A stretch of 64,000 nucleotides of DNA from Hyphomicrobium sp. CS1BSMeth3 (GTDB lineage: Bacteria > Pseudomonadota > Alphaproteobacteria > Rhizobiales > Hyphomicrobiaceae), in contig NZ_FPEI01000004.1 of NCBI RefSeq assembly GCF_900117415.1, positions 248,001 to 312,000 on the forward strand, in the 5' to 3' direction. The translations under genes and the position numbers were made by a program. The notes beneath the pieces were generated by a model. The model was given only the letters and a program-made list of their open reading frames with translations. It made no database searches and was not told the origin of the DNA. Position 1 is the first letter of the stretch; every line of letters begins with the position of its first letter. Below, piece after piece: positions 1 to 64,000 of the stretch.

Positions 1-372
1 GCCTTCCAGATGGAGCGCGGCGGCCAGTGGATGAAGGGCAAGTGCGCCGAGACGTTCGGCCCGCTCGGCCCTTGGCTCGTCACGGCCGACGAGGTCAAGG
101 ACGTGAACAACCTCACCATGTCGCTCGATCTCAACGGCAAGCGCGCGCAGTCCGGCTCCACGAATACGATGATCTTCAAGTGCGACTTCATCCTGCACTA
201 TCTCTCGCAGTTCATGGTGCTCGAGCCGGGTGACGTCGTGACCACGGGCACGCCGCCGGGCGTCGGCCTCGGCATGAAGCCACCGACCTTCCTCAAGGCC
301 GGCGACGTGATGAAGCTCACGATCGAGGGTCTCGGCACGCAGCAGCAGAAGGTCGTGCCCTTCAAGCTCTAA
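1..372 (+). CDS. Fumarylacetoacetate hydrolase (FAH) family protein, C-terminal part
   Basis: The reading frame is open from the first base of the window, so the gene begins upstream and only the last 123 codons are seen. The residues match the C-terminal core of the FAH superfamily (fumarylacetoacetase, HHDD isomerase, ureidoglycolate lyase): GPLGPW near the start, NLTMSLDLNG, then a GDVVTTGTPPGVG turn that is the family hallmark. These enzymes are soluble, metal-dependent C-C hydrolases or isomerases of catabolic pathways. The metal-ligand acidic residues lie in the missing N-terminal part. The following zinc dehydrogenase and enolase-superfamily gene suggest a small sugar-acid or aromatic-acid catabolic operon. 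The substrate cannot be told from this fragment. Confidence 0.9.
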   Translation, partial: AFQMERGGQWMKGKCAETFGPLGPWLVTADEVKDVNNLTMSLDLNGKRAQSGSTNTMIFKCDFILHYLSQFMVLEPGDVVTTGTPPGVGLGMKPPTFLKAGDVMKLTIEGLGTQQQKVVPFKL

Positions 373-445
373 AAAGCTCTACTGCGCCGGCGCGCCCGCA
401 ATTCGAAAACAAGAGGCGTGCCGGCTTGCCCCGGGAGGCACGCCC

Positions 446-1435
446 ATGAAAGCGCTGGTCTATACCGGTCCGAAGACGCTGGTCTTCCGGGATGAGCCCG
501 ATCCGCAGGCCAATGAGGACGTCGTCGTGAAGGTCGACGTCTGCGGCATCTGCGGCTCGGACATGCACGCCTATCTCGGCCACGACGAGCGCCGCCCACC
601 ACCGCAGATCCTCGGCCACGAGGCGGCAGGCGTCGCAACCTCGGGCGCCTACAAAGGCAGACGCGTCGCGCTCAATCCACTGGTGACGTGCGGCACGTGC
701 GATGCCTGCCGGGGTGGCCGGCCCCATGTCTGCCGCTCGCGCCAGATCATGTCCATGATGCCGCGCGCAGGCGCCTTCGCCGAGTTGGTCCGCGCGCCTG
801 AGCAGAACCTCGTTCCCATTCCCGAAGGCCTCGCGACCGACATCGCAGCCCTCACCGAGCCGCTCGCGGTCGGCTATCACGCCGTCAATCTCGGCGAGCG
901 GGCGCTTCACATGCCGCTTGCCGCCGCGCGCGTTGCCGTCATCGGCGGCGGTGCCATCGGCCTCTGCGTCGCTCAGGTGCTCGAATCCCGCGGTGCGCGC
1001 AACATCCTCATTGCCGAGACGAGCGCCATCCGCCGCGTGCGCCTCGAGAGCAAGGGCCGCTTCGGCGCGTACGACCCCGCTAGTACTCCACCGGCAGCGG
1101 CTTCCATGGATCTCGTGCTCGATGCCTATGGCGGCACGGCCTCGCGCAGCGAAGCCTGCCGTCTCGTCGCACCGGGCGGCGCGATCGTCCACATCGGCCT
1201 CGGCTCGGCCGAGGGCGGCATCGACGTGCGCAAGCTCACGCTGCAGGAAGTGACCTTCATCGGCTCGTACTGCTACACGCCCGTCGAGTTCCGCGAGACG
1301 CTCGCAGGCCTCGCCGCGGGCATCTTCGGCCCCATTGATTGGACAGAGGCGCGGCCCCTCTCCGAAGGTGGCACCGCCTTCGCCGAACTCGCTGCCGGCA
1401 AAGTCGCCTCGGCCAAGATCCTCCTCAAGATGTGA
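446..1435 (+). CDS. Zinc-dependent alcohol/polyol dehydrogenase (MDR family)
   Basis: A 329-residue medium-chain dehydrogenase/reductase. The catalytic zinc ligands are visible in CGICGSD (Cys36) and GHE (His58/Glu59). The structural-zinc loop carries four cysteines, 82, 85, 88 and 96. The Rossmann dinucleotide-binding glycine motif VIGGGAIG lies near residue 160. The arrangement resembles sorbitol, galactitol-phosphate and threonine dehydrogenases, which oxidise a secondary alcohol with NAD. The protein is a little shorter than the usual 340-350 residues. It starts about 75 bp after the FAH gene and ends 14 bp before the enolase-superfamily gene, so the three are probably co-transcribed for catabolism of a sugar, sugar acid or hydroxy acid. 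The exact substrate is not predictable. Confidence 0.88.
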   Translation: MKALVYTGPKTLVFRDEPDPQANEDVVVKVDVCGICGSDMHAYLGHDERRPPPQILGHEAAGVATSGAYKGRRVALNPLVTCGTCDACRGGRPHVCRSRQIMSMMPRAGAFAELVRAPEQNLVPIPEGLATDIAALTEPLAVGYHAVNLGERALHMPLAAARVAVIGGGAIGLCVAQVLESRGARNILIAETSAIRRVRLESKGRFGAYDPASTPPAAASMDLVLDAYGGTASRSEACRLVAPGGAIVHIGLGSAEGGIDVRKLTLQEVTFIGSYCYTPVEFRETLAGLAAGIFGPIDWTEARPLSEGGTAFAELAAGKVASAKILLKM

Positions 1436-1449
1436 GAGAGCGCGCACGC

Positions 1450-2565
1450 ATGACCGACACGACCATCACCGCCCTGAAGACCACGCTGCTCAGCGTACCC
1501 TGGCGCGACGGCCCACCCGCAGCCGGCATCGTCGATCCGACGCCGCGCCAGTTCGTGGTGGTCGAGATCGCGACGAAGGGCGGTCTCACCGGCCTGGGCT
1601 ATCTGCACATTCTCGGCGACGGCTCCGCGACCATCGCAGCCTGTCTCGAGGAGATGATCGCACCGAGGATCCTCGGCCGTGACGCAACCGAGGTCGAGGG
1701 CATCTGGCAGTCGCTCTGGAAGAGCACGTACCGCGTCGGGCGTGCGGGCGTTGCGATCTTCGCCATGTCGGCCGTGGACATCGCGCTCTGGGATATCGTC
1801 GGCAAGCGTGCCGGCCTGCCGCTGCATCGGCTCTGGGGCAACGCACGCGCGTCGGTTCCCGCGTACGGCTCCGGCTGCTGGCGCGGGCTCGGCCGCGACG
1901 GCATGATCGATCGCGCGAAGTACTTCGTCGGCATGGGCATGAAGGCCATCAAGATGCAGGTTGCGCATCTCCGCCCCTGGCGCGAGGACGTGCGCAATGT
2001 CCACGCCATGCGCGAAGCGCTCGGCCCCGGCATCGAGATCATGATCGACGTCAATATGGGTTGGACGGCCGACACCGCCATCCAGGCGGGCCATCACATC
2101 GACGAGGCCGATCCCTATTGGCTCGAAGAGCCCGTCGTGTGCGAGGACTTTTCCGGCTACCAGCGAGTTGCAGCCGCACTGAAGACGCGTGTCGTCGGCG
2201 GCGAGAGCCACTTCACGCGCTATGACCTGCGCCCGTTCTTCACGACGCCCTCGTCACCCATTCTCCAGCCCGATCCCATGCGCGGCGGCCTCACCGAGCT
2301 CCGCAAGATCGCGGCCATTGCCGACACGTGGGGCATCCAGATCGCACCGCACCTCTTCCATGAGTTGACCGTGCACGTGATGGCGTCGATCCCGAATGCC
2401 AACTACCTCGAGTACATGGATTGGAACGACGATCTCTGGGTGAGCCCCGCCATACCCAGGGACGGCGTGCTCAAGCCGGGCGAGGCGCCGGGCCACGGCG
2501 TCGCCTTCAAACCGGAAGTCCTGAAGGACCACCGCGTTGGCGGGAATGAAGTTAAGGCCCGCTGA
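1450..2565 (+). CDS. Mandelate racemase/muconate lactonizing enzyme family protein (enolase superfamily)
   Basis: A 371-residue enolase-superfamily enzyme; the start is the ATG followed by TDTTITAL, since the upstream extension overlaps the dehydrogenase and is not conserved-looking. The metal ligands are visible as Asp200 (IMIDVN), Glu226 (YWLEEP) and Glu252 (GGESH). His301 (APHLFHE) fits the general-base His. At the usual K-x-K position the sequence reads KAIKMQ, so the second lysine appears to be replaced by glutamine, which would favour dehydration over racemisation. Such enzymes abstract the proton alpha to a carboxylate, typically as sugar-acid dehydratases. Co-location with an FAH hydrolase and a polyol dehydrogenase supports a sugar-acid pathway. 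The substrate is inferred only at class level. Confidence 0.88.
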   Translation: MTDTTITALKTTLLSVPWRDGPPAAGIVDPTPRQFVVVEIATKGGLTGLGYLHILGDGSATIAACLEEMIAPRILGRDATEVEGIWQSLWKSTYRVGRAGVAIFAMSAVDIALWDIVGKRAGLPLHRLWGNARASVPAYGSGCWRGLGRDGMIDRAKYFVGMGMKAIKMQVAHLRPWREDVRNVHAMREALGPGIEIMIDVNMGWTADTAIQAGHHIDEADPYWLEEPVVCEDFSGYQRVAAALKTRVVGGESHFTRYDLRPFFTTPSSPILQPDPMRGGLTELRKIAAIADTWGIQIAPHLFHELTVHVMASIPNANYLEYMDWNDDLWVSPAIPRDGVLKPGEAPGHGVAFKPEVLKDHRVGGNEVKAR

Positions 2566-2680
2566 TCGTCCTCGGTGGGCAGCAGCGGGCTATTCCAAGC
2601 CGGCCGTTTGCCTTTCCTTCACCAATTGGTGGCTAACTCGGCAAGAATTGCTCCACCCCGCTCGCCGAGGATGGCCCCTG

Positions 2681-3157
2681 ATGACTGCCAAAGCCGTCAC
2701 CCGTATTGCTCTTGCCGGATTGGCGCTTGCCGCGCTGGCCCCGACCGCCGTCGCCGGCGATCTCGTCGTCAAGTACGACCAGTCGCAGCTCCTGCGGATC
2801 CCGCGCCCGGTTGCCTCGATCATCATCGGCAATCCGAGCATCGCCGACGTGACCGTGCAGACCCCGAACCTGCTGGTCGTGACCGGCAAGACGTTCGGCA
2901 TCACGAACGTGATCGCCCTCGACTCAGACCGCAACGTCATCCAGGACCAGCGCGTCGTCGTGGTGCGCGACGGCACGAGCCAGGTCAGCCTCTATCGCGG
3001 CCTGAAGCGTGAGACGTACAATTGCGCGCCGCAGTGCAATCCGAGCCTGATGGCCGGCGACGATCCGAAGTTCTTCGGCGAGGTCCGGGCCGGCTTCCAG
3101 GGCAAGACCCAGTTCTCCGACAAGGCAGCGGACGACACGGGCGGCTCCAGCAACTGA
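2681..3157 (+). CDS. Pilus assembly/secretin N-terminal domain protein (T2SS-T3SS_pil_N type)
   Basis: A 158-residue exported protein. The chosen ATG gives MTAKAVTRIA followed by a hydrophobic stretch ending in AVAGD, a plausible signal peptide; the longer upstream ORF lacks one. The mature part contains GNPSIADVTVQTPN and LLVVTGKTFGITNVIALD, which match the N-terminal domain of Flp-pilus secretins (CpaC/RcpA). The secretin pore domain is absent, so this is a stand-alone N domain, as in several periplasmic proteins of Hyphomicrobiales. The C-terminus has two cysteines (NCAPQCNPSL) and a polar tail. No other pilus gene is nearby. A periplasmic location is likely and the role is unknown. Confidence 0.8.
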   Translation: MTAKAVTRIALAGLALAALAPTAVAGDLVVKYDQSQLLRIPRPVASIIIGNPSIADVTVQTPNLLVVTGKTFGITNVIALDSDRNVIQDQRVVVVRDGTSQVSLYRGLKRETYNCAPQCNPSLMAGDDPKFFGEVRAGFQGKTQFSDKAADDTGGSSN

Positions 3158-3161
3158 GCCG

Positions 3162-3470
3162 CTACCCCTTCTTGATCTCGACTTCGATGAACGCGACGTC
3201 GTGGCTCGTGGGGTTGATCACATTGTGCTCGACGCCTTCGCCGCGGTAGTACGGCACGCCGTTGGTCAGCGGCACGACGCGCTCGGTCCCGCCCGGCTCC
3301 TCGAGCTTGAGCGCCCCGTCCGTCACCGGCAGCACCACATAGTCATGGCCATGGCGGTGCCAGCCCGTCTCGGCGCCAGGGGCAAAATCCCACCGCGTCG
3401 TGATCACGCGCTCGTTGTCGATGAGCACCGTCGGGACGGCCTTGGGGCGGCTTGAGGTCATTCTCTTCAC
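3162..3470 (-). CDS. Cupin domain-containing protein
   Basis: A 102-residue single-domain cupin; MTSSRPK at 3461 is an alternative start. Cupin motif 1 is visible as ETGWHRHGHDYVVLP (His-x-His metal ligands) and motif 2 as GVEHNVINPTSHD, so a metal-binding beta-barrel is expected. It converges on the pilus-domain gene with only a few bases between the stops, and it is divergent from the NIPSNAP gene. Small cupins of this type are often metal-dependent sensors or lyases; nothing here points to a substrate. Confidence 0.82.
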   Translation of the reverse strand: MKRMTSSRPKAVPTVLIDNERVITTRWDFAPGAETGWHRHGHDYVVLPVTDGALKLEEPGGTERVVPLTNGVPYYRGEGVEHNVINPTSHDVAFIEVEIKKG

Positions 3471-3619
3471 TCCAAAACGTAGCTGGTCGAGGCCGACTTT
3501 AGGCCGCTCGCGCCCCTCGCCGCAACGTGCCCATCTGCAGCATACCCGGCCCGCCTTCCATAGCGCCCTGCTTCCCTCTAGGCTATGCGCGCATACCCCT
3601 CGAGCGCGCGAGAGCCCTC

Positions 3620-3946
3620 ATGATCTTCGATCACCGCACCTACACCTTGAAAGCCGGCATGGTCCGTGCCCATCTGGCCCAGTATGAGCAGTACGGCCTC
3701 AAGCCGCAGACCCGCCATCTCGGCCAGCCCGTGCTCTATGCGACCACCGAGGTCGGCGACGTGAACTCCTACGTGCACGTGTGGGTCTACAAGGATCTGG
3801 CCGATCGCACGGCGCGCCGCGCCGCGCTCTGGGCCGACCCCGAGTGGCTCGACTACGTGAAGCGCTCTCAGGAGCTCGGCGCGCTGCTCAAGCAGGAGAA
3901 CAAGATCCTGGTGGCGGCGCCCTTCTTCAAGCTGCCGGGATCCTGA
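3620..3946 (+). CDS. NIPSNAP family protein
   Basis: A 108-residue protein beginning MIFDHRTYTLKAG, the typical opening of NIPSNAP-family dimeric ferredoxin-like alpha/beta barrels. It continues with VHVWVYKDLADRTARRAALWADPEW, the family's second strand-helix unit. The length fits a single NIPSNAP domain. The start is the ATG directly before this motif; upstream codons belong to the leader. It ends about 40 bp before the deacetylase start and may be co-transcribed with it. The function of bacterial NIPSNAP proteins is generally unknown. Confidence 0.85.
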   Translation: MIFDHRTYTLKAGMVRAHLAQYEQYGLKPQTRHLGQPVLYATTEVGDVNSYVHVWVYKDLADRTARRAALWADPEWLDYVKRSQELGALLKQENKILVAAPFFKLPGS

Positions 3947-3984
3947 AACCGAGGCCCCTACTTCCAAGCGAGACCATCGCCGAC

Positions 3985-4935
3985 ATGACCACGCTGCTGC
4001 TGACACATCCGGTTTTCCTCGAGCACGACACGGGCCCCGGCCATCCCGAGCGCCCTGACCGGATGCGCGCCATCGACAAAGTGCTCGCGCACGACATCTT
4101 CCAGACGCTGAAGCGCGAGGAGGCGCCGCTGCGCGACGATGTCGAGGAATGGATCGCGCTGGCGCACCCCCAGAGCTACATCGACGCCATCAAGCAGCTT
4201 CGCCCCGCGCCCGGTGAAGGTCCCGTCCATCTCGACGGCGACACACTCCTTTCGTCGGGCTCGTGGGAAGCCGCGCTCCGGGCCGTCGGTGCCGGATTGC
4301 ACGCCGTGGATGCCGTGCTCGACAAGTCTTCCGGCGTCGCCAACGCCTTCTGCCAGGTGCGCCCTTGCGGCCATCATGCCGAGACGGCACGCGCCATGGG
4401 CTTCTGCATCTTCAACAACATCGCCATCGCCGGCATGTACGCCCGCAGGAAGCACGGTGCCGAGCGCATCGCGGTCGTCGACTTCGACGTCCATCATGGC
4501 AATGGCACGCAGGACATCTTCTGGAGCGACAAGGATCTTTTCTTCGCCTCGACGCACCAGATGCCGCTCTATCCCGGCACCGGCGCACTCGCCGAGACCG
4601 GCGTCGGCAACATCTTCAATGCCCCGCTCCGGCCGGGCGATGGCGGCGAGCCATTCCGCGAGGCGATGGAATCGCGCATATTGCCGGCCTTGCGGAACTT
4701 CGGCCCGGACCTCGTGCTGATTTCCGCGGGTTTCGATGCCCATCGCGACGACCCGCTGGCAAACCTGCAGCTCGTCGAGAGCGATTTTGCCTGGGCGACC
4801 GGGGCTCTCGCCGAAGTGGCTCGCCGCCAGGCCGGGGGCCGCCTCGTCTCGATGCTCGAGGGGGGCTACAATCTGACCGGCCTCGCGCGCTCGGTCGCGG
4901 TTCACGTCAAGGGTCTGATGGACGCTGGCTCGTAG
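3985..4935 (+). CDS. Histone deacetylase-like amidohydrolase (class II HDAC/acetoin utilization type)
   Basis: A 316-residue zinc deacetylase. Visible family motifs in order: [18 protein letters not shown] (tandem catalytic histidines), [12 protein letters not shown] (Asp/His zinc ligands), [12 protein letters not shown] (third zinc ligand Asp) and EGGYN near the C-terminus. These enzymes remove acyl groups from lysine or polyamines. The start codon was placed at [11 protein letters not shown], since the longer ORF reads back through the NIPSNAP gene. In many Hyphomicrobiales this gene precedes xseB and dxs, as here, with 26 bp separating it from xseB. Confidence 0.93.
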
Positions 4936-4961
4936 CGTTCCAGCCCCGGGAGACCAACAAG

Positions 4962-5234
4962 ATGCAGACGGCCAAGCCGCAAGCGCGGCACACCGACATT
5001 CGCGAGATGACGTTCGAGCGCGCGCTCAAGGAGCTCGAGGCCATCGTCGGCCGCCTCGAGCGGGGCGACGTGGAGCTCGAGGAATCGATCAACATCTACG
5101 AGCGCGGCGAGGCACTCAAAGAGCATTGCGATCGCCTCCTCAAGCAAGCCGAGGCCAAGGTCGAGAAGCTCACCTTCGCTGGCGACGGCACGCCCAAGGG
5201 CACAACGCCCCTCGATCCCGACAAGGACACCTGA
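4962..5234 (+). CDS. xseB: Exodeoxyribonuclease VII small subunit
   Basis: A 90-residue XseB homologue. The core reads [36 protein letters not shown], the characteristic two-helix coiled-coil hairpin of the small subunit, followed by [15 protein letters not shown]. Multiple copies bind the XseA large subunit to form a single-strand-specific nuclease in the cytoplasm. The start is the ATG 26 bp after the deacetylase stop. The large subunit is not in the window. The usual neighbour dxs follows after an interruption of about 870 bp that holds a small secreted-protein gene. Confidence 0.95.
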
Positions 5235-5593
5235 GGCTCACGCGGCAACGCCACGTCGGCCGTGCCCTTACGGCCCTCGCTGGGCCGACCCCGACAGCAA
5301 TAATTATTTGGTGCGGACCGGACACACCGTCCGCGCGCTGAGCGTCGTGCGCGCAATCCTCGGGCAGGCTGCCAAGAAATTTCGCGGCAAATGCCTGGGG
5401 ATAGGTCTGCGGCAGGTACTTGCTCGCGCTGAATCACGAGAAAATGAGCACGCTGCGCTGCAACTGGCGGCATCATCTCGCCGCTACTGGCAGCATGGTC
5501 TTGTCCCCCGGGCAAGACGCACGAGGGAACTTATCGAGAAAAGCGGACGCTATTGGGAGGGAGCACGGTGAAAAAATAACCCGAGAGGTCACC
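5235..5593. other. 359-bp gap without a convincing gene
   Basis: No ORF here has a credible domain or start. The stretch has an AT-rich patch (CAATAATTATTTGG) near 5300 and a small hairpin with arms GCGGAC and GTCCGC at about 5313-5334. It separates xseB from the small secreted protein and probably holds that gene's promoter. Confidence 0.4.
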
Positions 5594-5887
5594 ATGCGAC
5601 TCGGACTTGGACTAGCAGTTCTCCCGGTTCTGATGATCCCCGCGCCTGCGAGCGCACATGACTGGTATCCGATCGAATGCTGCAGTGGCATCGATTGCGC
5701 GCCGGTCGATCAAGCTGAGTTCCGCGAGGGTGACACGCTGGTAGTCACCACTAAGCACGGCACGGGCATCGTGCCCTCCTCGATGACGAGACGCGAGTCC
5801 AAGGACAACAAGATGCACGTCTGCATGCGCAAGAGCTGGGACGGCCAGATGCGCGTGATCTGCGTATTTCTCCCCCCGCCGAGCTGA
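5594..5887 (+). CDS. Small secreted cysteine-rich protein of unknown function
   Basis: A 97-residue protein with a signal peptide: MRLGLGLAVLPVLMIPAPAS, cleavage probably before AHDWYP. The mature part has Cys-Cys (IECCSG), another Cys at DCAP and two near the C-terminus (HVCMRK, RVICVF), so disulfides or metal binding in the periplasm are possible. The start is the ATG after a GAGAGG ribosome-binding site. It appears inserted between xseB and dxs, which are usually adjacent. I recall similar small proteins in Hyphomicrobiales but no defined function. Confidence 0.75.
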   Translation: MRLGLGLAVLPVLMIPAPASAHDWYPIECCSGIDCAPVDQAEFREGDTLVVTTKHGTGIVPSSMTRRESKDNKMHVCMRKSWDGQMRVICVFLPPPS

Positions 5888-6102
5888 ACAGGCAGACCTT
5901 TTCCTGCTCGGATCGCCCGGCGGAACCCCGTCTTCGGCGCCCGGCGGCCGTATTGCGCCGTCAATTGCGACCTTTGGCGCCTTCGCATGGGCTTACTGCT
6001 GGCTTAGGATCGTCTTTTGTTCGTGTATTGTCCGCACCTTCTGCTACGTTCTGTGGCGTGATAACGAGGCGCCCAGGCCCTAGATCCTGAGCGGGGAATT
6101 TA

Positions 6103-8031
6103 ATGTCCGAAACGCCAAGCAAGACACCCCTTCTGGACCAGGTCCACACCCCCGACGAGCTGCGTCGCTTGCCGGAGAAAGACCTTCGACAACTGGCCGA
6201 TGAATTGCGCCACGAGACCATCGATGCGGTCTCGGTCACGGGCGGCCACCTCGGCGCCGGCCTCGGCGTGGTCGAGCTGACCGTCGCCCTCCACTACATC
6301 TTCGATACGCCCCGCGACCGCCTCATCTGGGACGTCGGCCATCAGGCCTATCCGCACAAGATCCTCACCGGCCGTCGCGACCGCATCCGCACGCTCCGCC
6401 AGGGTGGCGGCCTCTCCGGTTTCACCAAGCGCGCCGAAAGTGAATACGACCCCTTCGGCGCCGCCCACTCCTCGACCTCGATCTCGGCCGGCCTCGGCAT
6501 GGCCGTCGCGCGTGACCTCGAAGGCGGCAACAACAACGTCGTCTGCGTGATCGGCGATGGCGCCATGAGCGCCGGCATGGCCTACGAGGCCATGAACAAT
6601 GCAGGCGGCCGCAACGAGCGCCTTATCGTCATCCTCAACGACAACGACATGTCGATCGCGCCACCCGTCGGCGCACTCTCGACCTACCTTGCGCGCATCA
6701 CCTCGAGCGGCACGTACCTGCATCTGCGCGAGGCCATGAAGCAGCTTGCGAAGCGGCTCCCCAAGCAGTGGGAGCTGCGCGCTGCTCGCGTCGAGGAATA
6801 CACGCGCACCTACTGGACCGGCGGCACCCTCTTCGAGGAGCTCGGCTTCTACTACGTCGGCCCGATCGACGGACACGACCTCAATGTGCTGCTTCCTGTT
6901 CTGAAGAACGTGCGCGAGGCCGACCACGGCCCCATCCTCGTCCATGTCGTGACGAAGAAGGGCAAGGGCTATCCGCCGGCCGAGGCCTCGGACGACAAGT
7001 ATCACGGCGTCAACAAGTTCAACGTCGTCACCGGCGCGCAAGTGAAGGTCAAGCCGAACGCGCCGAGCTACACCAAGGTCTTCGCGGACAGCCTCATTAC
7101 CGAGGCCCGCAAGGATCCGAAGATCGTCGCCGTCACGGCCGCAATGCCTTCGGGCACCGGCCTCGATCTTTTCGGCAAGGAGTTCCCCGAGCGCACGTTC
7201 GACGTCGGCATTGCCGAGCAGCACGGCGTGACCTTCGCTGCCGGCCTCGCGACCGAAGGCTACAAGCCCTTCTGCGCCATCTATTCGACCTTCCTCCAGC
7301 GCGCCTATGACCAGGTCGTGCACGACGTCGCGATCCAGCGGCTGCCCGTCCGCTTCGCGCTCGATCGCGCGGGCCTCGTCGGCGCTGACGGCCCGACGCA
7401 TGCCGGCGCCTTCGATCTGGCCTATCTCGGCTGCCTCCCGAACTTCGTGATCATGGCCGCCGCCGACGAAGCCGAGCTTCGCCACATGGTCGCGACCGCG
7501 GTCGCCATCGATGATCGCCCGAGCGCGTTCCGCTATCCGCGCGGCGAGGGCGTCGGCGTCGACCTTCCCGACGTCGGCGTGCCGCTCGAGATCGGCAAGG
7601 GCCGCATCGTCCGCGAGGGCTCGGCCGTTGCGATCCTTTCGCTCGGCACGCGCCTCGCCGAGAGCCTCAAGGCCGCCGATCAGCTCGCAGCCCTCGGTCT
7701 CTCGACCACGGTTGCGGATGCGCGCTTCGCGAAGCCCCTCGACGAGGATCTCGTGCGCCGTCTCGCGCGCAATCACGAGGTGCTGATCACGATCGAGGAA
7801 GGCTCTATCGGCGGCTTCGCCAGCCAGGTCCTGCAGTTCCTCGCAACCGCGGGGTTGCTCGACAGCGGCATCAAAGTGCGCCCGATGGTGCTGCCCGATA
7901 GCTTCATCGACCACGACAAGCCCGAGCGCATGTACGAGCAGGCGGGCCTCGGTGCCGCCGGCATCGTCGCGACCGTGCTCGGCGCTCTCGGCCGCCCGGT
8001 CCAGGCCAACGAGGCCGGCAACCGGGCTTGA
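6103..8031 (+). CDS. dxs: 1-deoxy-D-xylulose-5-phosphate synthase
   Basis: A 642-residue thiamine-diphosphate enzyme that joins pyruvate and glyceraldehyde-3-phosphate in the first step of the MEP isoprenoid pathway. Visible motifs: [19 protein letters not shown] near residue 47, [18 protein letters not shown], the ThDP/Mg site [16 protein letters not shown] around residue 150, and the pyrimidine-domain sequence [16 protein letters not shown] near residue 370 with the catalytic glutamate. The transketolase C-terminal domain is complete. The length is standard. It is the third member of the HDAC-xseB-dxs neighbourhood. Confidence 0.98.
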
Positions 8032-8306
8032 GGTCTCCCGCCGCTTTCAAAAGCTACTGAGAGTTGAGGCTGCGCAATCCGCACCGCGCGGGCCATGGTT
8101 TCCCGCGCCTTAAGCAAATCGATAAAATGCGCGCATCGTCATTGACCGATGGATCATATTAACTTCCGTAAAGCATGGCATTGAAAGCGTAATTCCGGCA
8201 AATTTGAAATATTCGGCGCCTCAGCGGAAATGCCGCGCCGGAGAGACGCATGGCGCGGGCATTTCATTGCCGCCAGGCGCATTCGCTTTTTCTGGAGCCA
8301 ACAGAG

Positions 8307-8561
8307 ATGTCCGCCGCCGTCATGGAAGAACAGCTTCTGGTCGCGCTCGGCACTGACGCGGATCTCAGCGCAGCCGGCTGCGCTGCCGAAGCCGCGAGCC
8401 CGGTCGGAATTATCGTGCGCCGCGGTGAGCACTATCGCGGCGCGTGGTCCTGGAAGCGCGGCGTCTATGCCTTTACGCCCGCCGGCTACAGCGAGGCGAC
8501 GCTCAACGCCGAGACGATCGACGAGGCGCTTCGCGTCACGCGCCAGATTGCGCTGAAGTAG
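8307..8561 (+). CDS. Small hypothetical protein
   Basis: An 84-residue protein with no recognised domain. The ATG at 8307 (MSAAVMEEQLL) was chosen because it follows TGGAG at suitable distance; an in-frame ATG at 8250 would add 19 residues of unlikely composition. The C-terminal half (GIIVRRGEHYRGAWSWKRGVYAFTPAGY, then a helix ending RVTRQIALK) looks like a real folded alpha/beta protein and codon use matches its neighbours. It is convergent with the DUF985 cupin gene, whose stop lies 13 bp away. Confidence 0.6.
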   Translation: MSAAVMEEQLLVALGTDADLSAAGCAAEAASPVGIIVRRGEHYRGAWSWKRGVYAFTPAGYSEATLNAETIDEALRVTRQIALK

Positions 8562-8574
8562 GCACGCAGGCGCT

Positions 8575-9006
8575 TCAATCTTGCGCACCGCGCGGCGCCC
8601 ACTCGGGCGGCGCCATCTCGAAACCGCTGAACTCGAAAGCCGGGCTGACGGTGCAGCCGATCAGCGTCCACGCGCCGAGGCTCACCGCGCTCTGCCACAC
8701 GCCCGCCGGCACCACCACCTGCGGCCGCGCGCCCGATGCGAGGTCATTGCCGAGTGTCGCAACCGCGACCTCTTCGCCGTCCCTCGACACCGATAGCTCG
8801 AGTGGCGCGCCTGCATACCAATGCCAGATCTCGGCGGCATCGACGCGGTGCCAGTGCGAGCGCTCACCCGTCTGCAGAAGAAAGTAGATCGCCGTTCCTG
8901 CTCCACGACTGCCATCCACGGTCGTGTGCCGCCACGTCTCGACGTAGTGACCACCCTCCGGGTGGGGCTTCATGCCGAGCGTCGCGATGATCTCCTCAGG
9001 TGTCAT
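8575..9006 (-). CDS. DUF985/cupin_5 family protein
   Basis: A 143-residue protein starting MTPEEIIATLGMKPHPEGGHYVETWR, the exact opening typical of the DUF985 cupin family. It then shows TAIYFLLQTGERSHWHRVDAAEIWHWYAGAPL with the cupin His motif and VVVPAGVWQSA. The family is a RmlC-like beta-barrel and its activity is not established. The start was set at MTPEE because the 32 residues upstream in the long ORF are low-complexity and unrelated to the family. Confidence 0.92.
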   Translation of the reverse strand: MTPEEIIATLGMKPHPEGGHYVETWRHTTVDGSRGAGTAIYFLLQTGERSHWHRVDAAEIWHWYAGAPLELSVSRDGEEVAVATLGNDLASGARPQVVVPAGVWQSAVSLGAWTLIGCTVSPAFEFSGFEMAPPEWAPRGAQD

Positions 9007-9102
9007 TTTTTTCTCCGCGGGCTGCTGGAAAGAGGCGCTCCACCCCCATCGTGGTGCCATGCCCGCGGGCTGCCATCTACCAACGTTACGCCCGCGGCGC
9101 AC

Positions 9103-10497
9103 TCACCGACAGCGGAGCTCACGCTCGCGCGCCTGCAAGGCATCGACCGTCGCTCGGTTGGCCGGCGACATCGCCGCCCGCGCCGCCGCCTGATCGCGGA
9201 AACACGAGGACGTATCGAAGACCTGGCGCGCGCGTGCCGTTGTGAAGCAGTAGCCGTGACTGTGCCAGATGGCATTGCGGCGATACCAGAGCTCGTCGCA
9301 GCTCGACACAGCAGCCGGCGGTGCCGCGGATGAGGCGGGCGGCACGCGCGGCGGAGCGACTGGAACCACAGCCGGCTGCGGCCGCGCCATGGCCACCGAG
9401 CGGCAGCAGGCAATCCAGTTGCTGTGCGCCCAGCCGCTCATGCCGTCGATGAGCTCGACGCGGCGCCACGGCCCCCGGCTCTCATGCACTTTGAGAAGCG
9501 TGTCGGGCCCCATGGTGGCAATGCGCACGTCCGCCGGCGTCGGGCCGGTTCTCAGCGCGAGGAAGTTGTCGCCCTTCGGATCGAGGCCCGTGACGTAATG
9601 ATACTGCTGCATGACCGGCGGCGGCATCCCGCGCGGCTCCGAGCGCGGCGTCGGCACCGGAACTTCGGCCGTGCGCTGCGGCGGAGAGGGTGCGGCGGCA
9701 TCTCCGGCAAAAGCCACCTCGTCGACGAGCGACGAGTTCTCCCAGGGGATCTGCTCCTCGTTCGTCTCCTTCTGCACATCCGCGCGCACGCGCCGCATGA
9801 CCGCGTGAACGTCGGCACCGGCGAGCGGCAAATGCTGCAGCAGTGACTTCGTGAAGGGGCTGTTGCGGCCCGTTCCATCGAGCGCGACATTCCCTGGCTG
9901 CGTCGAGTAGACGATGAACGAGCCGACGCCGGCATAGACGCGCGCAAGGCCTTTGGCCGTCCCCACCGAGCGGGTCTTCTCGCCGCCGGCTGCGATCTTG
10001 TCGGTGAACGGGTTGTCGCGGCAGGCATCGAGGATGACGATGCGCGTGCGCGAGAGCCGGGACAGGTCGGCGAGGAACGCATTGAGCGGCACGAACTGTC
10101 GCCGCACGCCCTCTTCACTCTCGATGCGCGCATCGATGGGAGCGAGATAGTTCTCGCCGCCCATCTGCAGGGCGTGGCCCGCAAAATACACGAGCGAGAG
10201 ATCATCGGGCTGGAGCTGGCGCGAGAATGCCGCGAAGGCATTCAACATCTGAGCCCGCGAAAGATCGAGTTGCAGCGTCACGTCCCAGCCGAGATCGCCC
10301 AGCCGCTTGGCGACGTCCTGCGCGTCGCTCGCCGGATTGGCGAGCACGGAGGTGTACTGGTAGGCGGAATTTCCGACGATGAAGGCGCGCCGTGTGGCGG
10401 CATCTGCGGACGCGGAAAACGTCGCAAGCGCCACCAGCAGCGCGACGCACGACTTCAAGGCGCACGAGAGAGAGACCTGCATCAAGCTCTGCTCCAT
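9103..10497 (-). CDS. Secreted caspase-family (peptidase C14) protein with SH3 and YARHG-like domains
   Basis: A 464-residue protein. A signal peptide covers about residues 1-34 (hydrophobic VALLVALATFSASADA). The caspase domain follows, with RAFIVGNSAYQ at 37 and a catalytic dyad His108 (YFAGHA) and Cys159 (ILDACRDNPF), so protease activity is expected. A proline-rich linker at about 270-300 precedes a bacterial SH3-like segment (YVTGLDPKGDNFLALRTGP to SGWAHSNWIACC). The C-terminal 65 residues (LWYRRNAIWHSHGYCF) resemble a YARHG domain with several cysteines. The likely location is the periplasm or outside the cell. The gene is convergent neither with nor bound to an obvious operon; the epimerase gene upstream is on the same strand about 40 bp away. 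Confidence 0.9.
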   Translation of the reverse strand: MEQSLMQVSLSCALKSCVALLVALATFSASADAATRRAFIVGNSAYQYTSVLANPASDAQDVAKRLGDLGWDVTLQLDLSRAQMLNAFAAFSRQLQPDDLSLVYFAGHALQMGGENYLAPIDARIESEEGVRRQFVPLNAFLADLSRLSRTRIVILDACRDNPFTDKIAAGGEKTRSVGTAKGLARVYAGVGSFIVYSTQPGNVALDGTGRNSPFTKSLLQHLPLAGADVHAVMRRVRADVQKETNEEQIPWENSSLVDEVAFAGDAAAPSPPQRTAEVPVPTPRSEPRGMPPPVMQQYHYVTGLDPKGDNFLALRTGPTPADVRIATMGPDTLLKVHESRGPWRRVELIDGMSGWAHSNWIACCRSVAMARPQPAVVPVAPPRVPPASSAAPPAAVSSCDELWYRRNAIWHSHGYCFTTARARQVFDTSSCFRDQAAARAAMSPANRATVDALQARERELRCR

Positions 10498-10538
10498 TGG
10501 TTCCGGACCGAACCAATAGCCGATGCAGGCCCGTATTT

Positions 10539-11630
10539 CTACGCGGCCGGAAGCGCCGGCTCGGCACTCGCAACCTTGACGGCCGGCTTCTGCGCCGCGG
10601 CCGGTGTCGCAAAGGCAGCCTCATTGCGCTGGACCCACTCATCGAGCTGCGCGACGCCATCGGCAACGCTCACCTCGGGCTTCCAGCCGAGCACGCGCTC
10701 GAGCTTGCGGATGTCGCTGATGTACACGCGCTGGTCGCCCGGCCGCCAGTCATCGAAGCGCAGCGGGATCTTGCGGCCGAGCCGCTTCTCGAGAATATCG
10801 ACCAGATCGATCAGCGACAGAAGCTGCCCCGGTCCGCCACCGATATTGAAGGCCTGGCCCGCGATCTTGTCCGGTGCGACGATCGCCGCCTCGTAGGCGC
10901 GGACGAGATCATCGACGAAGAGCACGTCGCGGACCTGCTTGCCGTCGCCGAAGATGGTGATCGGGCGTCCGAGGCGCGAGGCGATCGTGAACCACGCCAC
11001 CCAGCCCTGATCCTCGATGCCGAACTGGCGCGTGCCGTAGATGCACGACTGCCGGAATGCCGTCGCCGGAATGCCGTAGATGCGCGCGAAGTCGAGCGTG
11101 TACTGGTCGGCCGCCCCCTTCGAGCAGCCATAGGGCGAAAGAAAATCGAGCGCCTGCTCTTCGCCGATGCCATAGGGGCGATCCGCATAGGCATAACGGC
11201 TGCCGCTGAGCTGGTAGCGGGCCCCCTCGATCTTGCCATAGACCTTGTTCGTCGAGGCGAAAATGAAAACCGCCTCCGGGCGATGCCGCCTCACGGCATC
11301 GAGCAGGTTGAACGTGCCGAGCGCATTGATCATGAAATCTGTGCGGGGGTCCGTGACGGACGTCGTCACGGCGACCTGGGCCGCGAGATGGATGACCGCA
11401 TCGTAGCGCCGCTCGCTGAACACGCGCTCGACCGCAGCGCGCTCGCGAATGTCCACCCGCTCGAAATCGAAGGACGTGCCGTCGCGCAGCCAGTGGAGGT
11501 TCTGCTCGGTACCGTCGCGGGAGAGATCGTCGAGCACTGTGACGCGCCAGTTCCGCGTGCCGAAATAACGCGCTGCATTGCAGCCGACGAACCCGGCGCC
11601 CCCCGTAATCAACACCCTCTTGCCGCGCAT
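10539..11630 (-). CDS. NAD-dependent epimerase/dehydratase, CDP-paratose 2-epimerase-like
   Basis: A 363-residue extended SDR protein. The start is MRGKRVLITGGAGFVG, giving the Rossmann glycine motif in the first 15 residues; upstream codons are low-complexity. VLDDLSRDGTEQNLHWL matches CDP-paratose/tyvelose epimerases particularly well. The catalytic region shows FASTNKVYG and YGCSKGAADQY (Tyr and Lys). Such enzymes epimerise a nucleotide-linked sugar for surface polysaccharide synthesis. It has a long C-terminal tail rich in Ala, Lys and Pro (about residues 340-363). It is divergent from the second epimerase gene across a 341-bp gap, and both border the glycosyltransferase block. Confidence 0.9.
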   Translation of the reverse strand: MRGKRVLITGGAGFVGCNAARYFGTRNWRVTVLDDLSRDGTEQNLHWLRDGTSFDFERVDIRERAAVERVFSERRYDAVIHLAAQVAVTTSVTDPRTDFMINALGTFNLLDAVRRHRPEAVFIFASTNKVYGKIEGARYQLSGSRYAYADRPYGIGEEQALDFLSPYGCSKGAADQYTLDFARIYGIPATAFRQSCIYGTRQFGIEDQGWVAWFTIASRLGRPITIFGDGKQVRDVLFVDDLVRAYEAAIVAPDKIAGQAFNIGGGPGQLLSLIDLVDILEKRLGRKIPLRFDDWRPGDQRVYISDIRKLERVLGWKPEVSVADGVAQLDEWVQRNEAAFATPAAAQKPAVKVASAEPALPAA

Positions 11631-11971
11631 TTCACCTCCTAGTGCCCCACCACAACCGCAATCATGCGCTCGCATCCGACCGCACGCGGGTATCCCGCAG
11701 GCCCCGCCGCCGATTAAGACGCCGTGCCCCGCCAAATGGTTCAGATCGCAGACAGTACCTTAGCGGACATGAACGGATCCCGAGCACAGCGCAACGGCTC
11801 GTTCGTCGTGCAGGGCTGCCGGTATTGCAGGCGTGCATCAGTCGAAAGTTCAACAGCGACAGGATGGAACTTCTTCAGCCAGCCGGCGTTCATCGCGGGT
11901 TCATCTGCGGTTCCGCAGGGAGCGGGGGACGACTGCACGTCGGCCGCGTAGCGCATGGAGCGTCCGCATAA
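11631..11971. other. 341-bp intergenic region between divergent epimerase genes
   Basis: No convincing gene. The region must hold the promoters of both divergent genes. It contains CTAGTGCCCC at 11639-11648, identical to the outer arm of the hairpin element at 33707, but the matching right arm is absent. Confidence 0.5.
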
Positions 11972-12925
11972 ATGAGAATTCTCGTCACCGGGGGGGCGGG
12001 CTTCATCGGCTCCCACCTCACCCGACGCCTGCTCGCCGACGGCCACGAAGTCCACGTCATAGACAACGAATCCAATGGCTTACGGAGCGTAGTGCCGAAC
12101 GGCGCGCACTTCGTCCACGGGGACGTCACGCGTCCCGAGGATCTCGAGCCGCTCTTCGCGAAAAAGCTCGACGCCGTGTGCCACCTCGCGGGCCAGGTCT
12201 CGATCATCCGCGCCTTCGACAACCCGGTCGGCGACCTCAGGACGAACACCGAGGGCACCGTGAATGTCGTCCAGCAGTGCGTGAAGCACCACGTGCCGCG
12301 CCTCATCTATGCAAGCTCGATGACCGCCTATGGCGATTGCGAGCAGGTGCCGACGCCGGAAAGCGAGCCCTGCGAGCCGGATTCCTACTACGGCATCACG
12401 AAGTTCGCGGCCGAGCGCTACGTGCATGCCACGGCCATCCGGCCCGATCTGGACTTCCGCTTCCGCGTCACGTCGCTGCGCATGTTCAGCGTCTACGGGC
12501 CCGGCCAGGCGCTCGATAACCCCTACCAGGGCGTGCTCGGCATCTTCATCGGGCGCCTCATCCGCGGCGAGCCCATCATCATCTTCGGCGATGGCGAGCA
12601 GACGCGCGATTTCGTCTACATCGGCGATATCGTCGAGGGCTGGGTGGCCGCGCTCAACAGCGACAAGGCCGCGGGCGGCATCTTCAATCTCGGCAGCGGC
12701 CGCTCGACCTCGATCAACGACCTCGCGAGCTATGCCGCTAGTGCCTTCGGCCACAAGCCCGGCGCTTACGACATCCGCCACGCGCCGTCGCGCCCCGGCG
12801 AGCAGCGCCGCGTGCAGGCCGATATTTCACACGCACGCGCCGTTCTCGGCTGGGAGCCGCGCACGCGTCTCGAGAACGGGCTTGCCGAGACCGTGCGCCA
12901 GGGCCGCGCGAGCACGGGCAGCTGA
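11972..12925 (+). CDS. NAD-dependent epimerase/dehydratase (UDP-glucose 4-epimerase-like)
   Basis: A 317-residue extended SDR protein beginning MRILVTGGAGFIGSHLTRRLL (NAD-binding Gly motif). VIDNESNG marks the cofactor-specificity Asp, YASSMTAYG the catalytic Ser region, and YYGITKFAAE the Tyr-x3-Lys. SVYGPGQALDNPYQGVLGIF and DGEQTRDFVYIGDI are the substrate-binding motifs of UDP-hexose epimerases. It supplies a nucleotide sugar for the glycosyltransferases that follow; the next gene starts 9 bp after its stop, so an operon is almost certain. Sugar identity cannot be assigned. Confidence 0.93.
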   Translation: MRILVTGGAGFIGSHLTRRLLADGHEVHVIDNESNGLRSVVPNGAHFVHGDVTRPEDLEPLFAKKLDAVCHLAGQVSIIRAFDNPVGDLRTNTEGTVNVVQQCVKHHVPRLIYASSMTAYGDCEQVPTPESEPCEPDSYYGITKFAAERYVHATAIRPDLDFRFRVTSLRMFSVYGPGQALDNPYQGVLGIFIGRLIRGEPIIIFGDGEQTRDFVYIGDIVEGWVAALNSDKAAGGIFNLGSGRSTSINDLASYAASAFGHKPGAYDIRHAPSRPGEQRRVQADISHARAVLGWEPRTRLENGLAETVRQGRASTGS

Positions 12926-12933
12926 GGACACGC

Positions 12934-14028
12934 ATGAAACTTCTGCTCGTCACTTCGTGTGACCCCTGGACGCGCAGCGTCTCGACCATCCATCACTACG
13001 TCGCCGCCGGGCGCGCCCTCGGCCACGACGTCGCCCTCTATGGGCCGCCGAACGCTGATCTGCCGGGTCTCCCGACCACGACTGATCTCGACGGCGTCGA
13101 TCTCGCCCTCTTCGTGATCCAGGTGCCGGGCGACTTCCCGCAGATGCCGCACCTCGCGCGCCTCATCGACACGATCCCGCGCGAGAAGCGCGCCGTCGTC
13201 GATCTCTGGGGCCGCTACAATGAGACGATCTTCATCGAGCACGACTTCAATCATCTCGAGAAGCTCGACAGCCATCCCGGCTGGGAGTGGGAGGAGGCCC
13301 TTCGCGCTGCGTCCGATACGATCCTGCAGCCGACACTGAGTCCGCTGCGCCCCGACGTCGGCTCGTTCCTCTTTCATGCCTTCGCGCCCGATGCCGTCGT
13401 TCAGCCCGAGACGAGCGCCGAGAAAGCCGCCGCGCGGTGGCGCGACAGCGAGCGCTGGTTCGGCGTCGCCTACGTCGGCAGCAACTGGCAACGCTGGGAG
13501 CAGGTGCGCGACTTTTTCAAAGCCCACGCCCCTGTGCGCAAGGAAGTGGGCTGGGCCGGCCTCATCGGCTGGGATTGGAAAGAGCGCCCCGAGTGGGCCA
13601 TCCAGCAGGGCATTGTCGGCATCGACACCGATCCCGAGCTTCTGCTCAGCATGGACGTCACCGTAAAAGGCGGCGTCCGCTTCGACGAGATCTTCCGCTA
13701 TCTCAATCAATCGAAGTTCGCGCCGGTCTTCCATCGGCCGCTGTTCCGTCACCTGAACTTCGTCACGGGCCGCTCCTTCGAGACCTTCCACGCCGACACG
13801 GTGCCGCTGCTGATGCTGCCGCGCCCCTTCGTCGAAGCCATCTATGGGCCGGCAGCGCTGGCCCTCGTGCCGGGCGAGGACATTGCCGGCTATCTGACGA
13901 AGGCCCTCAAGGAGCCCGAGCCGATCTGGGATGCCGTGATCAAGACGCGCGCGCATCTTGCCGCGCATCACTCCTATGCGCGCCGCTTCGAGGAGCTGGC
14001 GGCGCTCGCCGCCGGACGCCCGCGATGA
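12934..14028 (+). CDS. CgeB-like glycosyltransferase, paralogue 1 of 3
   Basis: A 364-residue protein of GT-B look, first of three tandem homologues. It opens MKLLLVTSCDPWTRSVSTIHHYVAAGRALGHDV, an N-terminal Rossmann unit. It shares with the other two copies a YNE/YNP tract (WGRYNETIF here, followed by HDFNH), a central YVGSNWQRW, and a C-terminal FETFHADTVPLLML...IYGPAALALV region. The C-terminal half resembles the CgeB/glycosyltransferase-1-like fold, where Glu and Asp near this position bind the nucleotide. It is cytoplasmic with no membrane segment. Its stop overlaps the next start (ATGA), showing translational coupling. Substrate unknown; the glycosyltransferase call is inferred from fold motifs and context. 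Confidence 0.72.
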   Translation: MKLLLVTSCDPWTRSVSTIHHYVAAGRALGHDVALYGPPNADLPGLPTTTDLDGVDLALFVIQVPGDFPQMPHLARLIDTIPREKRAVVDLWGRYNETIFIEHDFNHLEKLDSHPGWEWEEALRAASDTILQPTLSPLRPDVGSFLFHAFAPDAVVQPETSAEKAAARWRDSERWFGVAYVGSNWQRWEQVRDFFKAHAPVRKEVGWAGLIGWDWKERPEWAIQQGIVGIDTDPELLLSMDVTVKGGVRFDEIFRYLNQSKFAPVFHRPLFRHLNFVTGRSFETFHADTVPLLMLPRPFVEAIYGPAALALVPGEDIAGYLTKALKEPEPIWDAVIKTRAHLAAHHSYARRFEELAALAAGRPR

Positions 14029-15083
14029 ACATCCTGTTCGTCATGAAGCATCGCGGCAATGCGGGAAACACGCACGCGGTCGCCGACTACATGCGCGTTG
14101 CTCCGAAGTTCGGCCATCACGTCGCGATCTTCGGCCCGTCGCTGCCGTGGCTCCCGGAGATCAACTTCTCCGATCAGGTGCGCGGCTTCGACAAGGCCGT
14201 CTATCTTTTCGAGTCCGAGATCTATCGCCTGAGCCCGGTGCGCGAGACCATGCTGATCGGCGGCATCGCGCGCAAGGATCGCATGATCCTCGACATGGAC
14301 GGGATGTATAACCCCGTCGTCTGCCTCGATGGCTACGACCGCAATCATGATACCGAGGAAGAGCGCGCCGCGTGGATCGAGCACTACCATGCGCTCGCCG
14401 ATCGCGTGCACAAGCCGACGCTCGCGCCGCCCGCTACGCCGCGCGATGTGCCGCTGACTTTCTATGGCTACGATCCGGCGCTCGAAACCGATCCCAAGAC
14501 CGCGCCGGAAAAGATCTACGATATCCTACACGTCGGCCATAACTGGTGGCGCGGGCGCGATATCGAGAACATACTCCTGCCGGTCGTCGACAAGAACCGC
14601 AGCAAAATCGGCCGTATCTGCTTCATCGGACTGTGGTGGGACAAGGCGCCGACGGAACCCGGTTCGGGCAATCCGCTCGCCTTTGCCTTCGATTCCGAAG
14701 CCTTCAGGCGGCTCGATATCGAGACGCGGGACTCGGTCATGTACGACAAAGTCGTGCACGCCATGAGCCAGGCGAGGATCAACATCTTCACGCAGCGGCC
14801 CGTGCTCCATCATCTGCGCCACCTGACGCTCAAGTACTTCGAGATCTTCTACGCCGACACGATCCCTCTCCTCGTGCTCGACGCCGACCACGCCGCCGAT
14901 GTCTACGGCCCGGCTGCGCGCGAGCTGATCCTGTCCGCAGAGCGCGCGGAAGAGAGGATCATGGATGCGCTCGCGCGACCCGAGCGCTATCGCGAGATCG
15001 TGCAGGACGTGCGCCGTCATCTCGCAAAGCATCACGGCTACGAGCTGCGCATGCAGGAGCTCGCTGCGGCCCTGAAGAACTGA
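14025..15083 (+). CDS. CgeB-like glycosyltransferase, paralogue 2 of 3
   Basis: A 352-residue protein starting MNILFVMKHRGNAGNTHAV at the ATG that overlaps the previous stop as ATGA. It has the same layout as its neighbours: N-terminal Rossmann segment, DMDGMYNPVVCLDGYDRNH in the middle third, LHVGHNWWRGRDIE corresponding to the YVGSNW motif of copy 1, and FEIFYADTIPLLVL...VYGPAARELIL near the end. These three conserved blocks show common descent by duplication, but identity elsewhere is low, so the copies are probably specialised for different linkages. Confidence 0.72.
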   Translation: MNILFVMKHRGNAGNTHAVADYMRVAPKFGHHVAIFGPSLPWLPEINFSDQVRGFDKAVYLFESEIYRLSPVRETMLIGGIARKDRMILDMDGMYNPVVCLDGYDRNHDTEEERAAWIEHYHALADRVHKPTLAPPATPRDVPLTFYGYDPALETDPKTAPEKIYDILHVGHNWWRGRDIENILLPVVDKNRSKIGRICFIGLWWDKAPTEPGSGNPLAFAFDSEAFRRLDIETRDSVMYDKVVHAMSQARINIFTQRPVLHHLRHLTLKYFEIFYADTIPLLVLDADHAADVYGPAARELILSAERAEERIMDALARPERYREIVQDVRRHLAKHHGYELRMQELAAALKN

Positions 15084-15108
15084 AAGCATTGCAGGAGCGC
15101 AGCGCATC

Positions 15109-16158
15109 ATGAAGCTGGTGTTCGTCTACTGGGGCTTCGAGAACGCCGGCAGCATGCTGGACCTCAAGGGCTACGCGCGCGCTGCCGAGGCCGCCGGCCA
15201 CGAGGTGACCGTCTACGGCCCGCCCGGACACGTGTATGCACTCAACTATTCCAAGGACCTCTCGAACGCCGATGCCGTCGTCTTCGTCGTCGAGTGGACG
15301 ACCGAGCTGCAGTTCGGCGACCGCCTCGACTGGCTGCGCCTCATCGCCTCCGTCCCGCGCAGCCGCCGCGTCGTCATCGACTGCGATGGCGCCTACAATG
15401 AGCCGATCGCCTTCCGCGGCGACTACAATCACAAGACGCCCGAGAAGAGCCGTGCCTGGATCGATATCTGCGACAGCATTGCCGACAAGATCTGTCAGCC
15501 GACGCTGAAGCCCGAGCGGGCCAACGTCATTCCCTTCCTCTTCCACATCTACGATCCCGCCTGGGAGACACCGCTCGACTTCTCGGCCAAAGAGTTCGGC
15601 ATGATCTATGTCGGGCACACGAAGTTCCGCTGGCACGGCATGTCGCAGGTGCTGCACGGCATCGAGCCCATTCGCGACAAGCTCGGCCGCATCGGCCTCG
15701 TCGGCGAAGGCTGGGATGCGCCCCTCGAATGGACCGAGTGGAAAGAGATCCGCGACGACTATTACGTCGATCGTGACTATCTCAAGCAGCTCGGCGTCGA
15801 GGCCCTGGGCGCGGTCAAATACAACGAGGTGATCGCGACCATGAGCCGGGGCATTTTCAACCCCGTCATCTACCGCCCGCTGTTCGAGCGGCTCGGCTTC
15901 GTGACCTGCCGGACATTCGAGACGCCGGCCTCGGGCACGATCCCGCTCTTTCTGCTCGACACCGACTATGTCCGCGGCATCTATGGTCCCGATGCCGAGG
16001 CGCTGGTGCTCGGCTCCGCCCCCGAGGAAAAGATCCTCGATGTTGTCAGCCGCCCGCAGCATTATGCGGATATTGTCATGGGTATCCGCGAGGACTTCCG
16101 GCAGCGCCACAGCCCTGCGGCCCGCCTCAAAGATCTGATCGAGATCATCGAATCCTAG
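15109..16158 (+). CDS. CgeB-like glycosyltransferase, paralogue 3 of 3
   Basis: A 349-residue protein beginning MKLVFVYWGFENAGSMLDLKGYARAAEAAGHEV. It carries the same blocks: DCDGAYNEPIAFRGDYNH, MIYVGHTKFRWHG and FETPASGTIPLFLL...IYGPDAEALVL. It starts 25 bp after copy 2 and ends 4 bp before the glycosidase gene, so the operon continues. Copies 2 and 3 share the GNAG/ENAG segment at the N-terminus that copy 1 lacks. No signal peptide or transmembrane helix is visible. The donor and acceptor are unknown. Confidence 0.72.
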   Translation: MKLVFVYWGFENAGSMLDLKGYARAAEAAGHEVTVYGPPGHVYALNYSKDLSNADAVVFVVEWTTELQFGDRLDWLRLIASVPRSRRVVIDCDGAYNEPIAFRGDYNHKTPEKSRAWIDICDSIADKICQPTLKPERANVIPFLFHIYDPAWETPLDFSAKEFGMIYVGHTKFRWHGMSQVLHGIEPIRDKLGRIGLVGEGWDAPLEWTEWKEIRDDYYVDRDYLKQLGVEALGAVKYNEVIATMSRGIFNPVIYRPLFERLGFVTCRTFETPASGTIPLFLLDTDYVRGIYGPDAEALVLGSAPEEKILDVVSRPQHYADIVMGIREDFRQRHSPAARLKDLIEIIES

Positions 16159-16162
16159 TGCT

Positions 16163-17539
16163 ATGGCCGAGGCGACCAAGCCAAGTGTCGTTTCCAGCGA
16201 CCGCGTGAACGAGGGCTCGGCCCCCGCGCGGCGCATGGGCCTGCGCTATGGCTTCAACGAGATCAATGGCTGGTGGCATCTCTCGGAAGGCCCGCACGGC
16301 GCGGAGATCCGGCGGCGCCTGCAGCTCATGGACACGCAGCTCGTCCGCATTTTCGTCTTCGATCCGCAGGTGCCCGATCCATTCGCCGACTGGCGCAGCT
16401 TCAGCGTCTACGTGCAGGGCGTGCTCGATGCCGGCGCCCTGCCGATGATCACATTCGCGCGTTTCGGGCCGCCGTTCGACGGCGCGCACCAAATTCACTC
16501 GTTCGTCGCGCGCTGCCGCGAGATCGTGTGGGGTGCGATCGAGCAGTGGGGCGGCGAACGCGTCAAGGACTGGTTCTGGTGCATCTGGAATGAGCCGAAC
16601 AATCCGATCATCGGCGGCGGGCTCACCTACGAGCAGTACCTGCGCATCTACGTCGAGGTCGCGACGTGCATCCATGCGCAACTGGCGCCGCACCTCGGCG
16701 GGCAGAAGGCGCATATCGGCGGGCCTGCCATCGACGGCAATCACCGCGCCTACTGGATGGACTGGATTGCCCGCCTCGTCGAGGACGTGGACGACCACCT
16801 TCTCGGCTTCGTTTCCTGGCACCGCTACGGCGACTGGCGGCCGGCAGTGACGAGCCGCTCGCTCGGCCTCGAAATGTGGGGCGCGCCGGACGCACCGCTC
16901 GGGCCCACGCTCGAAGCGCTGCTCATGGCGCAGCTCCCCGAATTCGAAGCCCGCGCCCGCGGCGTCGCGCGCCTGCTCAAGGGCCGCGACATCCTCAACA
17001 TCTGCGGCGAGCTGAACACCATATCGCACCACGAGAACTACTATACGCTCGGCCTCAACCAGAACATTTTCGGCGCTGCGTTCTACATCTCCGCGCTCAT
17101 CAATCTCATCCGCGGCGGCGCGGATGCCGAGATGCGCTGGACGGCGACCGCCCACGGCGACGATGCCTACGGCCTTCTCTCCATGCGCGGCGAGCCCACG
17201 CCGGCGGCCCTCGCCAAGCAGATCTTCGCGCAGCACGTGCGCTTCGGCGATCTCGTTCGTTGCCCGCCGGCGCCGCGCGACCACCCCGAGATCGACGCCA
17301 TCATGGCCGAGAGCGCCGACGGTCGGCTCAGCGCCGTCTTCGTCAATACGTCGCGAGGACCTGTCGTCCTCGATGTCGCGGAATGGGGCGGCGCACTTGC
17401 ATCCTGCAACGAGATCCTGCACCTCGATGCTGGCACTGGCGGTCGCGTCCTCCGCGCACCGTTCGACGGCACCGTGCGGCTCGATGGCTATGGGCTCGCC
17501 ATCGTGAGCAACCGCGCAGCCGCGACCACAATCGACTAG
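16163..17539 (+). CDS. Glycoside hydrolase family 39-like protein
   Basis: A 458-residue (beta/alpha)8-barrel glycosidase candidate. IWNEPNN puts the acid/base glutamate at Glu144, and NICGELN gives a likely nucleophile at Glu283. The SWHRYGDW segment (around residue 219) fits the barrel's substrate loop. This clan A layout resembles GH39 (xylosidase, iduronidase). No signal peptide is visible, so it would act in the cytoplasm or by another export route. It starts 4 bp after the third glycosyltransferase, which implies a role in trimming, transfer or turnover of the same glycan. Confidence 0.78.
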   Translation: MAEATKPSVVSSDRVNEGSAPARRMGLRYGFNEINGWWHLSEGPHGAEIRRRLQLMDTQLVRIFVFDPQVPDPFADWRSFSVYVQGVLDAGALPMITFARFGPPFDGAHQIHSFVARCREIVWGAIEQWGGERVKDWFWCIWNEPNNPIIGGGLTYEQYLRIYVEVATCIHAQLAPHLGGQKAHIGGPAIDGNHRAYWMDWIARLVEDVDDHLLGFVSWHRYGDWRPAVTSRSLGLEMWGAPDAPLGPTLEALLMAQLPEFEARARGVARLLKGRDILNICGELNTISHHENYYTLGLNQNIFGAAFYISALINLIRGGADAEMRWTATAHGDDAYGLLSMRGEPTPAALAKQIFAQHVRFGDLVRCPPAPRDHPEIDAIMAESADGRLSAVFVNTSRGPVVLDVAEWGGALASCNEILHLDAGTGGRVLRAPFDGTVRLDGYGLAIVSNRAAATTID

Positions 17540-17571
17540 AAATCTGCATTCGGCGCTGAGGGAGACGACGG

Positions 17572-18132
17572 GTGGATAAGGCATTCGGCTGGATTGGCGA
17601 GATCTTTCAGACGCTGCTGCGGCTGCTGCCGTGGCTGGTCATCGTGCCCGCGACGCACGCCGGCGTCGCATTCGTGCACGGACACCGGATCAAGAAGTGG
17701 GACCCCGGCCTGCACTTCTATTGGCCCGTGGTCACGACCTACAAGCTCATGATGACCGTGCGCCAGACGCAGAAGATCCAATCCAAGGTCATCATGAGCC
17801 GCGACCAGAAGACGATCATCGTCGGCGCGCTCGTCACGTACTATGTCGATGACATCGTTGCGGCCCTCGCGCACATCGCCGACCTCGCATCCGACGTCAT
17901 CGAGCGCTCGCAGGGCGCTATCCTGAACGAGGTCAGCAAGCATACGCTCGAAGAAATCCAAGCCGACCGCGCGGCCTTCAACATCAAGCTCAAAGAGGTC
18001 AGTGGCGCCGCGCTCAACGGCTATGGCGTGCAGATCCTGCAGATCCAGCTCACCGAGTTCGCGCCGACCCGCTCGCTGGCCTTCAACGGTCATGCCGCCG
18101 TCGGCAACTACGCGCTCTGGAGCGGTTTTTGA
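17572..18132 (+). CDS. Short SPFH/Band 7 domain protein
   Basis: A 186-residue protein with a GTG start 7 bp after a GGGAGACG ribosome-binding site. An N-terminal hydrophobic segment (about residues 12-27) would anchor it to the membrane. The remainder matches a Band 7 domain: GHRIKKWDPGLHFYWPVVTTY, then SKVIMSRDQKTIIVGALVTYYVDD and RSQGAILNEVSKHTLEEI. The usual long C-terminal coiled coil of stomatins and flotillins is missing, so oligomerisation would be limited. It begins 32 bp after the glycosidase and may close the polysaccharide operon as a membrane organiser. Confidence 0.82.
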   Translation: MDKAFGWIGEIFQTLLRLLPWLVIVPATHAGVAFVHGHRIKKWDPGLHFYWPVVTTYKLMMTVRQTQKIQSKVIMSRDQKTIIVGALVTYYVDDIVAALAHIADLASDVIERSQGAILNEVSKHTLEEIQADRAAFNIKLKEVSGAALNGYGVQILQIQLTEFAPTRSLAFNGHAAVGNYALWSGF

Positions 18133-18274
18133 GTTTCGCGCTGTCCGGCATGGGCGGCGCTCGAAGGTGTCGGCGATGTCACCGCACGCCGCCATGCACG
18201 CGGAAGGACGCGCAACATGCGCCCGGCAAGCTCACGCCGGGCGCGCGGTAGCGCGCAATCATCCGAGGGCGACT

Positions 18275-18730
18275 TCAGGCAGGTTGATGGGCGCCGCGCT
18301 TCGTCGCGTCGATCTGCGCGACGTTGCCCGCGAGTGTGTTCTCGATGTCGAAGGCGATGCGCGCCCGTTCGGCTGCGGACGTGCGCTCGATGCGGAAGTG
18401 CACCTCGTTGGCGCCGAGCGTCGCGCCGGCTTGGCGGATGCGCGCGAGGTTCAGCGAGCGCGCCTTGCTGTCGAGCGTACCGACGCGCAGGACACGGGCC
18501 GCGCCCCCGGCATCGCGATGCAGGAGCAGATAGGTCCCTTCCGGCATCTCCGGGCAGAAAATCAGGCTGGTGACCGTGTGCGTATAGAGCGCGCCGGAGG
18601 CGCCTCGCCAAGTGTGCTGCGCTGCCGGAGTGGTGGTGCCTGTCGGTGCATCGGAAGACGCAAGCGCGGGTACGGCATCTCGCCGCTTCCTCTCGCGCTT
18701 GGGCGCACCCTCTGTCCGACGCTCGGCCAT
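18275..18730 (-). CDS. Hypothetical protein
   Basis: A 151-residue protein with no recognised family. The N-terminal 40 residues (from MAERRTEGAPKRERKRRD) are basic and Pro/Thr-rich, and the rest (GALYTHTVTSLIFCPEMPEGTYLLLHRD...RVLRVGTLDSKARSLNLARIR) looks like a compact beta-rich domain with convincing coding composition. The start was set at the internal ATG because the longer ORF adds an implausible Cys-rich leader. It lies between the SPFH gene, which is convergent, and nrdJ. Confidence 0.55.
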   Translation of the reverse strand: MAERRTEGAPKRERKRRDAVPALASSDAPTGTTTPAAQHTWRGASGALYTHTVTSLIFCPEMPEGTYLLLHRDAGGAARVLRVGTLDSKARSLNLARIRQAGATLGANEVHFRIERTSAAERARIAFDIENTLAGNVAQIDATKRGAHQPA

Positions 18731-18968
18731 CTCACGCACTCTCAAAACGCAACAACGCGCCATCCGACCGGAAGCCGGCGCGCACCAACAATGACTTCGT
18801 ACGCTGAACACACAGGGTCGCAGAGCGGCACCCTGGAAGTTTGTTCTATACGCACATTATTCAAGTTCGAAAATCCTTGATCGCACGGTTTTGTTAACGG
18901 GCAACTCTCATGTGACGCGAGAGCAACACTTCTTTCAACCGGGCTCATGCGCCGGACACCCCTCTCCG

Positions 18969-21383
18969 CTATCCGCACGTCGAGTATCCACAATCGAGAC
19001 ATACGTGGCAGCCTTCCTGCGGAAGAAACTGATTTCCCTGGCATTTCGGGCAGCGCCGCACACTTCCGCGGCGCCACGGCGGGAGTGGCACGCCCCCGGG
19101 GCCCATCGGGCTGCCGACCGGATCCCCCCCTCCAGCCGGTTCCGCAGCCAGGGCCTTCGCCGGGAGCGCGACATCCGGGCGGCCCCCGCGTCCTTCCGGC
19201 GGCGCGAGGAAGCCAATGCGGATCATGTGCGCCTCGATGACCTCGCCGATGGCGGCAAGCAGGCTCGGCACATAGCGCCCGCCCATCCACTGGCCACCCT
19301 GGGGATCGAAGACCGCCTTGAGCTCCTCGACGACGAAGGTGACGTCGCCGCCGCGGCGGAAGACGGCACTGATCATGCGGGTGAGTGCGACCGTCCAGGC
19401 GTAATGCTCGAGATTCTTGGTGTTGATGAAGATCTCGAACGGGCGGCGGCGCCCCTCGCGCTCGATGTCGTTCATCGTCACGTAGATGGCGTGGTCGCTC
19501 GCCTGCCATTTGAGCTTGTAGGTGAAGCCCGGCAGGACGGGATCGCGCTCGAGCGGCCGCGACATGTACACGACATCGCCACGCGGCGAGGGCGCAGCAG
19601 TGGCAGCAGGCACACGCTCGGCGACTTCGGCAGGCGCGGCAGGGGCGGCAGGGGCGGTTGCGGCGGCAGCAGGTGCCGCCTCGAGCACGGCGCCGGTAAC
19701 CGGGTTCGGCCGATAGGTCGTGCAGCCCTTGAGGCCGAGCGCATAGGCTTCTGTATAGATGCTCTCGAAGGCCTCGAACGGTATGTCGACGGGGCAATTG
19801 ATGGTCTTCGAAATGGCGCTGTCGACGTGCTTCTGCAGGGCCGCCTGCATGGCAAGGTGGGCCGCCGGCGCCAGCATGTGTGCGGTCACGAACGCCGCGG
19901 GCAGCGGCGCGTCGGATCCGGCATGACGACGGAAACGGCGATAGGCGTAGTCCTCGACCATCTCCTCGCTGATGCTGTCACCCGCACCGCGCACACGCCG
20001 CTTGTAGGAAAGATCGAAGATCGGCTCGATGCCGCTCGACACGTTGCCGGCGAGCAGCGAGATCGTACCCGTCGGCGCGATGGAGGTCAGACAGCCATTG
20101 CGAATGCCGTTCTGCGTGATCGCACGACGCACGTGCTCGGGCAGGCGTGCGACGTTGGGCGCCGCGATGAACGCGGCCGCATCATAAAGCGGGAAAGCGC
20201 CCTTTTCCGCGGCAATTTCCGCGCTCGCGGCATAGGCCAGCGCCGCGATCTGCGCCATGAGCCTTTCAGCCAGGGCACGCGCTTCCGGGGAGTCGTAGCG
20301 CAACCCGCACATGGCGAGCGCATCGCCGAGGCCCGTAATGCCGAGGCCGATCCGACGCTTGGCCTTGGCCTCGTGGCGCTGCGCCTCGAGCGGGTAGTGC
20401 GAGAGATCGATCATGTTGTCGAGGAAGCGCACCGCGACTGGCACGAGCTCGGCAAGGCGCGCCTCGTCGATGTGCGCGATGGCCGTGAAGGGATCGCGCA
20501 CGAGGGATGCAAGATTGATCGATCCGAGCAGACACGCGCCATAAGGCGGGAGCGGCTGCTCGCCGCACGGGTTGGTGGCGCGGATCTCCTCGCAGTAGGT
20601 GAGGTTGTTCATGGCATTGACGCGATCGATGAAGATCACGCCGGGCTCGGCATAGTCGTAGGTCGCGCGCATGATGCGCTCCCAGAGCGCGCGCGCCCGC
20701 ACAGTCCGATAGACCGTGCCCTCGAACGTCAGCGCCCAGGTGTCGTCGCGCGCAATGGCCTCCATGAAGGCGTCCGTGACCAGCACTGAGAGATTGAAGT
20801 TTCTGAGGCGCGTCGCATCGGACTTCGCGTCGATGAAGGCCTCGATGTCGGGATGGTCACAGCGCATGGTGGCCATCATGGCGCCGCGCCGCTGGCCGGC
20901 CGACATGATGGTCTTGCACATGGAATCCCACACATCCATGAAGCTGACCGGCCCCGAGGCCCCCGCGCCGACGCTCTTCACGAGCGCGCCGGTCGGCCGC
21001 AGCGTCGAGAAATCATGGCCGATGCCGCCCCCCTTCTGCATGGTGAGGGCGGCTTCCTTCACATTCTCGAAGATCGAGCCGAGGTCGTCGGCGATCGGCC
21101 CCATGACGAAGCAGTTGAAGAGCGTGACGTCGCGGCTCGTGCCGGCACCGGCAATGATGCGGCCTGCAGGGAGGAACTGAAAATCCGTGAGCGCATCGAG
21201 AAAACGCTTCTGCCAGCTCTTACGCCCCCGCGCCTTCTCGACGCTGGCGCCGGCCGCGGCGAGGCGCGCCCAGGTCTCCTCGATGCCTGCCTCGAGCGCC
21301 GTGCCGTCAGCCGCCTTCAAGCGATATTTCGCATCCCAGATGAACCGGGAAATGGGCGGGATTTCTGGTCGTTCGCTCGCCAT
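18969..21383 (-). CDS. nrdJ: Adenosylcobalamin-dependent (class II) ribonucleoside-diphosphate reductase
   Basis: An 804-residue class II ribonucleotide reductase, making deoxynucleotides for DNA synthesis and repair without oxygen. Visible: TLFNCFVMGP with the first redox cysteine (Cys91), GGGIGHDFS, the thiyl-radical motif NPCGEQPLPPYG (Cys272, Glu274), and PTGTISLLAGNVSSGIEP around 440. The C-terminus is a zinc-ribbon-like Cys cluster (RCPKCQGNQF ... CHVCLDCGYSTCG) that serves as the redox tail. A low-complexity Ala/Pro stretch at about 575-605 separates the catalytic core from the C-terminal region. No cobalamin riboswitch was seen upstream, as expected for a B12 user. A clear sigma70-like promoter and a LexA-type direct repeat lie upstream. 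Confidence 0.96.
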   Translation of the reverse strand: MASERPEIPPISRFIWDAKYRLKAADGTALEAGIEETWARLAAAGASVEKARGRKSWQKRFLDALTDFQFLPAGRIIAGAGTSRDVTLFNCFVMGPIADDLGSIFENVKEAALTMQKGGGIGHDFSTLRPTGALVKSVGAGASGPVSFMDVWDSMCKTIMSAGQRRGAMMATMRCDHPDIEAFIDAKSDATRLRNFNLSVLVTDAFMEAIARDDTWALTFEGTVYRTVRARALWERIMRATYDYAEPGVIFIDRVNAMNNLTYCEEIRATNPCGEQPLPPYGACLLGSINLASLVRDPFTAIAHIDEARLAELVPVAVRFLDNMIDLSHYPLEAQRHEAKAKRRIGLGITGLGDALAMCGLRYDSPEARALAERLMAQIAALAYAASAEIAAEKGAFPLYDAAAFIAAPNVARLPEHVRRAITQNGIRNGCLTSIAPTGTISLLAGNVSSGIEPIFDLSYKRRVRGAGDSISEEMVEDYAYRRFRRHAGSDAPLPAAFVTAHMLAPAAHLAMQAALQKHVDSAISKTINCPVDIPFEAFESIYTEAYALGLKGCTTYRPNPVTGAVLEAAPAAAATAPAAPAAPAEVAERVPAATAAPSPRGDVVYMSRPLERDPVLPGFTYKLKWQASDHAIYVTMNDIEREGRRRPFEIFINTKNLEHYAWTVALTRMISAVFRRGGDVTFVVEELKAVFDPQGGQWMGGRYVPSLLAAIGEVIEAHMIRIGFLAPPEGRGGRPDVALPAKALAAEPAGGGDPVGSPMGPGGVPLPPWRRGSVRRCPKCQGNQFLPQEGCHVCLDCGYSTCG

Positions 21384-21418
21384 GCTGCCGGGGCGCTCCC
21401 ATCCGGAGACAGGAGCTA

Positions 21419-21447
21419 TATATAGGGCACCCGGAACAAATGGTCAA
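21419..21447 (-). promoter_or_regulatory. Predicted nrdJ promoter (-35 TTGACC, 17 bp, -10 TATATA)
   Basis: On the minus strand TTGACC (21447-21442) is followed after exactly 17 bp by TATATA (21424-21419), a near-consensus housekeeping promoter about 35 bp before the nrdJ ATG. The -10 lies in the palindrome CTATATATAG. Confidence 0.75.
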
Positions 21448-21452
21448 GAAAT

Positions 21453-21467
21453 GTTCTTCTTTAGTTC
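21453..21467 (-). promoter_or_regulatory. Candidate LexA (SOS) box GAAC-N7-GAAC upstream of nrdJ
   Basis: Read on the nrdJ strand, GAAC (21467-21464), seven bases, GAAC (21456-21453). This matches the direct-repeat LexA operator described for Rhizobiaceae and Rhodobacter. It ends 5 bp upstream of the -35 hexamer. A match of eight fixed bases would turn up about once or twice per 64 kb by chance, so the placement is the main support. Confidence 0.55.
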
Positions 21468-21613
21468 CGAGTCAGGCGGCCCCTCGCCGAAGCAACCTTA
21501 CGCTGCCAGATCCAGGTGGATCGAGGTGAAACGCCCCTCGACGGCGGCGTCCTGCTGCGTGGATGATGTGGCCGTGTCCGGCGGAACGTTCAGATCGCGG
21601 AGATCCCTCTGCC

Positions 21614-22558
21614 ATGACCATGTCGGCTGCCGAGATCTCGGCGACGGTGGATTACAGCGTGGACAAATGGCACATGAACCGCTTGCCCTTGGGCCTGTGG
21701 TTCTGCGTTGGCGGCCTCGCCATCTGCCTGCATACGGAAAGCCGTGGCGCGAACGGGGCCGCACTGGCAGTCGTCTATGTCGCTTTGCTCGGCCTAGCCT
21801 TTGCCGGTTGGGCAGCGACAAGCCTGATCGAACGCTCCGCCTACCCTTTCTACGTCGTTCTCCCGCTGACCTTCCTCATCGCTTTCCTCGTCGTTTGCGT
21901 GATCGCCTTTTTCGGAGCGGTTGGCAGCAATCGCTCAGCCGGGCGAATGTGGTGGAGCCAGCTCGTCCATCCGCCATTCAGAGTGTTCGGCTGGATGCTG
22001 CTCTACCTCGGGACCGGATGGATCGTAATCGTGCTGTTCCGGCACTTCTTTCCGGCGCGACCAGTCATCAGGCTTTCGCCGGCCGGCATCTCATTCCACA
22101 GGAGCTGGCTGCCGGACCTGTTCATTCCATGGCAGGAGATCTGGGGCGTCGGCCCTCTGCAGTGGCCGAATGCACAGGGAAGCCCGACCAGCTACCCACA
22201 CGCAGTTGCGATAGCCGTCACGCGAGATTTCTACGAAAGCCACATGGCGCCGAAGCGCAGCATCCTCTCTCCTCCCGGCAGCGAACGCATGTTCGTGCCG
22301 AACGGTGCGCACATGCAGATGGTCCTCACCAGCCCTGAGCTTCTCGTCGCGCCCGAGGACATTCGCGGGCCCATCGAGGCACGATGGAAGGAATTCCGGG
22401 GACTGTCCGCGGCAGTCCTGCCACTGAGCGTCGGGGCCCCCGTGGTATTCGGCCGCTGGTCGATGGACGGCTCGTGGTGGCAGGCATCGATGCTCGCGCT
22501 GCCGCTCCTCGTCGCGATCGCCATCGTGATGCAGGCGGCTGGCGTTTGGCCTCATTGA
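21614..22558 (+). CDS. Integral membrane protein of unknown function
   Basis: A 314-residue protein; the start is ATG of MTMSAAEISATVDY. Hydrophobic segments occur at about 28-46, 52-70, 82-105 and 125-145, then a soluble part beginning VIRLSPAGISFHRSWLPDLFIPWQEIWGVG, which resembles the strand pattern of bacterial PH-like domains, and a final hydrophobic helix at 290-310. No family was recognised. It is divergent from nrdJ, with the LexA-type site between them, and convergent with the acyltransferase gene. Confidence 0.7.
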   Translation: MTMSAAEISATVDYSVDKWHMNRLPLGLWFCVGGLAICLHTESRGANGAALAVVYVALLGLAFAGWAATSLIERSAYPFYVVLPLTFLIAFLVVCVIAFFGAVGSNRSAGRMWWSQLVHPPFRVFGWMLLYLGTGWIVIVLFRHFFPARPVIRLSPAGISFHRSWLPDLFIPWQEIWGVGPLQWPNAQGSPTSYPHAVAIAVTRDFYESHMAPKRSILSPPGSERMFVPNGAHMQMVLTSPELLVAPEDIRGPIEARWKEFRGLSAAVLPLSVGAPVVFGRWSMDGSWWQASMLALPLLVAIAIVMQAAGVWPH

Positions 22559-22588
22559 TCCCCGATCCCAAGTCCGCGCACCGAACGC

Positions 22589-23383
22589 TCAGCCTGCGAC
22601 GCTCCCTCGGTGAGCGAGTTCAGCAAGCCGCGCCACGGCCGTCGGCGGCAAAGGCGGCGCATCGGGTGCGGCCGCCGCTTCCTGCAGAAGACGGTCGCTC
22701 GCCGCTTCGAGGCGTGCTTCCAACACAGCCCGGAACTCCTTGCGCGAAAGCCCCGGCGGGATCGGGTCGAGGATCTCGACGATGATCGTGCCCGGGTAGC
22801 GCAAGAGCTGCCGGCGCGGCCAGTAAAGCCCGGAATTGAGCGCCAGAGGATAACAAGGCAGGCCCAGGCCCTCGTAGAGCGCCACATAGCCCGGCTTGTA
22901 GTCGGGCTCGGCGCCGGGCGGGCGGCGTGTGCCCTCGGGAAAGATGAAGACCTCGCGGCCCTCGGCGGCGCGGTCCTTGGCATCGGCGACGAGCTTCTTG
23001 AGCGCGGCGCTCGCGCGATCGCGGCTGACCAGGATGTGCTCGAACTTCAGACAGAACCAGCCGTAGAAGGGGATGTACTTGAGCTCTTCCTTGAGCACGA
23101 TCGCGGGATCATGGAAGAGCGGGATGAGCGCGAACGTGTCCCACGCCGACTGGTGCTTGGAGACGACGAGGCAGGCGCCGTCGGGCAGCTTCTCGCGCCC
23201 GCGCACCTCCATGCGCGTGCCGCAGATGAGGCGCAGCAGCCACGTGCAGGTGCGGCCGTGGATCTCGAGGCCCTTCATGGCCCACGAACGCGGCGCCACG
23301 AACAGCCAGCTCCCGAGCACCACAAACAGCGCCGTGACGATGTAGAACACCACGAAGTAGACGAGCGAGCGCGCGAGTGTCAT
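22589..23383 (-). CDS. 1-acyl-sn-glycerol-3-phosphate acyltransferase (PlsC-type)
   Basis: A 264-residue membrane-associated acyltransferase making phosphatidic acid or acylating a related lipid. An N-terminal hydrophobic helix (about 7-30) anchors it. The catalytic HX4D motif appears as SKHQSAWDT, motif III as VFIFPEGTRRPPG, and motif IV as YPLALNSGLYWPR. Length is normal for PlsC. It is followed downstream (on the + strand to its left) by a convergent membrane protein and preceded by a GC-rich double-hairpin repeat that separates it from the quinone oxidoreductase. Confidence 0.92.
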   Translation of the reverse strand: MTLARSLVYFVVFYIVTALFVVLGSWLFVAPRSWAMKGLEIHGRTCTWLLRLICGTRMEVRGREKLPDGACLVVSKHQSAWDTFALIPLFHDPAIVLKEELKYIPFYGWFCLKFEHILVSRDRASAALKKLVADAKDRAAEGREVFIFPEGTRRPPGAEPDYKPGYVALYEGLGLPCYPLALNSGLYWPRRQLLRYPGTIIVEILDPIPPGLSRKEFRAVLEARLEAASDRLLQEAAAAPDAPPLPPTAVARLAELAHRGSVAG

Positions 23384-23417
23384 GACGCGGCGCTCCGAAA
23401 AAACAAGCTTTGCCGTC

Positions 23418-23515
23418 CCCCTCCCCCTTGTGGGGAGGGGTTAGGGGTGGGGGGAATCCATCCCGCTGATGTTCCGCAATCCCCCCCTCCTAGCCTCCCC
23501 CACAAGGGGGGAGGG
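23418..23515. repeat. GC-rich inverted double-hairpin repeat, family 1 (REPIN-like), intergenic copy
   Basis: Two hairpins in opposite orientation. The left (23418-23440) has arms CCCCTCCCC and GGGGAGGGG around CTTGT. The right (23494-23515) has CCTCCCCC and GGGGGGAGG around ACAA. The segments facing the centre (GGTTAGGGGTGGGGGGAAT and ATCCCCCCCTCCTAGCC) are also roughly complementary, so the whole unit can fold back on itself. The same unit occurs inside dnaE at 45355-45473. Confidence 0.8.
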
Positions 23516-23564
23516 ATAAGGTCACCGGATGATGCGGACTGAACCATGTCAACGGGCCGTGCTG

Positions 23565-24563
23565 CTAGATCGTCAGCACGATCTTGCCGACGTGCTGGCT
23601 CGTCTCCATGCGCTTGTGCGCCTCCGAGGCCTGCGCCAGCGGGAAAGTCGAATCCATCACGATCTTGATGCGGCCCGCATCGAGCAGCGGCCAGACCTTC
23701 TTCTCGAGCGCGCGCGCAAAGCCGGCCTTCACCTCGCGCGTGCGCGGACGCAGCGTCGAGCCCGTCAGCGTCACGCGCTTCATCATGAGGCGCGCGAGCG
23801 TGAACGTGGTACTCGGCCCGCCGAGCGTCGCGATCTGCACAATGCGGCCGTCCTCGGCAGCCGCCACGATATTGCGCTCGGTGTAGTCACCGCCGACCAT
23901 GTCGAGCGTGACGTCGATGCCGTGGCCGCCGGTCGCCTCTTTCACGACGGCAACGAAATCCTCGGTCTTGTAGTTCACAGCGACGTCAGCGCCGAGATCG
24001 CGGCAGACCTGACACTTGTCGGCGCTGCCGGCCGTCGTGATGACGCGCGCGCCGAAAGCCTTGGCAAGCTGGATGGCGGTGGTGCCGATGCCGCTCGTGC
24101 CGCCGTGCACGAGGAACCAGTCGCCCGCTTCGAGCCGCCCCCGCTCGAACACGTTGTTCCAGACCGTGAAGTACGTCTCGGGTACGCCGCCCGCCTCGGC
24201 CATGGAGAGGCCCTTCGGGATCGGCAGCGCCGTCACTTCCTCGGCAATGCAGTATTCCGCATAGCCGCCGCCATTCACGAGCGCGCAGACCTTGTCGCCG
24301 ACTTTCCAGCGCGCGACACCCGGGCCGACCGCCGCGACCTCACCTGCAATCTCGAGGCCCGGAAGCGGCGAGTGCCCGGCAGGCGGCGGATAGGCACCCA
24401 TGCGCTGCTGCACGTCGGGCCGGTTCACGCCGGCAGCCGCGACCTTGACGAGGATCTGGCCATGGCCGGCCTGCGGCACGGGCATGGACGCCGGCTGCAG
24501 GACCTCGGGGCCGCCTTTGCCGTTGAGGGCTATGCCGGTCATGGTCGCGGGAAGAGAGGACAC
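23565..24563 (-). CDS. NAD(P)H-quinone oxidoreductase (QOR/PIG3-type MDR family)
   Basis: A 332-residue medium-chain reductase without zinc ligands. The quinone-oxidoreductase signature is visible: AAAGVNRPDVQQRMGAYPPP near residue 40-60, then LPGLEIAGEV, and the NADPH loop VHGGTSGIGTTAIQLAKAFGA around 150-170. The sequence KGGPEVLQPA at the start is typical of the PIG3 subgroup. It reduces quinones or enones with NADPH in the cytoplasm. No operon partner is obvious; the gene reads away from the LysR regulator and a PlsC gene lies downstream on the same strand. Confidence 0.92.
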   Translation of the reverse strand: MSSLPATMTGIALNGKGGPEVLQPASMPVPQAGHGQILVKVAAAGVNRPDVQQRMGAYPPPAGHSPLPGLEIAGEVAAVGPGVARWKVGDKVCALVNGGGYAEYCIAEEVTALPIPKGLSMAEAGGVPETYFTVWNNVFERGRLEAGDWFLVHGGTSGIGTTAIQLAKAFGARVITTAGSADKCQVCRDLGADVAVNYKTEDFVAVVKEATGGHGIDVTLDMVGGDYTERNIVAAAEDGRIVQIATLGGPSTTFTLARLMMKRVTLTGSTLRPRTREVKAGFARALEKKVWPLLDAGRIKIVMDSTFPLAQASEAHKRMETSQHVGKIVLTI

Positions 24564-24663
24564 GGCGCTTCTCCGTCAATGAGGTTCGAATTGGGGCGGG
24601 CGCGCGCCCACGGGAGAGCTTAAAGCAGGGCGCGCAAAGGGTGGCAAGCGGCCCGCTCGCTCA

Positions 24664-25563
24664 TCAAGGGCCGGCATTCCCGAGCTTCAGTAAATGTTGC
24701 AACAGCCGCTCCGCGGGCGCAGGTAGCCGGCCGGCCGAGCGCGTGCAGACAACCAGCCGGCGCCGGGCCCAGGGCTCTGCCAGTCCCACGATAGCAACGC
24801 CCATCGAACGGCGGCATCGCCTGGCGGCGGCTTCAGGCACGACGGCAAGACCGACGCCCATCTCGACCATGCGGCAGATCTCGTCGAAGCTGCCGACGCC
24901 CACACGAAGATACATGGATCGGCCGAGCCGCGCGGCATGACCGGCCAGATGCCGCTGCAATGCGCTCTGGCGCGGCAGGCCGACGAAGGGCCGCTCGATG
25001 ACCTCCTCGAAGCGTGCGCGACGGCGCGCCGCAAGCGCATCGCTCTTCGGCACGACCAGCACGAGGCGGTCCTCGCGAAAGGGATGCGCACGCACGCTCT
25101 CGGGCACGGCACTATCGGTCGCAATGCCGATGTCGGCCGCGCCCGCCGCGATCGCCTCGGCAATGCCCGCACTTTCCCGCTCCTCGAGATCGACGCTGAT
25201 CGTCGGATTGGCCTTGAGGAACGACGCGAGCCCCCGCGGCAGATGCTCGCTGAAGGCGGCCGTGTTCGAAAGCACGTGCACACTGCCGCTGAAGCCGCGC
25301 GCAAAGGCGCCGAGATCGCCGCGCATGGCCTCGACCTGCTGCGTGACGATGCGCGCATGATCGAGCAGGCACTGCCCGGCCGGCGTCAGCGCCACGCCGC
25401 GACGCCCGCGCTTCAGAAGATCGACGCCGAGCGTCTCCTCCATGCCGCGAATGCGCGCACTCGCCGAGGCAAGTGCCAGATGAGAGCGCTCAGCGCCGTG
25501 TGTGATGCTGGCCGTATCGGCCACATGGAGGAACAGGCGCAGATCGACGAGGTCAAAGCGCAT
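24664..25563 (-). CDS. LysR family transcriptional regulator
   Basis: A 299-residue LysR-type regulator. The N-terminal winged helix-turn-helix is clear: MRFDLVDLRLFLHVADTASITHGAERSHLALASASARIRGMEETLGVDLLKRGRRGVALTPAG has the usual HTH spacing. The effector domain follows from about residue 90 (SVHVLSNTAAFSEHLPRGLASFL). It is divergently transcribed from a TauE/SafE transporter gene, with a perfect palindrome between them, so it probably controls that transporter and itself. The inducer is unknown; a sulfonate or organic acid would fit the transporter family. Confidence 0.93.
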   Translation of the reverse strand: MRFDLVDLRLFLHVADTASITHGAERSHLALASASARIRGMEETLGVDLLKRGRRGVALTPAGQCLLDHARIVTQQVEAMRGDLGAFARGFSGSVHVLSNTAAFSEHLPRGLASFLKANPTISVDLEERESAGIAEAIAAGAADIGIATDSAVPESVRAHPFREDRLVLVVPKSDALAARRRARFEEVIERPFVGLPRQSALQRHLAGHAARLGRSMYLRVGVGSFDEICRMVEMGVGLAVVPEAAARRCRRSMGVAIVGLAEPWARRRLVVCTRSAGRLPAPAERLLQHLLKLGNAGP

Positions 25564-25577
25564 GGGTAGGCCTCCTC

Positions 25578-25600
25578 AGCCTTCGTTTAAAACGAAGGCT
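25578..25600. promoter_or_regulatory. Perfect palindrome between LysR and TauE/SafE genes (probable LysR operator)
   Basis: Arms AGCCTTCGTTT (25578-25588) and AAACGAAGGCT (25590-25600) are exactly complementary around one central A. The site contains the T-N11-A pattern of LysR boxes and lies 15-37 bp upstream of the LysR start. Confidence 0.7.
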
Positions 25601-25653
25601 AACTCCTTATGCTCCACATTGCGAGTTTCTCGGGCTTGAGGCACAAGGCGCTC

Positions 25654-26394
25654 ATGATGGAAACCTCCGCCCTCTTCATTGCTGCCGTCTTCGTGCTCGC
25701 CGGGCTGACCAAAGGCGTGATCGGCCTCGGCCTGCCGACGATCTCCATGGGTCTGCTGGCCCTCGTCATGCCGCCCGTGCAGGCCGCGGCACTGCTGGCG
25801 CTCCCCTCGTTCGTCACGAATTTCTGGCAGATGGCGGCCGGACCGTCCTTCAAGGCGGTGGTCTGGCGTCTCTGGCCGATGATGGTAGGCGTGTGCCTCG
25901 GAACGTGGGCCGGCATGGGCCTCATGACCGGCGCCAGTGCGCGCTACGGCACGGCGCTGCTCGGCATCGCGCTCGCGTTCTATGCGGTGACGGGGCTCGC
26001 CGCTTTCCGCTTTTCCATCGCGCCGTCGCGTGAGGTCTGGGCCGGGCCGCTCATCGGCGCGCTGACGGGCGTGATCACGGCCGCAACGGGCGTGTTCGTC
26101 ATTCCGGCCGTGCCCTATCTCCAGGCCATCGGCCTCGAGAAGGAGGATCTCATCCAGGCTCTCGGCCTGTCGTTCACGGTCTCGACGGCAGCGCTCGCGG
26201 TCAATCTCGCCGCGGACAATGCGCTCAACTTCGGTCTCGCCACACCGGCGCTCGGCGCGCTCGCCATGGCCGCAATCGGCATGTGGCTCGGGCAGGTGCT
26301 GCGGATGCGCATGTCGCCGACAACCTTCCGGCGCTGGTTCTTCATCGGGCTTCTGCTGCTCGGCATCTACCTCGCGCTGCGCGCGTTCGCCTGA
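25654..26394 (+). CDS. Sulfite exporter TauE/SafE family permease
   Basis: A 246-residue polytopic membrane protein with two repeated halves. The N-terminal motif GLTKGVIGLGLPTISMGLLAL and the second-half GALTGVITAATGVFVIPAVPYLQAIG are the family's repeated glycine-rich segments. Eight hydrophobic helices can be counted. The family exports sulfite, sulfoacetate or organic anions. The ATG at 25654 was preferred to 25609 because the upstream residues are not part of a membrane helix. Its last 28 bp overlap the 3' end of the convergent diguanylate cyclase gene. Confidence 0.9.
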   Translation: MMETSALFIAAVFVLAGLTKGVIGLGLPTISMGLLALVMPPVQAAALLALPSFVTNFWQMAAGPSFKAVVWRLWPMMVGVCLGTWAGMGLMTGASARYGTALLGIALAFYAVTGLAAFRFSIAPSREVWAGPLIGALTGVITAATGVFVIPAVPYLQAIGLEKEDLIQALGLSFTVSTAALAVNLAADNALNFGLATPALGALAMAAIGMWLGQVLRMRMSPTTFRRWFFIGLLLLGIYLALRAFA

Positions 26395-27863
26395 GCAAGC
26401 GGCTGCATCTGGGCCAGGGCGAGATCACGCCGAACCGTCCGGTTGCGTCCGCCGCCCTTGGCGAGCGAGAGCGCCTCGTCCGCCACCTGCAGCAGAGGCT
26501 CGATCGAGGTCGGTGCCTGGGTCGCGCAACCGAGCCCGATGCTCAATGTCGCTTCGACCTGGCGGCCATCTCCGAGATCGATCGGCGTTGCCGCAAAGAC
26601 CTGGCGGATGTGCTCGGCCGCCGCGGCACCATCTGACGGCGACGCGCCAGCCAGCAGCGCGGCGAACTCCTCGCCACCGAGGCGGCCGATCAGCACACCA
26701 TCGCTGAGCGTGTTCTTGAGGACCGCGGCGAATGTCTGGATGGCGCGATCGCCGGCCCAATGCCCGTAGGTCTCGTTGATCTTCTTGAAGTGATCGATGT
26801 CGAGCATGAGCACCGCAACGGGCATGTTCGCCTGGGCCGCTTGCGCGAGGACCTGATTGGATCGCTCGGCGAAGGCGTGCCGCGTGAAGAGCCCGCTCAG
26901 CACATCGTGCGCGGCCAGCAGCTCGTAGCGTTCGCGCAGCCCTTCGTGCGCGGCCATCGTGCTCGCGACCGTCAGCGGCGCGAGACCCATGAGCGTCACG
27001 GCAAGGCGCACGGAGACGAGCGCGTATCCCTCGTCGAGATCCGGCCAACCCGAGATGACGTCGAGCGCGAGACCGCCGAGCGTCCAGATCCCGACGAGCA
27101 GCGTCAGCACGGCCGTCGCAAAGACGCTGTAGCTGAGCGCACACCAAAGCAGCGCCACGAGCGGGAACATCAGCGCCGCGGGTCCGCCGACAAAGAGCCC
27201 TGCCGCGCACGCAATGATGAGTGCGCCCGCGGGCGCGAGAGCCAGGAAATCGATCTGGCGGAGGTCGGGACGGCTCTTCAGGTCGTATTGCCGGATCAGC
27301 CCTTCGGGGAGGGTCAGCATCACCGGCAGGATGGCGAGATAGTTCACGAACTCGCCGACCAGCCAATAGACGAAGCCCGTGAAGCTCGCCGAGCCCGGGA
27401 CGAGCAAGTTGCCGATCGTCCCGAAGAGCGCTGCCACTGCCGATGCCGCAACGAGGATGATGGCGACGCGCACCACGGCCATCGGCCCGACGAGCTGGCG
27501 CGTCGCACTGCTCTCGCGCTGCAGGAGGACATAGCCCGCAACCACGCCGGCCAGGCTCGCAACCGTCAGCAACAGCGTGTTGAGGAGACTATTCCCGGTC
27601 AGAAGGTCGGCGATGAAGTAGGCCGCGACGCCCGCCGCCCAGCCGGCCGGCGTCGCCAGATGCGGATAGCGCACCATGAGACCGAGCAGGATCGCATTGG
27701 CCGGCGAGACGGCGGCGAGAAGCCCGGCCGACCTGAGCCCGATGCCGACCAGCGCCGCCACGACAACAATGCCGCCGACGATCGCCGCAATCTCGAGATG
27801 CTGGCGCGGTGTCCCGTCCAGACGGACCTTGTCCAGAAAGCCACGTGCCATTCCGAGAGCCAT
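26367..27863 (-). CDS. MASE1-like membrane sensor diguanylate cyclase
   Basis: A 498-residue protein. Residues about 25-320 form eight or more hydrophobic helices with the look of a MASE1 sensor, including SPANAILLGLMVRYP near residue 53. The GGDEF domain starts at about 330 with DVLSGLFTRHAFAER, then DIDHFKKINETYGHWAGD, and the active-site GGEEF near residue 400. The inhibitory RxxD site is not evident, so feedback may be lacking. It should make cyclic di-GMP from GTP at the inner membrane. The stop codon lies inside the last 28 bp of the convergent TauE gene. Confidence 0.92.
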   Translation of the reverse strand: MALGMARGFLDKVRLDGTPRQHLEIAAIVGGIVVVAALVGIGLRSAGLLAAVSPANAILLGLMVRYPHLATPAGWAAGVAAYFIADLLTGNSLLNTLLLTVASLAGVVAGYVLLQRESSATRQLVGPMAVVRVAIILVAASAVAALFGTIGNLLVPGSASFTGFVYWLVGEFVNYLAILPVMLTLPEGLIRQYDLKSRPDLRQIDFLALAPAGALIIACAAGLFVGGPAALMFPLVALLWCALSYSVFATAVLTLLVGIWTLGGLALDVISGWPDLDEGYALVSVRLAVTLMGLAPLTVASTMAAHEGLRERYELLAAHDVLSGLFTRHAFAERSNQVLAQAAQANMPVAVLMLDIDHFKKINETYGHWAGDRAIQTFAAVLKNTLSDGVLIGRLGGEEFAALLAGASPSDGAAAAEHIRQVFAATPIDLGDGRQVEATLSIGLGCATQAPTSIEPLLQVADEALSLAKGGGRNRTVRRDLALAQMQPLAQANARSAR

Positions 27864-28144
27864 TGCGATACGCCTCGACGCACGGCGGAAGGAAGCCCGC
27901 CGGGACGGAAGATGTTGCGAACAATAGAGTTATTCGTGGCATAGAACAGTAGGCCAATCAGCGAAAACGATTAACGGCCGCCAAGAACGCGCGCCCCCTG
28001 CGGCAGTGCGGTCACGGACAGCGAAAACCGCGGCAGAAGGGGCTGACACGAGCATAAGCCTCGCAGTCACATCATAGTTGCAAAACTGAAGAACGCGCGA
28101 CATCGGCCAATCCTATTCGGGTGCGTCCTCAATAGGAGACCGCA

Positions 28145-29491
28145 ATGCTACGTCGACTTCTGCTCGCTTCGACCGTTTCCGTCCTCGCCCTTTCGACGGC
28201 CATTGCCGAGGAGCACCCGGCCAAGCTCGCCGGCCATGTCGTGCTGCCGGCCGCCACGTTCATCGATGCCCCGGCTGACGCGCCGGCCGATCTCAAGACC
28301 TCCGGCAAGTTCTCGACGGGCCCGACCCGCGTCGAAGCTCTAGGCTCGGTCGAAGGTAAGTCGCGGGGCCGTCCGACCGGCCTCAAGGTGCCCTTCAAGG
28401 GCCAGCCCGTGCAGGGCCACTCGGGCATCAAGCGGATGGCTGACGGCACCTTCTGGGTCATCATCGACAACGGCTTTGGCTCCAAGGCCAACTCGCCCGA
28501 CGCCGCGCTGTTCCTCAATCAGTATCGCATGGAGTGGGACAAGGGCACGGTCGAGCGCCTGAAGACCATCTTCCTGCATGACCCCGACAAGAAGATCCCC
28601 TTCCGCATCGTCCACGAGGGCACCGAGAAGCGCTACCTCACCGGCGCCGATCTCGACCTCGAAGGCTTCCAGATCATCGGCGACAAGATCTGGATCGGCG
28701 AGGAGTTCGGTCCCTACATCATTCGCACCGACATGAACGGCAAAGTCGAGGCGCTCTTCGAGACGCTCTCCGACGGCAAGCCCGTCCGCTCGCCGGATCA
28801 CTACACCGTCACTGCAGCCAATCCTGGGGCTTCGAACGCGAGCGTCAATCTCCGCCGTTCGAAGGGCTATGAGGGCTTTGCCGCTTCCAAGGACGGCAAG
28901 TTCATCTATGGCATGCTCGAAGGCCCGCTGTGGGACACCGAGAAGAAGGATTGGGAGAGCGTGGACGGCAAGACCGTGCTGCGCATCATCGAGTTCTCCG
29001 TCACCGACGAGAAGTGGACGGGCCGCCACTGGAAGTACCTGCTCGAGCCCGGCGCGTCGGCGATCGGCGATTTCAACATGATCGACGCGACGACGGCGCT
29101 GGTCATCGAGCGCGACGACAAGGAAGGCACCGCCGACAAGGCCTGCCCCGAAGGCAAGAAGGCTACCGACTGCTTCGATGACATCGCCAAGTTCAAGCGC
29201 ATCGTGAAGATCGAGATGACCGATGCGAACGCCGGCGCCGCCGTGCGCAAGGTCGGCTACATCGATCTCATGAAGATCCAGGACCCGGACAAGAAGGCGC
29301 GCAAGCCGCTGAACAACGGCGTGCTCACCTTCCCGTTCTTCACGATCGAGAACGTCGATGTCGTGGACGCGCGCCACATCATCGTCGGCAACGACAACAA
29401 CCTGCCGTTCTCCACGAGCCGCGAGCCGAACAAGGTCGACGACAACGAGTTCGTTCTGCTCGAGGTCGAGAGCTTGCTCAAGGCGAAGTAA
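28145..29491 (+). CDS. Secreted esterase-like activity of phytase family protein
   Basis: A 448-residue exported protein preceded by a good Shine-Dalgarno (AATAGGAGACCGC). The signal peptide covers MLRRLLLASTVSVLALSTAIAEE. The mature chain has the beta-propeller pattern of the phytase-like domain (PF13449 type): SGIKRMADGTFWVIIDNGFG, DLDLEGFQIIGDKIWIGEEFGPYIIR, NMIDATTALVIERDDKEG and NVDVVDARHIIVGNDNNLPF, each ending a blade with acidic Ca-binding loops. It probably acts on phosphate esters in the periplasm, though many members have no measured activity. A strong terminator follows. No phosphate regulon box was seen. Confidence 0.9.
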   Translation: MLRRLLLASTVSVLALSTAIAEEHPAKLAGHVVLPAATFIDAPADAPADLKTSGKFSTGPTRVEALGSVEGKSRGRPTGLKVPFKGQPVQGHSGIKRMADGTFWVIIDNGFGSKANSPDAALFLNQYRMEWDKGTVERLKTIFLHDPDKKIPFRIVHEGTEKRYLTGADLDLEGFQIIGDKIWIGEEFGPYIIRTDMNGKVEALFETLSDGKPVRSPDHYTVTAANPGASNASVNLRRSKGYEGFAASKDGKFIYGMLEGPLWDTEKKDWESVDGKTVLRIIEFSVTDEKWTGRHWKYLLEPGASAIGDFNMIDATTALVIERDDKEGTADKACPEGKKATDCFDDIAKFKRIVKIEMTDANAGAAVRKVGYIDLMKIQDPDKKARKPLNNGVLTFPFFTIENVDVVDARHIIVGNDNNLPFSTSREPNKVDDNEFVLLEVESLLKAK

Positions 29492-29519
29492 GGCGTCCGA
29501 TTTCTAAGGTGACGACAAG

Positions 29520-29553
29520 GGGCGGTCGCTCGCATGAGCGGCCGCCCTTTTTA
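29520..29553 (+). terminator. Rho-independent terminator after the phytase-like gene
   Basis: A 12-bp stem with arms GGGCGGTCGCTC and GAGCGGCCGCCC around GCAT, followed by TTTTTA. One G-T wobble. It serves the + strand gene. Confidence 0.88.
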
Positions 29554-29577
29554 TTGTGCTTCACAACTGCAGCGGAC

Positions 29578-30318
29578 TCAGATCTCGATCACCAGGCCGT
29601 CGTCGGCACATTCCTCCGGCACGCGATGGCGGTTCGCGAGCATCTCCGGCCCGAGGTGCGTTAGCACAATGCGCTTCGCTTTGAGCTCGTGCCGGCGCTC
29701 GCGGATCGTCGGATAGTTCAGGTGAAAGCGGATAGGTTTCTCGTAGTAATAGCACTCGCAGATCATGAGGTCGGCGCCGTCCGCGAGCTTCGGCGTGTCC
29801 TCCGTCCAGTCGCCATCGCCCGTGTACGAGATGATCTTGCCGCCGCAGTCGACGCGCAGGCCGGTCGGGTTGGTCTCCCGCGTATGATCGGCGGGATAGG
29901 GCGTCACCGAGAGCCCGCACACCTGATGGGTCCGATGCGTTTCCATCTCGATGTAGGTGAGCGGGAACTTCGGCTTCATCACGTGCATGCCGGGCATCAG
30001 CGCATCACGCATCTGAGCGAGCCGCGCCTCGACATCGCGCGGTCCCGCAATCGTCAGCGGCTTCTCGCGCCGCGCGCCGAGCATGGAATCCGCGAGCAGT
30101 TGCGGAATGCCGCCACTGTGGTCCGCATGAATGTGCGTCAGCAGGACGAGGTCGATGCTCGTGTGTGCAATGCCGAGCTTGTTGAGCGCAATGAGGCTCG
30201 AAGCCCCGAAGTCGATGGCAAAGCGCAGGCCCGGGATGTCGACGAGGATGCAGGTCTGGAAGCGCCCGCCGGAGCCGAAGGCATCGCCCGAGCCGACGAA
30301 CGTCACTGTAGCTTTCAC
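29578..30318 (-). CDS. MBL-fold metallo-hydrolase (RNase Z-like group)
   Basis: A 246-residue metallo-beta-lactamase-fold enzyme. A GTG start at 30318 was chosen because it follows an AGGGAGA ribosome-binding site and begins KATVTFVGSGDAFGSGGR, the standard opening of this group; the long ORF upstream is not protein-like. The di-zinc motif is LTHIHADHSGG, with further ligands in PADHTRE and YTGDGDW, and a late histidine in VLTHLGPEM. The group includes RNase Z-like phosphodiesterases and cyclic-nucleotide hydrolases. It is convergent with the phytase-like gene. Confidence 0.9.
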   Translation of the reverse strand: MKATVTFVGSGDAFGSGGRFQTCILVDIPGLRFAIDFGASSLIALNKLGIAHTSIDLVLLTHIHADHSGGIPQLLADSMLGARREKPLTIAGPRDVEARLAQMRDALMPGMHVMKPKFPLTYIEMETHRTHQVCGLSVTPYPADHTRETNPTGLRVDCGGKIISYTGDGDWTEDTPKLADGADLMICECYYYEKPIRFHLNYPTIRERRHELKAKRIVLTHLGPEMLANRHRVPEECADDGLVIEI

Positions 30319-30521
30319 TGGTCTCACTCTCCCTAAGGGCGGCTCCGATTCATTGGGTTGGGATAGGGCCACGTCGCCGCGCGCACGTCCAGATGCCAGT
30401 CCTCGATGCGGGGCATCCACTGCGCCTGGCCGAAGGCGGGCAAGTACGATGAGCGTGCCCTGACGCTCGGACATTCCCAGCGCCAGGCCCCGTGCCGGGC
30501 CCACCATTAAAGATCCCGTGG

Positions 30522-30764
30522 CTACTTGCGGGGAATGCAGCGCCGCTGGCGGAGCATTTTCTTGCTCCCGCCCACTGAGGTGTGATTGCCGCCGACGACT
30601 TCCTTGATCTGGCCCTTTGGACAAGTGCCGTCATCGACGAGCACGCGCTGGCCTTCTTTGAGAGCCCCCATGGCGGGCTCCTGTTTCAGTGTCGCAGCAG
30701 AGGCCCAAGTGCCGAGGCCGGCCAAAGCCATTCCGGAGAGAACCGTGATGACAATTCTTCGCAT
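30522..30764 (-). CDS. Small secreted protein (DUF6719-like)
   Basis: An 80-residue protein. Signal peptide MRRIVITVLSGMALAGLGTWASAA. The mature part reads EGQRVLVDDGTCPKGQIKEVVGGNH and ends MLRQRRCIPRK with two cysteines that could pair. I recall this pattern in small periplasmic proteins of Bradyrhizobium and relatives named DUF6719, but without a known role. The start was set at the ATG that opens the signal peptide; upstream codons belong to a longer, unlikely extension. Confidence 0.72.
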   Translation of the reverse strand: MRRIVITVLSGMALAGLGTWASAATLKQEPAMGALKEGQRVLVDDGTCPKGQIKEVVGGNHTSVGGSKKMLRQRRCIPRK

Positions 30765-30951
30765 GGTGCGAGATCCCGGCAGCCACTGAACGCCGAGCAA
30801 GAATATCGGGACGTGTCGCCCGAGGCCATCCAATTCGCAAGCTGCCGAAATAGCGCCCCCGCGACCCTGACGGAGTACCAAGACTGCGCTTCCGGGGCCT
30901 TTTCTGGGGCACCCCCGGTTACGGCGATCCGGTAAGGAAATTGATCTTGTT

Positions 30952-31027
30952 GGTCGGAGCGGGGAGATTCGAACTCCCGACCCCTTGCTCCCGAAGCAAG
31001 TGCGCTACCAGGCTGCGCTACGCTCCG
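30952..31027 (-). tRNA. tRNA-Pro (anticodon CGG)
   Basis: The minus strand starts CGGAGCG at 31027, followed by a D arm with CCTGGTAG, an anticodon stem CTTGC/GCAAG around loop TTCGGGA (anticodon CGG), a T arm with GTTCGAATC, and acceptor 3' strand CGCTCCG, discriminator A and encoded CCA. All cloverleaf arms pair. Confidence 0.95.
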
Positions 31028-31292
31028 CCAAATATTCAGCCCGCACGCGGCGGGCTCGGGAAACGAGGCGGCCCCAAGCCTTCCGGGGCCACCACGCGTG
31101 GGCTGCGTTATGCCTTTCGGCTTGACGTAATGTCAACCCCGCGCCTATAGAAGCCGCCACACGCTCCGCCAGTGCGCCCCGGGCGCCCCAGTGCGGAGCC
31201 TTCTTTCATTCGAGAGGCCCGATTGCGGCTGCCGGCACAAGCTGGCGCCCGGCCGCGGCCCAGAACGGCCCAGAGGGGCCAAGGAGCACGTT

Positions 31293-31586
31293 ATGACGAG
31301 GCGCTGTGAGCTGACCGGCAAGCTGCCCATGTCCGGGAACCTGCGGAGCCACGCCGAGAACAAGACGCGCCGCGTCTTCCGGCCGAACCTGTGCGACGTG
31401 ACGCTCATGAGCGATACGCTCAAGCGCAAGGTCCGCATCCGCGTCAGCGCCCACGCGCTGAAGTCGATCGAGCACCGCGGCGGCCTCGACGCCTACCTCA
31501 TCAAGGCCAAGGCGGACGAGCTTTCCGACCGCTGCCGCAAGCTGAAGCGCGAGATCGAGAAGGCCACTGCCGAGACGGCGGCCTGA
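31293..31586 (+). CDS. rpmB: 50S ribosomal protein L28
   Basis: A 97-residue L28: [32 protein letters not shown], then the alphaproteobacterial form with the extended C-terminal helix [21 protein letters not shown]. It is part of the large ribosomal subunit. The single cysteine at residue 5 is not in the CxxC arrangement of zinc-binding paralogues. The gene has a good AAGGAG ribosome-binding site and its own terminator at 31611-31644. Confidence 0.97.
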
Positions 31587-31610
31587 TCCGAGCGCACATG
31601 CCGGAAACGG

Positions 31611-31644
31611 ACACGGCGGCCCGCAAGGCCGCCGTTCGTGTTTT
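31611..31644 (+). terminator. Rho-independent terminator after rpmB
   Basis: Stem of ACGGCGGCC with GGCCGCCGT around CGCAA, then TCGTGTTTTC. It lies 25 bp after the rpmB stop. Confidence 0.75.
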
Positions 31645-31662
31645 CTGCGCCGTCGCTGCTGC

Positions 31663-32799
31663 CTAATTCACCAGCGCGGCCTGATCACGCCACGCAGCCG
31701 CTGCCTGCTCAGCTTTCTGGCGGTCGGCGCGCGAGAGCTTCTTCGCGATCTCGTCGAGGCTCGGATCCTCGATGCCGCCCTCCTTGGCAATGAGGTGCCA
31801 TTTCACGGCTTCGACGACGTTCATCTCGACGCCGGCTCCGTGCGCAAGGCAGCGCGCATAGCGGTTCTGCGCGACCGGATTGCCCTTCTCGGCGGCCGTC
31901 TTGAAATAATACGCCCCGCGGACCTCGTCGGGCGTCAGGCCATGCCCCTTGAAGAGCAGGATGCCGTATTCGACCTCGGCATCCGCGTGGCCGGCCAACG
32001 CGGCGCGTCCGATCCAGCGGGCGGCCTCGAAGACATTGGCCGACGTGCCGGTACCGGTCGCATAGAGCGTTCCGAGGTCGTACTGCGCAGCGGGTAGGCC
32101 CTGCTCGGCCGAGTATTCCATAAGCTGGAAGGCGCGGATCGGATTCTCGGGCTTGCCCTCGCCGGACAGGAAGAGCAGCGCAAGGTTGTAGGTCGCGAGC
32201 GGATTGCCTTTGCGCGCCGCCATCTCGAGATACTTCGCGCCGAGCGGCACGTCCTTGGCGACGCCATTCCCCTGCACGAGCATGGTGCCGACGGCGAGCG
32301 CGCCCTCGACATCGCCGAGCTCCGCGGCCTTGGCGTACCACTGGCCCGCCGTGACCATATTCTGCGGCGCGCCGAGCCCCTCGGCATAAATGCGCCCGAT
32401 GAGCGTATGCGCCTGCGGCTCGCCCTTGGCGGCAGCTTCCTCGGCGAGCTTGAGTGCCGTCAGGTACTTGCCGAGCTCGAAAGCCGTATAGGCCGGATCG
32501 TTATCGGGCTTGCTCGGCTCGCTCGCGGCCTGCCCCATGGGCTTCAATTTGGTCGAAGGCCCCGGCGCTGCCGTCGTCTTCACGGATCGCGCCGGTCCCT
32601 TGCCGGCGCCGGTCTGAGCTGGCGCCGCGCGCGGTGCGGTGGCCGTCGGCGGCGCGCTTTTGGCCTTGGGTGTGCGCTTCTGGATGGGCTCGGGCGTGAC
32701 CGTATGGCTCCAGCTACTCGTCTGCGCATTCACCGCGACGGGCGCGACGGCCCCAGCACAGAGTGCGGCACCAAGGATGTACGGCAGGCTCACTTTCAT
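31663..32799 (-). CDS. Secreted Sel1-repeat (TPR-like) protein
   Basis: A 378-residue protein whose start at 32799 gives a signal peptide (MKVSLPYILGAALCAGAVAPVAVNAQ). A Pro/Ala/Lys-rich linker runs to about residue 125. Then at least five Sel1-type repeats appear, each with an A-x-G-x-A/D pattern: HTLIGRIYAEGLGAPQNMVTAGQWYAKAAELG, AKYLEMAARKGNPLATYNLALLF, AQYDLGTLYATGTG, AEVEYGILLFKGHG and AQNRYARCLAHGAG. Such solenoids bind partner proteins, here presumably in the periplasm. Its start overlaps the stop of the ThiE-like gene as ATGA (32796-32799), so the two are translationally coupled. Confidence 0.87.
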   Translation of the reverse strand: MKVSLPYILGAALCAGAVAPVAVNAQTSSWSHTVTPEPIQKRTPKAKSAPPTATAPRAAPAQTGAGKGPARSVKTTAAPGPSTKLKPMGQAASEPSKPDNDPAYTAFELGKYLTALKLAEEAAAKGEPQAHTLIGRIYAEGLGAPQNMVTAGQWYAKAAELGDVEGALAVGTMLVQGNGVAKDVPLGAKYLEMAARKGNPLATYNLALLFLSGEGKPENPIRAFQLMEYSAEQGLPAAQYDLGTLYATGTGTSANVFEAARWIGRAALAGHADAEVEYGILLFKGHGLTPDEVRGAYYFKTAAEKGNPVAQNRYARCLAHGAGVEMNVVEAVKWHLIAKEGGIEDPSLDEIAKKLSRADRQKAEQAAAAWRDQAALVN

Positions 32800-33416
32800 G
32801 CGACCGCCTCTGCAGCAATGGCAGCGCTCACCGCCCGCAGAAGCTCGCCGGAGACAGCCGGCGGCTCGCGCGACGGCAGTGTCAATGCAATGAAGTCCGC
32901 GCCGGCCGCAGCCAACTGGCCGGCTTCCTCGGGCGCCGTGACATCGAATGCGACCACGGGAATCTCGAAGATCTCCGACCACCAGGCAATGAGCTCGCAG
33001 CGGCGCCGATGCGCCTTCTCGCGGTCGTCGACGTGATCGGGAATGCCGAAGGCGACGTACTCGGCGCCGGCCTCGCCGGCCACCATCGCCTCATGGCGCG
33101 AGCGCCCCGCATCGACGCCGACAATGCCGCGGCTGCCGATGATCTCCCGTGCCTCGCCATAGGCCTTGCCGTTGCCGGCCGACAAATGGACGCCATCGGC
33201 CTTGAGGGTCCGCGCCAGGCGCGCATCATCGCGCACGAGGGCTGCGGCACCGGCCGCCTGAGCAGCGCCGATGAGCGCCTGCACGTCCGCGGCAGGCGTG
33301 CCTTCGGGAACGGTGATCACGACCGAGGTAATGGCGCCCGCGGCAAGCGCCGCGGCGAGCCGCGCGGGCGCGCCGGCACCCGTCTCGATCACGGCCATGA
33401 TCTTGCAGTCTGCCAC
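32796..33416 (-). CDS. ThiE/TenI-like TIM-barrel protein, probably divergent
   Basis: A 206-residue protein with the length and strand-helix order of thiamine-phosphate synthase: KADGVHLSAGNGKAYGEAR near residue 70-90, IVGVDAGRSRHEAMVAGEAGAEYVAFGIPD, then IPVVAFDVTAPEEAGQLAAAGADFIAL. The ThiE phosphate-binding Gly loops are present in outline. The segment usually reading GPxFPTxTK is replaced by FGIPDHVDDREK, and no QDLPxxxAR site is seen, so ThiE catalysis is doubtful. It is translationally coupled to the Sel1 gene, which is not a thiamine gene. A regulatory or binding role, or a TenI-type isomerase, is as likely as synthesis. Confidence 0.75.
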   Translation of the reverse strand: MADCKIMAVIETGAGAPARLAAALAAGAITSVVITVPEGTPAADVQALIGAAQAAGAAALVRDDARLARTLKADGVHLSAGNGKAYGEAREIIGSRGIVGVDAGRSRHEAMVAGEAGAEYVAFGIPDHVDDREKAHRRRCELIAWWSEIFEIPVVAFDVTAPEEAGQLAAAGADFIALTLPSREPPAVSGELLRAVSAAIAAEAVA

Positions 33417-33807
33417 GAGGCCCCCTTTTCGCGTTTACCGGCAGCGTATCATGATTGAATGGGGCGGAAATCCGGCCCCGGCGGCGAGCTTCCCACGTCA
33501 GGCGACTGTGGCTCCATATTGCAACTCTTTAACCGATTGGTGCATTGCAGCAAGCGGCAGACATTGCCATAAAGGGCGGCCGTCCGCCGTGGCAGGAAGT
33601 TTGCAGGCCCGGCGGCGCTAGTGTGATGATCGAGAAATTCGCCATACCAGGCGGCACGGTACCGAGCGAATTTCCCGATCTGAATCACACTAACAAGGTT
33701 ATGATTCTAGTGCCCCTTTTGCTTCCGAAGTTCGCTCGCGACGTCAGCATCAAGGTGGGCGAACTTCGGAAGCGGGGCACTAGTTAGGGTGCGGAGTAAG
33801 TTGAGAC
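33417..33807. other. 391-bp intergenic region between the ThiE-like gene and miaB
   Basis: The right half is occupied by the double-hairpin element at 33619-33783. The left part (33417-33618) holds no credible gene and presumably carries the promoter of the ThiE-like operon. A 79-81-residue ORF runs through the element on each strand, but it is produced by the repeat. Confidence 0.7.
33619..33783. repeat. Double-hairpin repeat element, copy A
   Basis: Hairpin 1 (33619-33692): outer arms TAGTGTGAT/ATCACACTA, inner arms GATCGAGAAATTCGC/GCGAATTTCCCGATC, unpaired TGA on the right side, loop of 23 nt. A 14-nt spacer follows. Hairpin 2 (33707-33783): outer arms CTAGTGCCCC/GGGGCACTAG, inner arms GCTTCCGAAGTTCGC/GCGAACTTCGGAAGC, unpaired TTT on the left, loop of 23 nt. 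It ends 24 bp before miaB. Confidence 0.9.
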
Positions 33808-35163
33808 ATGGCGCCGACGAAGAAGGTTTTCATCAAGACCTACGGCTGTCAGATGAACGTCTATGACAGCGAGCGCATGGCCGAGGCGCTGGCCGGCGGC
33901 GGCTACGCGCCGACCGACGCCCCCGACAACGCCGACCTCATCATCCTCAATACCTGCCATATTCGGGAAAAAGCTGCGGAGAAGGTTTATTCCGAGCTCG
34001 GCCGCCTGCGCTCGATCAAGGAGGAGCGCGCCCGCGCCGACCAGGAGACGGTCATCGCCGTCGCCGGCTGCGTCGCCCAGGCCGAGGGCGACGAGATCGT
34101 CCGCCGCGCCCCCGTCGTCGACCTCGTCGTCGGGCCCCAGAGCTATCACCAGCTCAACACGCTGATCGCCCGCAACCGCACGACCGCGCGCCCCGTCGTC
34201 GAGACCGAGTTTCCCGAGGACGACAAGTTCCGCCACCTCCCCGCCCGCGCCCCCGCACCAGCGCGGACACACACCGCGAGTGCCTTCCTCACGGTTCAGG
34301 AAGGCTGCGACAAATTCTGCACGTTCTGTGTCGTCCCCTACACGCGCGGCGCGGAGTATTCGCGCAGCGTCGCGGCCATCGAAGAGGAAGCGCGCCGCCT
34401 CGTTGCTGCCGGCGTGCGCGAGATCACGCTGCTCGGGCAGAACGTCAATGCTTATCACGGCGAGAACAGCAAGGGTGGGACGGCGTCTCTCGCCGACCTG
34501 CTGCGCCATCTGGCCGCGATCGAGGGCCTCGAGCGCCTGCGCTACACGACGAGCCATCCGCGCGATATGAGCGAGGACCTCATCGCCGCTCACCGCGATC
34601 TTGCGACGCTCATGCCCTACCTGCACCTGCCCTTCCAGGCCGGCGCGGACCGCGTGCTCGCGGCCATGAACCGCAAGCATACCGGCGCGGAATACCTCGA
34701 CATTGTCGCCCGCATCCGCGCCGCCCGCGCCGACATCGCCCTCTCGACGGACATCATCGTCGGCTTTCCCGGCGAGACGGACGAGGAGTTCGAGGCGACG
34801 CTCGACATCGTACGCAAGGTGCGCTTCGCCCAGGCCTATTCCTTCAAGTACAGCCCTCGCCCGGGCACACCCGCCGCCACCATGGAGCGCCAGGTGCCCG
34901 AGCCGGTGAAGATCGCGCGCCTCGCCCGCCTCCAGGCCCTGCTCGAGGAGCAGCAATCCTCGTTCAATGCCGGGTGCGTCGGCCGCGTCCTGCCCGTCCT
35001 GTTCGAGCGCCAGGGCCGCCGCGAAGGCCAGCTCATCGGCCGCTCGCCCTATCTGCAGTCCGTGCACGCCGATGCGGCACCCGGCCTCATGGGGCGCATC
35101 ATTCCGGTTGAAATCGCAAAGGCGGGTCCCAATAGTCTTTCTGGTGTGATCAGGGCGGCGTGA
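33808..35163 (+). CDS. miaB: tRNA (N6-isopentenyl adenosine(37)-C2)-methylthiotransferase MiaB
   Basis: A 451-residue radical-SAM enzyme that adds the 2-methylthio group to i6A37 of tRNA. N-terminal UPF0004 cysteines are Cys14 (TYGCQMN), Cys50 (NTCHIREKA) and Cys88 (AGCVAQ), binding the auxiliary Fe-S cluster. The radical-SAM triad is Cys167, Cys171 and Cys174 (CDKFCTFC). [11 protein letters not shown] and [11 protein letters not shown] are MiaB-specific. The C-terminal TRAM domain reaches about residue 440. It starts the conserved series miaB-phoH-ybeY-corC; phoH follows after 77 bp. Confidence 0.97.
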
Positions 35164-35240
35164 TATGCTGCTAGGGACTCAGGCGCCGATCGGGTTGCAT
35201 CGGCGCTAAGTCGACCGTCAACAGGCCAGGAGAGCCACAT

Positions 35241-36332
35241 TTGACAACTGCGCGCGGGTCGGCGGCCGCACGGCCGTCCAAACCCGAGAGGTCCCCGGAG
35301 AGCGCGAGAGAGGCTCATCGTGAGGGAACCCGGGCCAAGCACCGCATCGTCGTGCCTTTCGACGACAACCGGCTGCTGGCCCATCTGCTCGGCGAGTATG
35401 ATTCCCACCTCGCCCTCATCGAGAGCAGACTTGGCATCGAAGCCCATGCCCATGGCAACGTCGTCACGCTGACAGGACCGCAACCGGCCTGCGAGATCGG
35501 CCGCGAGGTTCTGAACGCCATTTATGATCGCGTGCGCAAGGGCGAGAGCGTCTCAGCCGGCGACATCGACGGCCTCATCCGCCATGCCCGCTCGGGCGCC
35601 CCGCGCAATGACGGTACGGCCCAGATTCGCACGCGCCGCCGTATAGTTACGGCCCGCACGCCGACCCAGAGCGACTATATCCGCGCCCTCGACCGCCACG
35701 ATCTTGTGTTCGGCGTCGGCCCTGCCGGCACCGGCAAGACCTACCTCGCGGTCGCGCAGGCCGCCTCGTACCTGGAGCGCGGCCTCGTCGAGCGGATCGT
35801 GCTCTCGCGCCCGGCCGTCGAGGCCGGCGAGCGACTCGGCTTCCTGCCGGGCGACATGCGGGAGAAGGTGGACCCCTACCTCCGCCCCCTCTATGATGCG
35901 CTCTATGACGTTCTGCCGCCCGAAAAGGTCGAGCGGGATCTCGAATCCGGGATCATCGAGATTGCGCCCCTCGCATTCATGCGAGGCCGCACGCTCGCGC
36001 ACTCGTTCGTCATCCTCGACGAGGCGCAGAACACCACGAGCATGCAAATGAAGATGTTCCTGACCCGCCACGGCGAGGGATCGCGCATGGTTGTGACCGG
36101 CGATCCCACCCAGATCGACCTGCCTCCTGGGCAGAAATCGGGTCTCGACGAGGCCGTGAGCCTCCTCGAGGGCGTCGAAGGCATCGAGGTGACGCACTTC
36201 ACCGCCGCCGATGTCGTGCGTAGCGAGCTCGTCGCGCGCATTGTCGCGGCCTACGACGGCGCGCCGACGATGTCGGGGCTCGGCTCCGGCGTCGCCTCGA
36301 CTCTCGCGCGGGGTCAGGCCCGCACGGAATAG
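35241..36332 (+). CDS. PhoH family P-loop ATPase
   Basis: A 363-residue PhoH-like protein (YbeZ/PhoH group). The TTG start is supported by an AGGAG sequence 8 bp upstream (CAGGAGAGCCACA). An N-terminal KH-like region (residues 35-100, NRLLAHLLGEYDSHLALIE) precedes Walker A GPAGTGKTYLA at 160-170. LSRPAVEAGERLGFLPGD and the Walker B stretch SFVILDEAQNTT (about 255) follow. It is thought to work with YbeY in RNA maturation, which matches the next gene 4 bp downstream. The C-terminal 20 residues are of low complexity. Confidence 0.94.
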   Translation: MTTARGSAAARPSKPERSPESAREAHREGTRAKHRIVVPFDDNRLLAHLLGEYDSHLALIESRLGIEAHAHGNVVTLTGPQPACEIGREVLNAIYDRVRKGESVSAGDIDGLIRHARSGAPRNDGTAQIRTRRRIVTARTPTQSDYIRALDRHDLVFGVGPAGTGKTYLAVAQAASYLERGLVERIVLSRPAVEAGERLGFLPGDMREKVDPYLRPLYDALYDVLPPEKVERDLESGIIEIAPLAFMRGRTLAHSFVILDEAQNTTSMQMKMFLTRHGEGSRMVVTGDPTQIDLPPGQKSGLDEAVSLLEGVEGIEVTHFTAADVVRSELVARIVAAYDGAPTMSGLGSGVASTLARGQARTE

Positions 36333-36336
36333 GACA

Positions 36337-36918
36337 ATGAATACGGTTTTGGATCAACCCGCAGTTCCCGGCGGCGATGCCGCCAGTGGCGAAGACCGAT
36401 CTTGTGACGAGGAGCCTCCGTCGCGATTGCGACTCGTACTCGAACGTGTGGACGACGACGGCGATTGGGATACCTTCGGGCCCGTCGACGACTTGATTTT
36501 GGCTGTCGGCCGTGTGCTGGCCGAAGCCCCCGAGCTTGCCGACGGCCTGCCGGCCTCGGCGGCCGTCGCGCTGAGCAGCAATGCCGCCGTGCGCCAATTG
36601 AACGCCGCCTACCGTGGCAAGGACGCCCCGACGAACGTCCTTTCTTTTCCGGCGCCGGAGCTCCCGCCCGGCATGACCGCCGAGGATGCGCGCGAGCTCG
36701 GCGATGTCGTGCTCGCGCTCGAAACACTCATCGACGAAGCCAAGGCCGCAGGCATCCCGCCTGCACACCACTTCCAGCACCTGCTCGTCCACGGCGTCCT
36801 GCATCTCATGGGCTACGACCACGAGACCGATACCGAAGCCGAGCACATGGAGGCCCTCGAGACCGCGCTCCTCGCGCGTCTCGGCATTCCAGACCCTTAT
36901 GCGGAGGCACGCCCATGA
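36337..36918 (+). CDS. ybeY: Endoribonuclease YbeY (rRNA maturation)
   Basis: A 193-residue YbeY. The zinc site is the HGVLHLMGYDH motif near residues 157-167 with three histidines; SNAAVRQLNAAYRGKDAPTNVLSFP is the conserved upstream segment. It acts in 16S rRNA 3'-end maturation and 70S quality control. The first 30 residues (acidic, before SRLRLVLERVDDD) extend beyond the usual start, but ATG at 36337 is the first codon after phoH and no better-placed internal ATG exists. It is 4 bp after phoH and 88 bp before the CorC gene. Confidence 0.94.
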   Translation: MNTVLDQPAVPGGDAASGEDRSCDEEPPSRLRLVLERVDDDGDWDTFGPVDDLILAVGRVLAEAPELADGLPASAAVALSSNAAVRQLNAAYRGKDAPTNVLSFPAPELPPGMTAEDARELGDVVLALETLIDEAKAAGIPPAHHFQHLLVHGVLHLMGYDHETDTEAEHMEALETALLARLGIPDPYAEARP

Positions 36919-37006
36919 CGCGCAAGCGGCCCCGACCCAAACCCATTGCGTTCACATCTACGACTTTATGAGCCCCAGACTCTTGAACCATGACAACTCT
37001 TGAACC

Positions 37007-38035
37007 ATGACACTCGCTGACGATACCGGTCCCCGCCCTGAAGGCACTAATGGTGCCGAGACTACGAGGAATGCCGAAGGCTGGCTTTCCGCGCTGCGCA
37101 ACCGTCTCGGCCTCGGCACGCAGCCGACGCTGCGCGATACGCTCGACGAGACATTGCGTGCGGAGGATCAGACCGGCACAGGCTTCTCGGCAGCCGAGCG
37201 GGAGATGCTCCTGCGCCTCCTCGAGTTCGGCACCGCCAAGGTCGAGGACGTCATGGTGCCGCGCGCGGACATCACCGCGATCGACGAGAGCGCGACGCTG
37301 GCCGAGCTGCTGCATCTTTTCGACACCTCCGGCGTCTCGCGCATTCCGCTCTTTCACGAGACGCTCGATGATCCGCGCGGCGTCATCCACATCAAGGATC
37401 TGATGGCCTACCTCACGCGCGGCGGTCTGCCCGCGCCGCGGCCGACGACGCCGCCCGCCGAAGATGCAACGGACGCTGCCCTGCCGCCGATCGATCTTGC
37501 CAAGGTCGATCTTTCGGTGACGATCGCCTCCGCCCAGCTTCGCCGCCGCGTGCTCTATGTGCCGCCCTCCATGCCGGCCGTGAACCTGCTCGTGCGCATG
37601 CAGGCGACGCATGTCCACATGGCCCTCGTCGTCGACGAGTACGGCGGCACCGACGGCCTCGTCACCATCGAGGACCTCATCGAGCAGGTCGTCGGCGAGA
37701 TCGAGGACGAGCACGACGTCGCCGAGGCCGCGAACATCGTCGAGGACCCCAAGCAGGGCCTCATTGCCCAGGCGCGCACGCCCATCGAGGAGCTCGAAGC
37801 CCACCTCGGCGTGAAGCTCCTCAAGAATGGCGAGGAAGAGGATATCGATACGCTCGGCGGCCTCGTCTTCACGCTGGTTGGCCGCGTGCCGGCGCTCGGC
37901 GAGATCGTGCGCCATGAGAGCGGCATCGAGTTCGAGGTCATCGACGCCGACCCGCGGCGCGTGAAGAAAGTCCGCATCCTCCGCCCCGGCCCGAGCGACG
38001 ACACCAGCACCCAGACGCCACCCGCCACAGGCTGA
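37007..38035 (+). CDS. Hemolysin/CorC family protein with CBS pair and transporter-associated domain
   Basis: A 342-residue cytoplasmic protein of the CorC/HlyC type. GTAKVEDVMVPRADITAIDE (about residue 77) opens the CBS pair, with VSRIPLFHETLDDPRGVIHIKDLM; the second CBS starts at LYVPPSMPAVNLLVRMQATHVHMALVVDEYGGTDGLVTIEDLIE. The C-terminal CorC_HlyC domain covers about 245-325. An insert of about 25 residues rich in Pro and Thr sits between the CBS motifs. It is the fourth gene of the miaB-phoH-ybeY series. The apolipoprotein N-acyltransferase gene (lnt) that usually follows is not here. The start is the second copy of a 17-bp duplicated start region. Confidence 0.92.
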   Translation: MTLADDTGPRPEGTNGAETTRNAEGWLSALRNRLGLGTQPTLRDTLDETLRAEDQTGTGFSAAEREMLLRLLEFGTAKVEDVMVPRADITAIDESATLAELLHLFDTSGVSRIPLFHETLDDPRGVIHIKDLMAYLTRGGLPAPRPTTPPAEDATDAALPPIDLAKVDLSVTIASAQLRRRVLYVPPSMPAVNLLVRMQATHVHMALVVDEYGGTDGLVTIEDLIEQVVGEIEDEHDVAEAANIVEDPKQGLIAQARTPIEELEAHLGVKLLKNGEEEDIDTLGGLVFTLVGRVPALGEIVRHESGIEFEVIDADPRRVKKVRILRPGPSDDTSTQTPPATG

Positions 38036-38141
38036 GCAGGCAACGCGGCCTCGTAGCCCCATCGGGCCGTGAGGCCGCCCGAACGCACACGCGAAACACG
38101 CGATTGCCAACGCACGCGAGTGGGGCCATATCTCGTGTGCC

Positions 38142-38819
38142 ATGACCATCATTCACCCGGTGCCGCCGACCATCTACACGGAGCCCGAGTTCCGCGTACG
38201 GGCCACCTCGCGGCTGTTTCACAGCCCGAGCGAGAGCGTGTTCGATCCGCGCACGGGCCGCGCATGGTCGCGCAGCGACTGGGATCTCAATCCCGAGATG
38301 CTCGCCGATTTCGAGGTCATGGCGCCGCCGCGGCCGGCCGCCGTGCTCGTGCCCGTCATCGCGCGCCCCGAGCTGACCGTCCTGCTGACCGAGCGCACCG
38401 CGCATCTTTCGACTCATGCCGGCCAGGTTGCCTTTCCGGGCGGCAAGGTCGAGGCTTCGGACATCGACGCCGTCCACACGGCGCTGCGTGAAGCCGAGGA
38501 AGAGATCGGCCTCTCGCGCACGCTCGTCGAGCCACTCGGCTTTCTCGATGGCTACCGCACCGGCACCGGCTTTCTCGTGACGCCGGTCGTCGCGCTCGTG
38601 AAGCCTGATTTCGTCCTCGCGCTCGATCCCGGCGAGGTGGCGAGCACCTTCGAGGTGCCGCTCGCCTTCCTCATGGATCCGGCCAATCACAAGCATCATT
38701 CGCGCCCCTGGCGCGGCCGCGAGCGTCACTACTACGCCATGCCCTTCGGCGATCATTACATCTGGGGGGCGACGGCGGGCATGCTCAAGAACCTTCACGA
38801 AAGGCTCTACGGGGGATGA
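38142..38819 (+). CDS. NUDIX CoA pyrophosphatase-like protein
   Basis: A 225-residue NUDIX hydrolase. The Nudix box is GGKVEASDIDAVHTALREAEEEIGL. It begins the CoA-type upstream motif LLTERTAHLSTHAGQVAFPGG, which marks the CoA-diphosphatase (NudL-like) group. GATAGMLKNLHERL closes the domain. It should hydrolyse coenzyme A or related nucleotide diphosphates to keep the pool clean. Its stop overlaps the next start as ATGA, linking it to the small membrane protein and then cca. Confidence 0.92.
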   Translation: MTIIHPVPPTIYTEPEFRVRATSRLFHSPSESVFDPRTGRAWSRSDWDLNPEMLADFEVMAPPRPAAVLVPVIARPELTVLLTERTAHLSTHAGQVAFPGGKVEASDIDAVHTALREAEEEIGLSRTLVEPLGFLDGYRTGTGFLVTPVVALVKPDFVLALDPGEVASTFEVPLAFLMDPANHKHHSRPWRGRERHYYAMPFGDHYIWGATAGMLKNLHERLYGG

Positions 38820-39082
38820 TCCGCGTCGTCGTCGAGAACATCGTCCTATTTCTTCTGCCGACGGCAATCTACGTCATCTATGTGCTGCTGACGCGCAAAC
38901 AGCACGAGAAGGCCGGCGTCCTGGACGACGCGCCGTTCTTCTGGCTCATGCTCGCCGGCACAGGGCTCGTTTTTCTCGTGCTCGTCGCGTTTGGCACGAC
39001 GTCGGGCGGCAAGCCGGGGCAAGTCTATGTCCCGCCGCACCTCGGCACGGGCGGCAAGATCGAGCCTGGTGAATTGAAATAA
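38816..39082 (+). CDS. Small membrane protein (DUF6111 family)
   Basis: An 88-residue protein. It starts within the NUDIX stop (ATGA). Two hydrophobic helices occur at about 6-25 and 43-62, with a C-terminal tail GKPGQVYVPPHLGTGGKIEPGELK. The pattern is that of the alphaproteobacterial DUF6111 proteins found between a NUDIX gene and cca. Function unknown. Confidence 0.85.
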   Translation: MIRVVVENIVLFLLPTAIYVIYVLLTRKQHEKAGVLDDAPFFWLMLAGTGLVFLVLVAFGTTSGGKPGQVYVPPHLGTGGKIEPGELK

Positions 39083-39096
39083 GCTGGTCAGGTGAC

Positions 39097-40356
39097 ATGC
39101 CCCCTGCAGTCCCCGCCACGATCCCGACCTCACTCGCGGGCGCACCCTGGCTCGAGCGGCCGGAAACGCGCGCGGTTCTCTCCGCGCTCGCAGCCGCCGG
39201 CCACGAGGCGCGCATCGTCGGGGGCACCGTGCGCAATGCGCTTCTCGGCGAGCCCGTAACGGACATCGATATCGCGACCACGGCCACGCCCGACGAAACC
39301 ATGGCGGCCGCGCGCGCGGCCGGGCTCGATGCGATCCCGACGGGCGTGAGCCACGGCACGGTCACCGTCGTCGCCCATCACGTGCCTTTCGAGGTCACGA
39401 CTTTGCGCGAGGACGTCGAGACGTTCGGCCGCCACGCGCGTGTTGCCTTCACGGCCGACTGGGCTGCGGACGCGCGCCGCCGCGACTTCACGATCAACGC
39501 CCTCTACTGCGATGCCAATGGCACGATCAGCGATCCGCTCGGTGGCCTTGCCGACCTTGCTGCGCGGCGCGTCCGTTTCATCGGCGATGCCCGCGAGCGC
39601 ATTCGCGAGGACGCGCTGCGCATCCTGCGCTTCTTCCGCTTTCACGCACGCTACAGCGCCGAGGCCATCGACGCGGAAGGCCTCGCCGCCTGCGCCGCCG
39701 AGCGCCATCTGCTCGCCAAGCTCTCCGCCGAGCGTGTACGCGCCGAGCTCCTGAAGCTACTCGAAGCGCCCGGCGCCGCGCGCGCGATCGCCGTCATGGC
39801 CGCGTACGGTTTCATCGTCGAGATCCTCGGCCGCGCGCCCCGCATCGGCCTCCTGGCGCGGCTCGTCGCGCTCGATGCCGATCACCGACGCGTGCCCGAT
39901 CCGCTCCTGCGCCTCTCCGTGCTCGCCGTTGCCGTCGAGGAGGACCGCGATCATCTCGCCCAGCGCCTCCGCCTTTCACGCGAGGAGGCCCGCGACCTCC
40001 TGGTGATCGACCCGCGTCTCATGGCGCACATCGATCTCGACGCTGCCGGCCGCCGCCGCGCGCTCTATGCCGTCGGGCCGGAGCGCTGGCGCCGCATGGC
40101 CATCGTCGGCGCCGCAAGTGCCGAAACGCCCGATGAAATCGCCGCTTGGGACACACTCGGCGCGCTCGCCGAAACCTGGGAAATCCCGAAGTTCCCACTC
40201 GCCGGCCGCGACGTGCTCGCCCTCGGGCTGGCACCAGGCCCACGCATCGGCGCGCTCCTCGCCGAGATCGAAGCTGAGTGGATTGCCGGCGACTTCGCCG
40301 CCGACGCCGCGGCGCTCAAAGCCCGTCTCGCATCGCGAGCGCGCGAGTCGCATTGA
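39097..40356 (+). CDS. cca: CCA tRNA nucleotidyltransferase
   Basis: A 419-residue class II nucleotidyltransferase that builds or repairs the CCA end of tRNA. The head motif ARIVGGTVRNALLGEPVTDIDIATTATPDE (about residues 35-65) contains the catalytic DxD pair. ADARRRDFTINALYCD marks motif B and RIREDALRILRFFRFHARY motif D. The C-terminal region is longer than in the smallest bacterial enzymes. It ends the NUDIX-DUF6111-cca operon, with a terminator about 255 bp later at 40613. Confidence 0.95.
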   Translation: MPPAVPATIPTSLAGAPWLERPETRAVLSALAAAGHEARIVGGTVRNALLGEPVTDIDIATTATPDETMAAARAAGLDAIPTGVSHGTVTVVAHHVPFEVTTLREDVETFGRHARVAFTADWAADARRRDFTINALYCDANGTISDPLGGLADLAARRVRFIGDARERIREDALRILRFFRFHARYSAEAIDAEGLAACAAERHLLAKLSAERVRAELLKLLEAPGAARAIAVMAAYGFIVEILGRAPRIGLLARLVALDADHRRVPDPLLRLSVLAVAVEEDRDHLAQRLRLSREEARDLLVIDPRLMAHIDLDAAGRRRALYAVGPERWRRMAIVGAASAETPDEIAAWDTLGALAETWEIPKFPLAGRDVLALGLAPGPRIGALLAEIEAEWIAGDFAADAAALKARLASRARESH

Positions 40357-40612
40357 GCGCGCCGGAGCAAAAGTCATGCATTGCGGAAGCTTATGAACTG
40401 CAAAGAAGATTCGGCCTGAACAGACGCCACGCGCCTATACGGAGCAGCGTATCGGCGCAACCTCTTCCTGACCGGCTAAGTCTGCAAACTGTGGATAACT
40501 CAATCTCGCCTTAGTCTGTTAATGGACGAAGGTCGTGGATAACCGTACAAGAGGATTACTGAATATCTCGTTCGGCAATTCCCCCTCTCCCCCTGAGCGC
40601 CAGCGAGATTAG

Positions 40613-40646
40613 AGCCCCGGCTTGCCACGCCGGGGCTTTTCTTTTT
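40613..40646 (+). terminator. Rho-independent terminator downstream of cca
   Basis: A 9-bp stem AGCCCCGGC/GCCGGGGCT around TTGCCAC, followed by TTTCTTTTT. It lies 256 bp after the cca stop and just before the convergent HAD gene's stop; the T-run serves + strand transcripts. Confidence 0.9.
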
Positions 40647-40649
40647 GTC

Positions 40650-41348
40650 TCAGCAGCTCATGCGCGCGGCCAGCTCCTCGAAGCCGTCGACGACGAGATC
40701 GCACGCCGGGTTCGGCGTCGGATCGGGCGGCCCCGCCGGCCCCCATTCCAGCGGCCGCTTCACGAAGCACGTCTTGAAGCCTTCCTTGCGCGCCGCATCG
40801 AGATCGAAGTTGTGGCACGCGACCATCAGGATCTCGGCCGGCTTCAACTGCAGCAGCTTCGCCGTTCCCTGATAGGCCTCGGGCCGCACCTTGTAGACGC
40901 CCAGCATCTCGCAACTGATGATGCAGTCCCACGTGATGCCATTGCGCCGCGAGACGTCGATCACGAGCCGTGGCGTCAGCAGCGTGAATGACACGCACGG
41001 ATATTTCACGCGCAGCCGATCGAGCCCCGGCACGAAGTCCGGCCAGGCATCGAGCGCGAACCACGCCCGCCAGATCTCGTCGCGATCCTCTTTCGTCAGC
41101 GCGCCCAGGCCGAAGTCCGCCACCACGCGATCGAGCTGGTCGCGATGCACGTCGTCGAAATTGAAGCGCGGCCCGAGCTGATTGACGATCGCGCCAAGCG
41201 AACGGCGCCGGTACTCGTTCGTCGCAGCCGCCCAGTCGGCCTTCAAACCCCTCCGCCCCGCGACCTCTGCGAGCTTGCGCGAGATCCCGCCGTGCCAGTC
41301 GAGGATCGTGCCGCCCGTGTCGAACGTCAGTGCCTTGATGCCGTCCAT
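40650..41348 (-). CDS. Haloacid dehalogenase, type II (HAD superfamily)
   Basis: A 232-residue HAD hydrolase. The start ATG gives MDGIKALTFDTGGTILDW; Asp10 of TFDTGG is the nucleophile. VSFTLLTPR is motif II and AEILMVACHNFDLDAARKEGFKT motif III/IV. The length and ACHNFDL segment match L-2-haloacid dehalogenase-like enzymes of the type II group. The usual FDxFGT reads FDTGGT, so the substrate may not be a haloacid; phosphatase activity is possible. It is convergent with the cca transcript and its terminator. Confidence 0.85.
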   Translation of the reverse strand: MDGIKALTFDTGGTILDWHGGISRKLAEVAGRRGLKADWAAATNEYRRRSLGAIVNQLGPRFNFDDVHRDQLDRVVADFGLGALTKEDRDEIWRAWFALDAWPDFVPGLDRLRVKYPCVSFTLLTPRLVIDVSRRNGITWDCIISCEMLGVYKVRPEAYQGTAKLLQLKPAEILMVACHNFDLDAARKEGFKTCFVKRPLEWGPAGPPDPTPNPACDLVVDGFEELAARMSC

Positions 41349-41433
41349 GCTTCGCTCCTGCCGGCTCGGCGCCGTGCCTCGCGGCGCCCCGAAAGCACTC
41401 TCCCGCTCTGCTTGACCCAGATCAAATTATTAC

Positions 41434-41449
41434 ATTCGAATATTGGAAT
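41434..41449. promoter_or_regulatory. Candidate persulfide-repressor (SqrR/BigR/YgaV) operator
   Basis: ATTC-N8-GAAT (41434-41437, 41446-41449; the eight bases are GAATATTG) lies about 40 bp upstream of the YeeE/YedE gene pair. This is the consensus I recall for the persulfide-sensing ArsR-family repressors. An upstream TTGACC at 41412 may be a -35 element. Confidence 0.55.
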
Positions 41450-41488
41450 ATAAGAGGCCATCCGCATCCCTCTCAAGGAGAGCTAGGC

Positions 41489-42004
41489 ATGTGCCTCATG
41501 CATCGAAAAGCGTGGCCGCCCTATCTGGCGGGCATCGCGATCGGGCTTCTGCAGATCCCGACCTTCCTGCTCATGAACACGGCGCTCGGCGCCTCGTCCT
41601 CGTTCGTCACCGTCGCCGCCCATATCGCCGCCTTCTTCGATCCGGGCATCGCGACCATGAAGTACTTCGCGAGCCACATGTACGGCGCCAAGAACTGGTG
41701 GCAGGTCGCCGTCGTCGTCGGCATCGCGATCGGCGCCTTCATCTCCATGCGCCTGTCGGGTGCTCGCCGGCAGACGATCTCGCCCGTCTGGGAACGCGCC
41801 ATGGGCGTCCGCTCGCTCGGCGCGCGCGCACCGATCGCCTTCGCTGCAGGCTTCATCATGCTGTTCGGCGCCCGCATTGCCGGCGGCTGCACGAGCGGCC
41901 ACGGCATTTCCGGCATGGCCCAGCTTTCGGTCGGCTCGACGCTCGCGGTTGCCGCCATGTTCGCCGGCGGCATCCTCACTGCCATGCTCATGAAGCGCGC
42001 CTGA
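41489..42004 (+). CDS. YeeE/YedE-family half-transporter, first of pair (PmpA-like)
   Basis: A 171-residue membrane protein with four to five hydrophobic helices. The conserved motif GARIAGGCTSGHGISGMAQLS includes a single cysteine that forms the thiol-relay site of YeeE-type thiosulfate/persulfide transporters. It is half the size of E. coli YeeE and pairs with the next gene, 22 bp downstream. A candidate persulfide-repressor operator lies just upstream. It would move thiosulfate or another reduced sulfur species at the inner membrane. Confidence 0.87.
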   Translation: MCLMHRKAWPPYLAGIAIGLLQIPTFLLMNTALGASSSFVTVAAHIAAFFDPGIATMKYFASHMYGAKNWWQVAVVVGIAIGAFISMRLSGARRQTISPVWERAMGVRSLGARAPIAFAAGFIMLFGARIAGGCTSGHGISGMAQLSVGSTLAVAAMFAGGILTAMLMKRA

Positions 42005-42026
42005 TCTCATTCGACGGAGAAATCCC

Positions 42027-42653
42027 ATGTCCCTGATCACTGCCGTCCTGATCGGTCTCGCGACCGGCATCGCCTTCGGCTTCGCGCTCGAGAAATCCCG
42101 CGTCTTCGAGCCGGGCATCATTGTCGGGCAGATGCAGCTCAGGAGCTTCATCATGCTCAAGGTCTTCCTTGCCGCCGTCATCACCGGCCTCGTCGTCCTC
42201 GCGGTCCTCAACGGCATCTTCGGCGTGCCGCTGCAGTTGAAGCCGCTGCTGCTGCGTGCCGACATCGTCGGCGGCCTCATTCTCGGTGCCGGCATCGCGC
42301 TCGCCGGCGCCTGCCCCGGCACGTCCATGGCTCAGCTCGGTGCCGGCTATAAGGATGCCTGGTTCATCGTCCTCGGCGGGATCTTCGGCGCCATGGCCTA
42401 CGGCTATTTCTACGAGCCGATCATTGCGCTGCTGCCGGAGAAGGGGGACAAGATCAGCTTCGACCAGCTCCTCGGCCTGCCCTTCTGGATGGTTGCCCTG
42501 GCACTGGCGGCCGCTCTCGTCGTCTTCCTCGTCGTGCTCGAGCGCTTCACGCCATGGCAGGACGAGATCGGCGCCGACGTCGATGGCCTCGCGCCCCTAC
42601 CGGCCGAAAGCCCCAAGCGCATGGACGCCGCCGCCACGGCCCGGCGCGCCTAG
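42027..42653 (+). CDS. YeeE/YedE-family half-transporter, second of pair (PmpB-like)
   Basis: A 208-residue membrane protein. LALAGACPGTSMAQLGAGYKDAWF contains the second-half conserved Cys-Pro motif of the family. Four to five helices run through residues 5-180. The C-terminal 30 residues are soluble and acidic. It completes the split YeeE transporter with the preceding gene, as in PmpA/PmpB pairs. The dnaE gene follows after 146 bp, with a G/C-rich hairpin (arms GAGGGGCCGG and CCGGTCCCTC) at 42680-42704 between them. Confidence 0.87.
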   Translation: MSLITAVLIGLATGIAFGFALEKSRVFEPGIIVGQMQLRSFIMLKVFLAAVITGLVVLAVLNGIFGVPLQLKPLLLRADIVGGLILGAGIALAGACPGTSMAQLGAGYKDAWFIVLGGIFGAMAYGYFYEPIIALLPEKGDKISFDQLLGLPFWMVALALAAALVVFLVVLERFTPWQDEIGADVDGLAPLPAESPKRMDAAATARRA

Positions 42654-42799
42654 AGGCACTTTGAGCGAATCACCTGCCCGAGGGGCCGGCACCACCGGTC
42701 CCTCAATACGTTTGGCATCGTTTTGCGCCTTCTCCACCGCTCCTGCCCGCACGCCTTCGCCGCGTTGGTCGGCGCGGCGCGATGGAGTAGCCTTCGCGC

Positions 42800-45700
42800 A
42801 TGACCCAAGCGATTCCCTCCGCCCCCGGCGCGCCTTCGTTCGTGCACCTCAAGGTGCATTCGGCCTACTCGCTGCTCGAAGGCGCGCTGCCGATCAGCGC
42901 GCTCGCCAAGCGCGCGGCCAAGCTCGGCTTTCCGGCCCTCGCGCTCACTGACACGAACAACCTCTTCGGCGCCCTCGAATTCTCCGACAAGCTCGCCGGC
43001 TCCGGCATCCAGCCGATCGTGGGCATCAGCCTCGCCGTCGATTTCGAGGAAGCGAACAAATCCGGCCCCGGCATCGCGGGTCTGCCCGCCCTGCCGCCCC
43101 CGCATCGCGATGGCCTGCTGGCACTGCTCGCCATGAGCGAGACCGGCTACGGCAATCTCATGAAGATCGCGAGCCGCGCCTACATGGGCACGAGCGATGG
43201 CGAGACGCCGCACGCCAAGATCAGCCACATTGCCGCCCACGCCGAAGGCCTGATCGCACTCACCGGCGGCCCCGACGGCCCGATCGACAAGACCATCGCC
43301 GACAACCACGGCGCGACCGCAACCGCGCGCGTGAAGACGCTCAAAGACATCTTCGGCGACCGCCTCTATGTCGAGCTTCAACGCCACGGCCTTCCCCAGG
43401 AAAAAGCCGTCGAGCCGCAGCTCATCGACCTCGCCTACGCCGAGGATCTGCCGCTCGTCGCGACCAACGAGTGCTACTTCGCCGAGCCCGAGGACTACGA
43501 GGCCCACGACGCACTCCTCTGCATTGCCGAAGGCCGCTACCTCAATGAGGACGACCGCCGCCGCCTCACGCCCGAGCACCACTTCAAGAGCGCCGAGGCC
43601 ATGGCCAAGGTGTTCGCCGATCTGCCCGAGGCCCTTGCCAGCACCGTCGAGATCGCGCGCCGCTGTGCCTATCGCCCGCGCGGGCGCAAACCCATCCTGC
43701 CGAACTTCGTGCAGACCAAAGCCGACGCGACCGCCGAGGAGCGCGCCGAAGCCGAGGCCGCCGAGTTCGCACGTCAGGCGCAGGAAGGCCTCGTCAAGCG
43801 GCTCGCCGTCAATCCGCTCGCGCCCGGCTTCACCCAGGAGGACTACGAGAAGCGCCTCGCCTACGAGATCGACATCATCAAGGGCATGAAGTTCCCGGGC
43901 TACTTCCTGATCGTTGCGGACTTCATCAAATGGTCCAAGGCGAACGGCATTCCCGTCGGACCGGGCCGCGGCTCGGGCGCCGGCTCGCTCGTCGCCTGGG
44001 CGCTCACCATCACCGATCTCGATCCGCTCCGCTTCGGCCTGCTCTTCGAGCGCTTTCTCAATCCCGAGCGCGTCTCGATGCCGGACTTCGACGTCGACTT
44101 CTGCCAGGACCGGCGCGACGAGGTCATCCGCTACGTGCAGCAGAAATACGGCCACGATCGCGTCGCGCAGATCATCACGCACGGAAAGCTGCAGGCGCGC
44201 GCCGTGCTGCGCGACGTCGGCCGCGTGCTGCAGATGCCGTACGGCCAGGTCGACCGCCTCTGCAAGCTCGTGCCGAACAATCCGGCCAATCCGGTTTCGC
44301 TCCCCGATGCCATTGCCGGCGAGCCCAAGCTGCAGGAGGAGCGCGACAGCGAGCCCGTCGTCGCGCGCCTGCTCGAAATCGCGCAGAAGCTCGAAGGCCT
44401 CTACCGCCACGCTTCGACGCACGCCGCCGGCATGGTGATCGGCGACCGCCCGCTCGACCAGCTCGTGCCCGTCTATCGCGATCCGCGCTCGAACATGCCG
44501 GTCACGCAGTTCAACTGGAAGTTCGTCGAGGCGGCCGGCCTCGTGAAGTTCGACTTCCTCGGCCTGAAGACGCTCACCGTCATCCAGAAGGCACTGGAGC
44601 TCATCGAGCGCGGGCACGGCGTCAAGCTCGACCTCGCCACGCTCGCCGTCGACGACAAGAAGAGCTACGAGCTTCTCGCCAGGGCCGATACGGCCGGCGT
44701 GTTCCAGCTCGAAAGTACGGGCATGCGCGAGAGCTTGAAGCGCCTCAAGCCCGACCGTCTCGAGGACATCATCGCCATGGTGGCGCTCTATCGCCCCGGC
44801 CCCATGGACAACATCCCGACGTACATCAACCGCAAGCACGGCGACGAGCCCGTCGACTACCTGCATCCGATGCTCGAAGGCATCCTGAAAGAGACCTACG
44901 GCGTCATCATCTACCAGGAGCAGGTCATCCAGATCGCGCAGGTCATGGGCGGCTACTCGCTCGGTCAGGCCGACTTGCTCCGCCGCGCCATGGGCAAGAA
45001 GGACAAGGCCGAGATGGCGCGCCAGCAGGCGCGGTTCGTCGAGGGCGCGAAGTCCAAAGGCGTGAAAGAAAAGGACGCCGCCTACATCTTCGAGCTGGTC
45101 GACAAGTTCGCAGGCTACGGCTTCAACAAGAGCCACGCCGCCGCCTATGCGCTCGTCAGCTACCACACGGCCTATCTCAAGGCGAACTTCCGCGAGGAGT
45201 TCCTCGCCGCGTCCATGACGCTCGACATGGCCAACACCGACAAGCTCGCCATGTTCGTCGGCGAGGCGCGCAAGGCCGGCATTGCCGTGTTGCCTCCGTG
45301 CGTGAACGGCTCCGATGTCGAGTTCACGGTCGAGTTCGAGAAGAGGCCGGGCATCCCCTCCCCCCTTGTGGGGGAGGGCAAGGGAGGGGGGGATCGCAGA
45401 GCATCTGCGATTGAAGCTCCCTCTATCGGCGGGATTCCCCCCACCCCTAACCCCTCCCCACAAGGGGGAGGGGAATTGCCCTCCAATGCCGACGGCCCGC
45501 GCGGCGCGATCCGCTATGCCCTCGCCGGTCTCAAGAACCTCGGCCGCGGTGCCGTCGAAACGATCGTGGAGAGCCGGAGGGCAAAGGGTCCCTTCGCATC
45601 GCTTGCGGACTTTGCCGCCCGCCTCAACTCCAAGGCTGTCAACAAGCGCGGGCTCGAGACCCTCGCCGCCGGCGGCGCGTTCGACACGTTCGATCGCAAC

Positions 45701-46519
45701 CGCGCGCTCGTCCACGCGAATGTCGAGCAGATCCTGAGGGAGGCCGGAAGCCGGGCCGACGACGAGCAGTTCGGGCAAGGCAGCCTGCTCGGCGGCATGC
45801 AGAACGAAGCCACGCCTGTCGTGCTGAACTTCAGGACGGCAAAATCCTGGACGCCGATCGAGCGCCTGCAGCACGAGTTCGGCGCCGTCGGCTTCTATCT
45901 CTCGGGCCATCCGCTCGATGCCTACGGACGCGTGCTCGGCAAGCTCGGCGTCAAGCGCTTCACGGACTTCGAGCATACGGTCGGCCTTGCCGCGGGCCGC
46001 CTCGCCGGCATCGTCATTTCCGCGCGCGAGCGCCGCTCGGCCAAGGGCAACAAGTTCGCCTTCGCCATGTTCTCGGACTCAAGCGGTCAGTTCGAAGCCG
46101 TGATCTTCTCGGATACGCTCGCGCGCTGCCGCGAGATCCTCGTCGCAGGCACGGCCGTGCTCATGTCCGTCGAGGCCGAGCGCGATGGCGAGACCGTCAA
46201 GCTGCGCGTGCAGAACCTCGAGCCGCTCGAGTCCGCCGCCGCCAACGTCCAGCAATCCCTGAAAATCGTGCTCGACCGGCGCACGGTCCAGGCGAGCAAC
46301 GGCGGCGCCATGGCCGAGCTGCGTGCCCTGCTCGACAAAGCACCGGCGAACGGCAAGGGCGGCGAGATCCGCCTCGCCATGGAAGTGGAGAGCGTGCCCG
46401 GCCGCCGCGGCGCGCCGCGCGAGATCGAGTTCAAGCTGCCCGGCCGCTTCGACATCGGCCCGCGCCAGCAGGGTGAGCTGCTCACGATCCCCGGCGTTCT
46501 CGATGTGATGGAAGTTTAA
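42800..46519 (+). CDS. dnaE: DNA polymerase III subunit alpha (DnaE1), with an in-frame repeat insertion
   Basis: A 1239-residue replicative polymerase. The PHP domain starts FVHLKVHSAYSLLEGALPIS. The catalytic aspartates lie in MPDFDVDFCQDRRDEVI near residue 430, and GRGSGAGSLVAWAL is the nucleotide-binding loop. The helix-hairpin-helix, beta-binding and OB-fold (LAGIVISARERRSAKGNKFAFAMFSD) parts follow. It is about 70 residues longer than typical alphaproteobacterial DnaE1. Roughly 40-45 residues at 851-895 are encoded by a GC-rich double-hairpin repeat (45355-45473) and read as Gly/Pro-rich sequence. They sit in a likely loop just before IRYALAGLKNLG. The frame is intact on both sides, so a functional protein is probable. 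Confidence 0.95.
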   Translation: MTQAIPSAPGAPSFVHLKVHSAYSLLEGALPISALAKRAAKLGFPALALTDTNNLFGALEFSDKLAGSGIQPIVGISLAVDFEEANKSGPGIAGLPALPPPHRDGLLALLAMSETGYGNLMKIASRAYMGTSDGETPHAKISHIAAHAEGLIALTGGPDGPIDKTIADNHGATATARVKTLKDIFGDRLYVELQRHGLPQEKAVEPQLIDLAYAEDLPLVATNECYFAEPEDYEAHDALLCIAEGRYLNEDDRRRLTPEHHFKSAEAMAKVFADLPEALASTVEIARRCAYRPRGRKPILPNFVQTKADATAEERAEAEAAEFARQAQEGLVKRLAVNPLAPGFTQEDYEKRLAYEIDIIKGMKFPGYFLIVADFIKWSKANGIPVGPGRGSGAGSLVAWALTITDLDPLRFGLLFERFLNPERVSMPDFDVDFCQDRRDEVIRYVQQKYGHDRVAQIITHGKLQARAVLRDVGRVLQMPYGQVDRLCKLVPNNPANPVSLPDAIAGEPKLQEERDSEPVVARLLEIAQKLEGLYRHASTHAAGMVIGDRPLDQLVPVYRDPRSNMPVTQFNWKFVEAAGLVKFDFLGLKTLTVIQKALELIERGHGVKLDLATLAVDDKKSYELLARADTAGVFQLESTGMRESLKRLKPDRLEDIIAMVALYRPGPMDNIPTYINRKHGDEPVDYLHPMLEGILKETYGVIIYQEQVIQIAQVMGGYSLGQADLLRRAMGKKDKAEMARQQARFVEGAKSKGVKEKDAAYIFELVDKFAGYGFNKSHAAAYALVSYHTAYLKANFREEFLAASMTLDMANTDKLAMFVGEARKAGIAVLPPCVNGSDVEFTVEFEKRPGIPSPLVGEGKGGGDRRASAIEAPSIGGIPPTPNPSPQGGGELPSNADGPRGAIRYALAGLKNLGRGAVETIVESRRAKGPFASLADFAARLNSKAVNKRGLETLAAGGAFDTFDRNRALVHANVEQILREAGSRADDEQFGQGSLLGGMQNEATPVVLNFRTAKSWTPIERLQHEFGAVGFYLSGHPLDAYGRVLGKLGVKRFTDFEHTVGLAAGRLAGIVISARERRSAKGNKFAFAMFSDSSGQFEAVIFSDTLARCREILVAGTAVLMSVEAERDGETVKLRVQNLEPLESAAANVQQSLKIVLDRRTVQASNGGAMAELRALLDKAPANGKGGEIRLAMEVESVPGRRGAPREIEFKLPGRFDIGPRQQGELLTIPGVLDVMEV
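45355..45473. repeat. GC-rich double-hairpin repeat, family 1 (REPIN-like), copy inside dnaE
   Basis: Left hairpin 45355-45378 (CCCCTCCCCCC TTGT GGGGGAGGG) and right hairpin 45451-45473 (CCCCTCCCC ACAA GGGGGAGGGG) in inverted order. GATTCCCCCCACCCCTAAC next to the right hairpin is the reverse complement of the segment next to the left hairpin at 23441. The copy keeps the reading frame open. Confidence 0.85.
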
Positions 46520-46540
46520 GTCAGGGGAGCCCCCACTTCC

Positions 46541-46656
46541 CCTTCTCCCCGTGCTTACGGGGAGAAGGTCGGGATGAGGGCGGCCCACTTGCTGACGTCG
46601 GCGTCTGCCGCCGCCCCTCACCCTAACCCTCTCCCCGTGAAGGACGGGGAGAGGGG
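46541..46656. repeat. Inverted double-hairpin repeat, family 2 (REPIN-like)
   Basis: Left hairpin 46541-46568 (arms CCTTCTCCCCGT/ACGGGGAGAAGG). Right hairpin 46627-46656 (arms CCCTCTCCCCGT/ACGGGGAGAGGG). Between them TCGGGATGAGGG and CCCTCACCCTAA are inward-facing complements. It separates the convergent dnaE and tctC genes and may act as a bidirectional terminator. Confidence 0.8.
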
Positions 46657-46665
46657 ATCCTCGCA

Positions 46666-47652
46666 TCACTTCTGCGGGCGGTTCTTCGCCCACTCGGTGT
46701 ACTTCTTCGCCTTCTCGTGCGTCTCGTTGTAGTACTTCACGTACTCATCACCGACCATGATCTTGATCGCGAGGCCCGCATCCTCGAGGCGCTTCACGTG
46801 ATCGGGATCCTTCATCGCCTGCGAGAACACATCCTGCAGCTTCTTGACCACGGCCGGGTCCATGCCCTTCGGGCCACCGATGCCGCGCGTCGAGCTCGAG
46901 ATCACCGTCGGCATGCCGAGCTCCTTGGTCGTCGGCACGTCGGGCAGGAACTTCGAGCGCTCGGTGTCCATGACCGCGAGCGCACGGACCTGCCCGCTCT
47001 TCACCTGCGGAACGATGCCGCCGACATTGTCGAACGACACGTCGATATTGCCGCCGAGCGTCTCCTTCATCTGCGCCGCACCGCCGAGCAGATGCACGAT
47101 GCGGAAGTTCACGCCCGGATTGACCTCCTCCACCATCAGGATGGCGAGGTGATCATCCGACAGAATGCCCGTCGTTGCCGCGCGGATCGTGCCCGGCTTG
47201 GCCTTGGCCGCGTCGAGAAGATCCTTCAGCGTCTTGTAGGGGCTGTTCGCCGCGACCCAGATCACGCCCGGATCGAGCACCTGGTTCGCGATCGGCGTGA
47301 AGCTCCCCTCGTTGAAGATCGCTTGGCGCTCGGGATCGAGGATCGTCGTGTTGGTCGCCGGCAGATTGAGGAAGCCGATGGTGTAGCCATCGGGTTTCGC
47401 GCGCGCGAGCTCCGTCCAGCCGACCTGGCCGCCGGCACCGCCGCGGTTCACGACGACGATCGGCTGGCCGAGGATCTTTTCAGCGAGCCCCGCGACGACG
47501 CGCGCGCCGATGTCCGTCGAGCCGCCGGCCGGGAATGAGACGATCATGTTGATCGGCCGCGTCGGATATTGCTGGGCCGAGGCCGGAGCCGAAACATGCG
47601 TTGCGACGAGCGCCACCGCCGTCACGGCCATTGCCAGTCTGAGCAGTCTCAT
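46666..47652 (-). CDS. Tripartite tricarboxylate transporter substrate-binding protein (Bug/TctC)
   Basis: A 328-residue periplasmic binding protein. The start at 47652 gives a signal peptide (MRLLRLAMAVTAVALVATHVSAPASAQQ). The mature N-terminus reads YPTRPINMIVSFPAGGSTDIGARVVA, the standard Bug-family opening, and GGAGGQVGWTELARAKPDGYT is the second hallmark. It captures a carboxylate or other organic ligand for the TctA/TctB membrane pair encoded upstream on the same strand. Between tctA and this start lies an array of three palindromic units. Confidence 0.94.
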   Translation of the reverse strand: MRLLRLAMAVTAVALVATHVSAPASAQQYPTRPINMIVSFPAGGSTDIGARVVAGLAEKILGQPIVVVNRGGAGGQVGWTELARAKPDGYTIGFLNLPATNTTILDPERQAIFNEGSFTPIANQVLDPGVIWVAANSPYKTLKDLLDAAKAKPGTIRAATTGILSDDHLAILMVEEVNPGVNFRIVHLLGGAAQMKETLGGNIDVSFDNVGGIVPQVKSGQVRALAVMDTERSKFLPDVPTTKELGMPTVISSSTRGIGGPKGMDPAVVKKLQDVFSQAMKDPDHVKRLEDAGLAIKIMVGDEYVKYYNETHEKAKKYTEWAKNRPQK

Positions 47653-47673
47653 GAGTGGTCCTCCGCTACAAAT

Positions 47674-47753
47674 CGCCAACTGAATTGGCTCAGTTTAGCA
47701 CGCCAACCAAGTTGGCTGGGCTAACACGCCAACGGCGCTGGCTGGGTTAATCG
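47674..47753. repeat. Three tandem palindromic units in the tctA-tctC interval
   Basis: Units begin CGCCAAC at 47674, 47701 and 47727 (period 26-27 bp). Each carries an inverted pair of the type GCCAAC-N3-5-TTGGC, followed by a TTTAGCA/CTAACA-like tail. The last unit overlaps the tctA stop codon. The array is 22 bp upstream of the tctC start, where an operator or translation-control structure would fit. Confidence 0.65.
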
Positions 47754-49246
47754 GCATTCGGATCCCTGATCTCTTTGGGTGCATACTGCATGGCCGCAAA
47801 GGCGAGAATGACGACGGCAAGCGCCAGCAGTGAGGCCGACAGCGGCCGCGTGACGAAGATCGAGAAATCGCCCGCCGACATCTCGAGCGACGTGCGCATG
47901 GACTTCTCGATCTGTGGTCCGAGAATGAGGCCGAGCACGAGCGGTGCAAGCGGGAAGTTCAGCTTGCGCAGGAGATAGCCGATGATGCCGCAGCCGAGCA
48001 TGACCCAGAGATCGAAGATGCTCTGATTGATGCTGTAGGCGCCGATGATGCAGAACAGCAGCGTGCCGGCACAAATGTACTGGTACGGAATTTCCAGGAT
48101 CTTCGCCCACAGCCCGACGAGCGGTAGATTGAGGATCAGTAGCAGGACATTCCCGATGAAGAAGCTCGCGATCACGGCCCACACGAGATCGGGGCGCTCC
48201 TGGAACAGCAGCGGTCCCGGCGTCAGACCATTGATGATGAAGGCCCCCATGAGCACCGCGATCGTCGGCGAGCTCGGAATGCCGAGCGTCAGCAGTGGCA
48301 CCATGGAGCCATTGGCATAGCTGTTGTTGGCTGTCTCGGGTCCGGCGACGCCCTCGATCGCGCCGGTGCCGAATGTCTCGGGATGCTTCGAGAGACGCTT
48401 CTCCAGGATGTACGACATGAACGTCGGGATGATGGCGCCGACCCCCGGTATGAGGCCGAGGAAGAATCCGAGCCCCGTGCCGCGCCAGATGGCCCCCATG
48501 GAGCGGTGCCATTCGTCTCGCGATGGGATAAGCCCCCGCAAGTTCGTCTTGATGACCTCGCGATAAGGCTTCTCCGCCGTCGCCAGAATCTCGCCGACGC
48601 CGAACAGCCCCATGACCACCGGAATGAAGCCGAGCCCATCGAACAGCTCCGGCAGACCGAACGTGAAGCGCGGTGCGCCACGCACTGGATCGAGGCCGAT
48701 CAGCGAGATGAGCAGCCCCGTGACCGTCATGAGAATGCCGGCGATGAGCGAGTTGCCGGCAAGGCTCGTCACGAGCACGAGCCCGACAATCATGAGCGCG
48801 AAGAACTCCGGCGGACCGAAGCTCAGCGCCAGCCGCGAGAGCGGTGTCGCGACGACCACGAGCAGCACGGTCGCGATCACGCCGCCGATGAACGAGCCGA
48901 TGGCGGCAATGCCGAGCGCAGCACCAGCGCGCCCCTTCTTCGCCATCGCGTGGCCATCGAGACACGTGATCACGGACGCCGCCTCGCCCGGCACATTGAT
49001 CAGCACGGACGTAATCGTGCCGCCGTACATCGCGCCGTAGTAGATGGCCGCGAGCATGATGATGGCGCCCGTGGCATCGAGCTGAAAGGTGAGCGGAATG
49101 AGGATCGCGGTGCCCGCCGCCGGACCGATGCCCGGCAGCACGCCGATGAGCGTGCCGAGAAAACATCCGATGAAGGCGAAGGTGAGGTTCGTCGGCGTCG
49201 CCGCCGCGGCAAAGCCCGCCATGAGGTAATGAAAGGTATCAACCAT
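47747..49246 (-). CDS. Tripartite tricarboxylate transporter large permease (TctA)
   Basis: A 499-residue membrane protein with 11-12 hydrophobic helices. The conserved blocks are [23 protein letters not shown] near residue 30, [31 protein letters not shown], and [31 protein letters not shown] in the second half. ATG at 49246 is preferred to 49255, because the AGGGGGGAA ribosome-binding site is about 10 bp away and would be too close to the first ATG. The Shine-Dalgarno abuts the edge of repeat copy B. It pairs with the tctB upstream and tctC downstream. Confidence 0.95.
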
Positions 49247-49262
49247 CGGCGCCATTCCCCCC

Positions 49263-49429
49263 TAGTGTGGTGGTTCCGAAGTCCGCCACCCCTTCGCGGC
49301 AGGTGTCGGAGGCGGACTTCGGAACCTGAACCACACCAGATCCATAGACTTGCTAGTGTCCTTTCGATCGCGAAGTTCGTTCGAGAGCCCGCCGCAGACG
49401 GCGACGAACTTCACGATCGGGGACACTAG
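49263..49429. repeat. Double-hairpin repeat element, copy B (between tctB and tctA)
   Basis: Hairpin 1 (49263-49338): outer arms TAGTGTGGT and ACCACACCA, inner arms GTTCCGAAGTCCGCC/GGCGGACTTCGGAAC (perfect, 15 bp), unpaired CTGA on the right, 23-nt loop. Spacer 14 nt. Hairpin 2 (49353-49429): outer CTAGTGTCC/GGGACACTAG, inner CGATCGCGAAGTTCG/CGAACTTCACGATCG, unpaired TTT on the left. Same geometry as copy A with different inner sequences. Confidence 0.9.
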
Positions 49430-49452
49430 CCCGGATGCAATGAGTTGCAGCT

Positions 49453-49932
49453 TCACAGCCCGAATGCTCCGATGGGCAATGGCACCTTCAGCCAGTAGTA
49501 GAAGCTGTGAAACACACCGAAGCTGAGTGCGAGCGCGACGAGCGCGATGGCGATGTAGTTCCGCACGCCGAGCACCAGCAGCAGGAGCGTGATGAAGACC
49601 AGTGCGGTCAGGCGATAGCCGAGCGGATCGAGAGCGGTGAAGGCCGCGAGCAGCAGGACGATGATGCCGGCGATGCGGAACATCGCCGAGCGATCCGGGA
49701 CGAGATCATCGCCCGCATCGGGATCGGGTGCGCCCACCGTCGCATCCGGCTGGCGCACGAGCTGGACGAGCAGCACGAGCGAGAGCACTACGCCGAGCAA
49801 CGCCAGGATCAGCGGAAAGAATCCGGGACCGGGTCCCAGTGCGTCCAACAGAGGTAGTTTGGACGACAAATAAATCGTGCCGGCAAACAGGACCAGAAAG
49901 GTCCCTGCCGCGACAAGCCACCCGCGCCTCAA
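49453..49932 (-). CDS. Tripartite tricarboxylate transporter small permease (TctB)
   Basis: A 159-residue membrane protein with four hydrophobic segments: residues 5-25, 38-58, 85-108 and 118-150. SSKLPLLDALGPGPGFFPLILALLGVVLS is the conserved TctB/DUF1468 opening. It forms the small membrane subunit with TctA. The three genes tctB-tctA-tctC are on the minus strand, with 206 bp, mostly repeat copy B, between tctB and tctA. Confidence 0.92.
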   Translation of the reverse strand: MRRGWLVAAGTFLVLFAGTIYLSSKLPLLDALGPGPGFFPLILALLGVVLSLVLLVQLVRQPDATVGAPDPDAGDDLVPDRSAMFRIAGIIVLLLAAFTALDPLGYRLTALVFITLLLLVLGVRNYIAIALVALALSFGVFHSFYYWLKVPLPIGAFGL

Positions 49933-50163
49933 GATCGCGTCCTCCCTTGACGCAATTTCTTTTTATGGGTCGAGGCTAGCACAGGATCGGGGGTGCGCAA
50001 TGCCTTAAGTTCGCGGGCGTTCGCGCTCCGCGCGGCCGGACGTGGTTGACAACCTCCCGTCCGGGCCGCTCTTTTCCGGCTGTCCGGACGCGCCCATGGC
50101 GTTGCCGCAATGGTCGGTCATGACCCTCCCACCACTAACGCCGCCCGAGCCAATAGAGATGCC

Positions 50164-50937
50164 ATGTCCCTTGCCGAACGCCTCGCCGGATTGAAGCGCG
50201 ACCCCGCCCTCGAGAGCCTCAAGCGCTCTCTCGACGTCTACTACGGCGACACCGCGCGCGAGGCGGCCATGGACGCGCTCTATGCGCGGTTCGTGCAGCC
50301 CGGCGACCTCGCCTTCGACATCGGCTCGCACGTCGGCGACCGCATTGGTGCCTTCCGCCGCCTCGGCGCGCGCGTCGTCGCCCTCGAGCCGCAGCCGCTC
50401 TGTGCCCACGCCATTCGTGCGATCTACGCTGGCGACACCAACGTTACACTCGTCGAGAGCGCATGTGGCCCGGCCGCAGGAAAGATCAGCCTGCATGTGA
50501 ACACGGCCAACCCGACGGTCACGACCGCCTCGCGCGATTTCGTCAAAGCCGCGGACGGCGCCGGTGGCTGGGAAGGCCAGGTCTGGGATCGCGAGATCGA
50601 AGTGCCCGTCACGACACTCGATGCGCTGATCGCGGCGCATGGCGCGCCGAACTTCGTGAAGATCGACGTCGAAGGCTTCGAGGCCGATGTGCTCGCGGGC
50701 TTGAGCCAGGCGCTCCCCGCGCTCTCCTTCGAGTTCACGACCATCCAGCGCGATGTGGCCTATGCCTGTCTCGCCCGCATTGCCGCGCTCGGCGACTACG
50801 GCTTCGACCTTGCGCTCGGCGAGAGCCAGACACTCGATCTCGGCCGCTGGGTCACGGCCGATGACATGCGCGCACACATCGCCGCGCTGCCGCACGCGGC
50901 AAACTCCGGCGATGTGTACGCTGTGCGGCGGAACTAA
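50164..50937 (+). CDS. FkbM family methyltransferase
   Basis: A 257-residue SAM-dependent methyltransferase. GDLAFDIGSHVGDRIGAFRRLGARVVALEPQPLC (about residues 50-85) contains motif I and the acidic end of strand 2. VTTLDALIAAHGAPNFVKIDVEGFEADVLAGL is the FkbM-specific KIDVEG motif. The start ATG of MSLAERLAGLKRD was chosen; the upstream extension is Pro-rich and not conserved-looking. It may methylate a glycan or natural product. Its TAA stop is the first codon of the hairpin element at 50935. Confidence 0.9.
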   Translation: MSLAERLAGLKRDPALESLKRSLDVYYGDTAREAAMDALYARFVQPGDLAFDIGSHVGDRIGAFRRLGARVVALEPQPLCAHAIRAIYAGDTNVTLVESACGPAAGKISLHVNTANPTVTTASRDFVKAADGAGGWEGQVWDREIEVPVTTLDALIAAHGAPNFVKIDVEGFEADVLAGLSQALPALSFEFTTIQRDVAYACLARIAALGDYGFDLALGESQTLDLGRWVTADDMRAHIAALPHAANSGDVYAVRRN

Positions 50938-51010
50938 AGCGTCGGACCTTAAATGCGACCCACGCCTGTGCCGAACTCAAAATCGCATTTAAGGTCCCAA
51001 AGACGCTTTA
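50935..51010. repeat. Single bulged hairpin element, copy D, between convergent genes
   Basis: Outer arms TAAAGCGTC (50935-50943) and GACGCTTTA (51002-51010). Inner arms GGACCTTAAATGCGA (50944-50958) and TCGCATTTAAGGTCC (50983-50997), perfect 15 bp. Unpaired CAAA on the right side, loop of 24 nt. Both outer ends supply TAA stop codons to the convergent genes. Confidence 0.9.
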
Positions 51011-51388
51011 GAACGAGAGCGTCGCCGCGCCGGCCTTGAGCTCGGCGTGCATGACGCTCGCACCCGTGATGACCACGCCCTCGATGAAATCGGCCTGCTC
51101 GTAGCCGCGCGACTTCACGCAAGGCGTACAAGCCCAGATCACGCCGCCGCGCGCCTGGAAGTCCTTGATCAGCGCAGCAAGCGAGTCGAGGGGCGCCACC
51201 TGTGTCATGGTCTGTCCGCCCTTGCGGACGAGGTCGATGCCCGTGCTGCTCAGAAAGATATAGACTTTCAGGCCGGCGGTAATGCCTCCGTTGGCTATGG
51301 TGAACGCCACCGACGAAAGTTCGCTTTCGATGCCTTTGGTTACCAGGATTACCAGCTTGTCCGTTACATTCGCCACGTTTGCCTCCAT
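51008..51388 (-). CDS. DsrE/DsrF-like family protein
   Basis: A 126-residue protein of the DsrE superfamily. It begins VTDKLVILVTKGIESELSSVAFTIANGGITAGLKVYIFLSSTGIDLVRKGG, the usual first half, and carries CTPCVKSRGYEQADFI with two cysteines at about 87 and 90, which in family members accept persulfide. It may relay sulfur in tRNA thiolation or sulfur oxidation, in line with the persulfide-linked YeeE pair elsewhere in the window, although they are not linked. Its stop codon is the outer TAA of copy D. Confidence 0.86.
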   Translation of the reverse strand: MEANVANVTDKLVILVTKGIESELSSVAFTIANGGITAGLKVYIFLSSTGIDLVRKGGQTMTQVAPLDSLAALIKDFQARGGVIWACTPCVKSRGYEQADFIEGVVITGASVMHAELKAGAATLSF

Positions 51389-51467
51389 GCTCTATGATCA
51401 GTGAAAACGTCGCTTGACCTAATGCTGAAGCGTTCTTCCGTCATTGGCCGCAATGCCGAGATCCTTG

Positions 51468-52463
51468 ATGCAGAATCCAGCCATCGAGAGCTCCGACGTC
51501 GGCGATCTGCTTTCGGAGGCGCTGCGCAGGATCCGCATTACCGGTTCTCTCCAGTACTGCTACATGCCGAGCGGCAACTGGATTACGGACGCGACGCCCT
51601 CCTCCTACAAGCCAGCCGATGCCATCGGCTTTCACATCGTGGCAGGCGGCACCTGCTGGCTGGAGATCGAAGGCCGAAGGACCACCCTCGAGAAAGGCGA
51701 CATCGCGGCCTTCCCGTTCGGCACGCCGCATTGGATCGGTGTCGGCGTCGACGGCCGTCTCATCGATCCCGGTGTTGATCTGCCGCCCGCGCCGTGGCGT
51801 GAGATCCCCACTCTTCGCTATGGCGACTTCGAGAGCCGGATGCGCATCCTCTGCGGCTACATCCAGTGCGAAGCCATGAACTTCGCGCCTTTCCGGGATC
51901 TGCTGCCGAAGTTCATCCACGTGCGGACACTGAACGGCGAGCGGTCGGACTGGCTCGCCTCGACCATCGAGCAGATCGTCGTCGAGGTCGACAAGCCACA
52001 GCGTGGCGGATCATCGGTGCTCGAACGCCTGACCGAAGTGACTTTCATCGAGGTTCTGCGCCGCGAGTTCCTGCTCAACGAGCCGACCTCGACAGGTTGG
52101 CTCGCCGCAATCCGCGATCCGGCGCTCGGGCGATGCCTCGCGTGCCTCCACGCCGATCCGAAGCGCGAATGGACGATCGAGGCTCTCGCGAAGGCGTCGG
52201 GGCTTTCGCGAAGCGCCCTAGCCGGGCGCTTCACCGCGACCCTGCAGATCTCTCCCATCCGCTATCTACGCGACTGGCGCCTCTATCTCGCCAGCGTCGA
52301 ATTGAAGACGAGAGACAAAGCCATCAGCACCATTGCTCTGGATGCGGGCTACAGTACAGAATCCGCCTTCAACCGCGCCTTTGCGCGCTACTTCGGAACA
52401 CCGCCCGCCGAATGGCGCCGCACGGCGACGAAATCGACGCGGGGAGATTCCCCGCAGGAATAG
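51468..52463 (+). CDS. AraC family transcriptional regulator (cupin_6-type sensor)
   Basis: A 331-residue AraC/XylS-type regulator. The N-terminal half is a cupin-like AraC ligand domain, with GFHIVAGGTCWLEIEGRRTTLEKGDIAAFPFGTPHW. The C-terminal 100 residues contain the double helix-turn-helix: WTIEALAKASGLSRSALAGRFTATLQISPIRYLRDWRLYLA and AISTIALDAGYSTESAFNRAFARYFGTPPAEWRR. The start is the ATG of MQNPAIESSD. It is divergent from dsrE and precedes the convergent TonB receptor gene. The target is unknown. Confidence 0.92.
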   Translation: MQNPAIESSDVGDLLSEALRRIRITGSLQYCYMPSGNWITDATPSSYKPADAIGFHIVAGGTCWLEIEGRRTTLEKGDIAAFPFGTPHWIGVGVDGRLIDPGVDLPPAPWREIPTLRYGDFESRMRILCGYIQCEAMNFAPFRDLLPKFIHVRTLNGERSDWLASTIEQIVVEVDKPQRGGSSVLERLTEVTFIEVLRREFLLNEPTSTGWLAAIRDPALGRCLACLHADPKREWTIEALAKASGLSRSALAGRFTATLQISPIRYLRDWRLYLASVELKTRDKAISTIALDAGYSTESAFNRAFARYFGTPPAEWRRTATKSTRGDSPQE

Positions 52464-52471
52464 CGCGTCGG

Positions 52472-54646
52472 CTACCACTGCATGGTCGCCGAGAGCCGGA
52501 ACGAGCGCGGCTCCACGGGATGGAAATGCTTGTCCTCGACGCCGCCCGCCGGCTCGCCCGGCAATCGCGAGGCGTAGAAATAATCGATCTGGCTCGCTTT
52601 GGCGTCGAGCAGGTTGAAGCCGTCGAGGCGCACGATCAGGCCGCTCGCGAACTTGTAGCCGAGGCGTGCCGACACGGTCGTCGTGGCCTCCGAGCGCTCG
52701 CTGTTGTCCTCGATGAGCGGCCGCGGTCCGAAGTAGCGCACCTTCACGCCACCAAACCAGCCGCCGAGCACGTCGTTGAACGAGAGCCCCGCAGCCACGA
52801 CGCCTTCGACGGCGCCCGGAATGTGCCGGCCCGGCGCATCGGGATCATCCTCGCGGAAACGCGCCTGCGTGTAGGCGGCGCTGAAGTCCGCCGTCAGCCA
52901 GGGCGCGAGCTTCGCGTTGAAGGTCAGCTCGCTGCCGAGACGGCGGCTCGGCCGGCTCGCCTCGGTATTTCCGGCATCGCCGACGAACACGATCTCGGAA
53001 TCGAAATCGAGCACGAAGAATGAGAGCGTGCTGAGAAAGCCCTTCCAGGGTTGCGTGCGCAGGCCGACCTCAGCTCCCTTCGAGCGCACGAGGAACGGTG
53101 TGCGCGCGGCCGGGTCGCCGCTGACCGGATCGATGGTCGTCACGGTGCCGCGCGCGTCATTGCTGTGAAAGCCCGTGCCCGCATTCAGATAGAGCTCGGT
53201 CTTTGCCCAGGACCCGAGCACGAGACCCGCCTTCGGGCTCAGGATCGCATCGCTGTCGCGACCCGAGTTCGCCGCGATATTGCTCGCGACATCCGTCCAG
53301 TACACATCGCCGCGCAGCCCGACGGTCGTGCGCAGCCAGTCCGTCCAACGCAGCGTGTTCTCGCCGAAGACGCCCGCACTCGCCTCGCGCACGCGATCAT
53401 CGCGCACCGTCGAGAGCATCACACGCTCGCGCGTATTGAAGAGGCCGACCGCGATGTCGTCGTAGCGCGTCTGGATGCCGACCGTCGTCTCGCTCCTGAC
53501 GCCGAAGGCCGTACCAAAATATGTGCGGCTCGCGTTCGCACCGACAATCACGCGATCATCAGACTGCTTGAACTGGTCGCCGTTGACGGGATCATTCAGG
53601 AAGTACGTGAAATTATGAAAGAGCTTGAGATCGCTCTTGATGGCATAGGCATTGATCCGCGTCGCCGTCGTCGCCGTCGTCTCATGCCAGCGGCCCGAGA
53701 GACTGAAGCGCTGCGCCTCGCCATAGTCGGTCGGATCGAGATTGCCGAACCGTCCGATCAGCCCACCATCGACGGCGCGCAGCGGAATCTGGCTCGTCGC
53801 ATTCCACTTGCCCGAGTACGCCATTGCCGTCAGCGCAAAGCCATTGTCGTATGTGCCGCGCGCAAAGCGCATCACGCCATTGAGCTTGCGCAGCTCGTCG
53901 GGGTGCTCCCACGGGCCATTGAAGTGCTGAAGCTCGCCCGCGACGAGCACTATGCCATCGACACCGACCGGCGCCGACATGCCCGTCACCGCGCGGCGAT
54001 GGCCGAAGCTTCCGACCTCGACCTGCGCAAAATTCCGCTCCAGCTTGTCGACGATATCGAGGTGGACCGCGCCCGCCGAGGCGAAGTCACCTTCGGCCGC
54101 GAAGTACGGCCCCTTTCTGAAAGCAAGCCCGCGCATGATCTCCGGGATCATGAAGGCCGTATCTGCGTAGCCCTGCCCGTGGCCGTGCGTGCGCATGTTC
54201 ACCGGCATCCCGTCGATCGTGATCGCGATATCCGTGCCATGGTCGAGATTGAAGCCGCGCAGGAAGTACTGGTTGGCTTTGCCTTCGCCACTGTGCTGCG
54301 TGACGATGAGACCGGGCACCGCCTCGAGCACTTCGCCCGTGCGGTAGGCCGGCGTCGCAAGCAGCACCTCGGCCGGCACAGTGCCCTGGCTCGCAGACTG
54401 CGCGATCCCGACGTCATTGGCGCGCGGATCGATCGCCAGCACGGCGCCGAACTCGGATGGGTCAGCAGGCGCGACCGCAGGTGCCGATGTCACCGGAGCA
54501 GCCTTGCTCGCCGCCGCTTTAGGCTTGGACTTTACCTTCGCCGCCGGGCTCGTGACGGTGATGCCCGGAAGCTGAACCTGCTGCGCGGCGAGCGGTCCCA
54601 CTGACGCAATGCTCAGGGCAAGCGCGACGCCTGCTCTCTTCCCCAT
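52472..54646 (-). CDS. TonB-dependent outer-membrane receptor
   Basis: A 724-residue outer-membrane protein. Signal peptide MGKRAGVALALSIASVGPLAAQQ, followed by an Ala/Lys/Pro-rich stretch to about residue 70. The plug domain has LIVTQHSGEGKANQYFLRGFNLDHGTDIAITIDGMPVNMRTHGHGQGY near 130-175. The beta-barrel fills the rest and ends with an aromatic RLSATMQW. This kind usually takes up siderophores, vitamin B12 or other metal complexes; the class II NrdJ makes B12 a natural candidate but no B12 motif was seen. It is convergent with the AraC gene, 8 bp apart. Confidence 0.93.
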   Translation of the reverse strand: MGKRAGVALALSIASVGPLAAQQVQLPGITVTSPAAKVKSKPKAAASKAAPVTSAPAVAPADPSEFGAVLAIDPRANDVGIAQSASQGTVPAEVLLATPAYRTGEVLEAVPGLIVTQHSGEGKANQYFLRGFNLDHGTDIAITIDGMPVNMRTHGHGQGYADTAFMIPEIMRGLAFRKGPYFAAEGDFASAGAVHLDIVDKLERNFAQVEVGSFGHRRAVTGMSAPVGVDGIVLVAGELQHFNGPWEHPDELRKLNGVMRFARGTYDNGFALTAMAYSGKWNATSQIPLRAVDGGLIGRFGNLDPTDYGEAQRFSLSGRWHETTATTATRINAYAIKSDLKLFHNFTYFLNDPVNGDQFKQSDDRVIVGANASRTYFGTAFGVRSETTVGIQTRYDDIAVGLFNTRERVMLSTVRDDRVREASAGVFGENTLRWTDWLRTTVGLRGDVYWTDVASNIAANSGRDSDAILSPKAGLVLGSWAKTELYLNAGTGFHSNDARGTVTTIDPVSGDPAARTPFLVRSKGAEVGLRTQPWKGFLSTLSFFVLDFDSEIVFVGDAGNTEASRPSRRLGSELTFNAKLAPWLTADFSAAYTQARFREDDPDAPGRHIPGAVEGVVAAGLSFNDVLGGWFGGVKVRYFGPRPLIEDNSERSEATTTVSARLGYKFASGLIVRLDGFNLLDAKASQIDYFYASRLPGEPAGGVEDKHFHPVEPRSFRLSATMQW

Positions 54647-54817
54647 TTCCCCGGCCCAACCCTGACATCACCACCCCGCAATCCGAGGCTATTGAGGGCA
54701 CAAGGGCAATGTCCAGCCTGATTGCTGACGATGGCGATCGAGTTTTCGCCTCATGAGGCCATCGCGCAACGCGGCGTGTTTTCGATAGCGGTCTCGCCGG
54801 AGGACTTTTCGGACTGA

Positions 54818-55417
54818 CTACTGCGGGCAAGCCTTGAATTCGGGCCGCGCTTCACATGCCCCGCTCAACCGATCAAGCCATGAGTAGCGCGCGCCTGAAA
54901 CGGCATCCGGCTCGACGCGCCTGATGTAGGCATACGCGCAAACGGCCGTGATCTCCGTCTGCATGAGGGGCTGCATATCCGCGAGTTCCAATCGGAAGGC
55001 CTCGAGCTCCTGAAGGGCAGCATCCAATTGCATCCGACACCGGTCAATCCAATCGGCATGGATCAAATGAGCCGGCCGACGCCGCTCGTAGTTGATGGCT
55101 ATGGCCTTGTCGCAGGCGGCCGTCGCAGATCCCAATATCCTCAGGGCTCGCCTGCGCGGCGCGCCCATCGACGGGATAAGCGCCCGCGTATGTCCTGCGA
55201 TTTCATCCAAATGATCTAGGATCGCGGCACTCTCGATGAGCGTCTCGCCGTCATCGAGTACAAGCGCCGGCATCCTGCCGACAGGGGCAAATCGCCGGAA
55301 CTCAGCCGCCTGCGAGAATGGCGAAAGCGGCACATGCTCGAACGGCAGCGCCAGCACATGAAGCGCCACACCGACGCGGCGGACATACGGCGAGTCGTAG
55401 CGTCCAATCAGCTTCAT
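54818..55417 (-). CDS. Glutathione S-transferase-like protein
   Basis: A 199-residue protein with a GST N-terminal thioredoxin fold: MKLIGRYDSPYVRRVGVALHVLALPFEHVPL, where SPYVRRV holds the usual Ser. FRRFAPVGRMPALVLDDGETLIESAAILDHLDE contains the cis-Pro and glutathione gamma-Glu ES pair. The C-terminal helical domain follows. The ATG of MKLIGRYDS was chosen. It is read in the same direction as the TetR gene next to it, 36 bp away, and may be co-transcribed. Confidence 0.9.
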   Translation of the reverse strand: MKLIGRYDSPYVRRVGVALHVLALPFEHVPLSPFSQAAEFRRFAPVGRMPALVLDDGETLIESAAILDHLDEIAGHTRALIPSMGAPRRRALRILGSATAACDKAIAINYERRRPAHLIHADWIDRCRMQLDAALQELEAFRLELADMQPLMQTEITAVCAYAYIRRVEPDAVSGARYSWLDRLSGACEARPEFKACPQ

Positions 55418-55453
55418 AGCTCTCATCGCGGACGGTCGCAAAACCAGCCGCCC

Positions 55454-56026
55454 TCACTTCACGCCGTTGATCGCAAGCACCATCGTCTCCACGGCCGCGC
55501 TCGTCTTGAGGCCGCTCGCGCGCACCAGCGACCGCCATGTGTAGAAATCGAACGCGAGGTGCAGCATGGCCTTCTGCCGTTTGCCGAACCCGGCTGCGAG
55601 CACGCCCTCGCACGCCGCGATGGGCGCTCCAATGCGGAGCCCCGCAACCTCGCGGACGATCTCATTGACCTCGATGTCGCGCAGCACGCACCCGGCAAGA
55701 GCCTCATTGCGCGCGTACCAGCCGTACAGCGCCCCGATCCCCATGCGCAGCCGCTCGTCGCGATCTCCGATCGCGCGCCACGGCTCGGGATCGGGCAGCG
55801 GTTGGCGCTCAAGATGCAGACTCGAGCAGGCCATGAGCAGACTTCGCTCGTCCGGGAAGTGCGCATAGAGCGTATGGCGCTGCACGCCCGCGCGCTCGGC
55901 AACCATGCTGAAGCTCGAACGCGCCGGGCCGACGGTACCGTGAAGATCGATCGCGGCCTCGACGATGCGCAGGCGCGTTTCCGCCTGCTGATCGGCGCGC
56001 TTCGTCATATTATATGCGCGCGTCAT
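55454..56026 (-). CDS. TetR family transcriptional regulator
   Basis: A 190-residue TetR-type repressor (ATG at 56026; ATG at 56008 is an alternative but has no ribosome-binding site). The HTH reads LRIVEAAIDLHGTVGPARSSFSMVAERAGVQRHTLYAHFPDERSLLMA at about 16-65. The C-terminal ligand domain has no recognised subfamily. It is divergent from the di-iron ODP gene. A perfect 18-bp palindrome and a degenerate copy lie between the two starts, so it probably represses both. Confidence 0.92.
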   Translation of the reverse strand: MTRAYNMTKRADQQAETRLRIVEAAIDLHGTVGPARSSFSMVAERAGVQRHTLYAHFPDERSLLMACSSLHLERQPLPDPEPWRAIGDRDERLRMGIGALYGWYARNEALAGCVLRDIEVNEIVREVAGLRIGAPIAACEGVLAAGFGKRQKAMLHLAFDFYTWRSLVRASGLKTSAAVETMVLAINGVK

Positions 56027-56036
56027 GAAAATTCCA

Positions 56037-56120
56037 CTGCACACATACGTGCAATCATATTGACAACAGCTCCCGGTTCCGCTACACGCCCCGCCTAATT
56101 TAGATACACATATGTGTATC
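56037..56120. promoter_or_regulatory. TetR operator palindromes between TetR and ODP genes
   Basis: Perfect 18-bp palindrome at 56103-56120 (half-site GATACACAT and its complement). A related imperfect copy begins about 56039 (TGCACACATACGTGCAA). The two sites flank the divergent promoters, as expected for autoregulated TetR pairs. Confidence 0.7.
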
Positions 56121-56200
56121 ACGAAATTGCCTGCACGTCCACCATCACGTCCGCGGCACACCGCTGCGGCGAACATCCCTACTTTGCCTGGAGAAAAGCG

Positions 56201-56989
56201 ATGACCACGACAGTCAGCGAGATCGCAGACGGCATATTCCGGCTTTCGACCTTCGTGCCCGAGATCGGGCCGCCCGCCGGCTTCACGTTCAATCAGTTCC
56301 TGGTGCTCGGAGAAGAACCCCTCATGTTCCACACCGGCCTGCGCAAGATGTTCGCGCTGAACCGCGAGGCGCTGAGCCGCATCATCCCACCGGAGCGCCT
56401 GAGGTGGATAACGTTCGGTCATTTCGAGGCCGACGAGTGCGGCGCCATGAACGAGTGGCTCGCCATTGCGCCCAACGCTACTGCAGCCCACGGCCAGACC
56501 GGCTGCATGGTCTCGCTCAACGACTTCGCCGACCGTCCCTCGCGCGCGTTGAGCAACGGCGAAGTCATTGATCTCGGCCGCGGCAAGCGCGTGCGCTTTA
56601 TCGATACACCGCACACGCCGCACGGCTGGGACGCCGGCGTTCTGTACGAGGAAGGTACGCGCACGCTCATGTGCGGCGACCTCTTCACGCAGCTCGGCAA
56701 TGGCCCCGCACTTACGGACGGCGACATCGTCGGCCCGGCCATCGCGGGCGAGGACCTCTTCCAATATTCCTCCCTCAATCCTTGCATGGGCAGGACGCTG
56801 CGCGAGCTCGCCGCGCTCGCACCGCGCACACTCGCGCTCATGCACGGCCCATCGTTCATGGGCGATGGTGGTGCGGCGTTGCGCACACTGGCGGACGACT
56901 ATGACCGGCGCGCTAGTGTGATGATCGAGAAATTCGCCACATCCCGGGGCCACGGCACCGAGCGAATTTCTCGATCTGAATCGCACTAG
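56201..56989 (+). CDS. Oxygen-binding di-iron (flavodiiron-like) MBL-fold protein
   Basis: A 262-residue metallo-beta-lactamase-fold protein. The start at 56201 follows GGAGAAAAGCG. The metal motif is FGHFEADECG, that is H-x-E-x-D instead of H-x-H-x-D, which marks flavodiiron oxygen-reducing domains (ODP). Further ligands are TPHTPHGWD, LMCGDLF and LMHGPSF. No flavodoxin domain follows, so electrons must come from a partner. The last 25 or so residues (after DDYDRR) come from hairpin element copy C, whose right arm also gives the TAG stop. The divergent TetR gene probably controls it. Confidence 0.85.
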   Translation: MTTTVSEIADGIFRLSTFVPEIGPPAGFTFNQFLVLGEEPLMFHTGLRKMFALNREALSRIIPPERLRWITFGHFEADECGAMNEWLAIAPNATAAHGQTGCMVSLNDFADRPSRALSNGEVIDLGRGKRVRFIDTPHTPHGWDAGVLYEEGTRTLMCGDLFTQLGNGPALTDGDIVGPAIAGEDLFQYSSLNPCMGRTLRELAALAPRTLALMHGPSFMGDGGAALRTLADDYDRRASVMIEKFATSRGHGTERISRSESH

Positions 56990-57080
56990 CAAGATTTCGA
57001 TTCTAGTGTCCCCTCTGATTCCGACGTTCGCTCGCGACACCAGCATCGAGGTGGGGCGAACTTCGGAATCGGGACACTAG
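56913..57080. repeat. Double-hairpin repeat element, copy C
   Basis: Hairpin 1 (56913-56989): outer CTAGTGTGAT/ATCGCACTAG, inner GATCGAGAAATTCGC/GCGAATTTCTCGATC (perfect 15 bp), unpaired TGA on the right, 24-nt loop. About 13-14 nt later, hairpin 2 (57003-57080): outer CTAGTGTCCC/GGGACACTAG, inner GATTCCGACGTTCGC/GCGAACTTCGGAATC (one mismatch), unpaired CTCT on the left, 24-nt loop. The first hairpin lies inside the ODP gene's end. Confidence 0.9.
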
Positions 57081-57147
57081 AGCGCGCGCCCCCAGCGCAA
57101 CGCTGGGACAGGCAGCATAAAAATGAAGAGCGAACGGGGAAGCTCCA

Positions 57148-57732
57148 ATGACACTCAAGGCAAGGTCTCACGCGACGAAAGGCGAGCCGCGTCCGTCGCG
57201 CGGCGCGCGCACCGCACTTCTGGCGGCGCTCGGAACCATGGCAGCCGTGCTGGCGATCGCACTGCCGCCGGGGCCCGTTGCGGCGCAAGATGCACAGATT
57301 GCCCGCGGCAAGTATCTTGCGGGTTTCTCGGGCTGCAATGACTGCCACACACCGGGCTACTTCTTCGGCAAGCCGGACATGCAGCGCTTTCTCTCGGGTT
57401 CCGAGGTCGGCTTCGAGATCCCGGGCCTTGGTGTGTTCCATGGTCCCAATCTCACGCCGGACAAAGAGACGGGCCTCGGCAAGTGGTCGGCGGAGCAGAT
57501 CCGCGTCGCCCTCACCGAGGGCAAGCGGCCCGACGGCCGCGTGCTTGCGCCCATCATGCCGTGGCACGCCTTTGCGAGCCTCACGCGCGAGGACGCCGAT
57601 GCGATCGTCGCCTACCTGCGGAGCCTGCCGGCGATCCAGAACAAGGTGCCGGGCCCCTTCGGCCCCAGCGAGGCGCCGACGTCCTTCGTGATGAAGGTCG
57701 TCCCGCCGGCTGCCGCGACGGCCAAAAAGTAA
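57148..57732 (+). CDS. Mono-haem cytochrome c family protein
   Basis: A 194-residue exported cytochrome. A long basic N-terminus precedes the signal peptide (hydrophobic LLAALGTMAAVLAIALPPG, cleavage near VAAQD). The haem site is CNDCH (Cys63-Cys66-His67), and GYLPIM-like region APIMPWHAFASL (about 136) offers a Met or His axial ligand. GLGVFHGPNLTPDKETGLGKWSAEQIRVALTEGKRPDGR is the usual cytochrome c family middle. The protein is periplasmic and could deliver electrons to an oxidase or an alcohol dehydrogenase. It starts 68 bp after repeat copy C; no partner enzyme is adjacent. Confidence 0.92.
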   Translation: MTLKARSHATKGEPRPSRGARTALLAALGTMAAVLAIALPPGPVAAQDAQIARGKYLAGFSGCNDCHTPGYFFGKPDMQRFLSGSEVGFEIPGLGVFHGPNLTPDKETGLGKWSAEQIRVALTEGKRPDGRVLAPIMPWHAFASLTREDADAIVAYLRSLPAIQNKVPGPFGPSEAPTSFVMKVVPPAAATAKK

Positions 57733-57971
57733 GGCCCGAGCCTCGATCATTGGCGGGCGTGGCTCCTTTTGGCGGCCACGCCCGATCCAATTGCCCGATC
57801 TAATTGAACACCTGCACACCACCCCGTTCGGTCGATTGTGTGGATCCCGTGCCTCTGGGCGACGCACGCAAACGCCGGCCCGGAGCGAGAGATCTTGACA
57901 GAAATCAAACGGCGCCCGAGAGACGAGCGGACCTGCCCGACCAGTCTCAAAGTTAACTCCCGGAGGAAACA

Positions 57972-58949
57972 ATGCTAGGGAAGCTCACCGGCGCAATGGC
58001 TGCCGCGTGTACAGTGCTGCTCATCGGCTCGCCGGTCGTTGCGAAGCCTGGCAAGACCGAGTGCATTGTCGGCGCCAAGCCGGGCGGCGGCTTCGATCTG
58101 ACCTGCCGGCTTCTCGGGGGCACGCTGCAGTCGGCGAACCTGGTCGAGACGCCGATGGCGTACACCTACATGGAAGGCGGCGTCGGCGCGACGGCATACA
58201 ATCACATCATCGGCACGCGTCCCGGCGAGGCCGGCACGGTCGTCGCCGCATCCACCGGCTCGGCCCTTCTGCTCGCGCAGAAGAAGTTCGGCGCCCATGA
58301 CGAGAACGCCGTCCGCTGGGTCGGGGCGCTCGGCGCCGAGTTCGGCTCGGTCATCGTGGCGCAGGACAGCCCGTACAAGTCGCTCAAGGACCTCATCGAA
58401 GGCATCAAAGCCAAGCCGCAGGACTTCTCGGTCGCAGGCGGCGGCGCCGTCGGCAGCCAGGACTGGATGAAGGCCGCGCTCATCTTCAAGGCGGCCGGCC
58501 AGGATCCGAAGAAGATGCGCTACATCGCGCTCGAGGGCGGCGGCCCCGTCGTCACGAACGTGCTCGGCGGGCACGTCAAGATCGGCTCGAGCGACGTCGC
58601 CGAGTTCATGCCGCACCACACGTCCGGCAAGGTTCGCATCCTCGCCGTCATGTCGCCGGAGCGCCTGACGGGCGATGCCAAGGACATCCCGACGGCGAAG
58701 GAGCAGGGCTACGACATCCTCTGGACCGTCTGGCGCGGTCTCTACGTCGGCCCCAAGGTGTCGGATGCGGACTACCAGTGGTGGGTCGAGACGCTCGAGA
58801 AGCTGAGCAAGACACCCGACTTCAAGAAGGAGCAGGAGGCGCGCGGCCTCTATCCCTTCCCGTCCTACGGCAAGGCCTTCGCGGATCACGTCAAAGCTGA
58901 CGTTGCCCGCTTCAAGATCCTCGCCCAGGAAGCCGGCCTCATAAAATAA
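57972..58949 (+). CDS. Tripartite tricarboxylate transporter substrate-binding protein (Bug/TctC), second set
   Basis: A 325-residue periplasmic protein with signal peptide MLGKLTGAMAAACTVLLIGSPVVA. The mature part begins KPGKTECIVGAKPGGGFDLTCRLLGG. The middle segment LEGGGPVVTNVLGGHVKIGSSDVAEF matches the Bug-family second lobe, although its N-terminal ligand segment departs from the common YPxKPI opening, so it belongs to a divergent subgroup. It heads a tctC-tctB-tctA series on the + strand, the reverse order from the other set. A stable hairpin follows it. Confidence 0.88.
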   Translation: MLGKLTGAMAAACTVLLIGSPVVAKPGKTECIVGAKPGGGFDLTCRLLGGTLQSANLVETPMAYTYMEGGVGATAYNHIIGTRPGEAGTVVAASTGSALLLAQKKFGAHDENAVRWVGALGAEFGSVIVAQDSPYKSLKDLIEGIKAKPQDFSVAGGGAVGSQDWMKAALIFKAAGQDPKKMRYIALEGGGPVVTNVLGGHVKIGSSDVAEFMPHHTSGKVRILAVMSPERLTGDAKDIPTAKEQGYDILWTVWRGLYVGPKVSDADYQWWVETLEKLSKTPDFKKEQEARGLYPFPSYGKAFADHVKADVARFKILAQEAGLIK

Positions 58950-58954
58950 GCTCT

Positions 58955-58988
58955 CGTGCGCCTCTCTCCGCCCGGAGGGAGGCGCACG
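58955..58988 (+). promoter_or_regulatory. Stable hairpin between tctC and tctB
   Basis: Two 16-nt arms (58955-58970 and 58973-58988) pair with one mismatch around a 2-nt loop and no T-run follows. It probably protects the tctC end of the message so that the binding protein is made in excess over the membrane subunits. A weak terminator is the alternative. Confidence 0.6.
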
Positions 58989-59026
58989 TTCCTCCATCGC
59001 GCTCACCCTCATTCCGGGAGGCAGCC

Positions 59027-59506
59027 TTGTCCGATTCTTCTCACGAGGATGGGCACCGGCAGGACGGACTCAGCGGCCGCGTGTCGGCTGCGGTCCTGCT
59101 GGTATTTGCCGCTGTCTTGGCCATTGCCACGGGCCAGATCGAGTACGCCTTCTCGTCCGATCCGCTCGGGCCCCAGGCCTTCCCCTACATTCTTTCGGCC
59201 TCGCTGGCGGTCTGCGGAACCTGGTACTTCCTCCGCCCCGGCAGTGCCGACCCGTGGCCGGGCTCCGAGCTGCTCCGGAGCGCGGTGGGCCTCATCGCGG
59301 TGACCGCGATCGCCATCGGGCTGATGGACTATATCGGCTTCCTTGCCACCGCCTTCATCGTCTGTGGTTGGGCCGCCTACCTCTTCGGCGCCTCCGCCAT
59401 GTCGGCGATCGCCATAGGTGCTGCACAATCCGCCTTCTGGTTCCTCCTCTTCAAGTATGGCCTCGGGACTTATCTTCCCGCTGGCTCACTTCTCTTTCCC
59501 GGCTGA
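59027..59506 (+). CDS. Tripartite tricarboxylate transporter small permease (TctB), second set
   Basis: A 159-residue membrane protein. The TTG start is supported by GGGAGGC about 6 bp upstream. Four hydrophobic segments occur at about 22-42, 50-70, 88-108 and 115-150. YAFSSDPLGPQAFPYILSASLAVCGTWYFLRPG is the conserved TctB opening. It pairs with the tctA that starts 10 bp after its stop. Confidence 0.9.
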   Translation: MSDSSHEDGHRQDGLSGRVSAAVLLVFAAVLAIATGQIEYAFSSDPLGPQAFPYILSASLAVCGTWYFLRPGSADPWPGSELLRSAVGLIAVTAIAIGLMDYIGFLATAFIVCGWAAYLFGASAMSAIAIGAAQSAFWFLLFKYGLGTYLPAGSLLFPG

Positions 59507-59516
59507 GGGGCTCTCC

Positions 59517-61019
59517 ATGTCACTCGACTATCTGTGGACCGGCTTCGCCGTCGCCCTCACGCCGAGCAATCTTCTCCTTTCGCTCCTCGGCTGCTTCCTC
59601 GGCACGCTGATCGGCGCGCTCCCCGCGATCGGTCCGATCAACGGCATCGCGCTGATCCTGCCGATCGCCTACACCATGAAGCTGCCGCCCGAGAGCTGCA
59701 TGATCCTGCTCGCAGCCATCTACTACGGCGCCGAGTACGGCGGGCGCATCACGTCGATCCTCATCAACGTTCCAGGTGACGCCGGCGCGGTCATGACGGC
59801 CTTGGACGGCTATCCGCTGGCGAAGCAGGGCCGCGGTGCCGAGGCTCTGACCATGAGCGCGCTGACGTCGTTCGTCGGCGGCATGCTGGCGGTCGTCGGC
59901 CTCACATTCTTTGCGCCACTCCTCGGCAGCTTCGCGGTCAGGTTCGGCCCTGCGGAGTACGTCGCGCTCATGATGTTCGCGTTCGCGACGCTGGCCTCCA
60001 TGGTCGGCGCTGAGCCCGTGAAGACACTCATCGGCTGCCTGATCGGCCTTCTCCTCACGACCATCGGTCTCGATCCGACCTCCGGCGCCTATCGCTTCAC
60101 GTTCGATCAGCCCGAGCTGCACGACGGCATCGAGTTCATCATCATCGTCATCGGCCTCTTCTCGATCAGCGAGATCCTGCTGATGCTGGAGCATCAATTC
60201 AAGGGCACTCTGAAGCCCATTCCGATCGGCAAGGGCTTCCCGAGCTGGTCGGACATAAAGGCCTGCTGGTGGCCGACGATCCGCAGCTCGGTCTCGGGCT
60301 TCATCATCGGCGTGCTGCCGGGCACTGGCGCCTCCGTTGCAAGCGCCGTCGCCTACACCACGGAGAAACGCCTCCTCGACAAGGGCACGTTCGGCAAAGG
60401 CGACATGCGCGGGCTCGCGGCGCCTGAGGCCGCGAACAATGCAGCAGCCGGCGGCGCATTCGTGCCAATGCTGACGCTTGGCGTGCCCGGGTCGGGCACG
60501 ACAGCCGTGATGCTCGGCGCGCTCATGCTCTACAACATCACGCCGGGCCCGCAGCTCTTCACGGAACGGCCCGAGCTCGCAGGCGGCCTCATCGCGTCGA
60601 TGTACATCGGCAACATCATGCTGCTGATCCTGAACATCCCGATGGTGCGCATCTTCGTGAAGATGCTGCAGGTGCCGAATACCTGGCTCATACCGGCGAT
60701 CCTGCTCCTCTCCATCCTCGGCGTGTACACGGCCTACTCGAGCGTCATGAGCGTGCTGCTCATGCTGGCGATCGGTGTCGGGGGCTGGGCGCTCAGGAAA
60801 CAGGGCTTCGACATGGCCCCGATCATCCTCGGCTTCGTTCTCGGCAAAGTTCTCGAGACGAACCTGCGCAACGCGCTCGCGCTCTCCGGCGGCGACATCT
60901 CGATCCTCTTCCAGAGCACCATCTCGAATTCGCTTTGGGTCATGGCCGTGCTGATCGTGCTGCTCCCCTGGTGGCTTGCCCGCCGGACCAAGGCACGCGC
61001 GAGCGCCGAAGGGGCTTAG
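59517..61019 (+). CDS. Tripartite tricarboxylate transporter large permease (TctA), second set
   Basis: A 500-residue membrane protein with 11-12 helices. LGTLIGALPAIGPINGIALILPIAY near residue 25, ITSILINVPGDAGAVMTALDGYPLAKQGRGAEAL and AANNAAAGGAFVPMLTLGVPGSGTTAVMLGALMLYNITPGPQL are the TctA signatures. The start at 59517 (MSLDYLWTGFA) was chosen over the longer ORF, which reads through tctB. This second TctCBA set shares the fold of the first but lies on the opposite strand 10 kb away, so it most likely serves a different substrate. Confidence 0.95.
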   Translation: MSLDYLWTGFAVALTPSNLLLSLLGCFLGTLIGALPAIGPINGIALILPIAYTMKLPPESCMILLAAIYYGAEYGGRITSILINVPGDAGAVMTALDGYPLAKQGRGAEALTMSALTSFVGGMLAVVGLTFFAPLLGSFAVRFGPAEYVALMMFAFATLASMVGAEPVKTLIGCLIGLLLTTIGLDPTSGAYRFTFDQPELHDGIEFIIIVIGLFSISEILLMLEHQFKGTLKPIPIGKGFPSWSDIKACWWPTIRSSVSGFIIGVLPGTGASVASAVAYTTEKRLLDKGTFGKGDMRGLAAPEAANNAAAGGAFVPMLTLGVPGSGTTAVMLGALMLYNITPGPQLFTERPELAGGLIASMYIGNIMLLILNIPMVRIFVKMLQVPNTWLIPAILLLSILGVYTAYSSVMSVLLMLAIGVGGWALRKQGFDMAPIILGFVLGKVLETNLRNALALSGGDISILFQSTISNSLWVMAVLIVLLPWWLARRTKARASAEGA

Positions 61020-61376
61020 GCGACGCGCCGAGCCCCCTCGCACCACAATCTTCTCCACACCTCGGCCTGTGGTTCCCGCGGGCACGACGCCCTTGCGTCA
61101 TCCCTCTTGTCTGAGGGCGGACCGGGATGAGCTTGGGGGTTTGTCCCGATTGTGGGCGGATTGTTCGAGCGCGAATACCTAGACGGCTCAACGTGCTGAC
61201 TTCGAAAGCCTGTTTCTAAAGCCCGCTCCTAGAGCCCAGAGCCTGTGCCAGACACGCCGGGGCTCGGGCCCGGTGGGCGCGACCATCCCCTGTGGCGCGC
61301 CCACTTATCTGCGCCGCTCGCGCTTGCGCGCGCGGCGTTGTCATCGAGTTCACTGTTGCCACAAGAGGGCGAACCA
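61020..61376. other. 357-bp gap before the DUF3300 gene
   Basis: No credible gene. An inverted pair TCATCCC (61098-61104) and GGGATGA (61124-61130) could form a hairpin. The rest is GC-rich leader with no recognised site; the DUF3300 promoter must lie here. Confidence 0.5.
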
Positions 61377-62984
61377 ATGCCTGTCTTAGTGCTCTTGCTT
61401 CTCCTGGTCTTTCCCCTCAGTGCGCACGCGCAGACCACACCCCAGCCGGCACCCCCTCCAGCGGCAAGCCCACCACCGACGGCAAGTCCGCCAACAGCAA
61501 GTCCCGGCGAGGGCCTTCTGCGGCGCGAGCAGCTCGAGGCGCTCGTCGCGCCGATCGCGCTCTACCCGGATGCCCTGCTCGCGCAGGTTCTGATGGCGTC
61601 GACCTACCCGCTCGAGATCGTGCAGGCCGATCGCTGGGTCACGGAGAACAAGGATCTCAAGGGCGATGCTCTGAGTGCGGCGCTCGCAAAGCAGAGCTGG
61701 GACGATAGCGTCAAATCGCTCATCCCGACGCCGTCCGTACTGGCGATGATGAACAAGAAGCTGGATTGGACGCAGAGGCTCGGCGATGCCGTCCTCGCGC
61801 AGGAAGGGGACGTCATGGATGCCGTCCAGCGTCTGCGCGCAAGAGCCCAGGCGACGGACAAGCTCAAGACAACCAAGGAGCAGAACGTCACTGTCACGAA
61901 GGAGGGCGGGACGCAGATCATTGCGATCGACTCCGCGGACCCCAACACGGTCTACGTACCCTACTACGATCCCGCGGTCGTCTATGGAGCGTGGCCCTAT
62001 CCGGACTATCCGCCGGACTACTACTACCCCGATGACTACTGGCTGCCCGGCGGCATCATCGCGACCGGCATAGCCTTCGGCACCGCCTACGCCCTCTGGC
62101 GATGGGCCTCAGGCGGCTGGTGGGGCCACATCGACTGGCGTGACCGCAACCTCGACTTCAGGCGCGGCGACCGCGTCGAGCACTGGCGGCACAATCCCCA
62201 GCATCGCCGCGGCGTTGCCTACAACAACCCCAAGGTTCGTCAGCAGTTCGCCGGTGCCACAGGGCGTCCCGGTGACCGCGCCAAGGGAGCCAAGGGGGCC
62301 GGCGATCGCGGCAAGCAGGCGGGCGGGCCCAAGGGCGGAGCCAGGCAGGCCGCCAAGGGCGGTGGCAAGCAGGCGGCCAAAGGCAAGGGCGCGGCCCAAG
62401 GCAAGCGTACGGCGCAAAAGGGTGCCGGCCAGGGCAAGCGCACAGCCCAGGGCAAGGGTACCCAGGCGAGGCGCACGGCGCAGACGAACCGGGCGAACCA
62501 GGCCAGGCGCACGACGCAAAATCGCTCGGCGCGGAACGTGCAGCAGCGCTCACGTAACGTCGCCCGTGTGCAGCGTCAGAGCTTCGGACCGCGGGGTGGC
62601 GGCAGATCCTTCGGCAGGAGCTTCGGCGGCGGTGGCCGCAGCTTCGGCGGTGGCTTCAGAGGCGGCGGAGGCTTCCGCGGCGGTGGTGGACGCGGCGGAC
62701 GTCACTCCGACATCAGGGTCAAGCACGACATTGTGCTTCTGGGCCGCCTCGGCAATGGGCTCGGCTGGTATCGCTTCGCCTATACGGGCGGCACCAAGAC
62801 CTATGTCGGCGTGATGGCGCAGGAGGTGCAGAAGATTGCGCCCTCGGCGGTCATGCGCGGCTCTGACGGCGTCCTCAGCGTCGACTACGGCAAGCTCGGA
62901 CTGAAGTTCCAGTCCTATGACGAATGGATCGCCCGGGGCGGTCAGATTCCGGGGGCGGCGCGCGCCTTGCCCTCCGTTCGATGA
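61377..62984 (+). CDS. DUF3300 protein with low-complexity linker and S74-like C-terminal domain
   Basis: A 535-residue exported protein. Signal peptide MPVLVLLLLLVFPLSAHAQ, then a Pro/Ala/Thr-rich start. The DUF3300 core is at about 48-240: LEALVAPIALYPDALLAQVLMASTYPLEIVQADRW and VYVPYYDPAVVYGAWPYPDYPPDYYYP. A long basic stretch of repeated GKRTAQ/GKGxQ-type motifs runs from about 290 to 400, then Gly-Arg-Phe-Gly repeats to 445. The last 90 residues (SDIRVKHDIVLLG ... YVGVMAQEVQKIAPSAV ... VDYGKLG) look like the intramolecular-chaperone domain of tail spikes (peptidase S74). That fusion is unusual. It is read toward the convergent mntR gene. Confidence 0.85.
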   Translation: MPVLVLLLLLVFPLSAHAQTTPQPAPPPAASPPPTASPPTASPGEGLLRREQLEALVAPIALYPDALLAQVLMASTYPLEIVQADRWVTENKDLKGDALSAALAKQSWDDSVKSLIPTPSVLAMMNKKLDWTQRLGDAVLAQEGDVMDAVQRLRARAQATDKLKTTKEQNVTVTKEGGTQIIAIDSADPNTVYVPYYDPAVVYGAWPYPDYPPDYYYPDDYWLPGGIIATGIAFGTAYALWRWASGGWWGHIDWRDRNLDFRRGDRVEHWRHNPQHRRGVAYNNPKVRQQFAGATGRPGDRAKGAKGAGDRGKQAGGPKGGARQAAKGGGKQAAKGKGAAQGKRTAQKGAGQGKRTAQGKGTQARRTAQTNRANQARRTTQNRSARNVQQRSRNVARVQRQSFGPRGGGRSFGRSFGGGGRSFGGGFRGGGGFRGGGGRGGRHSDIRVKHDIVLLGRLGNGLGWYRFAYTGGTKTYVGVMAQEVQKIAPSAVMRGSDGVLSVDYGKLGLKFQSYDEWIARGGQIPGAARALPSVR

Positions 62985-63025
62985 CATGCGGGGCGGCGCG
63001 CCGAGACCGACGCACCGCCCTGCGA

Positions 63026-63469
63026 TCACGCCTTCTTCCGCAGGTACGCCTTGAAGGCTTTCAACGTCGCGTCGGACACGTGGTGCTCCATGCCCTCGGC
63101 ATCCAGCTCGGCCGTCTCGCGCGGCACGCCGATCGCCACCAGCACATCCACGACAATGCGATGGCGCGCGCGCACGCGCTCGGCCAGTGCCGCCCCCGCA
63201 TCGGTGAGAAAGACGCCGCGATAAGGGCGTGAGCTTGCGAGACCCTCCCGCTTCAGCCGCGCGATGGCCTTGGTGGCCGTCGGATGCGTGACGCCCACGC
63301 GCTGCGCAATATCCGCAATGCGCGCCTCTCCGAATTCGGCGATCAAATCGCTGATCAGCTCGACGTAGTCCTCCGTGAGCGCCATGGCCTGGGCGGCACG
63401 GGCGCGCCCGAAGCGCTCCGGCAATCGCGCTCCGTCGATCTTTCGACCTTCCTTGCCCTGGCGCGGCAT
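63026..63469 (-). CDS. mntR: Manganese-responsive regulator MntR (DtxR family)
   Basis: A 147-residue DtxR-family protein. Winged HTH: DYVELISDLIAEFGEARIADIAQRVGVTHPTATKAIARLKREGL at about 33-76. Metal-site residues include the EGMEHHVSD segment at the C-terminal dimerisation domain (Glu and His ligands). It lacks the SH3-like third domain, as MntR does. It is divergent from the mntH gene, with an MntR-type box between them, so it should repress mntH when manganese is plentiful. The start was set at MPRQGKEGR, 28 codons after the longer ORF's start. Confidence 0.9.
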   Translation of the reverse strand: MPRQGKEGRKIDGARLPERFGRARAAQAMALTEDYVELISDLIAEFGEARIADIAQRVGVTHPTATKAIARLKREGLASSRPYRGVFLTDAGAALAERVRARHRIVVDVLVAIGVPRETAELDAEGMEHHVSDATLKAFKAYLRKKA

Positions 63470-63584
63470 TTCGGCTTCCTCCCCTGCACCTTGCTGAATG
63501 TCCACCCTGGCTGGCCCGCATCGTACAGCGGCGGCCCTTGTGTGAGAACCCATCCCATGCGTCCTATTGTCTCCGATTGAAAAT

Positions 63585-63604
63585 AATGAAGCATAGGCTA
63601 CATT
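63585..63604. promoter_or_regulatory. MntR box between mntR and mntH
   Basis: The 20-bp imperfect palindrome with half-sites AATGAAGC and GCTACATT around ATAG matches the E. coli MntR consensus at 14 of 20 positions, including the core AGCA-N-AGGCTA. It lies about 43 bp upstream of mntH and 116 bp upstream of mntR. Confidence 0.8.
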
Positions 63605-63646
63605 TATTAGTCAGTGGATTAATAGCCCTGCCGGGGCGCGGCACCG

Positions 63647-64000
63647 ATGGAACAATCTCTGACAGATCGCACACGAAGCCGGATCACGCTGGCTCTTTCG
63701 GGCGAAGTGCGCGGGCTGCGCTCGGCTCTGCTCTTCGCCGGCCCTGCGATCATCGCGTCCGTCGCCTACATGGACCCCGGCAACTACGCGACGAACATCC
63801 AGGCGGGCGCGGGCTACGGCTATGCCCTCCTGTGGGTCGTGGTGCTCGCCAATCTCATTGCCATGCTCTTCCAGGCCCTTTCTGCCCGCCTCGGCATCGT
63901 GACAGGCAAGAACCTGGCCGAGCTCTGCCGCGATCACTTTCCGAAACCGCTCGTGTGGGCCATGTGGGCGGCGAGCGAGATCGCCGCCATGGCGACGGAC
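63647..64000 (+). CDS. mntH: Nramp-family divalent metal (Mn2+/H+) transporter MntH, 5' part
   Basis: Open from ATG at 63647 to the window end, 118 codons, and not closed. The start is [21 protein letters not shown]. The first helix carries the Nramp metal-site motif as [18 protein letters not shown] (DPGN near residue 42). Further helices follow ([27 protein letters not shown], then [14 protein letters not shown]). It imports manganese with protons through the inner membrane. Under MntR control via the box upstream. Confidence 0.93.

Follow-up and report, generated by a model that had tools for sequence, protein, structure and literature searches.

Twin bulged palindromes in Hyphomicrobium: a dispersed element found at CTAG-like targets

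Bulged hairpins that differ in arm sequence but share one geometry recur in the stretch of DNA analyzed here (the window, 64,000 nucleotides of Hyphomicrobium sp. CS1BSMeth3, contig NZ_FPEI01000004.1, positions 248,001 to 312,000), which raises the question of whether they belong to a mobile family and, if so, how they are moved. The original prediction placed three double hairpins (A, B, and C) and a single one (D) in this region. The hairpins are present as predicted and exceed chance: a strict scan (inner arm of at least 13, one-sided bulge, and outer arm of at least 8) yielded 10 hits across 400 kb of the host and none in either of two triplet-shuffles, and a looser scan yielded 31 compared to 4 in one shuffle.

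Geometry of the elements

Elements A, B, and C each represent a complete copy of a gene-less element of approximately 167 bp that consists of two bulged palindromes and a 13 nt linker (family 1). Element A (33618-33783, plus strand, 166.6 bits with covariance model R1) comprises hairpin 1 (33618..33693), with an inner arm of 15 including one mismatch, a loop of 23, and the bulge TGA on the right arm; the 13 nt linker CAAGGTTATGATT (33694..33706), which resembles the family-2 linker; and hairpin 2 (33707..33783), with an outer arm of 10, a bulge of 4 on the left arm, an inner arm of 15, and a loop of 23. Element C (56913-57080, plus strand, 157.6 bits with R1) contains hairpin 1 (56913..56989), the 13 nt linker CAAGATTTCGATT (56990..57002), and hairpin 2 (57003..57080). 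Element B (49262-49429) is a diverged family-1 member with its best R1 score on the minus strand (144.1 bits); the first hairpin as read on the plus strand (49262..49339) is hairpin 2 in the family-1 orientation, followed by the 13 nt linker (49340..49352) and the other hairpin (49353..49429). Read by eye, the inner arms of B look exchanged between its two outer arms. Element D (50934..51011, minus strand, 58.5 bits with R1) is a single palindrome that belongs to a second sequence family (family 2) with the geometry of A, B, and C, has CTAAAGC ends and a bulge on one arm, and corresponds to the second hairpin of family 2. No element matched Rfam above the gathering score, and the only match in the window was a tRNA.

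The pairing of hairpins was surveyed in 3.18 Mb of partly overlapping sequence, a large share of it retrieved because it contains copies (L343-L400 left out, overlapping loci kept). Hairpins spaced 6-20 nt apart form 191 pairs (166 unique sequences), and the bulges of both hairpins are on the linker-facing arms in 189 of these, which bears out the proposed inverted unit. Family-1 copies are mostly 163-168 bp, with units of approximately 76 bp and loops of approximately 23 nt. Their ends, given earlier as “CTAG or TAA,” are mostly CTAG, and those of family 2 read CTAA..TTA(G). Among the 168 unique sequences kept out of 200 full family-1 copies, CTAG feet occur on the left in 131 and on the right in 149, and the feet are mostly paired. 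A left foot CTCG accompanies an internal foot CGAG in 12 of the 168, and CCAG/CTGG feet are matched by the hairpin partner in two copies. GANTC motifs reach 14.1 per kb in the 168 copies compared to 1.04 per kb in the flanks (approximately 13-fold) and are located in the bulge, arm bases, and linker, not in the terminal loop. Those at the linker junction occur in 57 of 143 twin hairpins of the family-1 cluster and 10 of 21 of the family-2 cluster, and are not universal.

Arm covariation and distribution

The palindrome arms change together by Watson-Crick pairs. In an alignment of 23 sequences (A2), both partners had changed in 38 of 50 pairs and 95.3% of cells were paired, with no value as high in 500 shuffles and at most 41.4% in slid controls; these pairing percentages are biased upward because 14 rows took their coordinates from a geometric list requiring pairing (L032, L033, L042, and L084 were additionally fetched by the hairpin-1 pattern). 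The remaining nine rows alone are 97.3% paired, with 21 of 50 pairs covarying and 5 G·T in 449 cells. The 1146 cells of A2 divide into 1075 Watson-Crick, 17 G·T, and 54 other, and double Watson-Crick changes account for 142 cells compared to the 17 G·T. Host copies, which were chosen by sequence, have 18 of 50 covarying pairs when B is included, 8 of 50 when it is left out, and 18 of 52 under a separate fold of their own, with G·T in 11 of 1549 cells. The scarcity of G·T among covarying arms points to arm pairing at the DNA level. The view that structure is kept while sequence varies is thus supported between families by the covariation, but it fails for A and C, which are both ordinary sequence copies of family 1 (A is 84-90% identical to the 39 further full copies listed).

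At least 40 full family-1 copies are present in the host, namely those scored among 136 first-look candidates. Family 1 was found in 18 of the 60 genomes searched, all from one taxonomic family: the host, all four congeners, 13 of 31 others of the host’s family, and none of 24 from the other families of the order. The structure model (CM) also matches 14 genomes in 10 other alphaproteobacterial families, including G115, which has short-loop forms of 117-121 bp. The host copies are not recent, as the nearest-copy identity among 42 has a median of approximately 0.92 and a maximum of 0.96. Based on crude gene calls, the copies are mostly intergenic, with 13 of 147 sharing more than 60 bp with predicted coding DNA; neighbors are both co-directional with the element in 52 cases and opposed in 25 (n = 122 with both called).

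Single-orientation runs on host C5 and the same strand for 13 of 14 copies in G011 suggested a replication-strand bias, and the larger G011 copy list is less one-sided than these first 14. GC skew was too weak in these genomes for a test of such a bias; of 147 copies, 82 lie in locally negative and 65 in locally positive skew (p = 0.19 by sign test and p = 0.005 by t test).

Empty sites and the insertion target

The copies are mobile, being dispersed and absent at most of the orthologous loci tested. A congener matches both joined flanks gap-free at 18 of 20 host loci, and, of the other two, L224 matched one flank only and L220 part of one. All four congeners (G001-G004) lack element B at the orthologous position, with a less well conserved flank in G001. 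The original prediction had named a lack of further copies and covariation, or conservation at orthologous loci, as speaking against mobility; what was found is many copies, covarying arms, and orthologous loci that are mostly empty in congeners. This upholds the prediction of a mobile, dispersed family in which the geometry is constant and the complementary arms differ between families.

Junctions were compared at 19 sites, leaving out L220 (no orthologue), keeping L224 with its one-flank alignment, and dropping relatives that carry the element or a remnant (L348, L349, L374, L380, and L394). At 8 sites (11 of 53 sequences), CTAG is no more than 7 bases away from the empty junction, compared to a mean of 0.29 sites and a maximum of 1 in control windows; for TA, the count is 18 sites (control mean 6.57, maximum 10). 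No relative has the exact CTAG near the junction at 11 of the 19 sites, and at L028 and L029 it occurs in one relative only, a few bases off the junction at L028. A family-2 copy (L217) is nested within a family-1 copy at an internal CTAG, in the form C-TA-[AAGC..GCTT]-TA-G, with TA on both sides. The family-2 sites L236, L240, and L224 (one flank) read CTAG in two relatives each, and L232 reads CTAA in two of three. Site L013 has three states, namely family 1 in the host, a lone family-2 hairpin in G003, and bare CTAG in G004; a single palindrome can also occur alone at a CTAG-like target. The right foot at L003 is CTGG, as in the relatives, and the left foot is CTAG. Net insertions are 161-166 at 12 of 17 listed sites, 167 at B, and 135, 157, 177, and 179 elsewhere, with approximately 167 at L004 by eye. 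TA is found on both sides of a single-TA target, with the exceptions of B, L003, L004, and the CTCG copies. Insertion occurs into CTAG-like targets, usually with TA at both ends, and this combination is the signature of TA-duplicating elements. IS630/Tc1-mariner enzymes insert at TA with duplication of the TA. By coordinates, a family-1 copy of G004 is located some 50-80 bp from host site L228.

Candidate enzymes, rival readings, and related repeats

Y1_Tnp (PF01797) was matched neither in the host, which is 99.76% complete, nor in G001-G004, although an E. coli control was detected; it was found in 10 of 60 genomes and in only two of the 18 that bear the element (G007 and G013). The Y1 gene of G007 is beside a twin element (L146) and was judged by eye to be a separate IS200-like insertion. 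The IS630 marker DDE_3 (PF13358) had no match in the host, G001, G002, G004, or G011, and its presence in 23 of 60 genomes does not track the element. Across 30 IS630 loci from genomes other than the host, the arms matched best (20-21 of 25) to neighboring twin elements in L315 and L339, which were judged to be probable chance neighbors because each is complete by itself; no ends shared with an autonomous IS were found in the IS630 loci compared. The IS5 marker DUF4096 (PF13340) had one partial match in the host, over its cut-off, and none in G001, G003, G004, or G011, and its presence in 20 of 36 genomes does not track the element either. A lone-arm scan brought no autonomous copy to light (14 of 905 arm matches, including B and D, the others not being inspected singly).

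We consider it probable that the Hyphomicrobium repeat is a non-autonomous twin-palindrome element, moved in trans by a TA-duplicating transposase and with its arms paired at the DNA level. The transposase would recognize the palindromes and insert them into CTAG at its TA, which would be duplicated in the manner of IS630/Tc1-mariner, and it may have been lost from the host genome or may not be recognizable there. Arm complementarity could be kept at the DNA level because the enzyme binds folded or symmetric DNA or, as a second option, template switching within the palindromes could copy one arm onto the other. Effects on adjoining mRNAs would be a by-product.

Mobilization by a RAYT/IS200-type enzyme, as originally suggested, is not supported, as Y1_Tnp has no match in the host and four congeners, the insertion signature is TA-duplicating, and CTAG itself is paired. 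In such a REP/RAYT or IS200/IS605-derived system, a Y1 HUH transposase would act on the folded single strand, cutting it at its CTAG foot and pasting it beside a CTAG target without duplication. This would suit bulged hairpins with paired feet, feet that covary inside one hairpin (12 of 168 copies with CTCG/CGAG), and the shared CTGG at L003, and a TA duplication is indistinguishable from an element carrying TA at one end; it is nevertheless very unlikely given that only two of 18 carriers have a Y1_Tnp and that the IS200-like gene at L146 appears, by eye, to be a separate insertion. A structure-specific enzyme that is neither Y1 nor IS630, guided by pairing of the internal foot of a hairpin with the target tetranucleotide, could explain why left feet go with their hairpin partner, why the relatives’ CTGG at L003 faces an internal foot CCAG in hairpin 2, and why the three markers tried (Y1, IS630, and IS5) do not track the element. 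The CTAA at L232 would also fit guiding, yet the family-2 internal feet predict CTAA where L236, L240, and L224 have CTAG in two relatives each, and we regard this reading as unlikely.

Other explanations concern the maintenance of the hairpins. Roles as terminators, attenuators, or protection of mRNA ends have been proposed for REP and ERIC elements, and the mostly intergenic location (13 of 147 copies overlapping predicted coding DNA) and the co-directional neighbors (52 compared to 25 by crude gene calls, n = 122) are consistent with a role in RNA. However, an RNA-selected helix should tolerate more G·U than is seen, with 142 double Watson-Crick cells far exceeding 17 G·T of 1146 in A2 and 11 of 1549 in host copies, and the orthologous loci are usually empty, which leaves a role in RNA highly improbable. 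Complementarity may also be mutational rather than selected, arising by template switching in the quasi-palindromes of otherwise decaying repeats, as could be read from the varied feet matched by a hairpin partner (CTCG/CGAG in 12 and CCAG/CTGG in two) and from host copies that are not recent (nearest-copy identity of approximately 0.92, at most 0.96). This leaves unexplained why bulge side, arm lengths, and linker stay constant between sequence families and between taxonomic families, and as a sole cause it seems improbable; template switching can act together with the favored explanation. A broader proposal, which we view as doubtful, is an alphaproteobacterial class of mobile DNA in which two bulged palindromes signal transposition by their shape or symmetry rather than by a fixed end sequence, with entire arm sequences substituted but lengths, bulge side, and linker kept, and whose enzyme is not Y1, IS630, or IS5 and possibly relies on foot-target pairing.

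The nested insertion, the three states of L013, and the CTAG junctions provide a target and a testable insertion rule for repeats of a size class in which, according to a 2007 review, CIR-type repeats, like most bacterial repeats of similar size, have no known mobilizer (PMC2229807). Watson-Crick covariation with few G·T is useful for telling DNA-level from RNA-level constraint on repeats. The plan is also present, by covariance model, in other families of the class, and genera with one copy-bearing and one copy-free genome (e.g., G011 and G034) offer a route to the missing enzyme.

REPs are described as measuring 20-40 bp and carrying a GTAG tag on one side, and many of their hosts have a Y1 transposase (PMC3733652). 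The Hyphomicrobium elements resemble REPs and BIMEs, as described, in being dispersed extragenic palindromes with an end tetranucleotide and paired units in inverted order, but differ in their units of approximately 76 bp, CTAG paired at both ends, and a host without a Y1 match. An unpaired GTAG-type tag at one end was not found in the 168 copies, where the feet are CTAG and mostly paired. The RIME elements of rhizobia consist of two large palindromes. They are mentioned as intergenic mosaic repeats (Osteras, 1995, in PMC2573895), and the likeness to these repeats of related bacteria is one of description. RUP of Streptococcus pneumoniae has been proposed to be a MITE mobilized by IS630-Spn1, with ends resembling those of the resident IS630 (PMC2229807; PMC3049150). 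RUP is likewise a small non-autonomous repeat inserted at TA, whereas our host has no IS630 match, and the accounts of RUP in these two sources describe no twin-palindrome plan.

The closest match is with the Caulobacter CcrM-associated intergenic repeats (CIR) of Caulobacter and Brucella (Chen and Shapiro, 2003, as summarized in PMC2229807 and PMC10969869), which are described as approximately 110 bp, intergenic, with two long stem-loop arms and a linker, TA termini, and GANTC motifs. The earlier remark that the family was not recognizable as a described one does not stand in this respect, as CIR, according to these reviews, has the same two-arm plan. The two appear to share long inverted-repeat arms with a linker, TA termini, intergenic location, and alphaproteobacterial hosts, GANTC may be a further common trait, and the G115 forms of 117-121 bp are near the size given for CIR. 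On the other hand, the elements presented here are mostly 163-168 bp, with loops of approximately 23 nt and bulges only on the side toward the linker, and carry GANTC at the bulge, arm bases, and linker, whereas the CIR description places it at the terminal loop. Target duplication for CIR is listed as “?” in the 2007 review (PMC2229807), whereas the target and the TA ends are shown for the elements here. We call them a new CIR-like variant, likened to CIR by description rather than by comparison of sequences.

Geometry of the twin hairpins and pairing of their arms

The window spans positions 248001–312000 of contig C5 in the host genome (6.02 Mb, 6 contigs) and carries hairpins A, B, C and D where the original prediction had placed them, to within 1–2 bases. 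In a full element, such as A, B or C, a linker of 13 nt separates two hairpins. Hairpin 1 has an outer arm of ~10, an inner arm of 15, a loop of ~23 and its bulge in the 3' arm; hairpin 2 is bulged in the 5' arm. The two bulges point to the linker, which agrees with the opposed bulges proposed for each pair. A strict geometric scan gave 10 hits per 400 kb of host DNA versus 0 in two shuffles. In 3.18 Mb scanned by geometry only, 189 of the 191 twin hairpins had bulges toward the linker, and the 166 unique ones formed sequence clusters of 143, 21, 1, and 1. One exception (locus L217, L/L) arises from reading the end of a copy of family 2 (the family of D) together with the interrupted copy of family 1 (the family of A, B and C) surrounding it, and the other is an R/R arrangement. 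Element B (49262–49429) appears chimera-like by eye, its two hairpins having swapped inner arms relative to the family-1 outer arms and bulges.

Among 23 aligned elements, 95.3% of the cells were paired and both sides had changed in 38 of 50 pairs; the 1146 cells comprised 1075 Watson-Crick, 17 G·T, and 54 other combinations. None of 500 shuffles reached any of five measures, and slid structures paired at most 41.4%. As 14 of the 23 rows were taken from a list that required pairing, the other nine are given separately: 97.3% paired, covariation in 21/50 pairs, and G·T in 5 of 449 cells. A 31-row host alignment was likewise 97.3% paired, with 11 G·T in 1549 cells and covariation in 18/50 pairs (8/50 without B). 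We infer that arm pairing is maintained as DNA.

The symmetric motif GCNGC (TGCNGCA) lies at the centre of the loops far more often than in shuffled loops (185/332 versus a mean of 52.9), and symmetry thus reaches the centre of many palindromes. As the copies are related, none of the counts in this analysis of pairing and symmetry is a probability.

Copy number, families, and distribution

A search of the host with A found at least 40 full-length family-1 matches (84–100% identity, A counted), 40 having been scored among 136 candidates. Among 42 host copies even the closest pairs do not exceed ~96% identity, so activity may have ceased. Copy density is uneven, as 18 spaced 20 kb samples held four full family-1 and two full family-2 copies, compared with 11 and one, respectively, in C5:100–500 kb. 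All 11 lie within C5:171–334 kb, the first five called in one orientation and the next six in the opposite one in that search; for B, one of the latter six, the covariance model built from the 23 elements favours the other strand.

By DNA search, family 1 occurs in 18 of 60 genomes, namely the host, its congeners G001–G004, and 13 of 31 further genomes from the host's taxonomic family, and in none of the 24 genomes from other families of the order. Its presence is patchy inside genera: G011 has it and G034 lacks it. D is hairpin 2 of family 2, which ends in CTAAAGC; the full form, first met in G002, matches family 1 in the lengths of its arms and linker and in the sides of its bulges, and most copies of both families share TATGA in the linker. 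Of the 60 genomes searched, four contained family 2: the host, G002, G003, and G004. Two family-2 single hairpins in G003 (L235 and L239), each a hairpin 2 with a hairpin-1-type outer 5' arm, are apparent recombinants or deletions.

The proposed covariance search of related genomes matched 15 of 240 drawn from the class, the host plus 14 others spread over 10 families, with E values as low as 3e-33, under stricter filters that may have lost weak matches. Feet (the tetranucleotides at hairpin ends), arms, and linker are similar among the matches listed, and G115 has forms of 117–121 bp with very short loops. In the window, the model recovered all four elements, B on the minus strand and D weakly.

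Insertion sites and candidate mobilising enzymes

The empty orthologous sites that the original prediction called for were found: B is absent from G001–G004, where its flanks are present, and a search of the four congeners with the two flanks of a host copy joined together, done for 13 copies of family 1 and 7 of family 2, showed at least one congener matching both flanks across the join at 18 of the 20 sites. The remaining two were matched over one flank (L224) or part of one (L220), and the copy at L245 is common to the host and G002. Net insertion was 161–166 at 12 of 17 listed sites and 167 (B), 135, 157, 177, and 179 at the others. Of 19 junctions, 8 had CTAG and 18 had TA no more than 7 bases away, compared with averages of 0.29 and 6.57 sites, respectively, in control windows. 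CTAG was further seen by eye at L250/L053, L102/L268, and position 233782 of a retrieved host segment. L217 is the clearest example, with a family-2 copy nested in a family-1 copy at the latter's internal CTAG and TA on both sides; three states are seen at site L013, where G004 has bare CTAG, G003 a solitary family-2 hairpin, and the host a family-1 copy.

Some feet do not fit this target. Left foot and hairpin partner go together: of 168 copies, 12 have CTCG with CGAG, and 7 have CTAG with CGAG. At L003 the right foot equals the relatives' CTGG, with hairpin partner CCAG and left foot CTAG; at L004 the host reads CTAG and then CTCG, against GTAG in the relatives. Either the feet were converted to match after insertion, or targeting was guided by internal feet. 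The latter would agree with family-2 site L232, which is CTAA in two of three relatives, but family 2 mostly argues against it, as L236, L240, and L224 have CTAG, not CTAA, in two relatives each.

The suggested REP-associated, IS200-type transposase was not supported in the host, in which searches found no Y1 (RAYT/IS200 marker), no DDE_3 (IS630), and one partial DUF4096 (IS5) hit. Y1 occurred in 10/60 genomes, DDE_3 in 23/60, and DUF4096 in 20/36; the element carriers G004, G011, and G018 had none of the three. Ends were found for 9 of 30 IS630 loci in a search that demanded TA and left C and G free, and five of these (L317, L324, L336, L338, and L340) end in CTAG. IS630 reportedly prefers CTAG, according to the title of a 1991 paper. 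The CTAG-ending loci agree with an IS630-type mobiliser but do not prove one. TA duplication by ISY100 is described in PMC2170065. In G007, an IS200-like gene with one in-frame TAG (L146:1501–2173) adjoins a further twin-hairpin sequence family.

Neighbouring sequence and comparison with CIR

Long open frames entering a copy, crudely called at 168 family-1 copies, have their commonest stop in the TAG within the CTAG foot (left side 60/168, next commonest 31; right side 52/168, next 15), as though the abutting gene often took its stop codon from the copy. The window also holds another dispersed repeat of ~120 bp (46536–46658; 84–91% identity, at least dozens in G001, G002, and G003 among the matches listed) and a long imperfect C/G-rich inverted repeat (45353–45476; 41 nt arms, 78% complementary) that is not of the element family.

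A search of openly available papers listed no description of this twin-hairpin family. The Caulobacter CcrM-associated intergenic repeats (CIR) are described as two arms and a linker with TA termini and GANTC, the target duplication being given as "?" (PMC2229807), and as strictly intergenic in C. crescentus (PMC10969869). GANTC reaches 14.1 per kb in family 1, compared with 1.04 for the flanks and 1.09 across 400 kb of the host genome, and is most common at the hairpin-1 bulge (148 occurrences among 168 family-1 copies). Compared with CIR by description, the elements are placed beside it as a new variant rather than a proven member, resembling it in two arms joined by a linker and in TA ends.
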